Source of the DNA: Coptis chinensis
Taxonomy: Eukaryota > Streptophyta > Magnoliopsida > Ranunculales > Ranunculaceae
Reading direction: 5' to 3'
DNA: 64,000 nucleotides
Assembly (NCBI GenBank): GCA_015680905.1
Contig: JADFTS010000049.1
Coordinates: 62,001 to 126,000 of the forward strand
The stretch's first letter is position 1; the number at the start of each line of letters is the position of its first letter. The notes under the pieces are model-generated. The model saw only the letters and a program-made list of their open reading frames with translations, was not told the DNA's origin and did not search any database. This document shows positions 1 to 64,000 of the stretch, in pieces. The position numbers were made by a program, and so were the translations under genes.

Positions 1-657
1 TTGTGGCTTTTCTAATATTGAATCACAAGAATAATTTTTTGGACATAAAGGGGAAACAATCACCAATTCCTGGCACACACGCAGAAACTAACACACATGT
101 ACTCAGAAAGGTGAAAGTCAGATTGGGCTTGATAAAAGATAAGTTGTTGTTGTATTGCTCAACAATGAAAGAAAAATAATTAAAAGGGGAATATTAGCAA
201 CCAATATTCTTCATCAAGGACCGTTAACATGAGCCAATTCTTGTATATAACTAACCTAGAAAATTACAAACCTCAAGTCCAAATGGAAAGAATTCTGAAA
301 AGTAATACAAACTTCTTAAAAGATCCACAAGTTTCTGAAAACAAATCTAAGCAACCTAAAATATATTTGAATTCAGTTATCTTTTTTCTAATTTTTTTTT
401 GGAAACAGGTGTATTTACAACACATGTGATGTATCAATGGTTTTTGTGTGGCTTTTTTAATATGGAATCTAAAGTATACTTTTTAGGACAAAGAATTCAG
501 TTCACAATTTTATTTATTTATTTTTTTATATATTTTTTTTAATTAATCCCAATCTCATCAGAAAACTGGTGTATTACAACACACAAGCTGTATCAATGAT
601 TTTTGTGTGGTTTTTTTAATATGGAATATCAAGTATAATTTTTTGGACAAAGAATTC

Positions 658-694
<37 letters not shown>

Positions 695-3600
695 TTCGTC
701 AGCAAACTGGTGTATTATAACACAAATGATGTATCTACGCAACCTAAAATATATTAGAATTCAATTCTCTTTTTTCCATTTTTTTTTTTTTTTTGCAAAC
801 TAGTGTATTTACAACACATGTGATGTATCGACAGTTTTGTGTGGCATTTTTAAAATGGAATCTCAAGTATAATTTTTAGGACAAAGAATTCAGTTCTCTA
901 TTTTTTTTTATTAATTCAAATCTCATTAGAAAACTGGTGTTTTACAACATCCCATGATGTATCAACGATTTTTATGTGGTTTTTTTATTATGGAATCTCA
1001 ATTATAATTTTTAGTACAGAGAATTCTGTTCAATATTTTTTATTTTTTTTTATTAATTCCAATCTCATCAGAAAGTTGTTGTATTACAACACACATGCTG
1101 TATCAACGATTTTTGTGTGGTTTTTTTTTAATATGGAATATCAAGTATAATTTATAGGACAAAAAATTCAGTTTTTTTTTTTTTTCCAATTTCGTCAGCA
1201 AACTGGTGTATTATAACACACATGAGGTATCAACTGTTTTTGGAAAAAAAAAAGTTTCAACTATTTTTTTGTGGCTTTTCTAATATTGAATCACAAGAAA
1301 AAAATTTAGAACATAAAGGTGAAACAATCACCAATTTCAGGCACATCATGCGAAACTAACAAACATTTACTCAAAAAGGTGAAAGTTAGATTCGACGGTA
1401 AAAGATAAGTTGTTGTTGTATCTTTGCTCAACATTGAAAGAAAAAAATACTTCAAATGGAATATAAGCAACCAATATTCTTCATCAAGGACCGTTAACGT
1501 GAGCAAATTCTTGTATATAACTAACACGGAAAATTACAAGCCTCAAGTCCAAATGGAGAGATTTAAAAAGCAATTCAAATTTCTAAAAGCAGATCCACAA
1601 GTTTCTTTAAAACAAATCTACGAACCTTAAATATATTAGAATTCAATTCCCATTTCTTTTAGCAAATTGGTGTATTCCCAACACATATGATGTATCATCG
1701 GTTTTTGTGCGGCTTTTTTAATTTGGAATCTCAAGTATAATTTTTGGACAAAGAATTCAGTTCTCTTTTATTTATTTATATATTTATTTATTTATTAATT
1801 CAAACCTCATCAGAAAACCGGTGTATTACAACACCCATGCTGTATCAACGATTTTTGTATGGTTTTTTTAATATGGAATATAAAGTATAATTTTTAGGAA
1901 AAAGAATTCAGTTTTTTTTTTTCCCAATTTCGTCACCAAACTTGTGTATTATAACACACATAATGTATCAACGGTTTATTGGAAAAAAAAAGTTTCAACT
2001 ATTTTTTTGTGGATTTTCTAATATTGAATCACAAGAATAATTTTTTGGACATAAAGGTGAAACAATCACCAATTCCTGGCACACATGTAGAAACTAACAA
2101 ACATGCACTCAAAAAGGTGAAAGTCAGATTGGGCTTAATAAAAGATAAGTTGTTGTTGTACTGCTCAACAATGAAAGAAAAATAATTAAAAGGGGAATAT
2201 TAGCAACCAATATTCTTCATCAAGGACCGTTAACATGAGCCAATTCTTGTATATAACTAACCTAGAAAATTATAAGCCTTAAGTCCAAATGAAGAGAATT
2301 CTGAAAAGCAATACAAACATCTTAAAAGATCCACAACTTTCTAAAACAAATCTACCCAACCTAAAATATATTAGAATTCAATTCTCTTTTTTCCCATTTT
2401 TTTAGCAGACTGGTGTATTTCCAACATATGTGATGTATTAATGGTTTTTGTGTGGCTTTTTTAATTTGGAATCTATAGTATAATTTTTAGGACAAAGAAT
2501 TCAGTTCTCCATTTTTTTTTTTTTTATTAATTCCAATCTCATCAGAAAACTGGTGTATTACAACACTTATGCTGTATCAACGATTTTTGTGTGGTTTTTT
2601 TAATATGGAATCTCAATTATAATTTTTAGGACAGAGAATTCAGTTCACTATTTTTTATTTTTTTTATTAATTCCAATCTCATTATAAAATTGGTGTATTA
2701 CATCACACATGTTGTATCAACGATTTTTCCGTGGTTTTTTTAATTTGGAATATCAAATATAATTTTTTGGACAAAGAATTCAGTTTTTTTTTTCTCCAAT
2801 TTAGTCAGCAAACTTGTGTATTATAACACACATGATGTATCAACGGTTTTTGAAAAAAAAAAAAGTATCATCTATTTTTTTGTGGCTTTTCTTATACTGA
2901 ATAACAAGAATAATTTTTTGGACATAAAGGTGAAACAATCACAAATCCCGGCACATATGCAGAAACTAACAAAAATGTACTCAAAAAGGTGAAAGTCAGA
3001 TTGGGCTTGATAAAAGATAAGTTGTTGTTGTACTGCTCAACAATGAAAGGACCATTAACATGAGCAAATTCTTGTATATAAGTAACCAATATTCTTCCCC
3101 AAGGACCGTTAACGTGAGAAAATTCCTGTATATAACTAACCTGGAAAATTACAAGCCTCAAGTCCAAATGGAGAGAATTCTGAAAAGCTATACAAACTTC
3201 TTAAAAGATCCACAAGTTTCTGAAAACAAATCTACGCAACCTAAAATACATTAGAATTCAGTTCTTTTTTTTCCAATTTTTTTTAGCAAACTGTTGTACT
3301 TTCAACACATGTGATGTATCAACGGTTTTTCTGTGGCTTTTCTAATATGGAATCTCTAGTATAATTTTTTGGACAAAGAATTCAGTTCTCTATTTTTTTA
3401 TTTTATTTTATTAATTCCAATCTCATCAAAAAACTGGTGTATTACAACACACATGCTGTATCAACGATTTTTATGAGGTTTTTTTAATATGGAATATCAA
3501 GTATAATTTTTAGTACAAAGAATTCAGTTTTTTTTTTTTTTTTTTCCAATTTCATCAGCAAACAGGTGTATTATAACACACATGATGTATCAACGATTTT

Positions 3601-4720
3601 TTGAAAAAAAAAATTCAACAATTTTTTTTTTGGCTTTTCAAATATTGAATCGCAAGAATAATTTTTAGGACATAAAGGTTAAACAATCACCAATTCCTGG
3701 CACACATGTAAAAACTAAAAAACAAGTACTCAAAAATGTGAAAATCAGATTGGGCTTCAAAAAAGATAAGTTGTTGTGTTACTGCTCAACAATGAAAGAA
3801 AAATAATTCAAAGGGGAATATAAGCAACCAATATTCTTCATCAAGGACCGTTAACATGAGCAAATTCTTGTATATAACTAACCTGGAAAATTACAAACCT
3901 CTAGTCTAAATGGAGAGAATTCTGAAAAGTAATACAAACTTCTTAAACAATCCACAAGTTTTCGAAAACAAATCTACGCAACCTAAAATATATTAGAATT
4001 CAATTCTCTTTTTTCCCATTTTATTTAGCATACTAGTGTATTTCCAACACAGCTGATGTATCAACGGTTTTTGTGTGGCTTTTTTAATTTGGAATCTCTA
4101 GAATAATTTTTTGGACAAAGAATTTAGTTCTTTATTTTTATTTTTATTTTTATTTTATTAATTCCAATCTCTTCAGAAAATTGGTGTATTACAACACACA
4201 TGCTGTATCAAAGATTTTTGTGTTGTTTTTTAAATATGGAATTTCAATTATAATTTTTAGGACAGACAATTCAGTTCTCTATTTTTTATTTTTTTTATTA
4301 ATTCCAATCTCATCAGAAAACTGGTGTATTACAACACACATGTTGTATCAACGATTTTGTGTGGTTTTTTCAATATGGAATATCAAGTACAATTTTTAGG
4401 GCAAAAGAATTCAGTTTTTTTTTTTTTTTTTTTTTAGATCCATGAACTGTTGTATTATAACACACATGATGTATCAATGATTTTTGGAAAAAAAAAATTC
4501 AACTATATTTTTGTGGCATTTCTAATACTGAATCACAAGAATAATTTTTAGGACTTAAAAGTGAAACAATCACCAATTCCAGGCACACATGCAGAAACTA
4601 ACAAACATGTACTCAAAAAAGTGAAAGTCAGATTGGGCTTCATTAAAGATAAGTTGTTCTTGTACTTCGTAATAATGAAAGAAAAATAATTCAGAAGGAA
4701 ATATAAGCAACCAATATTCT
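1..4720. repeat. Left satellite block, first copy of a large duplication
   Basis: This block has anchor spacings 1,270, 736, 879, 742 and 883 bp. The first three match those of the block starting near 9,871 (1,247, 734, 873), and private variants are shared, for example the doubled 'ggacc-ttaac-tgagcaaat' segment at about 3,049 and 3,102 (also at 12,888 and 12,942). The first unit carries six short modules, one of them shortened at about 708-800. A 33-base T run lies at 660-692, the longest homopolymer noticed in the array. Confidence 0.8.
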
Positions 4721-6644
4721 TCATCAGGGTTCGTTAATGTTATCAAATTCTTGTATAACTAACATGTAAAATAACAAGCCCCAAGTCCAAATGGAGAGAT
4801 TTCTGAAAAGCAATATAAACTGCTAAAAAGATCCACAAGTTTTTAAAAACAAATCTACGCAACCTAAAATATATTAGAATTCAGTTCTCTTTTTTCCCAG
4901 TTTTTTTTAGCAAACTGGTGTATTTACAACACATGTGATGTATCAACGGTTTTTGTGTAGATTTTTTAATATGGAATCTCATGTATAATTTTAGGACAAA
5001 GAATTCAGTTCTCTATTTTTATTTTTATTTATTTTTTATTAATTCCAAATTCGTCAGAAAACTGGTGTATTACAACACACATGTTGTATCAACAATTTTT
5101 GTGTGGTTTTTTCAATATGAAATATCATGTATAATTTTTAGGACAAAGAATTCAGTTTTTTTTTTTTTTCCAATTTCGTCAGCAAACTGGTGTATTGTAT
5201 AACACACATGACGTATCAACATTTTTTGGGGAAAAAAAAGGATCAACTATTTTTTTGTGGCTTTTCTAATATTAAATCACAAGAATAATTTTTAGGACAT
5301 AAAGTTGAAACAATCACTAATTCCAAGCACACATGCAGAAACTAACAAACTTGTACTCAAAAAAGTGAAAGCCAGATTGGGATTCATAAAAGATAAGTTG
5401 TTGTTGTACATCGAAATAATGAAAGAAAAACAATTCAAATGGAAATATAAGCAACCAATATTCTTCATCAGGGATCATTAACGTGATCAAATTCTTGTAT
5501 AACTAACATGTAAAATTACAAGCCCCAAGTCCAAATGGAGAGATTTCTGAAAAGCAATATAAACTGCTATAAAGATCCACAAGTTTTTTAAAACAAATCA
5601 ACGCAACCTAAAATATATTAGAATTCAGTTCTCTTTTTACCCAGTTTTTTTAGCAAATTGGTGTATTTACAACAAATGTGATGTATCAACTGTTTTTGTG
5701 TAGATTTTTTAATATGGAATCTAATGTATAATTTTTAAGACAAAGAATTCTGTTCTCTATTTTGATTTATTTTTATTTTTTATTAATTCCAATTTCGTCA
5801 GAAAACTGGTGTATTATAACACACATGTTGTATCAACAATTTTTGTGTGGCTTTTTCAATATGAAATATCATGTATAATTTTTAGGACAAAGAATTCAAT
5901 TTTTTTTTTTTTTTTTTTCCAATTTCATCAGAAAACTGGTGTATTATAACACACAAGACGTATCAACATTTTTTGGGGAAAAAACAGGATCAACTATTTT
6001 TTTGTGGCTTTTCTAATATTAAATCCCAAGAATAATTTTTAGGACATAAAGTTGAAACAATCACCAATTCCAGGCACACATGCAGAAACTAACAAACTTG
6101 TACTCAAAAAAGTGAAAGCCAGATTGGGATTCATAAAAGATAAGTTGTTGTTGTACATCGAAATAATGAAAGAAAAACAATTCAAATGGAAATATAAGCA
6201 ACCAATAATCTTCATCAGGGATCGTTAACGTGATCAAATTCCTGTATAACTAACATGTAAAATTACAAGCCCCAAGTCCAAATGGAGAGATTTCTGAAAA
6301 GCAATATAAACTTCTAAAAAGATCCACAAGTTTCTGAAAACAAATCAACGCAACCTAAAATATATTAGAATTCAGTTCTCTTTTTTCCAAGTTTTTTTTA
6401 GCAAACTGGTGTATTTACAACACATGTGATGTATCAACGGTTTTTGTGTAGATTTTTTAATATGGAATCTCATGTATAATTTTTAGGACAAAGAATTCAG
6501 TTCTCTATTTTTATTTTTATTTTTTTTTATTAATTCCAAATTCGTCAGAAAACTAGTGTATTACAACACACTTGTTGTATCAACAATTTTTGAGTGGTTT
6601 TTTCAATATGAAATGTCATGTATAATATTTAGGACAAAGAATTC

Positions 6645-6680
<36 letters not shown>

Positions 6681-6760
6681 GAACCGGTGTATTATAACAC
6701 ACATGACGTATCAACATTTTTTGGGAAAAAAAAGGATCAACTATTTTTTGTGGCTTTTCT
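4711..6760. repeat. Local amplification of a 745-bp satellite unit
   Basis: Consecutive anchors at 4,711, 5,455 and 6,202 are 744 and 747 bp apart. The units share variants that are rare elsewhere, such as 'ttgtacatcgaaataatg' and 'gtgaaagccagattgggat' at about 5,400 and 6,145. They therefore look more like each other than like the array average, as expected of a recent local tandem duplication. Each unit is one long module plus two short modules. Confidence 0.75.
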
Positions 6761-7290
6761 AATATTAAATCCCAAGAATAATTTTTTTTTTCAATTTCAA
6801 TGTTGAAACAATCACCAATTCCAGGCACACATGCAGAAACTAACAAACATGTACTCATACCTCAAAGAATTCAAACCTCATCAGAAAACTGGTGTATTAT
6901 AACATACATGTTTTATCAACGATTTTTGTGTGGTTTTTTTAGTATGGAATATCAAGTTTAATTTTTAGGACAAAGAATTCATTTTTTTTCTTTTTTCCAA
7001 TTTCGTCAGCAAACTGGTGTATTATAACACACATGATGTACCAACGGTTTTTGGGGGAAAAAAAAAGGATAAACTATTTTTTTGTGGCTTTTCTAATATT
7101 AAATCACAAGAATAATTTTTAGGACATAAAGGTGAAACAATCACCAATTCCATGTACACATGCAGAAACTAACAAACATGTACACCAAAAGGTGAAAGTC
7201 AGATTGGGCTTGATAAAAGATAAATTGTTGTTGTACTGCTCAACAATGAAAGAAAAATAATTCAAAGGGAAATATAAGCAACCAATATTT
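6620..7290. repeat. Rearranged satellite unit (truncated long module)
   Basis: The anchor spacing here is 1,080 bp. A long module begins at about 6,680 but breaks off at about 6,855, soon after 'acatgcagaaactaacaaac', and runs directly into short-module sequence ('aattcaaacctcatcagaaa'). A second, complete long module then begins at about 7,010. This is a deletion or recombination junction within the array. Confidence 0.7.
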
Positions 7291-8989
7291 TTCATTAAGG
7301 ACCGTTAATGTGAGCAAATTCTTGTATATAACTAACCTGGAAAATTATGAGACTAAAGTCAAAATGGAGAGAATTCTGAAAAGTAATACAAACTTCTTAA
7401 AAGATTCACAAGTTTCTAAAAACAAATCTACACAACCTAAAATATATTAGAATTCAATTCTCTTTTTTCCTTTTTTTTTTTTTTTTTTTGCAAACTAGTG
7501 TATTTACAACACATGTGATCTATCAACGGTTTTTGTGTGGCATTTTTAATATGGAATCTCAAGTATAATTTTTAGGAGAAAGAATTCAGTTGTCTATATA
7601 TATATTTTTTATTAATTCCAATCTCATTAGAAAACTGGTGTTTTACAATGTCACATGCTGTATCAACGATTTTTGTGTGGTTTTTTTAATATGAAATCTT
7701 AATTATAATTTTTAGGACAGAGAATTCAGTTCAATATATATATATATATTTTTATTAATTCAAATCTCATCAGAAAACTGTTGTATTACAACTAACATGC
7801 TATATTAACGATTTTTGTGTGGTTTATTTAATATGGATTATAAAGTATAATTTGTTGGACAAAAAATCTAGTTTTTTTTTTCCAATTTCGTCAGCAAACT
7901 GGTGTATTATAACACACACATGATGTATCAACGGTATTTTGAAAAAAAAATGTTTCAACTATTTTTTTCTGGATTTTCTAATACTGAATCACAAGAATAA
8001 TTTTTAGGACATAAAGGTGAAACAATCACCAATTCCTGGCACACAAGTAGAAACTAACAAACATATACTCAAAAAGGTGAAAGTCAGATTGGGCTTGATA
8101 AAAGATGAATTGTTGTTGTACTGCTTAACAATGAAAGAAAATTAATTCAAAAGGCAATATAAGCAACCAATATTCTTCATCTAGGACCGTTAACGTGAGC
8201 AAATTCTTGTATATAACTAACCTGGAAAATTACAAACCTCAAGACCAAATGGAGAGAATTCTGAAAAGCAATACAAACTTCTTAAAAGATCCACAAGTTT
8301 CTGAAAACAAATCTACGCAACCTAAAATATATTAGAATTCAGTTCTCTTTTTTCCAATTTTTTTTTTGCAAACTAGTGTATTTAAAACACATGTGATGTA
8401 TCAACGGTTTTTGTGTGGCATTTTTAATATGGAATCTCAGGTATAATTTTCAGGACAAAGAATTCAGTTCTCTAGTTTTTTTTTATTAAATCCAATCTCA
8501 TCAGAAAACTTGTGTATTACAACGTCACATGTTGTATCACCGATTTTTTCGTGGTTTTTTTAATATGAAATCTCAATTATAATTTTTAGGACAGAGAATT
8601 CAGTTCACTATTTTATATTTTTTTTATTAATTCCAATCTCATCAGAAAACTGGTGTATTACAACACACATTTTGTATCAACGATTTTTGTGTGGTTTTTT
8701 TAATATGGAATCACAATTATAATTTTTAGGACAAAGAATTCAGTTTGCTATTTTTTATTTTTTATTTATTAATTCCAATCTCATCAGAAAACTGGTGTAT
8801 TACAACACACATGCTGTATCCAATTTTTCTGTGGTTTTTTACTATGGAATATCAAGTATATTTTTTAGGACAAAGAGTTCATTTTTTTATCCAATTTCGT
8901 CAGCAAACTGGTGTATTATAACACACATGATGTATCAACGGTTTTTAGAGAAAAAAAAAAAAAAAAAAAAAACTCAACTATTTTTTTTG

Positions 8990-9260
8990 TGGCTTTTCTA
9001 ATATTAAATCACAAGAATAATTTTTAAGACATAAAGTTGAAACAATCACCAATTCCAGGCACACATGCAAAACCTAACAAACATGCACTCAAAAAGGTTA
9101 AGGTCGGATTGGGAGTGATAAAAGACTTTTCTAATATTAAATCACAAGAATAATTTTTAGGACATAAAGTTGAAACAATCACCAATTCCAGGCACACATG
9201 CAGAAACTAACAAACATGTACTCAAAAAGATGAAAGTCAGATTGGGCTTTATAAAAGATA
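8990..9260. repeat. Internal duplication of about 132 bp inside a long module
   Basis: The segment from 'ttttctaatattaaatcaca' at about 8,994 recurs at about 9,127, with the metal of the copy running through 'aacaatcaccaattccagg'. This adds about 132 bp to the unit and explains its 1,153-bp spacing (long module, four short modules, plus this copy). The duplicated length is close to the short-module period. Confidence 0.75.
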
Positions 9261-9870
9261 AGTTGTTGTTGTATTACTCAATAATGAAAGAAAAATAATT
9301 CAAAGTGAAATATAAGCAACCAATATTCCTCATCAAGGACCGTTAAAGTGAGCAAATTCATGTATATAACTAACCAGGAAAATTACAAGCCTCAACTCCA
9401 AATGGAGAGATATCTGAAACGTAATACAAACTTCTAAAAATATCCACAAATTTCTGAAAACAAATCTACGCAACCTAAAATATATTAGAATTCAATTCTC
9501 TTTTTTCCCATTTTTTTTTTAGCAAATTGGTGTATTTCCAACGCATGTGATGTATCAACGGATTTTGTGTGGTTTTTTTAATTTTGAATCTCAAGTATAA
9601 TTTTTAGGACAAAGAATTCAGTTCTATATTTTTTTTAATTATTTATTTTTTTATTAATTCCAATCTAATCAGAAAACTGGTGTATTATAACACAGATGCA
9701 GTATAAATGATTTTTGTGTGGTTTTTTTATTATGGAATATCAAGTATAATTTTTACGACTAAGAATTCAGTTTTTTTTTTTTTTTTCAAATTTCGTTAGC
9801 AAACTTGTGTATTATAACACACATGATGTATCAACTATTTTTGGAAAAAAAACAAGTATCAATAGTTTTT

Positions 9871-12800
9871 TTTGTGGCTTTTCTAATATTGAATCACAAG
9901 AATAATGTTTTGGACATGAAGGGGAAACAATCACCAATTCCTGGCACACACGCAGAAACTAACACACATGTACTCAGAATGGTGAAAGTCAGATTGGGCT
10001 TGATAAAAGATAAGTTGTTGTTGTATTGCTCAACAATGAAAGAAAAATAATTCAAAGGCAAATATTAGCAACTAATATTCTTCATCAAGGACCGTTCACG
10101 TGAGCAAATTCTTGTATATAACTAACCTAGAATATTACAAACCTCAAGTCCAAATGGAGAGAATTCTGAAAAGTAATACAAACTTCTTACAAGATCCACA
10201 AGTTTCTGAAAACAAATCTAAGCAACCTAAAATATATTTGAATTCAGTTATCTTTTTTCCAATATTTTTTTTGCAAACAGGTGTATTTACAACACATGTG
10301 ATGTATCAATGGTTTTTGTGTGGCTTTTTTAATATGGAATCTCAGAGTATACTTTTTAGGACAAAGAATTCAGTTCACAATTTTATTTTTTTATTTTTTT
10401 ATATATTTTTTTTAATTAATCCCAATCTCATCAGAAAACTGGTGTATTACAACACACAAGCTGTATCAATGATTTTTGTGTGGTTTTCTTAATATGGAAT
10501 ATCAAGTATAATTTTTAGGACAAACAATTCAGTTTTTTTTTTTTTTTTTTTTTTTTCAGCAAACTGGTGTATTATAACACAAATGATGTATCTACGAAAC
10601 ATAAAATATATTAGAATTCAATTCTCTTTTTTCCAATTTTTTTTTGCAAACTAGTGTATTTACAACACATGTGATGTATCGACGATTTTGTGTGACATTT
10701 TTAAAATGGAATCTCAAGTATAATTTTTAGGACAAAGAATTCAGTTCTCTATTTTTTTTTATTAATTCCAATCTCATTAGAAAACTGGTGTTTTACAACA
10801 TCCCATGATGTATCAACGATTTTTGTGTGGTTTTTCTAATATGGAAGCTCAATTAAAATTTTTAGTATAGAGAATTCTATTCAATATTTTTTATTTTTTT
10901 TTTATTAATTCCAATCTCATCAGAAAGTTGTTGTATTACAACACACATGCTGTATCAACGATTTTTGTGTGGTTTTTTTTAATATGGAATATCAAGTATA
11001 ATTTATAGGACAAAAAATTCAGTTTTTTTTTTTTTTCCAATTTCGTCAGCAAACTGGTGTATTATAACACACATGAGGTATCAACTGTTTTTGGAAAAAA
11101 AAAAGTTTCAACTATTTTTTTGTGGCTTTTCTAATATTGAATCACAAGAAAAAAATTTAGGACATAAAGGTGAAACAATCACCAATTTCAGGCACACAAG
11201 CAGAAACTAACAAACATTTACTCAAAAAGGTGAAAGTCAGATTCGGCTTGGTAAAAGATAAGTTGTTGTTGTACTGCTCAACATTGAAAGAAAAATACTT
11301 CAAATGGAATATAAGCAACCAATATTCTTCATCAAGGACCGTTAACGTGAGCAAATTCTTGTATATAACTAACCTGGAAAATTACAAGCCTCAAGTCCAA
11401 ATGGAGAGATTTCTGAAAAGCAATTCAAATTTCTAAACATATCCACAAGTTTCTGAAAACAAATCTACGCAACCTTAAATATATTAGAATTCAATTCCCA
11501 TTTCTTTTAGCAAATTAGTGTATTTCCAACACATGTGATGTATCATCGGTTTTTGTGCGGCTTTTTTAATTTGGAATCTCAAGTATAATTTTTGGACAAA
11601 GAATTCAGTTCTCTTTTATTTATTTATATATTTATTTATTTCTTAATTCAAACCTCATCAGAGAACTGGTGTATTACAACACACATGCTGTATCAACGAT
11701 TTTTGTATGGTTTTTTTAATATGGAATATAAAGTATAATTTTTAGGACAAAGAATTCAATTTTTTTTTTCCAATTTCGTCAGCAAACTTGTGTATTCTAA
11801 CACACATGATGTATCAACGGTTTATGGGAAAAAAAAAGTTTCAACTATTTTTTTGTGGATTTTCTAATATTGAATCACAAGAATAATTTTTAAGACATAA
11901 AGGTGAAACAATCATAAATTCCTGGCACACATGTAGAAACTAACAAACATGCACTCAAAAAGGTGAAAGTCAGATTGGGCTTGATAAAAGATAAGTTGTT
12001 GTTGTACTGCTCAACAATGAAAGAAAAATAATTAAAAGTGGAATATAAGCAACCAATATTCTTCATCAAGGACCGTTAACGTGAGCAAATTCTTGTATAT
12101 AACTAACCTGGAAAATTGTAAGCCTCAAGTCCAAATGAAGAGAATTCTGAAAAGCAATACAAACATCTTAAAAGATCCACAAGTTTCTAAAACAAATCTA
12201 CCCAACCTAAAATATATTAGAATTCAGTTCTCTTTTTTCCCATTTTTTTAGCAGACTAGTGTATTTCCAACATATGTGATGTATTAACGGTTTTTGTGTG
12301 GCTTTTTTAATTTGGAATCTATAGTATAATTTTTAGGACAAAGAATTCAGTTCTCCATTTTTTTTTTATTAATTCCAATCTCATCAGAAAACTGGTGTAT
12401 TACAACACTTATGCTGTATCAACGATTTTTGTGTGGTTTTTTTAATATAGAGTCTCAATTATAATTTTTAGGACAGAGAATTCAGTTCACTATTTTTTAT
12501 TTTTTTTTATTAATTCCAATCTCATTATAAAATTGGTGTATTACATCACACATGTTGTATCAAAGATTTTTCCGTGGTTTTTTTAATATGGAATATCAAA
12601 TATAATTTTTAGGACAAAGAATTCAGTTTTTTTTTTCTCCAGTTTCGTCAGCAAACTTGTGTATTATAACACACATGATGTATCAACGGTTTTTGAAAAA
12701 AAAAGTATCATCTATTTTTTTGTGGCTTTTCTAATACTGAATAACAAGAATAATTTTTTGGACATAAAGGTGAAACAATCACCAATCCCGGCACACATGC

Positions 12801-15800
12801 AGAAACTAACAAAAATGTACTCAAAAAGGTGAAAGTCAGATTGGGCTTGATAAAAGATAAGTTGTTGTTGTACTGTTCAACAATGAAAGGACCATTAACG
12901 TGAGCAAATTCTTGTATATAAGCAACCAATATTCTTCCCCAAGGACCGTTAACGTGAGAAAATTCTTGTATATAACTAACCTGGAAAATTACAAGCCTCA
13001 AGTCCAAATGGAGAGAATTCTGAAAAGCAATACAAACTTCTTAAAAGATCCACAAGTTTCTGAAAACAAATCTACGCAACCTAAAATATATTAGAATTCA
13101 GTTCTCTTTTTTCCAATTTTTTTTAGCAAACTGGTGTACTTTCAACACGTGTGATGTATCAACGGTTTTTCTGTGGCTTTTCTAATATGGAATCTCAAGT
13201 ATAATTTTTTGGACAAAGAATTCAGTTCTCTATTTTTTTTTTTTATTAATTCCAATCTCATCAGAAAACTATTGTATTACAACGTTACAAGCTGTATCAA
13301 CGATTTTTATGTTGTTTTTTTCATATGGAATCTCAATTATAATTTTTAGGACAGAGAATTCAGTTCACAATTTTTTATTATTATTTTATTAATTCCAATC
13401 TCATCAGAAAATTGTTGTATTACAACACAAATGCTGTATCAACGATTTTTGTGTGGTTTTTTTAATATGGAATATCATGTATAATTTTTAGGACAAAGAA
13501 TTCAATTTTTTTTTTCCAATTTCTTTAGCAAACTTGTGTATTATAACACATATAATGTATCAACGGTTTTTGGGGGGAAAAAAAAGGATCGACAATTTTT
13601 TTGTGGCTTTTCTAATATTAAATCACAAGAATAATTTTTAGGACATAGAGGTGAAATAATCACCAATTCCAGGCACACATGCTGAAACTAACAAACATTT
13701 GCTCAAAAAGGTGGAAGTCAGATTGGGCTTGATAACAGATAAATTGTTGTTGTACTGCTCAACACTGAAGAAAAAATAATTCAAATGGAAATATAAGCAA
13801 ACAATATTCTTTATCAAGGACCGTTAATGTGAGCAAATTCTTGTATATAACTAACCTGGGAAATTACAAGCCTCAAGTCCAAATGGAGAGAATTCTGAAA
13901 AGCAATACAAACTTCTTAAATGATTTACAAGTTTCTGAAAACAAATTTACGCAACCTAAAATATATTAGAATTCAGTTCTCTTTTTGGCCTTTTTTTTTT
14001 AGCAAAATGGTGTATTTCCAACACATGTGATGTATCAACGTATTTTGTGTGGCTTTTTTAATTTGCATTCTCTAGTATAATTTTTAGGACAAAGAATTAA
14101 GTTCTCTATTTTTATTTTTATTTTTTTTTTATTAATTCCAATCTCTTCAGAAAACTGGTGTATTACAACACACATGATGAATGAACGATTTTTGCGTTGT
14201 TTTTTTAATAAGGAATCTCAATTCTAATTTTTAGGATAGAGAATTCAGTTCACTATTTTCTTTTATTTTTTATTAATTTCAATCTCATTAGAAAAAGTGT
14301 GTATTACAACACACATTCAGTATCAACGATTTTTGTGTGTTTTTTTTAATATGGAATATCAAGTATAATTTTTAGGACAAAGAAATCAGTTTTTTTTTTT
14401 TTTTTTCAATTCCATCAACAAACTGGTGTATTATAACACATATGATGTATCAACGATTTTTGGAAGAAAAAAAGTTCCAACTATTTTTTTTGTGGCTTTT
14501 CTAATATTGAATCACAAGAAAAAAATTTAGGACATAAAGGTGAAACAATAACCAATTCCAGGCACACATGCAGAAACTAACAAACACGTACTCAAAAAGG
14601 TTAAAGTCAAATTGTGCTTGATAAAAGATAAGTTGTTGTACTGCTTAACATTGAAAGAAAAATAATTCAATGGAAATATAAGAAACCAATCTTCTTCATC
14701 AGGGACCGTTAACGTGAGCAAATTCTTGTATATAACTAACCTGGAAAATTACAAGCCTCAAGTCCAAATGGAGATATTTCTGAAAAGTAATACAAACTTC
14801 TAAAAATATCCACAAGTTTCTGAAAACAAATCTACGCAACCTAAAATATATTAGAATTCAGTTCTCTTTTTCCCATTTTTTTTAGCAAACTGGTGTATTT
14901 TCAACACATGTGGTGTATCAACGGTTTTTATGTGGCTTTTTTCATAAGGAATATCAAGTATAATTTTTAGGACAAAGAATTAAGTTCTCATTTTTTTTTT
15001 TTTTTTTTTTATTAATTCCAATTTCATCAGAAAACTGTTGTATTACAACGTCACATGCTATATCAACTATTTTTGTGTTGTTTTTTTAATATGGAATCTC
15101 AATTATAATTTTTGGGACTGAGAATTCAGTTCTCTATTTTTTATTTTATTTTATTAATTCCAATCTCATCAGAAAACTGGTGTATTACAACACACATGCC
15201 TTATCAACGATTTTTATGAGGTTTTTTTAATATGGAATATCAAGTATAATTTTTAGTACAAAGAATTCTGTTTTTTTTTTTTTCCAATTTCGTCAGCAAA
15301 CAGGTGTATTATAACACACATGATGTATCAACGATTTTTTGAAAAAAAAAGCTTCAACAATTTTTTTTTGGCTTTTCAAATATTGAATCCCAAGAATAAT
15401 TTTTAGGACATAAAGGTTAAACAATCACCAATTCCTGGCACACATGTAAAAACTAAAAAACAAGTACTCAAAAATGTGAAAATCAGATTGGGCTTCATAA
15501 AAGATAAGTTGTTGTTTTACTGCTCAACAATGAAAGAAAAATAATTAAAAGGGGAATAGAAGCAACCAATATTCTTTATCAAGGACCGTTAACATGAGCA
15601 AATTCTTGTATATAAGTAACCTGGAAAATTACAAACCTTAAGTCTAAATGGACAGAATTCTGAAAAGTAATACAAACTTCTTAAAAGATCCACAAGTTTT
15701 CGAAAACAAATCTACGCAACCTAAAATATATTAGAATTCAATTCTCTTTTTTCCCATTTTATTTAGCAAACTAGTGTATTTCCAACACAGCTGATGTATC

Positions 15801-16480
15801 AACGGTTTTTGTGTGGCTTTTTTAATTTGGAATCTCTAGTATAATTTTTTGGACAAAGAATTTAGTTCTTTATTTTTTTATTTTTTTTTTTTTATTAATT
15901 CCAATCTCTTCAGAAAATTGGTGTATTACAACACACATGCTGTATCAAAGATTTTTGTGTTGTTTTTTAAATATGGAATCTCAATTATAATTTTTAGGAC
16001 AGACAATTCAGTTCTCTATTTTTTATTTTTTTTATTAATTCCAATCTCATCAGAAAACTAGTGTATTACAACACACATGTTGTATCAACGATTTTTGTGT
16101 GGTTTTTTCAATATGGAATATCAAGTACAATTTTTAGGGCAAAGAATTCAGTTTTTTTTTTTTCAATTTCGTCCGCAAACTGGTGTATTATAACACACAT
16201 GATGTATCAATGATTTTTGGAAAAAAAAAAATTCAACTATATTTTTGTGGCATTTCTAATACTGAATCACAAGAATAATTTTTAGGACATAAAAGTGAAA
16301 CAATCACCAATTCCAGGCACACATGCAGAAACTAACAAACATGTACTCAAAAAAGTGAAAGTCAGATTGGGCTTCATAAAAGATAAGTTGTTCTTGTACT
16401 TTGTAATAATGAAAGAAAAATAATTCAGAAGGAAATATAAGCAACCAATATTCTTCATCAGGGATCGTTAACGTGAGCAA
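9871..16480. repeat. Second copy of the left block with about 1.9 kb of extra units
   Basis: From 9,871 the sequence follows bases 1-3,400 module for module. The match then jumps: bases after about 3,440 continue as bases after about 15,180 (shared 'tttttatgaggttttttta' and 'aaaaactaaaaaacaagtac'). About 1.9 kb (roughly 13,250-15,170) is thus present only in this copy, which fits unequal exchange within a tandem array. Single-base differences between the copies are scattered but few in the parts compared. Confidence 0.75.
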
Positions 16481-19400
16481 ATTCTTGTAAAACTAACCTG
16501 TAAAATTACACGCCCTAAGTCCAAATGGAGAGATTTCTGAAAAGCAATACAAACTTTTAAAAAGATCCACAAGTTTCTGAAAACAAATCTACGCAACCTA
16601 AAATATTTTAGAATTCAGTTCTCTTTTTTCCCATTTTTTTTAGTAAACTGGTGTATTTACAACACATGTGATATATCAACGGTGTTTGTGTGGATTTTTT
16701 AATATAGAATCTCATGTATAACTTTTAGGACAAAGAATTCAGTTCTCTATTTTTATTTTTATTTTTTTTATTGATTCTAAATTCATCAGAAAACTGGTGT
16801 ATTACAACAAACATGTTGTATCAACAATTTTTGTATCATTTTTTTAATAAGGAATCTCAATTATAATTTTTAGGATAGAGAATTCAGTTCACTATTTTTT
16901 ATTTTTTTCAATTAATTCCAATCTCATCAGAAAACTGGTGTATTACAAAAACATGCTGTATCAACGATTTTTGTTGTTTTTTTTAATATGGAATATCAAG
17001 TATAATTTTTAGGACAAACAATTCATTTTTTTTCCAATTTCGACAACAAACTGGTGTATTATAACACACACATGATGTATCAACAATTTTTGGAAAAAAA
17101 AAAGAGTTTCAACTATTTTTTTTGTGGCTTTTCTAATATTGAATCACAAGAATAATTTTTAAGACATAAAGGTGAAACAATCAGCAATTCCAGGCACACA
17201 TGCAGAAACTATCAAACATTTACTTAAAAAGGTGAAAGTCAGATTGGGCTTGATAAAAGATAAGTTGTTGTTGTACTGCTCAACAATGAAAGAAAAATAA
17301 TTCAAATGGAAATATAAGCAACCAATATTCTTCATCATGGACTGTTAACGTGAGAAAATTCTTGTATATAACTAACCTAGAAAATTCCAAGCCTCAAGTC
17401 CAAATGGAGAGATTTCTTAAAAGCAATACAAACTTCTAAACAGATCCACAAGTTTTTGAAGACAAATCTACGCAACCAAAAATATATTAGAATTCAGTTC
17501 TCTTTTTTCCCATTTTATTTAGCAAACTAGTGTATTTCCAACACAGCTGATGTATCAACGGTTTTTGTGTGGATTTTTTAATTTGGAATCTCTAGTATAA
17601 TTTTTTGGACAAAGAATTTAGTTCTCTATTTGTATTATTTATTTATTTTTATTAATTATAATCTCATCAAAAAATTGGTGTATTTCAACACACATGTTGT
17701 ATCAACGATTTTTGTGTTCTTTTTTTAATATGGAATCTCAATTATAATTTTTAGGACAGAGAATTCAGTTCTCTATTTTTTATTTTTTTTATTAATTCCA
17801 ATCTCATCAGAAAACTTGTGTATTACAACAAACATGTTGTATCAACGATTTTTGTGTGGTTTTTTCAATATGGAATATCAAGTACAATTTTCAAGGCAAA
17901 GAATTCAGTTTTTTTTTTCCAATTTCGTCAGCAAACTAGTGTATTATAACACACATGATGTATCAACGATTTTTGGAAAAAAAAAAGTTTCAACTATTTT
18001 TGTGGCTTTTCTAATTCTGAATCACAAGAATAATTTTTAGGACATAAAAGTGAAACAATCACCAATTCCAGGCACAAATGCAGAAACTAACAAACATGTA
18101 CTCAAAAAAGTGAAAGTCAGATTGGGATTCATAAAAGATAAGTTGTTCTTGTACTTCGTAATAATGAAAGAAAAATAATTCAAAAGGAAATATAAGCAAC
18201 AAATATTCTTCATCAGGGATCGTTAACGTGAGCAAATTCTTGTAAAACTAACCTATAAAATTACAAGCCCCAAGTCCAAATGGAGAGATTTCTGAAAAGC
18301 AATACAAACTTCTAAAAAGATCTACAAGTTTCTGAAAACAAATCTACGCAACCTAAAATATTTTAGAATTCAGTTCTCTTTTTTCCCATTTTTTTTAGCA
18401 AACTGGTGTATTTTCAACACATGTGATGTATCAACGGTTTTTGTGTGGATTTTTTAATATGGAATCTCATGTATAATTTTTAAGACAAAGAATTCAGTTC
18501 TCTATTTTTATTTTTATTTTTTTTTATTAATTCCAAATTCATCAGAAAACTGGTGTATTACAACACACATGTTGTATCAACAATTTTTGTATGGTTTTTT
18601 TAGTATGGAATCTCAATTATAATTTTTAGGATTGAGAATTCGGTTCACTATTTTTTATTTTTTTTTTATTAATTCCAATCTCAACAGAAAATTAGTGTAT
18701 TACAACACACATGCTGTATCAACGATTTTTGTGTGGTTTTCCTAATATGGAATATGAAGTATAATTTTAAGGACAAAGAATTCATTTTTTTTTTTTCAAT
18801 TTCGACAACAAACTGGTGTATTATAACACACATGATCTATCAACGATTTTTAAGAAAAAAAAAAAGAGTTTCAACCAATTTTTTGTGGCTTTTCTAATAT
18901 TGAATCACAAGAATAATTTTTAAGACATAAAGGTGAAACAATCAGCAATTCCAGGCACACATGCAGAAACTATCAAACATTTACTCAAAAAGGTGAAAGT
19001 CAGATTGGGCTTGATAAAAGATAAGTTGTTGTTGTACTGCTCAACAATGAAAGAAAAATAATTCAAATGGAAATATAAGCAACCAATAGTCTTCATCAAG
19101 GACCGTTAGCGTGAGAAAATTCTTGTATATAACTAACCTGGAAAATTACAAGTCTCAAGTCCAAATGGAGAGATTTCTGAAAAGTAATACAAACTTCTAA
19201 ACATATCCACAAGTTTTTGAAAACAAATCTATGCAACCAAAAATATATTAGAATTCAGTTCTCTTTTTTCCCACTTTTTTTAGCAAACTGGTGTATTTAC
19301 AACTCATGTGATGTATCAACGGTTTTTGTGTGGCTTTTTTAATATGGAATCTCAACTATAATTTTTAGCACAAAGAATTTATTTCACTATTTTTATATTT

Positions 19401-20839
19401 TTTTAATTAATTTTAATCTCATCAGAATACTGGTGTATTACAACGCATATGCTGTATCAACGATTTTTGTGAGGTTTTTTTAATATGGAATCTTAATAAT
19501 AATTTTTAGGACGGAGAATTCAGTTCACTATTTTTTTATTTTATTTTTATTAATTCCAATCTCATCAGAAAACAGGTGTATTACAACACACATGCTGCAT
19601 CAACGATTTTTGTGTGGTTTTTTGAATATGGAATATCAAGTATAATTTTTAAAACAAAGAATTCAGTTTTTTTTTTTCAAATTTCGTCAGAAAACTGGTG
19701 TATTATAACACACATGATGTATCAACAGTTTTGGAAAAAAAAATAGTATTAACTGTTTTTTTGTGGCTTTTCTAATATTGAATCACAAGAATAATTTTTA
19801 GGACATAAAGTTGAAACAATCACCAATTCTATGCACACAGGCAGAAACTAACAAACATGTACTCAAAAAGGTGAAAGTCATATTGGGCTTGTTAAAAGAT
19901 TAGTTGTTGTTGTAGTGCTCAACAATAAAAGAAAAATAATTCAAAGGGAAATATAAGCAACAAGTATTCTTTATCAAGGACCGTTAAGGTGAGCAAATTC
20001 TTGTATATAACTAACCTGGAAAATTACAAGCCTCAAGTCCAATTGGAAGAGATTTCTAAAAAGAAATACAAACTTCTAAAAAGATTCATAAGTTTCTGAA
20101 AACAAATCTACACAACCTAAAATATATTAGAATTTAGTTCTCTTTTTTCCCATTTTTTTTAGCAAACTGGTGTATTTACAACACATATTATGTATCAACG
20201 GCTTTTGTGTGGCTTTTTTAATATGGAACATCAAGTATAATTTTTAGGAAAAAGAATTCAGTTCTCTATTTTTTATTTTTTATTTTTTTTAATTCCAGTC
20301 TTATCAAAAAAAAACAGGTGTATTACAACGCACATGCTGTATTAACAATTTTTATGTGGATTTTTTAATATGGAATCATAATAATAATTTTTAGGACAGA
20401 GAATTTACTTCACTATTTTTTTATTATTATTAATAATTTAAATCTCATCAGAAAACTAGTGTATTACAACACACATGCTGTATCAATGATTTTTGTATGG
20501 TTTTTTTCATATGGAATATCAATTATAATTTTTAGGACAAAGAATTCAATTTTTTTTTTTTTCCAATTTCGTCAGAAAACTGGTGTATCCACATGATGTA
20601 TCAACAATTTTTGGGAAAAAAATATATTAACTGATTTTTTATGGCTTTTCAAATATTGAATCAAAAGAATAATTTTTAAGACATTAAAGTGAAACAATCA
20701 CCAATTCCAGGCACACATGCAGAAACTAACAAACATGTACTCAAAAAGGTGAAAGTTCGATTGGGCTTCATAAAAGATAAGTTGTTGTTGTACTTCGTAA
20801 TAATGAAAGAAAAATAACTCAAAAGGAAATATAAGCAAC
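12926..20839. repeat. Regular 880-bp higher-order units
   Basis: Nine consecutive anchor spacings are 875, 885, 880, 879, 877, 878, 883, 878 and 878 bp. Each unit is one long plus three short modules. Within the run, variants recur every second unit: 'ttggaatctctag' in the first short module at about 15,827 and 17,584, and 'cagaaactatcaaacattta' at about 17,203 and 18,962. Both pairs are about 1,757 bp apart, so a two-unit duplication overlies the 880-bp order. Confidence 0.8.
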
Positions 20840-21534
20840 CAATATTCTTCATCAGGGATCGTTAACGTGAGCAAATTCTTGTATATAACTAACCTGTAAA
20901 ATTACAAGCCCCAAGTCCTAATAGAGAGATTTCTGAAAAGCAATCAAAACTTCTAAAAAGATCCACAAGTTTCTGAAAACAAATCTACGCGACCTAAAAT
21001 ATATTAGAATTCAGTTCTCTTTTTTCCCATTTTTTTTAGCAAACTGGTGTATTTACAGCACATGTGATGTATCAATGATTTTTTTGTGGCTTTTTTAATA
21101 TGGAATCTCAAGTATAATTTTTAAGATAAAGAATTCAGTTTTCTTTTATTTTTTTTATTTTTTTTATTAATTCCAATCTCATCAGAAAACTGGTGTATTA
21201 CAACACACATGCTATATCAACGATTTTTGTGTGGTTTTTGACATATGGAATTTCAATTGTAATTTTTAGGACAAAGAATTCAGTTTTTTTTTCCAATTTT
21301 GTTAGCAAACTGGTGTATTATAAAGTTCCAACTATTTTTTTGTGGCTTTTCTAATATCTAATCACAGGAATAATTTTTAGGACATAAAGGTGAAACAATC
21401 AGCAATTCCAGGCACACGTGCAGAAACTAACAAACATGTACTCAAAAAGGTGAAAGTCAGATTGGGTTTGATAAAAGTTGTTGTTGTACTGCTCAACAAT
21501 GAAAGAAAAATAATTCAAATGGAAATATAAGCAA

Positions 21535-24500
21535 CCAATATTCTTCATCAGGGACCATTAACGTGAGAAAATTCTTGTATATAACTAACCTAGAAAATTA
21601 CAAGCCTCAAGTTCCAAATGGAGAGATTTCTGAAAAGCAATATAAACTTCTAAAAAGATTCACAAGTTTCTGAAAACTTCTAAGCAACCTAAAGTATATT
21701 TGAATTCAGTTCTCTTTTTTTCCATTTTTTTTAGCAAACTGGTGTATTTACAACAAATGTGATTTATCAACAGTTTTTGTGTGGCTTTTTAAATATGGGA
21801 TCTCAAGAGTACTTTTTAAGACAAAGAATTCAGTTCTCAATTTTTTTTTTATATATATTTTTTAATTAATTCCAATCTCATCAGAAAACTGGTGTATTAC
21901 AACACACATGCTGTATCAATGATTTTTTGTGTGGTTTTTTTACTATGGAATATCAATTATAATTTTTAGGACAAATAATTCAGTTTTTTTTTTTTTTCCA
22001 ATTTCATTAGCAAACTGGTGTATTATAACACACATGATGTCTCAATATTTTTTGGGGAAAAAAAAGGATCAACTATTTTTTAGTGGCTTTTCAAATATTG
22101 AATTAAAAGAATAATTTTTCGAACATTAAAGTGAAACAATCACTAATTCCAGGCACACATGCAGAAACTAACAAACATGTACTCAAAAAGGTGAAAGTCA
22201 TTTTGGGCTTGATAAAAGATTAGTTGTGGTTGTACTGCTCAACAATAAAAGAAAAATAATTCAAAGGTAAATATAAGCAACCAATATTATTCATCAAGGA
22301 CCGTTAACATGAGTAAATTCTTGTATATAACTAACCTGGAAAATTTCAAGCCTCAAGTCCAAATGGAGAGATTTCTGAAAAGCAATACAAACTTCTCAAC
22401 AGATCCACAAGTTTTTGAAAACAAATCTAAGCAACCAAAAATATATTAGAAATCAGTTCTCTTTTTTCCCATTTTTTTTAGCAAACTGGTGTATTTACAA
22501 CTCATGTGATGTATCAACGGTTTTTGTGTTGCTTTATTAATATGGAATCTCAAGTATAATTTTTACCACAAAGAATTTAGTTCTCTATTTTTTATTTTTT
22601 ATTTTTTTAAAGTAATTCGAACCTCATCAGAAAACTGGTGTATTACAACGCACATGTCGTATCAACGATTTTTGTGTGCTTTTTTTAATATGGAATCTTA
22701 ATAATAATTTTTAGGAAAGAGAATTCAGTTCACTATTTTTTATTTTTTTTTATTAATTCCAATCTCATCAGAAAACAGGTGTATTACAAAACACATGCTG
22801 TATCAACGATTTTTGTGTGGTTTTTTTAATATGGAATATCTAGTATAATTTTTAGGACAAACAATTCATTTTTTTTTTTTTTTTTTTCAAATTTCGTTAG
22901 CAAACTGGTGTATTATAACACATATGATGTATCAACAGTTTTTGGAAAAAAAAAAAGTATTAACTGTTTTTTTTTTTTTTTTTTTTTCTAATATTGAATC
23001 ACAAGAATAATTTTTATGACATAAAGTTGAAACAATCACCAATTACAGTCACACATGCAGAAACTAACAAACATGTACTCAAAAGGTGAAAGTCATATTG
23101 GGCTTCATAAAAGATAAGTTGTTGTTGTATTTCTCAATAATGAAAGAAAAATAATTCAAAAGAAAATATAAGCAACCAATATTCTTCATCAGGGATCGTT
23201 AACGTGAGGAAATTCTTGTATATAACTAACCTGTAAAATTACAAGCCCCTAGTCGAAGTGGAGAGATTTCTGAAAAGCAATACAAACTTCTAAAATGATC
23301 CACAAGTTTCGTAAAGCAAATCTACGCAACTTTAAATATATTAGAATTCAGTTCTCTTTTTTCCCATTTTTTTAGCAAAATGGTGTATTTACAACACATT
23401 TGATGTATCAACGGTTTTTGTGTGGCTTTTTTAATGTGGAATCTCAAGTATAATTTTTAAGACAAAGAATTCAGTTCTCTATTTTTATTTATTATTTTTT
23501 TTTTTATTAATTTCAAATTCATCAGAAAACTGGTGTATTATAACACACATGCTGTATCAACAATTTTTGTGTGGTTTTTTTAATATGGAATCTCAATTAA
23601 AATTTTTAGGACAGAGAATTCGGTTTACTATTTTTTTTTTTTTTTTACTAATTTCAATCTCATCAGAAAAATGGTGTATTACAACACACACGTTGTAGCA
23701 ACGATTTTTGTGTGGTTTTTTTAATATAGAATATAAAGTATAATTTTTAGGACAAAGAATTCAGTTTTTTTTTTTCCAATTTCAAAGCAAAGTGGTGTAT
23801 TATAACAAATATGATGTATCAACGATTTTTTTTAAAAAAAAAAGTTTCAACTATTTTTTTGTGGCTTTTCGAATATTGAATCACAAGAATAATTTTTAGG
23901 ACATAAAGGTGAAACAATCAGCAATTCCAGGCATACATGCAGAAACTAACAAACATTTACTCAAAAAGGTGAAAGTCAGATTGGGCTTGATAAAAGATAA
24001 GTTGTTGTTGTACTGCTCAACAATGAAAGAAAAATAATTCAAATGGAAATATAAGCAACCAATATTCTTCATCAGGTACCGTTAACGTGAGAAAATTCTT
24101 GTATATAACTAACCTGGAAAATTACAAGCCTCAAGTCCAAATGGAGAGATTTCTGAAAAGCAATACAAACTTCTAAAAAGATCCACAAGTCTCTGAAAAC
24201 AAATCTAAGCAACCTAAAGTATATTTGAATTCAGTTCTCTTTTTTCCTATTTTTTTTAGCAAACTGGTGTATTTACAACACATGTGATGTATCAGCAGGT
24301 TTTTTGTGGCTTTTTTAATATGGAATCTTAAGTGTACTTTTTAGGACAAAGAATTCAATTCTCAATTTTTTATTTTTTATGTTTTTTTTTAATTAATTCT
24401 AATCTCATCAAAAAAACTGTGTATTACAACACACATGCTGTATCAATGATTTTTGTGTGGTTTTTTTTAATATGGAATATCAAGTATAATTTTTAGGACA

Positions 24501-27500
24501 AAGAATTCAATTTGTTTTTTTTTTCCAATTTTGTCAGCAAACTGGTGTATTATAACACACATGATGTCTCAACGTTTTTTGGGGAAAAAAAAAGGATCAA
24601 CTATTTTTTTGTTACTTTTCTAATATTAAATCACAAGAATAATTTTTAGGACATAAAGTTGAAACAATCACCAATTCCAGGCACACATGAAGAAACTAAC
24701 AAACATGTACTCAAAAAGGTGAAAGTCATATTGGGATTGATAAAAGATTAGTTGTTGTTGTACTGCTCAACAATAAAAGAAAAATAATTCAAAAGGAAAT
24801 GTAAGCAACCAATATTCTTCATCAAGGGCCGTTAACGTGAGCAAATTCTTGTATATAGCTAACCTGGAAAATTACAAGCCTCAAGTCCAAATGGAGAGAT
24901 TTCTGGAAAGCAATACAAACTTCTAAAAATATTAACAAATTTTTGAAAACAAATCTACGCAACCAAAAATATATTAGAATTCAGTTTTCATTTTTCCCAT
25001 TTTTTTTATTAAACTGGTGTATTTTACAACACATGTGATCTATCAACGGTTTTTGTGTGGCTTTTTTAATATGGAATCTCAAGTATAGTTTTTAGCACAA
25101 AGAATTTAGTTCTCTCTTTTTTTTTTTTTTTTTTTTAATTAATTCTAATCTAATCAGAAAACTGGTGTAGTATAACGTACATGCTGTATCAACGATTTTT
25201 GTGTGGTTTTTTTAATATGGAATCTTAATAATAATTTTTAGGACAGAGAATTCAGTTCACTATTTTATTTTATTTTTTTATTAATTCCAATCTCATCAGA
25301 AAACAGGTGTATTACAATAGACATGCTATATCAACGATTTTTGTCTGGGTTTTTTAATATGGAATATCTAGTACAATTTTTAGGAAAAAGAATTCAGTTT
25401 TTTTTTTTTTTTTCATCATCAAACTGGTGTATTATAACACACATGATGTATCAACAGTTTTTGGAAAAAAAAATAAGTATTAACTGTTTTTTTGTGGCTT
25501 TTCTAATATTGAATCACTAAAATAATTTTTAGGACATAAAGGTGAAACAATCACCAATTCCAGTCACACATGCAGAAACTAACAAACATGCACTCAAAAA
25601 GGTGAAAGTCATATTGGGCTTCATAAAAGATAAGTTGTTGTTGTATTTCTCAATAATGAAAGAAAAATAATTCAAAAGGAAATATAAGCAACCAATATTC
25701 TTCATCAAGGATCGTTAACGTGAGCAAATTATTATATATAACTAACCTGTAAAATTACAATCCCCTATTCAAATGGAGATTTCTGAAAAACAGTACGAAC
25801 TTCTGAAAAGATCCACAAGTTTCTTAAAACAAATCTACCCAACCTAAAATATATTAGAATTCAGTTATCTTTTTTCCCATTTTTTTAGCAAAATGGTGTA
25901 TTTACAACACATTTGATGTATCAACGGTTTTTGTGTGGCTTTTTTAATCTAGAATCTCAAATATAATTTTTAGGACAAAGAATTCAGGTCTCTATTTTTA
26001 TTTTTATTTTTATTTTTTTTTATTAATTTCAAATTCATCAGAAAACTGGTGTATTACAACACACATGCTGTATCAACAATTTTTGTTTGGTTTTTTTTAA
26101 TATGGAATCTTAATTATAATTTTTAGGACAGAGAATTCGGTTTACTATTTTTTTATTTTTTTTATTAATTTCAATCTCATCAGAAAATTGGTGTATTACA
26201 ACACACATGTTGTATCAACGATTTTTGTGTGGTTTTTTTAATATGGAATATCAAGTATAATTTTTAGGACAAAGAATTCGGTTTTTTTTTTTTTTTTTTT
26301 TATTTCGACAGCAAACTGGTGTATTATAACACACATGATGTATCAACGATTTTTGGAAAAAAAAAGTTTCAACTATTTTTTTGTGGCTTTTCTAATATTG
26401 ATTGACAAGAATAATTTTTAGGACATAAAGGTGAAACAATCAGCAATTCCAGGCACACATGCAGAAACTATCAAACATTTACTCAAAAAGGTGAAAGTCA
26501 GATTGGGCTTCATAAAAGATAAGTTGTTGTTATACTACTCAACAATGAAAGAAAAATCATTCAAATGGAAATAGAAGCAACTAATATTCTTCATCAAGGA
26601 CCGTTAACGTGAGAAAATTCATGTATATAACTAACCTGGAAAATTACAAACCTCAAGTCCAAACGGAGATATTTCTGAAAAGCAATACAAACTTCTAAAA
26701 AGATCCACAAGTTTCTAAAAACAAATCTAAGCAACCTAAATTATATTTCAATTCAATTTTCTTTTTTCTCATTTTTTTTTGGCAAACTGGTGTATTTACA
26801 ACACATGTGATGTATCAACAGTTTTTGTGTGGCAATTTTAATGTGGAATCTCAAGTATACTTTTTAGGACAAAGAATTCTGTTCTCAATTTTATTTTATT
26901 TTTATCTTTTCTTTTAATTAATTCCAATCTCATCAGAAAATTGGTGTATTACAACACACATGCTGTATCAATGATTTTTGTGTGGTTTTTTTAATATGGA
27001 ATATCAAGTATAATTTTTAGGACAAAGAATTCAGTTTTTTTTTTTTTCAATTTCTTCAGCAAACTAGTGTATTATAACGCACATGATGTATCAACATTTT
27101 TTGGGGAAAAAAAATGATCAACTATTTTTTTGTGGCTTTTCTAATATTAAATCACAAGAATAATTTTTAGGACATAAAATTGAAACAATCACCAATTCCA
27201 GGCACACATGCAGAAACTAACAAACATGTACTCAAAAAGGTGAAAGTCATATTCGTCTTGATAAAAGATTAGTTGTTGTTGTACTGCTCAATAATAAAAG
27301 AAAAATAATTCAAAGGATAAGGAACCAATATTCTTCATTAAGGACCATTAACGTGAGCAAATTCTTGTATATAACTAACCTGGAAAATTACAACCCTCAA
27401 GTCCAAATTGAGAGATTTCTAAAAAGCAATACAAACTTCTAAAAAGATCAACAAGTTTCTGAAAACAAATCTACGCAACCTAAAATATATTAGAATTCAG

Positions 27501-29910
27501 TTCTCTTTTTTCCTATTTTTTTTTTAAACTGGTGTATTTACAACACATATTATGTATCAACTGTTTTTGTGTTGCTTTTTTAATATGGAATATCAAGTAT
27601 AATTTTTAGCAAAAAGAATTCAGTTCTCTATTTTTTATTTTTTATTTTTTTATTAATTCCGGACTCATCAAAAAACTGGTGTATTACAACGTACATGCTG
27701 TATCAACGATTTTTGTGTGGTTTTTTTAATATGGAATCGTAATAAAAAAATTTAGGACAGAGAATTCAGTTCACTATTTTTTTTTTTATTAATTCCAATC
27801 CCATCAGAAAACTAGTGTATTACAACACACATGCTGTATCAACGATTTTTGTGTGGTTTTTTTTCATATGGAATATCAGATATAATATTTAGGACAAAGA
27901 ATTTAGTTTTTTTTTTTTCAATTTTGCCAGCAAACTGGTGTATTATAACACACATGATGTCTCAACTGTTTTTGGAAATAAAAAAGTATTAACTGTTTTT
28001 TTGTGGCTTTTCTAATATTGAATCACAAGAATAATTTTTAGGACATAAAGGTGAAACAATCACCAATTCCAGGCACACATGCAGAAACAAACAAACATGT
28101 ACTCAAAAAAGTGAAAGTCAGATTGGTCTTCAAAAAAGATAAGTTGTTTTTGTACTTCGTAATAATGAAAGAAAAATAATTCAAAAGGAAATATAAGCAA
28201 CCAATATTCTTCACCAGGGATCGTTAACGTGAGCAAATTCTTTTATATAACTAACCTGTAAAATTACAAGCCCCAAGTCCAAATGGAGATATTTCTGAAA
28301 AGCAATACAAACTTCTAAAAAGATCCACAAGTTTCTTAAAACAAATCTATGCAACCTAAAATTTTTAGGACAAAGAATTCAGTTTTTTTTTTTTTTCCAA
28401 TTTCGACAGCAAACTGGTGTATTATAACACACATTATGTATCAACGATTTTTGAAAAAAAAAAAAGTTTCAACTATTTTTTTGTGGCTTTTCTAATATTG
28501 AATCACAAGAATAATTTTTAGGACATAAAGGTGAAACAATCAGCAATTCCAGGCACAGATGCAGAAACTAACAAACATTTATTCAAAAAGGTGAAAGTCA
28601 GACTGGGCTTGATAATAGATAAGTTGTTGTTGTACTGCTCAAAAATGGAAGAAAAATAATTCAAATGGAAATATAAGCAACTAATATTCTTCATCAGGGA
28701 CCGTTAACGTGAGAAAATTCTTGTATATAACTAACCTGGAAAATTACAAGCCTCAAGTCCAAATGGAGATATTTTTGAAAAGCAATACAAACTTCTAAAA
28801 TGATCCACAAGTTTCTGAAAACAAATCTAAGCAACCGAAAGTATATTTGAATTCAGTTCTCTTTTTTCCCATTTTTTTTAGCAAACTGGTGTATTTACAA
28901 CACATGTGATGTATTAACAATTTTTGTGTGGCTTTTATAATATGGAATCTCAAGTATACATTTTAGGACAAAGAATTCAATTCTCAATTTTTTTTTTTAT
29001 GTTTTTTTTTAATTAATTTCAATCTCATCAGAAAACTAGTGTATTACAACACACATGCTGTATCATTGATTTTTTTGTGGTTTTTTTAATATGGAATATC
29101 AAGTATAATTTTTAGGACAAAAAATTCAGTTTTTTTTTTTTTCCAATTTCGTCAGCAAACTGGTGTATACACATGATGTATCAACGTTTTTTGGGGGAAA
29201 AAAATGATCAGCTATTTTTTTGTGGCTTTTCTAATATTAAATCACAAGAATAATTTTTAGGACATAAAATTGAAACAATCACCAATTCCAGGCACACATG
29301 CAGAAATAAACAAACATGTACTCAAAAAGGTGAAAGTCATATTGGGATTGATAAAAGATTAGTTGTTGTTGTACTGCTCAACGACCAAAGAAAAATAATT
29401 CAAAGGGAAATATATGCAACCAATATTCTTTATCAAGGACCGTTAACGTGAGCAAATTCTTGTATATAACTAACCTGGAAAATTACAAGCCTCAAGTCCA
29501 AATGGAGAGATTTCTAAAAAGCAATACAAACTTCTAAAAAGATCCACAAGTTTCTGAAAATAAATCTACGCAACCTAAAATATATTAGAATTTAGTTCTC
29601 TTTTTTCCCATTTTTTTTTTAGCAAATTGGGGTATTTACAACACATGTTATGTATCAACTGTTTTTGTGTGGCTTTTTTAATATGGAATATCAAGTATAA
29701 TTTTTAGGACAGGGAATTTAGTTCATTATTTTTTATTAATTCCAATCTCATCAGAAAACTGGTGTATTACAACACACATGCTGTATCAACGATTTTTGTG
29801 ATTTTTTTAATATAGAATATCAAGTATAATTTTTAGGACAAAGAATTCAGTTGTTTTTTTTTTTCAAATTTCGTCAGCAAACTGGTGTATTATAACACAC
29901 ATGATGTATC
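21535..29910. repeat. 2.52-kb three-unit super-repeat at the right end of the array
   Basis: Anchor spacings read 746, 894, 884, then 750, 883, 889, then 744, 876, 480, 739. Two full three-unit periods are 2,524 and 2,522 bp. A third is shortened to about 2,100 bp because one unit lost all its short modules (28,201-28,681). The private variant 'ctaagcaacctaaagtatat' or a close relative marks one unit of each period at about 21,680, 24,205, 26,727 and 28,829. The array ends at 29,910 within a short/long module core. Confidence 0.8.
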
Positions 29911-30245
29911 TTCTTACAAGTTTGTATTTCGGAGGATAAGATTTGTGATTCAGAAAGGACTTGCAGTGCAACTTGTTGTATGAGGAAGCTTGCAAAGCTA
30001 ACCAACATTGTTTCATTCTGTTTAATTTTAAAACTTTCGGTTTCTTAGAACAACAAAGTTGAGCTCCTCAAGCGACTTTAGAAAGTTATGGAAAGTAACA
30101 TAATGACAGCTGGTTCTTACAAGTTTGTATTTCGGAGAATAAGATTTGTCATTCAGAAAGGACTTGCTACGCAATTTGTTGTACGCTTGTCCTAATCATT
30201 TGTAAAACTCGTTATCATTATCGATAAAATTTTCACTTAAAAATA
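29911..30245 (+). mobile_element. 3' tail fragments of an RT-bearing retroelement without LTRs (internally duplicated)
   Basis: The segment from 'gaggaagcttgcaaagctaa' (about 29,981) to 'cgcttgtcctaatcatttgt' matches the 3' end of the longer copy at 32,459-32,700 closely by eye. In front of it, 29,911-29,979 is a second copy of 30,114-30,183 (both start 'ttcttacaagtttgtatttc'), so about 203 bp was tandemly duplicated. The fragment directly abuts the satellite. It is a decayed remnant with no coding capacity. Confidence 0.75.
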
Positions 30246-30249
30246 AATT

Positions 30250-30468
30250 ATTTATATTAGGTTACCCAAATAAACAAAAAATAAAATAAAAAAACAAAAT
30301 GATGTATATTAAGTTACCAAAAAAAAACAACTAACGATGTATATTAAGTTACCAAAAAAATGAAAAACTGATATATATTAACTTACCATAAAAAATAAAC
30401 TGGTGTATATTAAGTTACCAAAAAAGAAAGAAACTGATGTATATTAAGTTACCAAAAAAACAACTATT
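30250..30468. repeat. 33-bp AT-rich minisatellite
   Basis: Five units built on 'gatgtatattaagttaccaa' followed by an A-rich spacer start at about 30,300, 30,337, 30,369, 30,401 and 30,435, with a more degenerate unit before them (about 30,254). Spacing varies from 32 to 38 bp because the A tracts vary. One unit reads 'aaactggtgtatattaagtt', whose first 12 bases equal the satellite core. The repeat lies between two retroelement copies. Confidence 0.8.
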
Positions 30469-30469
30469 C

Positions 30470-32766
30470 GATGCTTGCAGAAGGTTGCTGATGGACATTT
30501 TGCTGCAACGGTAAAAGTGTTTTCATCATCAGGAGTTGACTCCAATATCGTGGAGACCATATGTGCATTAGAGGAGAAGCACCCGATACGACAACCAACG
30601 GTAAGACCAACTGTTCCTTTTGCTAAGCCCCTTTTAGTGGTAGAAAGAGATGTCATATTTTCATGTATTGTGTCATTTCGAAAGGTACTTTTTATCGTCG
30701 TGATGGTCTTCGGGCTCAGCATTTGTTGGATGTCATAAGTGGTGTTGCAGCAGCTATATCGTCTAATTTACTAGATGCATTGATTCCTGTGGTGAATCTT
30801 TGGTTACCGGGACGATGTCCACGGATAGCGTTAGCGGAATTCATTGCGAGTGCTCCGCTTCTTAAGCCGGATAATAGTATTCGTCCTGTAACTGTGGGCA
30901 AGGTTTGGCGGTGTCTAGTCTCCAAGATTGGAATGAAGGAGTTTAAAAAGAGGTGGTAGGGTACTTTCAGGATTTTTAGTATGGGGTTGGTGTTTATGGC
31001 GGAGCAGAAGTGATTTTGCATGATGTCAACCGTATAGTGTATGCTAACAGTGACAATACCTCTCTTTCGATGCTGCTTGTAGATTTTCAAAATAATTTTA
31101 ACATGGTTGATTGGACTACCAAGTTGAGAGAGGTTCATATCTGTTGCCCAGCTATTGCCCCTTTTGTAGAGTACTTATAATGTAAACCTGCGAGGTTATA
31201 TTTGGGAGATGGTTGCATATGGTATGCTGCTGGGGTCCATCAAGGCGACCCTTTGGGTCCCCTTCTTTTTGCACTGGTGTTGCATCCCCGATTCTACGGA
31301 TCCAGTCTAGTTGTCAGTTATTGCTAGAAGCTTGGTACCTAGATGATGGGACTCTGATCGGAGATACATAATAGGTGGCGACAGATTTGGGTATGATTCA
31401 GGAAGAAGGTCCTTCTTACGGGCTGGTTCTTAATGTGGCTAAAACTGAGATATTTTGGCCATCACTGGATCCACGTCACTCCAGTCCGGGTCTCTTTCCT
31501 TCATATTTGTCCCGTCCTCAGCACTGATTCATCCTTCGTCATGGTTCTTGCTCGCAAGCGTGTTGAAAAGGTTATGACTTTGATGGGCCGTTTAGCTACA
31601 TTAGAAGATCCACAGTGTGAGTTATAGCTTTTATATGCTTGTGCTGGGCTCTCTAAGTTGGTCTTTGCGATTCGTACTTGTCCACAACCCTTTTTCAGAG
31701 AGGCAGCTAAGACTTTTGATAGGCATCTCCGTAGTGTTCTCCAAGGTGTTGTGGCTTCTGATGGTCCTGACTTCAGTGATTTACAATGGCATTTATCGAT
31801 ACTCCCATTACGTCTTGGTATGTCAGGTATTTATTATGCCACTGATGTCTCTACTTTTACTTTTGTTGTCTCTCATTGTCAAACCTCTAAGCATCAAAAC
31901 CACATTCTTAGGAGTTGTGGCCCAGTGCCTTTGGATGAGATTCTTTATGTTGCTAGCAATGCATTGAGTCTCTGTATATCTGATTTTGACCACAGTTCTA
32001 TGACTGTGAATGTCACCGTCCCCTCAAAACCACAAAAAAAATTGGCTTAAGCGTTCTATGGTAAGATTGTTGCTGGCCTTGAGAGGGAATTTATGTTATC
32101 TGCTCGTCAGAAAGCAGTCATTGGATGCTTACAGGCAGAACATGCAAAGGATTTTCTACTTGCTATCCCGATGAAGGGGCTTGGATAGCGTATATTGCTA
32201 GTGGAGTACATTTTGTGTGATGCATTTTGGAGGGCTGGAGTACAAGTGAAGAAAGAAGCTCCTATTAACTTTCTCACTTATTCGAATGAGGGCAGATCGA
32301 CACTTAAGCCTACAGATGTCTTGATCTACAGTTGGTCTGAGGGAAAACATGCATGTGTTGATGTAACTGGAGTCTCTCCATTGGTAGGGTTGGGGAATGG
32401 TGGCTTTGAGGTTGGAGAAGCATATAAGATAGCAGTGACAGGGAAAATGGAGAAGCATGAGGAAGCTTGCAAGGCTAACCAGCATTGTTTTATTCTGTTT
32501 AATTTTGACACTTTCGGTTTCTTGGAACAACACTCTGTTGAGATCCTCAGGCGACTTCAGAAAGTTATGGAAAGTAACGTTATAACATCTGGTTCTAACG
32601 AGTTTGTTTTTAGAAGGATATGATTTGCTATTCAAAATGGGCTTGCGGCACAGCTTGTTGCACGCTTGTCCTAATTATTTGTAAAATTTGTTATCATTGT
32701 GTATAAAATTTACACTTTAAAAATAAAAATAAAAATAAAAATAAAAATAAAAAGAAATAAATAAAT
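30470..32766 (+). mobile_element. Decayed RT-bearing retroelement without LTRs, longest copy
   Basis: Translations of successive segments match a protein family common in plant genomes and usually annotated only as 'reverse transcriptase domain-containing'. In order: an N-terminal part with 'RRDGLRAQHLLD' and 'LLKPDNSIRPVTVGKVWR' (30,663-30,959); RT core motifs 'LVDFQNNFNMVDW' and 'GVHQGDPLGPLLFAL' (31,070-31,280); a connecting region with 'GPDFSDLQWHLSILPLRLG' (31,658-32,050); and a C-terminal part 'KPTDVLIYSWSEGKHACVDV' (32,195-32,623) that in this family resembles a nuclease-like domain (my inference). Several frame breaks leave it non-functional. No LTRs are visible. The 3' end is followed by an AAAAT run. 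Whether the family belongs to the LINE order I cannot decide here. Confidence 0.8.
32717..32765. repeat. AAAAT/AAATA simple repeat at the retroelement 3' end
   Basis: About five 'aaaat' units and two 'aaat' units follow the retroelement tail. This fits an A-rich 3' end of a target-primed retroelement, possibly expanded by slippage. Confidence 0.8.
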
Positions 32767-33250
32767 CTAGACACCACACAGTGTGGCGTGTAGCTTAGAT
32801 TTCTTCTAACGCCACTCATACTGGCGTGTAGACTTGACGCTATCTCGTTAAAACTAACGCTATAGATAAGTAAACTTATATCGATAGTGTTAGCGGGTTA
32901 GCATTTTGACGCACCATTGGATAAGAATTTCCGTGATATTTGGTGTTTTGCCGCACCATTGGACTTAGCCTTAAGCAACCCGGATTGCTCAATAATCTTC
33001 CACCACGTGGTAACATATTTATTAAGTATAACACTTAATTAATAAATGCATTCTCAATCGTTTTACAACTAATTATGAACTTTCAGCAAGGGGGATAAAA
33101 AAAAATACTACAGATTTGTAAGAAACCGTCTGACCAACATGAAAAGACTATGCAAGTAAAAAGGTTTATCATGCCAAAAAATGAATGCAAAGTAGACTTT
33201 GCACGCCAAACTAACTTCCACGTACATACACATCGGTTACATCAAAGAAC
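32766..33250. other. Intergenic DNA with a hairpin and short repeated motifs
   Basis: No gene is seen. An imperfect inverted repeat lies at 32,854-32,893 (arm 'ctaacgctatagataagt' against its near reverse complement). The motif 'gcaccattgg' occurs at about 32,912 and 32,951. The density of 'gcgt/acgc' motifs suggests an old small transposon remnant, but no paired ends or target duplication could be found. Confidence 0.5.
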
Positions 33251-33251
33251 C

Positions 33252-33335
33252 CTAGCTTGAAAGCTCATCAACCCCGAAGGGACATTAGTCTGAAGGCTCA
33301 TCAACCCCGAAGGGAACCTAGCCTGAAGGCTCTGA
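33252..33335. repeat. 33-bp minisatellite, 2.5 units
   Basis: Units beginning 'tagcttgaaagctc', 'tagtctgaaggctc' and 'tagcctgaaggctc' start at 33,253, 33,286 and 33,319, exactly 33 bp apart. Each of the first two continues with 'atcaaccccgaaggga'. A further stray 'ctgaaggctca' occurs at about 33,438. Confidence 0.85.
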
Positions 33336-34109
33336 CCAATAAGTCATTTTAAATAGACCCAACCACCTCCACCTTGTCCATGAAGACTTGCTTTCGCTCA
33401 TTGGTCCACCTATCATAGTAGCACTCTTGTCACTAGCTGAAGGCTCACCTGGCCCAAAAGCCCGTTACATAATTACAAAAGAAATAAATCTCAACCAACA
33501 CTTGGTAAGATTTGAACTTGCAACCTCTTCCATAAAAAAGGGGTACACAGCGAATTGAACATATAGAGTTGAATGTGAATATATTCATTGTGCAAAGACG
33601 ACAATTGTGTAGGTATATATTTAGAGATTTCACCAAAAAAAATGTATGTATTCAGAGATGCGAGAGAAAAGGCGTGGATAGTGAACACATGGCAACCATA
33701 CTTAACTCTTGAAAACTGAAAAGTACGTGTTTTCGAATTTGGACGATTTTTGTGCACTATTTATACTTAAAACTGTAAGATAGAAGGCTTTGCCGCTTGG
33801 GGACCGGCCTCCGTTTTTTCCCGTGCATATATTATAAACTAGGCCAAGTTCCAAACAGCTTCAATTCTTCCAGGTTCAGATAACTATGGAATGCTTCTCA
33901 CGTTCGATCGCCAAGCCTTCTAGTTTTCAAACAGCCTTCTAGTCCATATATTTATATATTTAGATACAAGTATACAAATCATGCTACGCATCGAGGTTTT
34001 TTTTTTCCTGAAGTCTTAAAACCCGTCATTCGAGATTGATAATTAGCATGGTTTTTTTGGATTCAAATTGTAATTACATAGGAGAGGCACATCTAATTTA
34101 ATATAAGGG
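33336..34109. other. Intergenic DNA, no gene recognised
   Basis: Both strands lack a coding run with recognisable similarity. The only patterned site is a tRNA B-box-like stretch on the minus strand at 33,508-33,527, treated as unsupported. Confidence 0.5.
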
Positions 34110-34280
34110 ATAATTATGTTATTTAAGTGACATTAGGGAGTTTTTTTCTAAATTATTAATAAAAGATGGCTTGTTCTAAATTCAGAGAGAAAAATTGAGA
34201 ATAATTATATAATTTAAGTTACATTAGGGGGGTTTTTTTAAATTATTAATAAGGGGGCTTCTAATTTTTGTGAGGGAGGT
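34110..34280. repeat. 91-bp tandem duplication
   Basis: 'taattatgttatttaagtga' at about 34,111 recurs with changes as 'taattatataatttaagtta' at about 34,202, and both are followed by 'cattaggg', a T run and 'aaattattaataa'. The two units differ enough to be old. Confidence 0.7.
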
Positions 34281-34627
34281 ATTTATAAATTGAACAAATA
34301 GGAAGATTTTAACTTGTCTACTCGATAGTGGAGAATGGGTTACTCAAAACCCGGCTATCATATATTATAAATGTACGTTAGTAACTAAGTTCTTTACTGA
34401 TATGATCTCCATTCATTTCCAAATGAAATAATCAGATGGAATGGAATTTGTTTGGTGTAAGATCTAATATATGTTACCCTTGGATGTAGGCTGAAATTGG
34501 GTAGTCAACCCAAATCTCAAATACTAATTGGTTGGAATGCCATGCATGTACACCTAAGTCAGACTATTTTTTAGCTTTTGTTACCAACCAAATTGTCCAA
34601 TGAGGGGAGAGACAGTTGAGCTAAGAA

Positions 34628-34634
34628 CATATAA
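34628..34634 (+). promoter_or_regulatory. Likely TATA box of the cysteine-rich peptide gene
   Basis: 'catataa' lies 58 bp before the start codon. A transcript starting about 30 bp downstream would have a short leader, usual for small secreted-peptide genes. The call rests on position only. Confidence 0.4.
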
Positions 34635-34685
34635 CTACTGTCTTCTAGGAAAGATTGTATTCATTCAACAATCATTCTTGATAAA

Positions 34686-34865
34686 ATGGTCAATAAAGCT
34701 ACTTTGGTGTTTGTTCTAAGCATTGTTCTCTTTGCACTTATTATTCAACCCAATGAAGCAAGACCTGATTGCCAAAAGAATTGTGTCTTCAGGTGTTATG
34801 ACACGGTAAAATGGTGGCAACAAATTGCTTGTCCTTTTAAGTGCGCTCGTTCTTGTCCTAGATAG
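34686..34865 (+). CDS. Small secreted six-cysteine peptide, thionin-like
   Basis: The gene encodes 59 residues. Residues 1-25 (MVNKATLVFVLSIVLFALII...) form a typical signal peptide ending before RPDCQ, so the product should be secreted. The mature part has exactly six cysteines, C29, C33, C37, C49, C53 and C57, in the symmetrical pattern C-x3-C-x3-C-x11-C-x3-C-x3-C, including 'CPFKC'. From memory, plant 'thionin-like protein 2' peptides share this spacing; alpha-hairpinins share only the paired C-x3-C. A defence or signalling role is therefore an inference. The ATG is preceded by an AT-rich leader and a TATA-like site. Translation stops five bases before a good splice donor, so the gene has an intron in its 3' UTR and AATAAA at 35,281. 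No cluster of paralogues is visible nearby. Confidence 0.65.
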   Translation: MVNKATLVFVLSIVLFALIIQPNEARPDCQKNCVFRCYDTVKWWQQIACPFKCARSCPR

Positions 34866-34870
34866 ACATG

Positions 34871-35084
34871 GTAAGAATTTTAACCTCGAGTAGATTTGGC
34901 AACTAATGTTAGTATGCAGTATGCTACATTGCTACGTAACACATATATACTGCGACTCTGCGAGATATTGGATATTTGTAACACCTTTAATTTCCGTTAA
35001 GCAACCTAGAGTGGTCAGTGGTCTTGGGAGTTTAATTTCTTCTTATTAGAGCATGAAACATAAATGCCATTTTCTTGTGTGCAG
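34871..35084 (+). other. Predicted 3'-UTR intron of the peptide gene
   Basis: The donor 'catg|gtaaga' lies just after the TAG stop. The acceptor 'cttgtgtgcag|gctttgg' lies 214 bp later. The second exon has no long open frame and reaches a poly(A) signal (AATAAA, 35,281-35,286). Because the junction is only a few bases past the stop, it should not trigger nonsense-mediated decay. Confidence 0.5.
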
Positions 35085-35289
35085 GCTTTGGCTGATAATT
35101 TCGGAGATGCTACAACACATGTGCTTGCAAAATCCAGACTTCCACCCAGGCGTTTACCAAGAAAATAAATCCATTCAACTTTAGTCTAGTGGGAAATAAA
35201 GATAAACATATCAACAACAATATATGTATTACTCTTATACGCGTTTCAATATTACTAAATTGTAATGGCATATTCAAGTGAATAAATAA

Positions 35290-35454
35290 AATTTACTTTC
35301 CTTTTTTTCGATCAAGAATAAGATTTACTTTCGAAGCATACAATTTGAATTAACAAATTGAGGATGTTATTGTTATTTTGTTTATCATGATATGTGAGCA
35401 ATTTCTTATATGATCGTTCATTATATCTAATACTTAATTGGCGTCTTTCTTGAT
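35290..35454. other. Short AT-rich spacer, nothing recognised
   Basis: This AT-rich stretch has no coding run or paired repeat. It continues from the poly(A) region of the peptide gene. Confidence 0.4.
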
Positions 35455-35695
35455 CATTGTTCATACCTTAACATGATGTATTATTAGTAAAAATATCTAT
35501 TGGAGTATGAATAATCATTGTTTATACCTATTTGAGATATAAACAATCACTATTCATACTTCAACATAATGTATGATAAGTAATAATACATATTGGAGTA
35601 TGAACAATTGTATGAGGTACGTTCACCTATTTGGGTATGAACAATCATTGTTCATATATCAACATAAGGTGTGAACACTCATTGTTCATAACAAA
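35455..35695. repeat. Diverged tandem repeat of about 105 bp with palindromic cores
   Basis: Two and a part units carry 'attgttcatac' or variants, then 'ttaacatgatgtatta', then 'ttggagtatgaa-aat'. Cores are at about 35,457, 35,562 and 35,667. The flanking words 'gtatgaacaat' and 'attgttcatac' are reverse complements, so each junction can form a short hairpin. Confidence 0.6.
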
Positions 35696-37702
35696 ACGAC
35701 GAAAAAGGTAAAAATTAGAAAATATTTATTTCAAATCCAAACTATTTGTCCTTACGGGTTATTTCACCTAAAATTTGTCTTCGAGAGTGATTAAAAATTA
35801 AAAAAAAGTTGGTTCTGAGAGTAATGAGCCTTGGGACCATTTCCCATAGGCGATGTAGCAAATGAAATTCTACCGTGGGATTTCCATAGGCTTTTTAATG
35901 AGAGAAATGATCGAGATAGAAATTAATACAAATTTAATAGGTTAATTGAAAACTTTATTACAAATAAGGTTCTATAGACGTGGGTTTAATCCCCAAGAAT
36001 CTCCATCAATTTAGAAACAAATTCAAGAGTATAAAATATAAATGTCGTTTGTCGTTTATTAGAAGAAAAAAAAAAGAATAATGGAGAGCAATTGAATGTC
36101 CTGTTTCCAAACTCAGTAGTCCTCACTCCCGAACACTCGGACGGGTTGGGCACTCTTTTACTCCTTCTCTTTTTGTGCTATTTTTAGTTCTATTTACAAT
36201 TTGGAGAAAAGTATTCTTTCTGAAATTGACGTTCTCCTCTTAATTTCCTAAAAAGAAATTGATCTTTTGTTGGTGTTTTCAGTAGCGCTATTGTCTTTGA
36301 TTAATATTATTAATATCATATTCAGAAGAACTTTGATTACTTTTTCAATGTTTGAGAGATTGTAAATGTCAGGCTGAAATTAACTGGCCTTTATGTCTTA
36401 TTTGAAACTCCTAATGGATATATATAATATTATTTTGTTGTTCTCCAGTTTACTTATGAATTTCTGAGTTATTACAATATTTACGAATACTATTAATGAG
36501 ACACTATATTATGGTGGTGCTTAGTAATATATCTCATTTTATCTTTTTTTTTTTTTTTTAAAAGATGGTATAATCAAACATCATCGGTTGCATTCAAATT
36601 GGTCGGTGCTATAATTTATTTCATTCAGGGCACAATAGTTCTGCCAATTTGAAATTTCATGAGCTGTTAAGTACCGTGAGTGATGGGTGTGACTTAGCAG
36701 CACAAACATTTGCTAAGTAATTGCTAATCAAGCAAATTACAAAATACATAGAGCCTCTGTGCCGAAGCCAAATTTCAAAATTATAAGCTCAAAGCAACCC
36801 TCAGTGGGGGATCATTGGGTCATCATGCAGCCTTAACAGTGTACGACAACATTTACAAAGCACATCTAAAGCCGACTGTCAAGATTGGAATAAACAATGA
36901 AGAAAATGACTCAACAAAACCAGAATGTCTATATGGTTTCCTAACAATTCACAATGCATGGAAAGCATCGATTAAATACTATTTGAAATTTATAAGATTA
37001 GTAAGATTAATAAAGATTTCCGAGTAAATTATGACTTTATGTAATACACTAACGATTGACATTAGTCATTACTTTACATGTGCTTTCCATTAGTGAGAAT
37101 ATAATTAACATAAACATGTAACAGTACTGTAAAAGAAAATGTGTACAAATTCCCACATATGACAACCATTTAAAAATAGTTAAATGTATAACACATAGAC
37201 AACATAATAAGCACCTCATAACCAACTGTGCCTTTGGGTTATAGTGTTAGGGCATCTCCAATGGGGGGTGTAAAATTACACCTCCACATAGGCTCTACCT
37301 AGGTGCCATTAGGATTTTACAATTCTAATTGTAAATTATTGTATAGCTCATAAATATCCACTCACAAAATCCAACAGTAATTAAGGGAAAATTTTATCGA
37401 ATCCTCCACCACCAAGTTCCTCCATATATTCAAACACTTTGCTATGGATAATATTCATTCTCAGATTTGTTTTAGAAGTTACTTTCATACAAACTTAATT
37501 TTGGATCTAACATCATGAAAGTCTACATAGTGAAAGAGTAGAATTGTCATTGTACATGCACTAACCGGACGGCATCTAATCAAAGAGAGGGATAACTTGG
37601 TCCTGATGTCAAATTGGGGGTGGAGGGAAGTGTAATTGGCAAACCTGGGGTGGGGTGGGGAAATCTTAAAAACTGTAAAAAGTTTAAAACAAAAACAAAA
37701 TG
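35696..37702. other. Intergenic DNA, no supported gene
   Basis: The stretch is AT-rich. A reading frame at 36,815-37,027 has no recognisable similarity, no signal and no splice context, so it is not called. A sequence like a MITE terminus ('gggcatctccaatggggg', about 37,251) has no partner end. A pair 'ttcccataggc' and 'tttccataggct' (35,842 and 35,881) is too short to interpret. Confidence 0.5.
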
Positions 37703-38867
37703 GAGTAACACCTAAGCAGTTAAAATCGGTTTTCGGAGGTAATCGGTCTAGGAGCGATATGCGATTAATCGGTGATTTAATCGGTTTAATATTATTATAT
37801 CTAAATATACAATTATACCTTCAAAATACAAAATACCAACAACATTCAACTCAATAATTAAGAAACATTATAATAAAAATTGTAAATTATAATATTTTTG
37901 AATAATCTCATATTCTTTGAAACTAAATATCTCCTAAAAATACATCCCATATTCTTTCAAATTAAAGAAAGTAGGTCTCTTATCAAGCTAAATAAGTAAA
38001 AGTGGTTAAAATTTCCTCTATCGATGTCTTCACCAAGTTCATTCCAGAACGTCACCCTCCTTCCAAGTGTCAAATCCCCCTCCCTTTCATTCCTTAAATC
38101 TGATACTGACAAGTTTAATTATGTGGTTCTAAACTCAAAATTATACAGTCTGATACTGACAAGCTTGACTATATAGCATTATAGCTACATCTATTGTAAA
38201 AACATTTACAATCCATAATCGGTTCTCTCTTAGATTAACCACCAAACCATTCAAGTCCTCAATGATTTATTCAACTAGCTATTCACAATGACACTCTCTT
38301 AAATCTTCATACATCCAGTCAATAATCAAATATCCAAAAAAAAACAATTATAACAACAATGCGTACCCAAAGTCAAGATGATCCACTAAACTCGAATTCA
38401 AACCAAAACCTGCAAATACAAAATGTATGAGAGTTGGGTGTTCAGATTTGTTACCTCTTGAAATTTCTAAAATAAAAACGCCATCTCAATCCAACCTCTC
38501 TCTCAATTCTTCAACACTCTAAACCCTACTGATATTTAACTGAGAAATGCTTATAACATATCATATCTCTATATAATATGTTTTCTCTCTCCTCACATCT
38601 CTCGGGAGTACATGGTGGTGATTAGATCGGGGTGGGTAAATGCATCTAGTTGGGGAAGAAGGGGGAAGCACGGTCTGTTTTTTAACTGTTTGGGTTCCGG
38701 TAATATCGGCGGATTTTTTTTCTCATTTCTCCGAGATTCTCTGAGAAATCGGTGTTCTCGGTCGTTTGGCCGAATAAATTGGGAACTGAGTAGTCACTAA
38801 TAAATCGGAAAAAAATGTATCGCTCAACCCCCCGATTTAATCCGATTTTAACTGCTTAGAGTAGCAC
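37703..38867. mobile_element. Mutator-like non-autonomous element with 9-bp target duplication
   Basis: The terminal inverted repeat 'taagcagttaaaatcgg' is at 37,713-37,729, and its reverse complement 'ccgattttaactgctta' is at 38,842-38,858. Just outside are 'gagtaacac' (37,703-37,711) and 'gagtagcac' (38,859-38,867), a 9-bp target duplication with one mismatch. A 9-bp duplication points to the Mutator superfamily. The ends are rich in 'aatcgg'. No transposase is present. On the minus strand the interior holds a leader-like region (38,460-38,620) and a stretch (38,028-38,095) reading 'GRRVTFWNELGEDID', which looks like an OB-fold piece of the RPA1 type. The element may therefore carry captured host sequence. 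Confidence 0.7.
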
Positions 38868-39815
38868 AATGGATATCTAATTACTTAATTAGAATGCTAT
38901 TGGGCTTCACCGGGCTGTATTATACTATGTAATATAAAAGTCATGTAAGAAGTGAGCCCATGGAACAACCCAATGAGCATTTAAATAGAACGATATTGGG
39001 GCTCCAGGAGTCCAGGTGCGGTAGGGCTGCCCCTTTTCTTTTCTTTTTTGGGTTATTTGGTAGGGCATGTCTTCCCCAGGTCGTATGGTGCGGTAATACA
39101 TTTGGATCAGTACTTTTGATGCAAACACACAAGTTGGTTCAAGTGGCCCAGAATTGAAGACCTGGCACCATAATTTAACCTATTTGAGGGCTGTCTCCCT
39201 TACAGTTCTTATGGGAGAAAACTACAAGTGATTCAAGTTAAAGTACCGCATCAAGTGAGCAGAGCGAACAGTTCTTGGGCCTAGGGGGGGTCCAGAATGT
39301 AACTTGACCCCGACTGTCTGTCTGTCTGTCTCGTCCTTTTTCTCTCCAATTTCTCCTCTCCTCTCTCTGCAGCTCCACTACAGCTTTGTAGTAATCTAGT
39401 CTCTAGATCTCTAGATATTAAGCACTACAGACATGTAATTTTGCAGTACTACCAACTATAAAAGAAGTTAAAGTGTAAAACAAGGCCAGAAATCTGTAAG
39501 ATTAAGAAAAGTTTGTAAACAGTAACATCACCAAGGATGGCAAGGAAGGCCAATGGGCACAAGTTGCATTAAACAAAGCAGTTCAATTGATGTTTGTAAT
39601 AAAGAAAGAGAACAAGGAGAATCTTATTAGCCTTGTTTTGTTTACTCTATTCTTTGGCACACAATACCATTTTCCATTTTCTACAAACAAAACAACATTC
39701 TTCATCTTATAATGAAGGTCTTGTTTACAGATGGTACACTATTAATATAACATATTTAACATAGTACATAATCAAGATTATGAAAACCCCCTACATAGCC
39801 TTAAAATTCTAAAAC
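38868..39815. other. Intergenic DNA and 3' flank of SBT1.5
   Basis: No gene is seen. A 'tgtc' microsatellite lies at about 39,316-39,334 and a CT-rich tract at 39,336-39,378. The part nearest 39,815 is expected to hold the 3' UTR of the minus-strand subtilase; I found no clear AATAAA on that strand. Confidence 0.5.
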
Positions 39816-42182
39816 TTACATGGGTTGTTGCATTGTTACTACAATAGGACTAGTGACCACATGCTTCCCATCTTTCCACACTAATGATCCACTCCTCATA
39901 CTGCTGCTCCCTGGAGTGAGCTGAACAGCAGTTGCTTGCACCCTCACTACAAAATTCAGCTTCTGTCCTACTCTCCTGAACGCAAGTTTTGTTGGCTCCA
40001 CGGTCACTGTGGCTCCGCTTGGAGGTTCGACTGTAACTTGGTATATCGACTTTGGATCCCCAACATTGGTAACTGTTCGAATAAAATGTGTTGACATCCT
40101 CTTCTTTCCGTATTGTTGGAAGACTGCAGACAATGCAGGGAAATTCAAATTCCCTACATGACCCGCCCTATGGGCATCACGACAACCAGCATTCCTTCTT
40201 GTAATCACATTGATGTTCGTGTTAGTGTAATTTGAATTACACAAAAAATCCACATAGTCATACATTGATATGTCGTAGACTAATCCAGGATCCATGGCTT
40301 TTGGGGGGTTCACATGACCTGCTCCGTAATCATACACAGTCGACGTGTTTCCAGTTGATTCATCGAGCATTGTTTCCCCTCTATTGTCCACCTTATACGC
40401 TGTAGTCATCAAACCAGATCGAATTGCAGCTGGACTCCATTCGGGATGAGCTGCTTTTAGCAATGCCGCTAGGCCAGAAACATGTGGGCAAGCCATGGAA
40501 GTTCCAGAGAGTATGTTAAACTCAGTTTTCCGCTTATCCGATGGGAGACTTGAAGGTCCTACATTGTCTGGCCAAGCTGCAAGTATATTCAATCCGGGAG
40601 CAATTACTTCAGGCTTCAAGATTTCAGGTGTCTCTGAATTAGGTCCTCGAGCTGAGAAAGAAGCCACCACAGGTGCAGGGTGAACCCTGACTCGAGTCCC
40701 CTTAAACAAAATCGTTGCCATTGGTAGTGATCCACTTTTAGAGCCCCTACCCATGTATTTCCTGATTTCATCACCTGCTAATGCACCTACAGAAGTAGCA
40801 GGCAAAACATGGCAATCTGCCACCAAGCCTTCTCCATCAAATACTCCATTAGCCAAAATCATTCCAGCTCCTCCTGCTTTCTTCACTACTAGTCCTTTCG
40901 CTGCTCTTGAATTGATTCCTCGGTCACATAAAACGATCTTCCCTCTAACTAATTTCGGGTCTAAAGAGCCTTCTAAACAAAGTGAAGAAGAGTATCCATC
41001 ACCACCTTCATTCCCAGCATAAATGAGAGGATACATCTTGTCTACTGCTAAACCAGGACCTGGATAAAGGCTAGCTCCAGGAAGCAATCTCCCATTTCCA
41101 AGCTTCACATAAGCTGGAAAATCTCTATCAATCGTACCAGCACCAACCGTCGTCACCCACGGCGCCACATTCGTCACCGTGAGTCCACCAGGACCACCAT
41201 TACCTGCCGAAACGGATACAAAAACACCATGATCAACCGCTCCAAATGCGCCAATCGCAATAGTATCCAAATAATAAGGCACTACAACCCCACCGACACT
41301 AAGCGAAATAACATCCACACCATCCGACACAGCAGCATCAAACGCAGCAAGAATATCAGCATCATAACATCCAGTGTTCCAACACACCTTATAAGCAGCA
41401 AGGCGAGCCTTCGGGGCCATACCAGCCGCTACACCTCGCGCATACCCCATTGCCGATGCCGGAAAAACATACCGTCCAGCCGCAATGGAAGCCGTATGCG
41501 TGCCGTGACCGTCTGAATCTCTGGCTGACCGATACTCTGACGTCTCATTCATCCTCCCATTGGTGGCCTCATAACCAGCACAGAAATACTTGGCTCCAAT
41601 CAATTTCCTGTTACAAGAAGCTGGTGTGAAATCTTTACCAGTTAAACACTCTCCTTTCCACTTCAAGGGCACTGAACTAAGTCCACGATCATTGAAACTC
41701 TCACGTTCAGGCCAAATGCCAGTATCAATAACACCAATTACAAGATCAGATCCGAAATCAGTCTCTTTAAGTAATCCAGTTCTGTCTGTTGTTTCTAAAC
41801 CAAGAAACTGAGGTGATCTAGTTGTTTGAATCTGTCGTACTTGTTCTGGAATGACAGCAATTACACCTGAGACAGTTTGAAGTTTCTCTACTTCTAAAGG
41901 TGTTAGCTTTACTGAAAAACCGTGGAAAACTTTGTCGTAAGTGTGAAGAATTCGAGTTTCCAATTCTTTTTTTTGGTTTGGTAAGTGGGAAGAGAGTGAA
42001 TTGAGTGATGATTCGTACCAGTGTTTGTGTGTTGGAAATACTGATGGTTTTGCGTCGTATTGAACTCGTACTATGTACGTGTTATGTTGTTGGTCAGTGT
42101 CTAAATCTGCTTCAACAGAAATGAGGAAGATGATTATGAACAAGGAGAGAAATGTGATTTGAGGAGAGTGATGAATCGCCAT
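39816..42182 (-). CDS. SBT1.5: Subtilisin-like serine protease, SBT1.5 type
   Basis: This 788-residue protein is a secreted plant subtilase. Residues 1-25 are a signal peptide. The I9 prodomain (about 35-122) ends before 'TTRSPQFLGL', where mature enzymes begin. The catalytic triad is Asp153 ('VIGVIDTG'), His226 ('DGHGTHTAS') and Ser562 ('GTSMACPH'), with oxyanion Asn328 ('SAGNGGP'). A PA domain is inserted at about 365-480, and the C-terminal Fn3-like domain covers about 690-788. Similarity to Arabidopsis At3g14240 (SBT1.5) runs end to end, down to the terminal 'VTMQQPM'. The gene is intronless. The start is fixed: the reading frame extends 24 codons upstream, but those codons contain no ATG, and the signal peptide starts at this Met. 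The enzyme should act in the apoplast; its substrate is not known from the sequence. Confidence 0.97.
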   Translation of the reverse strand: MAIHHSPQITFLSLFIIIFLISVEADLDTDQQHNTYIVRVQYDAKPSVFPTHKHWYESSLNSLSSHLPNQKKELETRILHTYDKVFHGFSVKLTPLEVEKLQTVSGVIAVIPEQVRQIQTTRSPQFLGLETTDRTGLLKETDFGSDLVIGVIDTGIWPERESFNDRGLSSVPLKWKGECLTGKDFTPASCNRKLIGAKYFCAGYEATNGRMNETSEYRSARDSDGHGTHTASIAAGRYVFPASAMGYARGVAAGMAPKARLAAYKVCWNTGCYDADILAAFDAAVSDGVDVISLSVGGVVVPYYLDTIAIGAFGAVDHGVFVSVSAGNGGPGGLTVTNVAPWVTTVGAGTIDRDFPAYVKLGNGRLLPGASLYPGPGLAVDKMYPLIYAGNEGGDGYSSSLCLEGSLDPKLVRGKIVLCDRGINSRAAKGLVVKKAGGAGMILANGVFDGEGLVADCHVLPATSVGALAGDEIRKYMGRGSKSGSLPMATILFKGTRVRVHPAPVVASFSARGPNSETPEILKPEVIAPGLNILAAWPDNVGPSSLPSDKRKTEFNILSGTSMACPHVSGLAALLKAAHPEWSPAAIRSGLMTTAYKVDNRGETMLDESTGNTSTVYDYGAGHVNPPKAMDPGLVYDISMYDYVDFLCNSNYTNTNINVITRRNAGCRDAHRAGHVGNLNFPALSAVFQQYGKKRMSTHFIRTVTNVGDPKSIYQVTVEPPSGATVTVEPTKLAFRRVGQKLNFVVRVQATAVQLTPGSSSMRSGSLVWKDGKHVVTSPIVVTMQQPM

Positions 42183-42300
42183 TAGAGAGAAGGCAAGAAA
42201 AAACAGGTTTGCTCTGTTTTCTGGCAAAAAAGTGAGAGATACAAATTTAAACAAACAAGTTGTGAGTGAGTGAGTGAGTGAAGTGTGTTTAGTGTTTTAA

Positions 42301-42308
42301 TTAATATA
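42301..42308 (-). promoter_or_regulatory. Candidate TATA box of SBT1.5
   Basis: On the minus strand this reads TATATTAA, about 120 bp before the ATG. It is followed by a leader with four to five 'cact' units (42,262-42,283) and CT-rich sequence, common in plant 5' leaders. The call rests on position and composition. Confidence 0.35.
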
Positions 42309-43284
42309 ATTTTTTGTGGATTATGATGTGGCTTTTTCTATTGATGGGAAAGAAAGAAAATGGTTGCTTTTTGCTTTGTTTTGGTTTTTTTTGACCTTTT
42401 TCAGTACAACTACTTAATCGTCTTCTAGTGCACCAGCACAGAATGTTCCCTCCTATTATAAAAAGAAATTTCACTTGAAGTAGTTCTGAAATTATAGTAA
42501 AAAAAAAATAAACCAACAATTTTGTTAATTGATATTTCAAACCTTAAGGCAGTAGTAGCCCATATAAATTATGCAAAAGCTTGTATTCAGTTTGATTTTT
42601 GGACCGCCAAAATTTCAAAAATTATGATTGATTGAAAAACAAAAAAAGGATTGATGAAAACGTAAAGAGTTAATGACCAATGATGACCTTGTCACTCACT
42701 ATAATAAAAGCAAACGCGTTTCTCAATTCGCAGCAGCAGGACAGTTTTCTAGCTGGATTGCTCGAGTAGTTTGTCCCGTGCATCAATAAAGCTTGGATTC
42801 TTCAGATGATCCACACCCACACGTGTCATTTAGTTTTCACGTGACCTTTGCTTGTTCTGTTGTGCACTCAAATCTTCAGATGAGCAAGGGAGCTATCAAA
42901 CAAGCAGCATCAACGTACTGATTTTTGGGCCTTTATCGGGCTTGAGTTTCGTCTGATATATCATGGGTACCCATAATAAGAGACGACCATTTCAATTTAC
43001 TAGTTACACTGCCACACTGGTACAGTTAGACTTCCATGTCTGGCGTTGGAAGTGCTATGAATCTCTTCAACTACTCGTCAACATTTGTTGTTTAATTCCA
43101 TTGAAAGGTTGGAAACTTTCATAGATTATTCAATATATCAATCTACCCAAGTACGAATCTAGTTTTCTCCATTATTTCCTCCTCAGTGTTATTAATTTGC
43201 TGTGTCCCTCAGCCACTTGTCATATTTGCATAATGCAAATTACGGGGCCAAACCATTTATAACCTGCAGGCCCACAATATGGAT
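42309..43284. other. Upstream region of SBT1.5, no gene
   Basis: No coding run is recognised. Apart from the G-box pair and homopolymer runs (A9 at about 42,500), nothing structured is seen. Confidence 0.5.
42820..42843. promoter_or_regulatory. Pair of G-boxes upstream of SBT1.5
   Basis: Two perfect CACGTG palindromes lie at 42,820-42,825 (in 'acacgtgtca') and 42,838-42,843 (in 'tcacgtgacc'), 18 bp apart and about 640 bp upstream of the SBT1.5 start. G-boxes bind bZIP and bHLH factors, and the first context is ABRE-like. Function is an inference. Confidence 0.4.
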
Positions 43285-43530
43285 GCAATTTTTTTTTTGG
43301 AAAGAATATATTTTATTTGATGTCTAAAATAAATCATATGTAAAAAGATTTCAAGTCTACAAATTGTGTGGCAAGCCCATTATGAATATCAAAACCAATC
43401 CTTTTCTTATACACATATTGGACTAGATATCTTTTCACATTGATGTCTAATACCTTCTGCAACCTGCTAAGCAACTTAACCGCTTTCCATACCAAGAAAC
43501 CAAAAGAGTCAAATAGGACGAAGTAATGTT
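43285..43530 (-). mobile_element. 5'-truncated tail of the same RT retroelement family
   Basis: Read on the minus strand, this segment encodes words of the family C-terminus, such as 'DSFGFLVWKAVKLLSRLQKV' and 'KKRIGFDIHNGLATQFV', and ends in a run matching the A-rich tail (T9 on the plus strand at about 43,291). It is much more diverged from the 32-kb copy than the 29.9-kb fragment is. It is a short fossil without coding capacity. Confidence 0.65.
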
Positions 43531-43607
43531 GGTTAGCTACACAGGCTTTTTAATGTTTATCCACCTTCATTGTAACTGTGCTATTGGCTGCTTCTCTTAT
43601 CTTAAAG

Positions 43608-43785
43608 CAAGGGATGGATCTAGGAGTTGGCTGACCCTGGCTATAGCCCTCCTTTGCTCTAAAAAAAAAATTTAGTGGCTGTTCATAATTTATACTCCAA
43701 AAAAAAAAAAAAAAAAAAAAAAAAGAACAATAGTGTGAATTAGTGCTAATAGCTCCTGGTGGAGAACCCTGCATCCGCCCTTGCC
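43608..43785. mobile_element. MITE-like element of 178 bp
   Basis: The left end 'gcaagggatggatctagg' and the reverse complement of the right end, 'gcaagggcggatgcaggg', agree as imperfect terminal inverted repeats of about 18 bp. The interior contains 'ggctatagccc' and an A tract of about 28 bases (43,698-43,725). Flanking 'cttaaa' and 'ctcaaa' could be a decayed target duplication. The element separates the two retroelement tails. Confidence 0.5.
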
Positions 43786-43869
43786 TCAAAGACTCCATTA
43801 CAAAATACTACTATTTGAGATATTCTTGTAATGTCGACGCATGCGTGTTTTCCTAAACCCTATTTATAT

Positions 43870-44065
43870 AGTTATTTATTTATTTTATGCGCGTTACAAG
43901 CTCTTTTTGAATAGCAAACCCAATCCTCCAAACCACATATTTGTTATAGTTAGTTGTCATCACATTGTTGCCAATTATTTTTTGCAACCTCTCAAGTAAC
44001 TCAATAATTTTTTACACTAAAAAGTCAAACGTATCAAACGCAATTGAGAGGAAGCACCGTCACAT
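43870..44065 (-). mobile_element. Second 5'-truncated retroelement tail, minus strand
   Basis: The minus strand reads words such as 'KIIELLERLQKIIGNNVMT' and 'VVWRIGFAIQKELVTR', the same C-terminal region as the neighbouring fragment, followed by an AT-rich tail. The fragment is old and carries several breaks. The two tails lie in the same orientation about 350 bp apart. Confidence 0.65.
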
Positions 44066-45202
44066 TTTTATTTTTATTTTTGGCTAAAAACGGACTGCAT
44101 CAGTTTCTGAAAAATGAGTGTGGTCTTGTTGTCATGGGCCTCCCGATTAGTGGATATCCCTTTACAAATGAAAATGTTAAGCAAAGAGCACTACATTCTT
44201 ATTATCACTACAAACTGAGCGTGCTTTATAGCCAGTTTTGTTGCCCAAAATTCAGCTTCTTTAGAGTTTAGACCACTTTTTTTTTTTGTGTTTGGGTAAA
44301 AAAAGAAAGTGACGCCTTAGAATTATTATAGACCACTTTTGCCGGATTTAAAGGCCTTTTTAATGGAAATTTGGGCCCTTGTTCAGCCATTTCAGAGTGT
44401 AGGGTTCATCTATAAAAGCCCATACAGATGGTGCGTCCAAATTTCGGAACGAGAGTGTGTTAGTCAATGCAGTCTAAACCCACCACTCTCACTGAAGTGC
44501 AACTTCCCCGCGTAATCCGGGAGAAATCAAGACTCCTGTCCCGTAATGACTGCTATACCCACGTCGTTCTTCAATCAAGTGGGTGCATACTAAGGATAAT
44601 ACTGGAATAAAAGATTCTTCCCTATTAATAAACCACACAAAAATCTCCAAACGGTTTCAAGCAGAACAGAAATTCGATTACGTGGACTAATAACAGCACG
44701 ACGCGAGTAGAAAACTTTGAAGAAGTAGTTCAACTTTAATAAGCTATAAATGTGTCAGTTATTCTCTACCATCTTTTTTTTTCTCCTCATTCTTGTTAGC
44801 TATTTTACACTCTCTGTTGTAAGTTGGTCCTCATTTCTCTTATAATACTTTTCTTTCGTCCATATTTTGTTTTTCAGCATTTGCATCAACTGTGTAACAC
44901 TAAAGTAGCTGTTTTATAATTTTTCACTATAGTTTAGCTGATATTTTGACTTGTGTGTGATTTTTTGTTCCATGGGGATGTTTGCAAGTGTTAATGAGGG
45001 CTTGATTGGTGGTATTTTTGAAAGAAAGATCAAATTTGATTCTGTTTTTTTAATGGTCCTTAGTTTAGGTAGTTAAAAATGACTCCAGACTAAATTGTTA
45101 CTAATTTTGTTTTGCACTTGAAGTTAGGAGCCAAGAGATTTTGAGAAGAAGAGAATTCTTTAATTCCGGCCAACTTCTTATTGCTGTCGAAGAGGAGCTG
45201 TT
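44066..45202. other. 5' flank of the bHLH gene
   Basis: No protein-coding gene is recognised. TATAAAAG at 44,411-44,418 is the best TATA candidate and would give a leader of about 760 nt, or a spliced leader, before the ATG at 45,203. The stretch 44,440-44,620 is richer in G+C than its surroundings. Confidence 0.4.
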
Positions 45203-48200
45203 ATGGATGAGTTTCTCCATCAATTTCTTTCCTCCTCACCTTGGTCAGATGTAAAGGCGACTGAAAGGTCATCTTGGATTGGAAATGGACTACTATTTGA
45301 TACAATGGGAGCATATGGGGAGGATGAAGAGAACATTACTCAAAGCTTGATTCCTTCAAGTCTTATTGTAGACAATTTAATCACTCAAAAAACTTCTGAT
45401 TTTGCTAGTGAGGATTCAAGTTTTGATCTCGAAAAAAGTTTACGTTCTGGAGAATCCAAACCAAGGGGGCACAGGCCATGGGAGCAAGCTCTCATTGCTG
45501 GGTGTCCTGGATGGTAACCCTAAGCCAAGCTACCTGGATATGCAGTCAAACACAAGCTCAACCTTGGGCGCACTAAATCAACCAGAGATAACGCCTGTGC
45601 TAGTTGATCCAGCTAACTCTTCTAGTGTACAACCTGAATCTGGCTCTGTTGGAAGCAATGACAGTGAATTATCAGAGATTCATCCCCCAATTATAGATTC
45701 CCACTGCCGTAGTTCTGTCCCACAGTTATGGCCGCCGTCTTATAGAGGTGTTTCTTCCCTGTTCCCTGTCGTGGGGGAAGATAAACCACAAGGTTTTGGT
45801 TTACAGAGACAATATGTGGAAACTGATGCTGCTGTGTTGGGCAGCAAATATTTCAACGATACTATACAACAAGGAAACCTGCCTGCTTCGTTACCTGTAA
45901 ATGTCTAACACTGTTATCCTCCTATATAGTTTATGAAATAAAAACAGATGCTGCAATGTGTGTGTGTGTGTGTGTATATATATATCACAGTCCTTATAAT
46001 GCCCTACTATATGTCTGCTCACCAGTTGGTCAGGATCATCCAATCATTTGTTAATAGCCTAAAGTTGTGACACCCCAAATCCCTTTGTTCACAATCTTTT
46101 CATCTAATGTAGTGAATTCTTCATTAACCATCCAAATGAAATAATTCCAGTAGACTTGATTGCTTAGATAGTTTTTTTCTAGAATGGAGTACGTGAGAGT
46201 AACTCCATTAATTTGGATGATCTTGATTAATAAGGCATATGTGGTTCTATGGTGAAGTAGCAAGAAGGTACTGCCCAATGTAGAGAACCATCTAATAGTA
46301 TATTTCTTTGATAGAGCTTATCCTATCATAAAAATAAATCCTGTGCTTTTATGTTCAGGAGCAGAATGAGATGAACAACCACTATATGTGTTCCTTTGCT
46401 GCTGGACACCAGATTCCACTAGGAAGAACAGCTGAAATACACTCTCAGATGCAAGTTCGTCATATACTCCACTCTTTATAAACTATAGATCTCGCCTTTC
46501 TACATTTTGTTATTTGTAAAGTGTTACTCTGTTCTGGTTTTAATTATTTTTCTTTTTCGAACACATGATACCCAGTTGTCATATTTGGCGAGAGGAAATT
46601 CAATCAAGCATTATGCAGACCAGACTCCCATACCTCAGCTACCACATACCCCTAATACTGCTTCTGGCGATTGTAATGGAGCTGCAAAGCATCGTGTGAG
46701 AGCTCGTAGGGGGCAAGCAACCGATCCACATAGTATTGCTGAAAGGGTCAGTATTTTGATAGCTTATTGATTTTCGTTTCCTGTTTGTTCTTTTCTATTT
46801 AAGTAACTAGGGTACCCTTAGAATCAAAACATGCTCTATTTCTTGTAGTTCTCAAAATTTTATTTCTTTATGTTGTTTGGTGTAATAATTTGATGCAGCT
46901 TCGGAGAGAGAAAATAGCTGAGAGGATGAAGAATCTCCAAGAACTTGTTCCGAGCTCTAATAAGGTACCTTAATATTACTATTGTATCAGGTGTCAGAAA
47001 TCTGCCTTGGGATGAAAAAACAAAAGATCTTATGCATTTCACCTTTCTTTTAGGAAAACTGAGGGTAGTTCTATGTTTCAGATCTACATTGCATAAGTTG
47101 CAGTGTGTACACATGTTATCTTCCTAAGTCACATTGACACAGATGAGCGTGTCGGTGTCTGACACGGCGACCTATATAAGTAGGACACAGGGACACAGCC
47201 AATTTTGAATTACAAATGTTACTATTCTTTAGTTATTACGCAACTATTACTGGGTTCAGGGCCTTACAAAGCGCCTCCTTACAAATAAGTAACTGTGAAA
47301 GTGGCATATCTTGGAGTTGTGACTATGTTAATTGATTATTTTCTCATGCTTTTTGGGTAGGGTGTTGAAGAAATCCTAGTTAGAAATCATATGTACGTGT
47401 CTGTGTGTCCGACACGTTTTTTTTATATAAGAATATGAAGTGTCTATGTTACACAGCTAATTTGCCATTTTAGTTTTTTTTGTTGATTATAAAACCCTTA
47501 CTGCTATTCTGGTATGCGATGTTGGACACATAGTGTCCATGGTAACAACAAATAAATGTAAATCTCCTTACCTAAGTTAGCTAGTTCTTATTGAAATGGA
47601 GAAAATGATGTTGAAATGAGCAAAATAAAATTCGAGTTAATTTCAGATCCTTCTTAAACTGCAGTAGTAGTGCCTTGTCGACTGACTGATGCTTGTTTGC
47701 CTTTTCAAATAATGCTCTGTATTTTCAGTATCCATGTAATGTTCCTTCTTATTTGTGTTTCTCTATAGATAATACCTGATATAGGTGCTTTGTATCATTT
47801 CAAGGGCATGAATCCACTGATATTCCATTTAACACGTGTATGCAGACAGATAAAGCATCTATGCTTGATGAGATCATCGAGTATGTGAAGTTTCTTCAGC
47901 TTCAAGTAAAGGTCCGGAAAAGATTAACTTTTTAGTCACTGTATTATAAGTACTCGTCATGTCTAAGTCAATTAGCAAGAACTTCACTTTTTATCAGCAT
48001 ATCCTGGGTTTTCTGATATACTACATGGCAGGTTCTCAGCATGAGCCGGCTTGGGGCAGCAGGGGCGGTTGTTCCACTCATTACAGACAGCCGAGCTGAG
48101 GTGCAACACCTTATTTTTTTTGGTCAGATATATCTGAATTTGGTATCCATTTTATTATCTGAAAAACAAACTCAAGTAGGTCCTCTTTAATTTGTTTCCT

Positions 48201-49137
48201 AATGTGTTTACAATTTGGTAATCGTTTTCTTTTTCTCAGTTTTCAAGTAAATGTTGATATACTAATGTTGCCACTGTAATAATGTAGATTACGTCACTGC
48301 CATTATTTTGATCAGCGTTCATTCATCTGTTAGAAACTCAACTACAAACATGAACCAACTAAACTGGAAAAACAAAGCATATGTCCAATTAAAACCACAT
48401 TATAGAACAAGTATTTTCAGCCATGGAGGGGTACCTATTACTGATACTGTTTGTGTAAACAAGTGGGGAAGTTTCAAGGAGCATCTTCTCGCTCCCCATC
48501 CCCACATAAAACGCCAAAATATTACTGGTTCAAGAGTATCCTAGCTACACTTTGAGTTTAGTATTTGTAAGTTCAGTGTCATATTCTATATTCTATGTAA
48601 TTGCACTTCATTCAGTGTAATAAAACATCTAAGATCCGCAAATTTTTCTGAAGTGAATTGCTAATTTGCTAAGGGAACACTCATCTCAGATTATTTCTTT
48701 TACAGGGATCTACTGGACTTCATCTGTCACAGTCAACTGGTCGGGGTGTCAATCCTTTCAAATCTCCTGATGACCTGGCGTTTGAGGAAGAAGTCGTGAA
48801 GCTGATGGAATCGGATATGACTGCAGCAATGCAATTTCTTCTGAGCAAAGGACTGTGTTTTATGCCCATTGCCCTTGCAGCTGCCATATCTGGCAGTAAA
48901 GCATCACCGAGCTCTGTTTCTGCCAATGAAAAGGAAAGCATCTTGACCAATGGCCTTGCTCATCATAATAATTGCCAGCCTAGCGTTGGGACAGGTCAGA
49001 GATGTTTTGATGGCGACAACGGATTAAAGGACAGTATGAATGGTATTTGCAGAGAAGAAGATACTCCAACCAAAGGTTGCGACGTAACAATGATAAAAAG
49101 AGAGGGAGTTAATTCAATACCAATACAAGAGAAATGA
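45203..49137 (+). CDS. bHLH transcription factor, subgroup XI (LRL/UNE12-like)
   Basis: Seven coding exons fit by frame: 45,203-45,896, 46,359-46,454, 46,576-46,746, 46,899-46,964, 47,846-47,911, 48,032-48,100 and 48,706-49,137, all with GT-AG introns, giving about 530 residues. The start '[17 protein letters not shown]' and internal '[14 protein letters not shown]' fit the family. The bHLH domain (about 313-385) starts '[20 protein letters not shown]' and carries the His315, Glu319, Arg323 signature for E-box/G-box binding, then helix 2 '[20 protein letters not shown]' and the subgroup mark '[13 protein letters not shown]'. The C-terminal '[16 protein letters not shown]' block is also typical. 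Relatives act in the nucleus in root-hair, rhizoid and reproductive development. Exon 1 as given holds one base too many: the frame changes between about 45,430 and 45,500, near a run of five G (45,465-45,469). AATAAA lies at 49,351. Confidence 0.88.
45956..45984. repeat. (TG)n(TA)n microsatellite in bHLH intron 1
   Basis: About ten TG units are followed by about five TA units, roughly 60 bp after the exon 1 donor. It is likely length-variable. Confidence 0.9.
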
Positions 49138-50131
49138 AACCTGAGAAGGCGTAATTTAGTCGAACCTCCCTCCCCCTAGGTTTCACTAGAAAAGTAGAGT
49201 AGTAACTAAGTTCGCATATAATCTACAGAACTATTTTGTTTCTCCCTTCCATTTTGCTTACGCGACATTCAGGTTCACACTGTAAAGATTTCAGTGTAGA
49301 TACAGGCATAAAACATACTATAGCACTTAGATATATGCATATTTCAGAGAAATAAAAGAGAATAATCTGTTCGGGGCGTTCTCCTGTAGCTTGATCATGC
49401 ATGACTGATTTGATTGTTTGGAGTTGACATCCATCTTTACTAAGGTCATAAACAATGCAATGAACTGATACTTCTGACCTCTGGGGGATGTGATTATTTG
49501 CGTAGCTGCACTCACTCACTCACTCATTTTAAGTTGGCCCAAGTTTCACGCATTTATATGTACAATGTTGCAAAATAATGTATATGCACTCCTTTTAAAT
49601 AGCATGAGATTTTTGCACTATTCTTGTGATCTGAAAATTAGTTTAAATTTTAAATAACCAAAATTTACATTTTATTTTGCTAGTGTCTATTTTCTTCTAC
49701 ATGGTTTACTTTCAGAGTGGTAAGGGAAACGAACTTTTAGGTACTTGGAGTGTACAGAGGTGGCCCCTTAATCAGTCTTCAGGCTGGGCACACAGCGGCC
49801 ATAGACGAGTTCACATATGCTGGACCTAGATTGAGAACACTGCGGCCATATATGTTGCATTTTCTGCGTGCAAGATATAACTTGCACTTTCAACTTAATT
49901 GCATGGAACTTGAAAGTTTTGCTTATAAACTGCTGCGAACGGTATAGCAGAATCCGAGCAAGGCCCAAAATGTGAAAGAGTGGCTTCCATAAATATGTGC
50001 AAAAAAACAATTTACAAGATATAGAGATGCAAACCTACCCACATACACACATAATCGAGACCTTCTATATTTGTATTAATTTTATTTATAGGAAAAATAT
50101 CATCAAAAAACAAAATAATAAATCATGTGGG
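49138..50131. other. Region between convergent bHLH and ARID-PHD genes
   Basis: The two genes end toward each other. AATAAA for bHLH is at 49,351-49,356 (plus). AATAAA for the ARID-PHD gene is at 50,081-50,086 on the minus strand, 46 nt past its stop. An 'actc' microsatellite lies at 49,508-49,527. No further gene is seen. Confidence 0.6.
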
Positions 50132-53100
50132 TTACAAGCCATTCGAAGCCTGTGAATACCCATTTGCACTCTTCTTTGGTTTCCTACTGAAATTTGTTAT
50201 GCTGCATTGAGGGCAAATGTACTCCAATCCGTCCGTTTTTGCATAATCCTGTCACCACCAACAGTTAACAAGACAAGAAATCAATATACATGTTTTAACC
50301 AAAGAACATTCTTCGCAGTAAACATGCTTCAAGGTTTAGGGATAAGATCTGCATATCCCACACTCCTTGCATGTGTCCGAGTCTCAGACACTAAACCACA
50401 AGTCACAACTGTGTCTCGTAAATCTTCACATGAATTTTCTTCTATTGCATGAGATGTAATTATGATATAGTTCAAAGGTTTTTATCTGGTCATCCTGAGG
50501 GATCTTACCTTAAAAGCACCAAGTCCTTTTCTTCTGTCACAGCCAAAATGAGCCCACTCGCCACATATACCACAGTTCACCCAATCACCAGCTGCGCAAC
50601 TGTGGCACAACAAGCAACACTCTCCATCAACATCATCGTGGGCCAATTCATACTCCAAGAGATACGCTTCGTAATGTTTTTTTAATGTATTACCTACACC
50701 CTGGTTCATATAACAGGATACATGTTCAATATCAGAAAAGTTTTAACAGTAGCAAAATACGGGTTATAATATAATTAACCACCGCAAAAAAGCATTTATA
50801 AGAAACGAATTTGAGACAACAAAGGAGCACAGGAGCAAAGTACGATGACTTACGGTCATTTTGTTCGTAACAGTGTGATTGCGCATTTTTGAGAAAACCT
50901 GGCCTTTCCAGTTGATGCCATTTCCAACATGAAACCCTCCTCTTGAAACCACCTGCCAATGGGGATTCCAAAACTTATACAGCATATACATTAACACTAC
51001 GAGAAGATGAAGCACACCAAAAACATAAATAAATAAATCAAAAGGATCTAGGAGAAGCATCTATGCAGTTTGCATGAGGGTTCACCACCTACAAACAAGC
51101 ATGAAAACAATAACTCACCTCTCTATACAAGTTATAGAGGTCCAGACGCTTCGTGTTCAGTATGGCGTCAGGGAATTCAGAAATACCACATTGTGGAACA
51201 AGACGGGTATGTCCCCTCAAGATGAGAAACTGCATCACATCTCTCAAAAATTCCTCCTGCGGTAGAATATATTATCAGAGAAGAATAAAAAGTATGCTGT
51301 GACACTGTTGTGCCATGCTTCCTCAAATATGAATTCCACATTACCAAGTACAGGTAATGGTATATATCATTATGCTGGAGAGAAGTATCGAAAAGTACTA
51401 AATGTTAATCCAAAAACAATCTGTAGTTCGTGAGTGCAGATAGTGTGATGAAGAAAATGGGGACAAGAATGAACTGAAGCAAAGGACTTCAATTTGTATA
51501 ATTTCGCATCACAAAGTAAACAAAGATAAGGACCTACTTGGAACAAAACAAATCGCAACTAATTCTAACATCCATACTCCATGAGAGTGTATCATAGATT
51601 CATAGTTATAAAATAAAGCTCTAAGCATGTTCATAGCTACTATATGAATTGCCTAAAGGTGATATACATAATACCAAACTTTGGACAACTGACAAGACTA
51701 ATAATATGGAACAAACTGACCTCGGAGCAAAACTGAATTGGACATCTGCCACATCCATGTTTCTTCAGAGGCAATGGATTCAAGGAAATAATCTGCTGAG
51801 CCTGATAAGAATTTGGCAATGACTTCTGATGCATAAATGGACCAGACCCCAATGGTTTAGGCTTTGGGACAGGGAAGGGTAACGAGTTTGCCTTCAATTG
51901 ACCTCCATTAGATTTATCAGCCTCAGATATCACCGGAAAGGACAGTATTTTATGGTGAAGAACGTGAGGGATGGGTCTCATTGCAGCGACTTTCAGTTTT
52001 TTTCTAACTGGTAGAAATGGCACATCAGAAAAGTCAAATGATCCAGATCCGTTTCCGTTGTCTGGATATATATCCGCAGCACCAGTTTTCCCTTCACTTG
52101 CAACACAGTGCAGTTTTGTTTCTTGCTGTGACACAGATCTTTTTCGACTTGGAGTAGGTGGTCTTAACCAGCTTGGTGGGCTACTAGGAATAGCATGTTG
52201 GAGGAGGTCCCTCTCTTGTCTTGTAGAGAAGAAAAGAAGGCGCTCAGTATCATCTTTATCAAAAGAAGCAACACAGGATCCCTGAATAGTTGCAATTCCA
52301 AGGGCAGCAAGGCTACGAAACGAAATTTTTGTTGCAAGCTGCCTCAGAACCTATAAAAGTACCATAACATACCAGGACATTATGAGAAGTCATCTAGTAC
52401 AAACAGATTTATACTACAAAACTTAAGATAATTGTCTGTATTTGCTACAGTTGCTGTTTTCGTGCCAGGCTCATGGATATAATTGGGCATTATTGGTCTG
52501 TGAAGGTAAAATGTCCCTTGCGGTTTCTGATGGACAGACAGGCTACAAAGTCAGGTCAGAAAAAAGCAATCTTGCATATAGCCATGACAATGAATGTACA
52601 TATTTGCTTTTTCAAGGAGCATCTCCCAAATACGAAGAGAAGTAGACAAGTCGTAGTTACTAAAAGGAAGGATCTGAAAAATTCAATGCAAACACTTCTT
52701 AGCCCCTATGTCTATAACTTCTATAAGTTTTTCTAGTTTTTTTCTCGAAAAGATAAATATGTCCATTAATATGATCTCAGAATAATCCACCATGGAAATC
52801 ACAGGGTTACAAGACAAACTGATGCATAGGAAGTAATGTAAGGATATCTAAAAAGAGTTAAAAGACAAGTGTTATTAACATGAACCTCGTGCAGTCGTGC
52901 TACATAAATAGAATGTAAGCACTCAAGCGATAACAAAAAAATTAGAGGGAAAGACTGAAAAACCAAACCTGTGATGCCCATGCTGGAACCTTCATGCAAA
53001 CTTCATATACAGTTGAGCCACAAGCTATTGAAGCAGATGTTCTAGGTACAGACAGAGATCTATTGCTTTCACCACAGATTGGCAATGCATGGACTAGCTG

Positions 53101-56100
53101 ACTTTTCTCGAGAAGTTCGTTTTTTATATTATTCTCCAGTTGCTGAAATTATTTAATGACAACAGATTCACATGTATTTCAATACAAAATAACTGCCCAT
53201 ATATTAGGTATATCGATCAGCCTGCTCATTATAACTGTTTATTACCTGATCATCAAAACAGGTTTGAGCGCTGCCCGACACTAGAAGAGAGACATGGCAA
53301 GAACTACAGGTTGAAAAATCACATCGCATGGTCACAACACCTCGAGAAAATGCCCCTGTGTGGAGAGGAGGTGGGGGAGCACTGCAATGAACAACTCAAA
53401 TTAGCACAACTTTTATTATTTTCAACCCTTAAATCCCTCTTCCCTGGTGAAGGTGGGAACCGATTCCGAGCCTTTTCTCAAACATATGCTATATAAACCA
53501 GTTAAATTTCATCTCTCAAGTGTTTTTCAAAAAATCCATTTCAGAAATAACAAAGAATTCATCTCAAATCATTTCCAGCAGAAATATATGTGAAGAAAAA
53601 TCTTTTATATGACATATTAAGATCAAGAAAAGGTACACAGTAAGCATAGAAACTTAGAAAGGATATAGGGCTTGACCGTAGCTCTTACAATCACTCAAAC
53701 ATGTCTATTTTCCGAGGAACTATATAATATACTTGTATAAGGTTCTCTTGAGTCGTATATAAGGGTGGCTCACAAGGAATCCAAGGCAAAAAGTGAGAAT
53801 GACAAATTTGTAACAATGACTATCATGAGAGGATCAAATATCCCAATACCATGATAGCACTACTCATAGAAAATTGCTTGACACAAAAGAAGGAAAACAT
53901 GAAGTATCCTAATACAAACAAACCAAATTCTGTAACGAAAAATAAAAATAAAGATAAAAATTAACAACAACAACAACAACAATAATAATAACAATAATTT
54001 CCCAGGAAAATCCCCTTATATATTTATGTATGTTCCCTAGCTAAGCCGGAAAAAAAATGTTCCAGTTCATAGCATACCTGACCCGAGTATTAAGTTTACT
54101 TCCACGTATCTGGAACAACATAAAAGGAAGTAATCAGAAAAATTCAACGGTAACAATCAGATGGCAAGACGTGTTTGATAGCCTCTAGTTTTGCAAAACA
54201 AAAAAACACCCCACCACAATTCAAACAAAAACTTACTTCAATTTTCAATAAAGCATTTAGGCCATCTTCTAATGATCCAAATAAGCATGCATCCTGAAAA
54301 GTTGAGAACGTATGCCCGTCAACCCATTGAGAAATAACCACTTTTTCCACAGGAAGCTAAAATGAACTTTGACTCTAATAGGATGGTCTGAACTCACCAA
54401 AGTTGACGGTACTCCACAAACAAGAAATTTCAAACTCACATCATCATCATGTATTTGTATAGCAGGTTGAGTACCAGATAATTCTAGGTCATCTTCTATT
54501 TCTCCGTTTACAACTTTCTCCACAGGATAGACGCTGTCTTTTGGAGGGTCCCCAAGAAGGACTGGTCCCAAATTCCGACTAGCTTTCTGGCAATTATCTG
54601 GCAAGATATCGTTGTTTTGCACACAATAGAGAGTAAAAGATGCGTGTGCAAGTTGGAAAGCATCCCAAGTATGGGTACATGAGCTAATGGCCAAAAAATA
54701 AAAAATAAATTGTAAACCTGTTGTTCTGCTTCAAGAAGTTAATTTTTTACAAGAGAAATTGGCCACAAGTATGGGTACATGAGCTAATGGCCAAAAAAAG
54801 CTCAATGAGTTGGGTCATTAAAACCACAACTCACACATCAGATCAAACAATCTGTACAAAACTCTACAAGCGCTCCTTCTTTCTTTTCATATATGTACAT
54901 ATTACCAAACAGAAGCATTTGGTGGAAACCAAAACAAACCACTTGGAGCAATTTGGGATATGTGCATCCAGAGGTAGGACTGTGGGAGCATAAGCATTTT
55001 TGGCTGCATTTAACTAAGCTGTATTCATGAGCTGCTTGTCCCTTAAGAGTGTATGGTTTACACCGCATAAATAGCCTCCAATACTTAGTTCAAAAGTGCA
55101 AGTTTTACTCTTACTACATTATTATTAAAACAAGTTTTATTTCAACTGCACAATATCAGACTTTGAAGTACATTTCTGAGCTTGGTAGTGGAGACTGTGT
55201 TCTGAGACATTAAGAAACTCTAAGGGAACATCAACTTAGAAGTTCAGCTTAGCCAGAGACATCATCAATTGAAAAATTCGTAATAAGGGGAGCCTTCCCT
55301 CACTGAGTGACTAAACACATAAAAATCACAATACCTCTGAATCACCGACAACAACGTTTGGCGAAAATGGCAAGCTGAATAACAAGAGAATGCATTCTTC
55401 CAATATATTACATAAGGAACTCCCTGCATCAAAAAATAAAACAAAATCATCCATAGATTAAGAGAATGTGAGACCATATTAAAATGCATATGTTCACCCT
55501 AGGATCACAAATTGTTTGCAAATGACGTTATAAGATATCTTTAAGCAAATACTAGCATTAAAATCACCTTATGGCAAAGTGCCTCTGCTAATTTCTCGCC
55601 ATTGGGTAACTCCAAATAAACCTGCACCCACATTCAACCATTTTAATTAACCACCATACTTCAATACCTGATGTTATCAAAGTGTACTTCAGTTCTTTGT
55701 AGGAGTTACTAAAATGTATATCAAATGTTAAACTATAGACATATCCTCTACTTTTATTAGCAGGTAATCACTTACAACATCAGGTAATGTGGAACCAAAG
55801 AGCCCACATATAGCTTCAGCTGTGGACAAGTGAATACCATTCCAGACAAGAGAGCCTACTTCTTCATCATTTGGAAGCTGTTGTCCTTGCAAGTAGATGA
55901 TATTTGGTCTTGTTGATTCTAGAACCTGCTGGAACTCATCAGTTGTTGGATTACGCAACGTTTGAACCTGCTCAAATTTAAACCAATGCGCAATGTAAGA
56001 GTTGGAGCAGAAATATCAAGTAACAAACAGCATGTTAAAAAACTAGAACAACAGGGACAAGATTTGGACCTCAAGGCGACCCGAAGAGACAAGCTCTGGG

Positions 56101-56222
56101 AAGGGATATCTAGGTCCATCTTCTTTCACAAAATTTTGTTTCTGATTTAAGTCAGTTGATTTTCCACATAAAACTGCAAGTAGGCTACATGTGTTCTTCT
56201 GGGAAACTTGAGCATTTAACAT
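50132..56222 (-). CDS. ARID4: ARID and PHD-finger protein, ARID4 type
   Basis: Fourteen exons join in one frame to 782 residues: 56,070-56,222, 55,776-55,967, 55,568-55,621, 55,335-55,423, 54,398-54,683, 54,237-54,293, 54,078-54,109, 53,246-53,381, 52,969-53,142, 51,721-52,350, 51,119-51,256, 50,854-50,952, 50,509-50,700 and 50,132-50,248. The start 'MLNAQVSQKNTCSLLAVLCG' and the conserved blocks 'GVPYVIYWKNAFSCY', 'THTWDAFQLAHASF' and 'SYQAQQIISLNPLPLKKHGC' match Arabidopsis At3g43240. The ARID domain (about 602-703) runs from 'EEFLRDVMQFLILRGHTRL' to 'LKKHYEAYLLEYE'. The PHD finger has ligands C709, C712, C723, C726, H731, C734, C756 and C759. In Arabidopsis, ARID4 is a subunit of the PEAT chromatin complex (histone deacetylation and silencing), so a nuclear role in DNA and histone recognition is expected. 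Every exon has GT-AG ends and no frame break was found. Confidence 0.95.
53967..53999. repeat. (AAC)n(AAT)n microsatellite in ARID4 intron
   Basis: About six 'aac' and five 'aat'-type triplets lie in the intron between exons 7 and 8. It has no effect on coding. Confidence 0.85.
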
Positions 56223-57030
56223 TTTTCAAACATTACAGACAAGTTCCGACAGTGTTCTACCAAACAACTTAGCAAATCCCAATCTCAATTTCCCACCAAA
56301 AGAACAACTCTTTATCAAGGGATACAATTTGAAAGAGAGAAACAAGAATGAATCTGCCTCTTTTCAGGTCAACAACACTCGAATTAGACCTCAAAAGCCA
56401 CCGACCCAGACGATAAAATGAAGAATAAAGTAAAACCCAGAGAAGAAAAAAAAAAAAAGAGGGTGCCGTAAGTCGTAAGATCAAAATCAATAATGAAAAT
56501 AGTAAAGTAATAAAAAGGAAACATTGGGTATCTCCTCTTAAATAAGTTAATGCAAATTCCAAGTCATTCAAAAACTGGTCAACCATAAAATAAACAAACA
56601 TAGTAAAAAGAAATGAGTGTTCTTCATGAATTACTGGATGATAAAAGATGTCAAAATTGGGAGACTCTGAACATATTGTCAACTTGTGCAATTTTTGTTG
56701 AATAATCGTTCGGGCTTCTTCTAAGTTCCATTTTGTTTCGATTCTCAACAATGTTCTTGTTCCTCAAATATTGTCAACGTGTGCATGCTGAATATTAGTC
56801 TCCAATAAGATTCTGCCAAACCTTTGATTCATAATTCGATTTAGTTCACTGCATTTGGATTCAGAACTTATAAATTTTGCTTCTTTAAACAAAAAGTAAC
56901 CATTATTAATCTAGCAAAGTATATTATTAGTATTGAACTATTGATGATACAACCCTTCTAAGAGGAAAACATTCTTGCGCTTTCACTTCACATAGATCAT
57001 ATCATGGCAGTTAACAAGTGACTTGAGTTT
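56223..57030. other. 5' flank of ARID4 and 3' flank of the FLZ gene
   Basis: On the minus strand the sequence upstream of the ARID4 ATG is pyrimidine-rich (56,420-56,470), as in a plant leader, and may include a leader intron. A long open frame at 56,269-56,751 has no recognisable similarity and ends before the real start, so it is not called. Confidence 0.45.
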
Positions 57031-57707
57031 CTATGCAGCAGCAGGAACAGCTGCTCTTCGACGACCTGATTTCACCTCACCTCTTGATCTCCAATGCCGA
57101 GAGGATGTTAGCACTGCTTCTATCTCCTTCATTTCATCTAGGAAAATTTGCCTACATCTGCACTCGATGCTACAGAAGCCTTGGTCACCCCTACAATTCA
57201 CACAAACAGATTATCCACCCAGTCAGATAGATCATTACAGTTTCAATAATATGTTGACATGCGTACGATGGTCTTTTAAGGTGTTACAATGTACATTTTA
57301 GTGATTCAAGATTCATATTCATTGGTCACTAGTGCATGTGTGGGGTATTTGTTGGTACACCCTGTACTCGTAACCATAGTAGGATGACTTGGCTATTCTG
57401 CTAGAAGATCGAGTACATGCATAATCATCCCATACCTGTACATGTAGACATCCTTCTGAGGACTCAACAGTTTGTTGCATAGATGACATGCTTTGAGGAA
57501 ACTCGATTCTTGTATAAATGACGGTGTCTGATATGTTGAAGGCGTGGGCTTAATTGATCGGAATGATGGTTTGACGACGTTGTTAGAATCACATTCTGAA
57601 CACTGGATGAGAATCCGCAAACCAACTGGACCCTCAGATGTCTTGTTTAAGCTGCCTGTACGTGGGTATTCCACTGTGGATTTCTTTCTTACCCTCATCA
57701 CAAGCAT
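57031..57707 (-). CDS. FCS-like zinc finger (FLZ) protein
   Basis: There are two exons, 57,436-57,707 and 57,031-57,190, with a 245-bp GT-AG intron that splits an Arg codon. The product has 143 residues. The FLZ domain (about 70-106) reads 'FLKACHLCNKLLSPQKDVYM' and then 'GDQGFCSIECRCRQIF', with zinc ligands C74, C77, C97 and C101, exactly the family spacing. A C-terminal helix with 'DEMKEIEAVLTSSR' follows, then a basic, Ala-ending tail. FLZ proteins are plant-specific adaptors that bind SnRK1 kinase subunits and link energy status to growth and ABA responses. I chose the start at 57,707 because it gives a family-like short basic N-terminus ('MLVMRVRKKS'); an in-frame ATG at 57,839 would add 44 less typical residues. 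Confidence 0.93.
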
Positions 57708-59490
57708 TGATCGAGTTAATGGTAAGTGTTTGCTTGAAGAAATAAAGAGAAAAGGAGAGAGATTATACAAAGACGTGATATTTTTTTCCAAGGGATGAGG
57801 CCGGTGTGGACTGAAAGAGTGATGGATATTTAGAGGCATATTCTTACTGTTTAACGTAACTTCTCTGCCCCCCACCCACTCCCTATTCCCTTTTTTTCTC
57901 GCTGTTCCTCTGTCAAACTGTCATCACGATTGCTGGCTCGGCTAAACTTGGTTCATTTTCTAGAATATAAATGGTATTGTTTCAAATTCCAGAATATGCT
58001 AATCTTATGCTGAGACGATACAGTGAAGAAGAGCATATCCGCAAAATACAGTAATGGATTGCAATACGCACACCTCTTTCAAAAGGTCCTATATAGAAAA
58101 CGATTTCTTGATGGAAGCACAACTCTTCAAGGCTCCAGACCACATTTTTTGAATCTTGAACCATTGTTGTTCAAACTTAACCAGATTGACAATAGGCTCA
58201 TTCAAAAAAGTGTAGTTAAAAATTTCCTATTCAATAAGCCTATCGGGAGAGTTGTGACAAATATATACATGTTTACAAGGTTTATAATCTTTATATCATG
58301 GACATGAAATATATAAGGTTTACATATTTATGCATCCTAGGGCGGTGGTTTTAAGTTTAACAATTTGTGCATTCAAGGCATCACTATTGTTTTGGCCTCA
58401 ACCCGAGCTGAGCCAAGCTGAAAAAACAAGAAAAGGAAAAGGAAATGTGCACTTAGCTTATTTTACTTAGATGGACATGAAAAACGTGAAAATTGTGAGA
58501 ATACAAAAGGCAAAACCAAACATTCAATAATAATTTAAATTTTGTCGTTTTTCATCGAGATATTATTTTCAGATTTTTTTCACCTATCATTTTGCTTCCA
58601 CTGATGCAGCGATTACCCAGCACAGTTGTTTGGCACACTTCGATGGGGTCAAGCCGTCAAGACACTTCCAACATAGGCGGGCTGTGTGGTACTTACTTTC
58701 TCCTGATTAATGATAAAGATGTGGATTGTGGACCTTTCATACAAGGAAAAAATGGGGATATTCTGAACCTCGAAAACTAGTGTGTAAATTCACATTAAAC
58801 TAGATGGGCATTCGAATTCCGAACGCATTGTTTCCCAAAGCTACTGAACTTCAAGAGACCAAGGAAGATGATACCAAGTTATCACCGACGTTGATCTCCT
58901 GTAACTCAAGAAAAAGCTCACCAAAAAGAATGAAAATAAAATAAATCAAAACTAAAGACTAGAGTACAACACTCTACAGAAGTACAGAGTGGTTGAACTA
59001 GCAGTTATCCCTACAGGTAGCTCTTGCATAATGAGGACCTGACATGGGACTACATAGGGCGCAACGAGATGTCATGTTTTACTGTTTAACATATAGGTTA
59101 CAGACTCGCAGTCTAGTCCAGTTGTGTGCAAAAAAAAAGACTCGCAGTCTAGTCCAGTTGTGTGCAAAAAAAAAGACTCGCAATCCAGTCATCATGCTGC
59201 AGTAAAGATTGGGCATCTTATAAAATGCACTTCATGAACATGGATACAAATGAGAATGAATAACTATATGATGTCCAAAACTGAAATATCTGATTAACCA
59301 GTTTCTACCTCAACGTTAAGAGGACTAGAGGACTGATACTCATGACTAGAAATTTGCCATGCCGAGGCCAATTAAGTGGTGATATTAGGGATAATGATGA
59401 GGTAACAACTGAAGCACATTATTGTGATATAACATTAATTAAAAGAACAAAGTTACAACATAACAATTAAGAAATTACAATTTCAATAAA
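57708..59490. other. Intergenic region upstream of FLZ and downstream of AIP2
   Basis: No supported gene. A 94-codon open frame at 58,023-58,307 (plus) resembles nothing recognised. The part adjacent to 57,707 should hold the FLZ promoter; no convincing TATA was identified. Confidence 0.45.
59103..59190. repeat. 36-bp minisatellite, 2.5 units
   Basis: 'agactcgcagtctagtccag' starts at 59,103 and 59,139, exactly 36 bp apart, separated by 'ttgtgtgc' and an A run. A third, diverged unit ('agactcgcaatccagtca') starts at 59,175. The first two are nearly identical, hence recent. Confidence 0.85.
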
Positions 59491-62308
59491 CTAGACATAC
59501 ATATATTCACCACCACGTACTGCATTTGCCGCAGCCTTTCGTTCTTCTTCAGCTTCCTTATCCCGCTTTTTCTGGTTCTCATAAACAGGGTCATCTGTTA
59601 GCAATTCACACCGGCATGTTGGACATGAATTGTGCTTGTCCTGCCATAATGAAACATAAACCTAAGTACTTGGAATAACCGAAACTCTGAAAGAGTCAGT
59701 TTCATCAGATTTGTTAAAGCAAAAATTGAGAAAAAATAGAGCAAAATAAGTTATAAAACTCCAGTGACCAGTCACACTCCTAAGCATCCAAGATTATCAG
59801 AAGGAAACTTTATGGGAAAGACTATCACATGTGTATTACGCTTTTTGCTCTTTTCATTGAGTACATATGAGTCATCCTCAAGACCCCAACACTTAGAACA
59901 ACATATGGTCTTTACGATAATAAATAAAATCAAAAGTTAGTCTTTTTATAATGATGGATATTGGGTAGAATAATGATCATCTCTATCGAATAGAAAGTGG
60001 TAAACCAAAGAAACCTTTTTGAAATCTACAAAATTCAAAATTAAAGGTAAATACATGCAGAAGACCTTCATATGCACCAAGCACCATCAACATAATACCA
60101 AATACTATAGTCTATGCCCCTAATAATTCACCAAATCACCGATTAGGCGCACTCATAACCTGATATTACTGAGGGAACTTACACACACACACATATATAC
60201 ACCTAGTTTTGTGATCTCGTAACTGATATCATCAATGAGAGAAGTATACATCAGAATATCCAGGCTATTGGTTGACCAACTTATAGAATTCATGATTGAT
60301 TGCTGATCATATTATACAAATTTTGAATTTTCTATGAAACCTTATCAATTACCGAAAGCTCTTGCATAGGGTAATGTTAAGAAAAATTACCAGCCATGGT
60401 TTCACACAAGGTTGGTGAAACAAATGCTTGCATGGAAACTCCTGCATTATGTCATTGATAACCAAATCTTCTTGACAAACAGCACACTTTGTCTCATTTC
60501 CCAATCCCACCAAAACATCCTCATTAACAGTGACTAATGGAAGCTTCTTAACCAAATCTTTACTAGCTGGGGGTGGTCCTCGGGATTTGACACCGATCTC
60601 CTATATATTGTAAACTGAAAAACAAAATATGTTAATTTCCTTAATTGATAGAATATATGTTTGATTGCACATGATTGAATGAGAGAAGGGAAAGAGTAAA
60701 TTGATAAGCAAAGAAATATCACTAATTCTGGCATAACATAACCTTTTTGAAGGTTCTTGGACTAATGAAAGAGCTGCCCACAAATGGGATTCAAAGAAAA
60801 TTCACTTCAACAAGACACTTTCAATAATTTGAATTCAGCTTTGATGAAAAATTTACATGTCAACATGTACATTGTTAGACCTTTAGATCCAAGAAGAAAC
60901 AAAAAAAAAAAAAATTTGACAAGTTAAGCTGGGGTTAAGGCAGACCCTCACCTGTATATTAAAACCAAAACTTGAAGCTTACATTCCTCCCTAAGAGTAT
61001 ATTCATTAGAGGGAGGTACAACACGACACACGAGTACATAGCCCGAAGGCACAATTCCTACAAGCTATTGTACTTACAAGAAAGTACAACTCAAAACATG
61101 ATGTGTTTCCTTGCCACTTACTTTCATGAAAATAGTCATAGGGATGCTCTCATTCTGCTACTTTCTAGTCATGAGTTGCTTTACTATCTTAGTATTGATC
61201 GTTCCTAAGATGAAGTTGCGCCTTTTCATAGGTGCAAAAGAAACACCCGCAAGAATAAACAATTTTAAAAACCGTGTGCCATGCTCAAATCTGTAGTCAA
61301 ACTATAAACTCAGTCAAATTATTTATTTGAATGAAGATGACCAGGAAATCTCAGCATGTAATTTGATCGTTAACTACTGCAAAGCTCAGGTAAATAGTTA
61401 AAAGATAACATTAAGACTCTTAAGTAACGAACGTTGCACCTTCCTTGTGATACATAAAAGTAAGAGAGATATAAAGCTTGCATACCTGCAAAGAAGCTTC
61501 AAGGGCAGTCTCAAGGTCATGAAAGTTTTCACCCAAGTGATTTTCCAGCTCTCGCATTAATGAAATAGTCGTATCAGATGTAATACTAGTATTCCCCATT
61601 AAGCTTTGAGAAAGTGCAGCTGCTATATCAGGGGCATCGAGAAAATGTTCTGCCACTAGCCATGCAGGTCGTGGAGGTTCAGGGTCCACAGTCAAATGGC
61701 CTTCAAAAAGATACCTTGGACGTGTAAATTGGGAAGGCTCGGGCTGGTTTTCAAAATCTAGCAATTGTTGAGTTGCTTTAGAAATGCATGTGTTCAAGTG
61801 TCTTCTCTCGAAGAGTCAATTACAAGGCGTTGGGCCTCTTCAAAGAGTCCCTTACCAACAAGCCAAAACCCTGGCGCAGTATATCTGGTCTGTAAAATCG
61901 TTGCGACCCGACAAACAACCGAATAAATCTGACACAACACAATTGGTTCAATTATATATTTAATTAAATCAGATTACTAATCCAAAGATGCAGGTGTCGG
62001 GTGTCGAATAGCAAAGTTGGTAAAACCTTTGGGTGATGATACCAGAGGTCTGGGGCTCGAACCCCGCCAGCATCAAAGAGTTACTGATCTCATTTTAAAA
62101 CAGGCTTGCCAATCAAAAAAAAAAAAAAAAAAGTAAAGATGGAATTTTTACCGATTTGCGGAGAGCGGGGAGATGCAGAGGGATAGTTTTGGAGGAGAAT
62201 AGATTTGATGGAGGAAACAGCCACTTCGAAAGATTGTCTCTTTCCCAGTTGCTTCTGCAATTCAAGTAACTTCACCTTCAATGATTCTTCTTCTTCTTCT
62301 GAACCCAT
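59491..62308 (-). CDS. AIP2: RING-H2 E3 ubiquitin ligase, AIP2-like
   Basis: The four exons are 62,152-62,308, 61,486-61,928, 60,391-60,600 and 59,491-59,640, encoding about 319 residues. The N-terminus ('MGSEEEEESLKVKLLELQKQ'), 'RYTAPGFWLVGKGLFEEAQR', 'YLFEGHLTVDPEPPRPAWLV' and the end 'NAVRGGEYMYV' match ABI3-interacting protein 2 (Arabidopsis AIP2, 310 residues). The RING-H2 finger has ligands near C239, C242, C257, H259, H262, C265, C276 and C279. AIP2 ubiquitinates the seed regulator ABI3 and so dampens ABA signalling. Intron 1 carries a SINE. The sequence as given breaks frame twice: one extra base in exon 1 near a run of four C (62,167-62,170 on this strand's complement) and one missing base in exon 2 near 61,800. 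All other frame and splice signals are intact, so an assembly or read error, or a very recent null allele, is likely rather than an old pseudogene. Confidence 0.9.
61984..62141 (+). mobile_element. tRNA-derived SINE in AIP2 intron 1
   Basis: The element covers 61,991-62,134. It has an A-box-like 'tagcaaagttgg' (about 62,009) and a B-box 'ggctcgaacccc' (about 62,052), the pol III promoter pair of tRNA-derived SINEs, and ends in a run of 18 A (62,115-62,132). The flanks 'aaagatg' at 61,984-61,990 and 62,135-62,141 are a 7-bp perfect target duplication. It lies antisense to the gene and makes up about two thirds of the 223-bp intron. The long clean A tail and exact duplication suggest a fairly recent insertion. 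Confidence 0.85.
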
Positions 62309-62640
62309 TTTCCTTTTTCGAAATGATTTTTTTTTTTAAGTAACAAAACAAAATTTTCTTGCACGAGGGGCAACCAAATAGAGGCCGGGCTTTTTTCCTT
62401 GGGCCTGATCGTTGGAGTATATGCCTACTTTTGCATATCTAACATTGGTTTGCACGATAATTAACTTGAGCAGGAATTCAATGCGTCAAAATGTTCATTT
62501 GGTTGAGACTAGAATAGAAATGTATGACATGAATGACTCTTTAGGAATCGGGAATACATTATTTCATGATAAATTCAGAAAATGTCGTTTATTTTTCTAT
62601 AAATGAATAAATGTGTAATTTTATATCACACTAGTATTTG
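62309..62640. other. AIP2 upstream region
   Basis: This short 5' flank of AIP2 has an A/T-rich stretch next to the start codon. No TATA could be assigned with confidence, and nothing else is recognised. Confidence 0.4.
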
Positions 62641-62656
62641 CCCGTGACATATGGCA

Positions 62657-62765
62657 CAGATATGCGCACCTATTACGCCCCAATACATCCGCCCCTCGTA
62701 CAGCATAGATACACGCACCTATGGCACCCCAATGCATCCGCCCCCGTCGCATCTGCACAGATATC
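62657..62765. repeat. GC-rich minisatellite of about 50 bp
   Basis: Units start 'agatatgcgcacctat', 'agatacacgcacctat' and 'agatatcgc' at about 62,658, 62,707 and 62,759. Each of the first two contains 'ccccaata/gcatccgcccc'. It is C-rich on the plus strand, unlike everything around it. The bordering 'cactagtatttgcccgtga' (62,630) is similar to ends of transposon-derived plant repeats, an unproven impression. Confidence 0.6.
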
Positions 62766-62891
62766 GCTTTTATACGACGCGGCATCATCCCCCCACGGGT
62801 ACAAATCGTGTGCTTTTCGGCCCGACACGCATCCACCTCCCCCCCATTACTTCTGATCTGCTGCGCCTCCTCCCGATCGCATCCGCCCGTA

Positions 62892-63000
62892 CTAAAAAAA
62901 CTCAAATCGAAGCCCATTAGAAACCCGACTAAAAAACTCCAATCCAAATCCATTAGAAGCCCGATAAAAAAACCCAATCGAAACCCACTAAAAATCCAAC
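62892..63000. repeat. 36-bp minisatellite, 3 diverged units
   Basis: Units start at about 62,892, 62,929 and 62,963 with an A run, then 'ctc(c)aatc', then a conserved 'cccattagaaacccga' or variant. It adjoins the GC-rich repeat and appears to belong to the same block. Confidence 0.65.
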
Positions 63001-63323
63001 TGCATTTATTGACTTCAAAAATGATGCAACACTCTTATTCCACACTATTAAACAACCCACACCTCATAAATCCTAGGATTCACCACCTCATAAGCTAGAT
63101 GTCAAGCACCACGAGAATGTCTCTATGAAATGGCATTAACTGTTATAATAGACTTTTGCATATGTTATAATTGTTATTAGACCTTTAGAGAGAGTTGAAA
63201 TTAGTTTCATAAGTTAAATACTGTCACAATTACGTTAAACATATATACCCACTGGTCGTGCGGTATATAATAACACCATATGAACAGACTGTTCTTAGTT
63301 GTTCTCCATTACATGTCTACTTA
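63001..63323. other. Spacer, nothing recognised
   Basis: This AT-rich DNA precedes the stop codon of the next minus-strand gene and should hold its 3' UTR. Confidence 0.4.
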
Positions 63324-63548
63324 TTAGAGTGCAAGCTTTCTGACAACACCAGAGGCTGTTTTGTAAGTCCTTATAATTAGTCCTAACCCCACTCCAACTC
63401 CTAAGCTCACTCCGAAACCCAAACCTATTCCTACCCTCAAACCTGCATTGAACAATGACAGTTCACCTTCTTCACCCACTACTTCTTCCTCTTCATTGTG
63501 ATGTTCATCATTGCTTTCGTATTCTTCAGGAGGCTTGACTCCCGATTC
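63324..63548 (-). CDS. Last exon of a small glycine-zipper membrane protein (partial)
   Basis: After the acceptor 'ccctttgcag|gaatcggg' the exon encodes 74 residues to TAA: an acidic stretch ('NDEHHNEEEEVVGEEGE') followed by 'LSLFNAGLRVGIGLGFGVSL' and 'GVGVGLGLIIRTYK', then a short basic tail. The G-x-G-x-G spacing forms a glycine zipper in a single membrane-spanning helix, with the basic tail on the opposite side to the acidic region. I recall plant proteins of unknown function with the same C-terminus ('GLLVRTYQATTR-like' ends), but cannot name one. The upstream exon was not found with confidence before the right edge of the window; it may lie beyond 64,000. Phase at the acceptor is 0. Confidence 0.6.
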   Translation of the reverse strand, partial: ESGVKPPEEYESNDEHHNEEEEVVGEEGELSLFNAGLRVGIGLGFGVSLGVGVGLGLIIRTYKTASGVVRKLAL

Positions 63549-64000
63549 CTGCAAAGGGATGTAAAAATAATGCTTAGTATCCATTTTATACATGTCATTA
63601 AAGAATTAAGGGTAAATAAGGGGTCAACGGCAAATGGAACAAAATGTTTGGGTTGAATGCCCATGGCCCATGGCTAGACATTCAAGTTGGTTGCTAACCC
63701 ATGAGCCAGACCCATAACAGAAGCACTAAGATCATTAATGGCACTTGGAGAATCCAGACAGGAATTGGACAATGTGCTACCTGATAGCGTGGCACGTGGG
63801 TTTTGTAGGTTAGCGTGGCATTGCAATGTTGTCATTTTGCTAACGCCTGAAGCAGAGTAGAGTGTATGGCATGGAAGAACGACAGCCGCAATATAGTGTC
63901 TTCCTAGAAATTGAAACTACATTTCTTTTTCACATGTTCTTAGAAACTCCTATTTCTTTTCTGCTGCTTCTTAACTCCATTTACTTTTCTTTTTCTTTTT
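63549..64000. other. Intron and possible 5' part of the glycine-zipper gene
   Basis: No exon could be fitted in frame. Short ATG-starting runs exist on the minus strand (for example near 63,838 and 63,984) but none has a donor in the phase required by the last exon. A 'cacgtg' G-box occurs at about 63,791. Confidence 0.35.

Follow-up and report, generated by a model that had tools for sequence, protein, structure and literature searches.

The DNA analysed here, referred to as the window, is a 64,000-nucleotide stretch of the Coptis chinensis genome, corresponding to positions 62,001–126,000 of C75, a 254-kb contig in an assembly of 936 Mb. Its left part is occupied by a satellite array (Table 1), in which non-coding copies follow one another head to tail; its 29.9 kb contain 35 full long modules. 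On the contig, the array spans positions 20,484–91,910 (≈ 71 kb), interrupted by a break of 2.7 kb and reversing direction once, near 51.74 kb. Because C75 begins with the telomere repeat CCCTAAA (positions 1–1,551, noisy), the array is subtelomeric. The flank on the telomere side contains blocks of more than 150 bp that recur, with 68–97% identity, in flanks on five other contigs (C85, C15, C64, C18, and C91). The family was found on 9 contigs among 40 scored (of 357 first-look candidates), and its arrays were examined in stretches around the best matches. The stretch examined on C7 extends to position 97,179,950 of 97,188,538. Not all of the family is subtelomeric, as shown by the C2 array at 94.5 of 114.4 Mb.

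None of the five listed open reading frames of at least 150 amino acids in the window falls within positions 1–29,910, and a coding function for the array was rejected on this ground. The six coding-like pieces to its right gave no Pfam match at 0.001 (one reached an E value of 0.14), and a scan of the window against Rfam gave no match at the gathering score. The array presumably serves as passive subtelomeric DNA with no coded function.

Table 1 Features of the satellite array (window coordinates unless preceded by C75)
Feature	Position	Strand	Remark
Window part of subtelomeric satellite array	1–29,910	+	Continues upstream to C75:20,484; ends at 29,910
1,268-bp unit	44–1,311	+	ACD + ABCD fused by loss of most of a long module; joint ≈ 733–742
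Multi-unit duplication, first copy (window part, 4 of 9 units)	44–3,670	+	Whole copy: unit starts C75:57905–64923
Insert example, ≈ 317 bp inside long module	2,058–2,374	+	Consensus 33% GC
748-bp ACD unit	2,923–3,670	+	Paralogue of 12,763–13,643; without module B at ≈ 3,403
Multi-unit duplication, second copy (9 units)	5,298–13,643	+	Unit starts C75:67298–74763
1,080-bp off-step unit	6,045–7,124	+	Truncated long-module fragment 6,800–6,858 and second CD pair
1,153-bp unit	8,010–9,162	+	A, two B-like modules, C, D head; 133-bp duplication inside long module; fragment 9,030–9,126
1,248-bp fused unit	9,915–11,162	+	Second copy of the ACD + ABCD fusion; joint ≈ 10,590
881-bp ABCD unit	12,763–13,643	+	Paralogue of 2,923–3,670; long-module identity 0.976
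Module B, 138 bp	13,243–13,380	+	Missing from paralogue 2,923–3,670; breakpoints in matching AT-rich tails
701-bp off-step unit	20,682–21,382	+	D head shortened
480-bp unit (n = 0)	28,044–28,523	+	Long module and D only; long-module tail joined in register to module C tail

Units are built from distinct short modules (A-B-C-D) with a monomer of ≈ 120–147 bp, and the long module is module D split by ≈ 317 bp (boundaries set by eye), in keeping with the ≈ 330 extra bp assigned to it in the preliminary description. The core that the long module was said there to share with the short ones was also confirmed: its head agrees with module A at 50/57 positions in the ABCD family and at 53/57 in the AD family, the scores being 79 and 94, whereas 300 shuffles of two-base blocks reached no more than 31 and 27. 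Beyond the insert, the tail agrees with module C at 31/38 positions; it scores 39 and the best shuffle 38, which makes it weak when taken alone. Identity in the four-module units of the window is 0.88–0.89 within the A, B, C, and D slots and 0.78–0.85 between slots, i.e., the slots are more alike between units than the monomers are inside a unit, as expected of a higher-order repeat. Copies of human higher-order units share 95–99% identity; here, where only long modules were compared, identity averages 0.885 in the window and 0.89–0.94 within arrays. Judged on these modules, very high identity between unit copies is lacking, and the family is therefore said to “work like” a higher-order repeat.

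A search of positions 1–30,000 with one long module as the query yielded the 35 full long modules, as counted earlier, and two fragments. Of the 34 resulting spacings, 29 fall into three narrow classes, namely, 480 bp (one), 733–752 bp (ten), and 867–896 bp (18), and the other five (701, 1,080, 1,153, 1,248, and 1,268 bp) require explanations of their own. Module order tracks length in the 32 fragment-free spacings, comprising 18 ABCD, ten ACD, one D (480 bp), two fused pairs, and one off-step unit (701 bp); the remaining two, 1,080 and 1,153 bp, contain a long-module fragment. The classes listed in the preliminary description were thus recovered, together with its reading of the 480-bp unit as one without further short modules and of the 1,153-bp unit as four modules with an internal copy. 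Its list had left out the 701- and 1,080-bp spacings, both off the proposed grid of 470 + 135n bp, and the units of 1,248 and 1,268 bp, taken for a long module with six short ones, proved to be fusions of an ACD with an ABCD unit.

In all arrays examined, the class means are 748 bp (sd 12) for ACD and 879 bp (sd 13) for ABCD, the spread inside classes ranging from sd 7 to 19 bp. The n = 1 class, consisting of AD units (mean 601 bp, 43 units), and a class of ≈ 991 bp are missing from the window and present on other contigs. The n = 0 class is a single clean unit, the other four D-labelled units carrying a truncated long module. Unit labels are noisy: a 389-bp unit at C75:59731, for instance, received the label B, though the alignment shows no short module in it. 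Outside the plus arm of C75, 161 clean units were available (eight other contigs and the C75 minus arm), 151 of them at 440–1,060 bp, and 113 of these 151 lie within 25 bp of 470 + 135n, against 62 expected if lengths were uniform; the binomial tail of 4e-17 overstates this evidence, since the units are related by descent. Stepping as such was upheld, whereas the constant 135-bp step was not, for the class means differ by ≈ 121, 147, 131, and 112 bp.

That the stepped lengths or the array order are assembly artefacts is extremely improbable. C75 is, admittedly, 254 kb long, with a noisy telomere repeat at its start and an orientation switch that sits in a poly-T tract; however, the two arms on either side of the switch are made up of different subfamilies, so no simple fold-back copy is involved, and the stepped classes recur on C7 and six other contigs. 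They are less clean on C2, where the array is blurred, with 19 of 25 clean units spread across 866–1,019 bp.

Clustering of the classes along the window was considered and rejected: like units are neighbours in 14 of 28 cases versus 14.4 expected (p 0.64), the two main classes being mixed. For the whole plus arm of C75, the corresponding figure is 22 of 36 versus 17.5 (p 0.089). At the same time, the number class follows the long-module tree, with 26 changes versus a mean of 75.9 and a minimum of 66 in 100 shuffles (150 labelled tips out of 226). No grouping of units by contig was seen among C15, C18, C64, and C85 either (49 changes versus a shuffled mean of 38), and these four are therefore taken as copies of one locus type.

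The single-module change can be seen directly in the paralogous units starting at 2,923 and 12,763, which are one clean 138-bp module apart; this difference shows how a step arises. Variants accordingly differ by whole monomers with in-register breakpoints, as exemplified by this module and by the hybrid module of AD units, which has the head of A and the tail of C; out-of-register joints occur too. In the two fused units, ≈ 359 bp of a long module was lost, with the identical joint gtatctacg in both copies of the duplicated block. The mean long-module identity of the block copies is 0.965 over nine units, and the off-step units were copied together with their block.

The family is very probably a non-coding subtelomeric satellite with higher-order structure, in which whole modules are gained and lost by out-of-step pairing. 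Several diverged monomers (A, B, C, and D) would build one unit, with the ≈ 317-bp interruption turning D into the long module, and the resemblance between modules would let chromatids or chromosomes pair with a shift of one or more modules within the unit. Entire modules would then be added or removed at matching positions, through exchange or replication slippage, which is why the unit lengths would be stepped. Larger events may copy blocks of many units, chromosome ends may swap material, and rarer out-of-register joints would yield the off-step units. Both the A/C hybrid in AD units and the tail joint of the 480-bp unit match the prediction of in-register exchange, and the agreement of the number class with the long-module tree also speaks for this reading. 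Weighing against it are the mixing of the two main classes in the window, the blurred C2 array, and the five window spacings outside the narrow classes. The mechanism and timing of exchange are put forward conditionally, exchange, slippage, and gene conversion being indistinguishable from one assembly. Selection holding unit lengths in steps, for example through nucleosome phasing or a protein binding the long module at a set spacing, would fit the narrow spread inside classes; however, steps ranging over ≈ 112–147 bp, the mixing of classes in the window, and the copying of off-step units with their block make it very unlikely.

As for the origin of the register, we tentatively consider, while thinking it somewhat short of probable, that a single ≈ 317-bp insertion into one monomer of a simple 120–147 bp satellite set it for the whole family. 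The interrupted monomer would have become the fixed boundary of the higher-order unit, leaving its uninterrupted neighbours free to vary in number; if so, the genome holds a ladder (0, 1, 2, 3, and 4 further modules) showing the start of a higher-order repeat. It is also conceivable, though less likely than not, that the long monomer is ancestral and that the short modules are later internal subrepeats generated by slippage, as in ribosomal spacers. Every array examined has the long module, short-only arrays being absent from the stretches covered, and A, B, and C resemble one another slightly more (0.82–0.85) than they do D (0.78–0.80). Against this, the long module has the form of one short module split by ≈ 317 bp (head 53/57; the weak tail 31/38), and a short module would need precise loss of the insert. 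The order of origin leaves the stepping mechanism unchanged. The available text on a tomato satellite derived from the ribosomal spacer (PMC2679016) describes spacer-like units; their length, set mainly by the amount of one subrepeat, and their segmental duplication are points of likeness to the present family. The type I subrepeat of the tomato satellite, however, is 52–53 bp long, and the C75 window has no Rfam match at the gathering score.

That the array descends from a mobile element carrying tandem repeats internally (an LTR element, a Helitron, or a foldback type), of which the insert would be a remnant, is unlikely. Precedents do exist in the parts of the literature consulted: 9 of 11 major satellites of Lathyrus sativus come from tandem repeats inside LTR retrotransposons (PMC7004042), and the foldback element Tetris gave rise to a 220-bp satellite in Drosophila virilis (PMC4079207). 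But the insert resembles neither A, B, nor C above shuffles, comparison with its own reverse complement reveals no inverted ends (local score 18, at the level of shuffles against modules), and it has no BLAST match at 0.01 in the flanks examined. Tetris is also instructive for the one-module difference described here, as allelic copies with three versus four repeats are reported in the section seen, the authors considering unequal exchange possible; its repeats are contained in the transposon's long terminal inverted repeats, and no such inverted repeats were seen in the C75 family.

A close parallel for the stepping is human alpha satellite D17Z1, for which the consulted part of the source (PMC3966626) gives a 16-mer higher-order repeat with 15-, 14-, 13-, and 12-mer forms, most likely due to unequal exchange. 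There, too, units differ by whole numbers of monomers, but D17Z1 is centromeric, with 171-bp monomers and no interrupted monomer in the description seen, whereas the C75 family is a subtelomeric plant satellite with one interrupted monomer. Tandem arrays adjoining telomeres are likewise formed by potato CL14 and CL34, the latter with short direct subrepeats, subfamilies, and a proposed exchange between chromosome ends (PMC3276127), by Phaseolus khipu with its 528-bp unit (PMC3797529), and by Tanacetum TcSAT2 (897 bp, 29.4% GC, subrepeats without clear structure; PMC6532368). Unlike the present family, they have no ladder of whole modules in the available passages, CL34 and khipu being compared by description only. 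Identity with TcSAT2 was rejected on the sole test of its two published primers, both absent from the window and the arrays examined.

The mode of repeat evolution is thus a known one, of which this is a clear case, and no new kind of element is involved. The satellite family itself appears to be new. It is not named in the titles or abstract openings of the literature searched, and six array strings had no match in paper text, which carries little weight because such strings are seldom printed. As unit length counts modules and the slots are recognisable, each gain or loss of a module can be followed individually. Moreover, the favoured class changes from array to array (601 bp on four contigs, but 748 and 879 bp in the window), which, together with the duplicated block, offers a natural test of unequal exchange building and eroding higher-order structure outside centromeres.

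A search with a single long module recovered 35 complete long modules and two fragments in the array part of the window (1–29,910). The 34 spacings between the complete modules were 480, 701, 733–752 (10 cases), 867–896 (18 cases), 1,080, 1,153, 1,248 and 1,268 bp, and three narrow length classes took 29 of them. A satellite with a base of about 470 bp and steps of about 135 bp had been claimed here in the preliminary description; its length classes were right, and 701 and 1,080 bp were missing from its list. Neighbors belonged to the same one of the two main classes in 14 of 28 cases, with 14.4 expected, and this random mixing counts against local spreading.

Each unit comprises a long module and the short modules following it (A, B, C and D, ~120–147 bp), whose order gives the unit its name. 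Units were cut with slot profiles built from the four-module window units, in which identity was 0.88–0.89 for the same slot across units versus 0.78–0.85 between slots. D runs into the long module, which contains an insert of ≈ 317 bp (33% GC, boundaries placed by eye). Over 57 positions, the long-module head was identical to module A at 50 in the ABCD family and at 53 in the AD family; the corresponding scores were 79 and 94, and 300 two-base-block shuffles reached at most 31 and 27. The tail past the insert agreed with C at 31 of 38 positions with a score of 39, and since the shuffle maximum was 38, this end of the match is weak. Similarity of the insert to A, B or C did not exceed that of shuffles, and a search of it for inverted ends gave no sign of them. 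With this succession of short-module head, insert and weakly matching short-module tail, the unit is thus a set of short modules with one member interrupted.

Arrays were read as stretches on nine contigs of the assembly, picked among the best 40 matches. These gave 224 adjacent long-module pairs, 202 of them clean and 22 left out because of an intervening long-module fragment. Four forms predominated over all arrays read: AD (601 bp, sd 7.5, n = 43), ACD (748 bp, sd 12.4, n = 38), ABCD (879 bp, sd 12.7, n = 46) and ACCCD (991 bp, sd 18.8, n = 13); the remaining 62 clean units had other module orders. The clean form with D as the only short module was a single 480-bp unit in the window, and four further D-labelled units (416–446 bp, one each on C85, C15, C64 and C18) began with a truncated long module. 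Among 189 units of 440–1,060 bp, 159 lay ≤ 25 bp from the five class values, against 78 expected if uniform, the values being drawn from the same data. By the 470 + 135n formula, and counting just the units outside the C75 arm that contains the window array, 113 of 151 in this range lay within 25 bp versus 62 expected; in both counts the units are not independent. On C85, C15, C64 and C18, AD accounted for 42 of 65 clean units and the 560–630 bp range for 58; on C2, the classes were blurred, with 19 of 25 clean units scattered across 866–1,019 bp.

Whole modules would be gained or lost by exchange or slippage with modules paired out of step. The paralogous pair at window 2923 (748 bp) and 12763 (881 bp), aligned from the late long module to the next long module, differed by a single 138-bp gap corresponding to module B, both breakpoints of which sit within matching AT-rich tails; near the next long module, identity falls and the poly-T runs are unequal. 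AD units contain a hybrid module whose head is that of A and whose tail is that of C, and in the 480-bp unit, the long-module tail is joined in register to a C tail. The gap, the hybrid and this joint are marks of such out-of-step exchange or slippage. Other joints were out of register: C75:59730 (389 bp), compared with 69124 (885 bp), has lost every short module at a joint with about three shared bases (by eye), and the joints of the 701- and 1,080-bp units are likewise out of register. The 1,268- and 1,248-bp units have in common the joint gtatctacg, connecting a D head to a long-module tail; each is two units fused through long-module loss and carried along in the block copy. A nine-unit block is duplicated on C75, with copies ~9.4–9.9 kb apart and a mean long-module identity of 0.965.

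On a long-module tree of 226 tips, 150 of them labelled, number class required at least 26 changes; in 100 shuffles, the mean was 75.9 and the minimum 66. Inside the window arm of C75, it required 5, against 11.8 (minimum 8). Fewer changes than in shuffles indicate that classes are inherited and copied, yet have arisen repeatedly or been unlinked by recombination. C15, C18, C64 and C85 have long stretches of matching units in common, and units of these four contigs were not sorted by contig (49 changes versus a shuffled mean of 38). The AD arrays of the four contigs (199–245 kb) match closely and share their rearranged units; the contigs represent either duplicated chromosome ends or unmerged haplotypes. 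Of the eight contigs other than C75, five (C85, C15, C64, C18 and C91) had flank blocks of > 150 bp that matched the telomere-side C75 flank at 68–97% identity, as expected for exchanged chromosome ends; C50, C7 and C2 had no such block within the 0.4–2.1 kb of flank or gap compared.

The assembly (935.6 Mb, 116 contigs) places the window at C75:62001-126000, C75 being a contig of 254,493 bp whose first ~1.5 kb is CCCTAAA repeat (TTTAGGG-type telomere). The array extends from 20,484 to 91,910 with one 2.7-kb break and, lying near this telomere repeat, is subtelomeric. Within C75:1-2079, the telomere repeat is noisy and gives way to short tandem repeats of TGCTATTTTAGC type. Upstream of the window, array orientation flips within a poly-T tract at C75 ~51,740 (51,737–51,747), and subfamily changes at the same point; the switch is either a genuine inversion or a join made in assembly. 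Long modules of the telomere-side arm had a mean identity of 0.923 to those of C2 versus 0.890 to those of the window arm; the two arms are different subfamilies. The C2 array (94.525–94.553 Mb), of the same family and closest to the inverted C75 arm, is distant from the contig end.

The array is a new family of subtelomeric satellite. Long-module copies are ~0.89–0.94 alike, and copies of human higher-order repeats are more alike than this; it is therefore said to work like a higher-order repeat. Human D17Z1 has 16-mers and shorter forms ascribed to unequal exchange (PMC3966626), the same kind of unit change as here, and the chromosomal place is that of plant subtelomeric satellites (PMC3276127; PMC6532368). 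The one unusual feature is an interrupted monomer that sets the array register; this insertion may have started the higher-order structure of the family.

Coordinates of the block duplication on C75 and of features right of the array
Feature	Position	Strand	Details
Nine-unit duplication (unit starts)	C75:57905-64923 and C75:67298-74763		
Subtilase gene	window 39,816-42,254	-	one ORF, 812 aa; inhibitor, PA, fn3-like domains
Degenerate coding-like repeat, two related pieces	window 29,980-30,247 and 32,457-32,727		84% over 271 bp
34-bp tandem repeat (aactgatgtatattaagttacc)	window 30,288-30,460		adjoins array

To the right of the array lie plant genes: one encodes a subtilase that carries PA and fn3-like domains, another an FLZ zinc finger. 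Such genes indicate a plant source, in agreement with the TTTAGGG-type telomere. The degenerate coding-like repeat matches six places in the telomere-side C75 flank, and a Pfam search of six coding-like pieces gave no match at 0.001. The 34-bp repeat bears a faint likeness to the short-module head, which may be due to chance.
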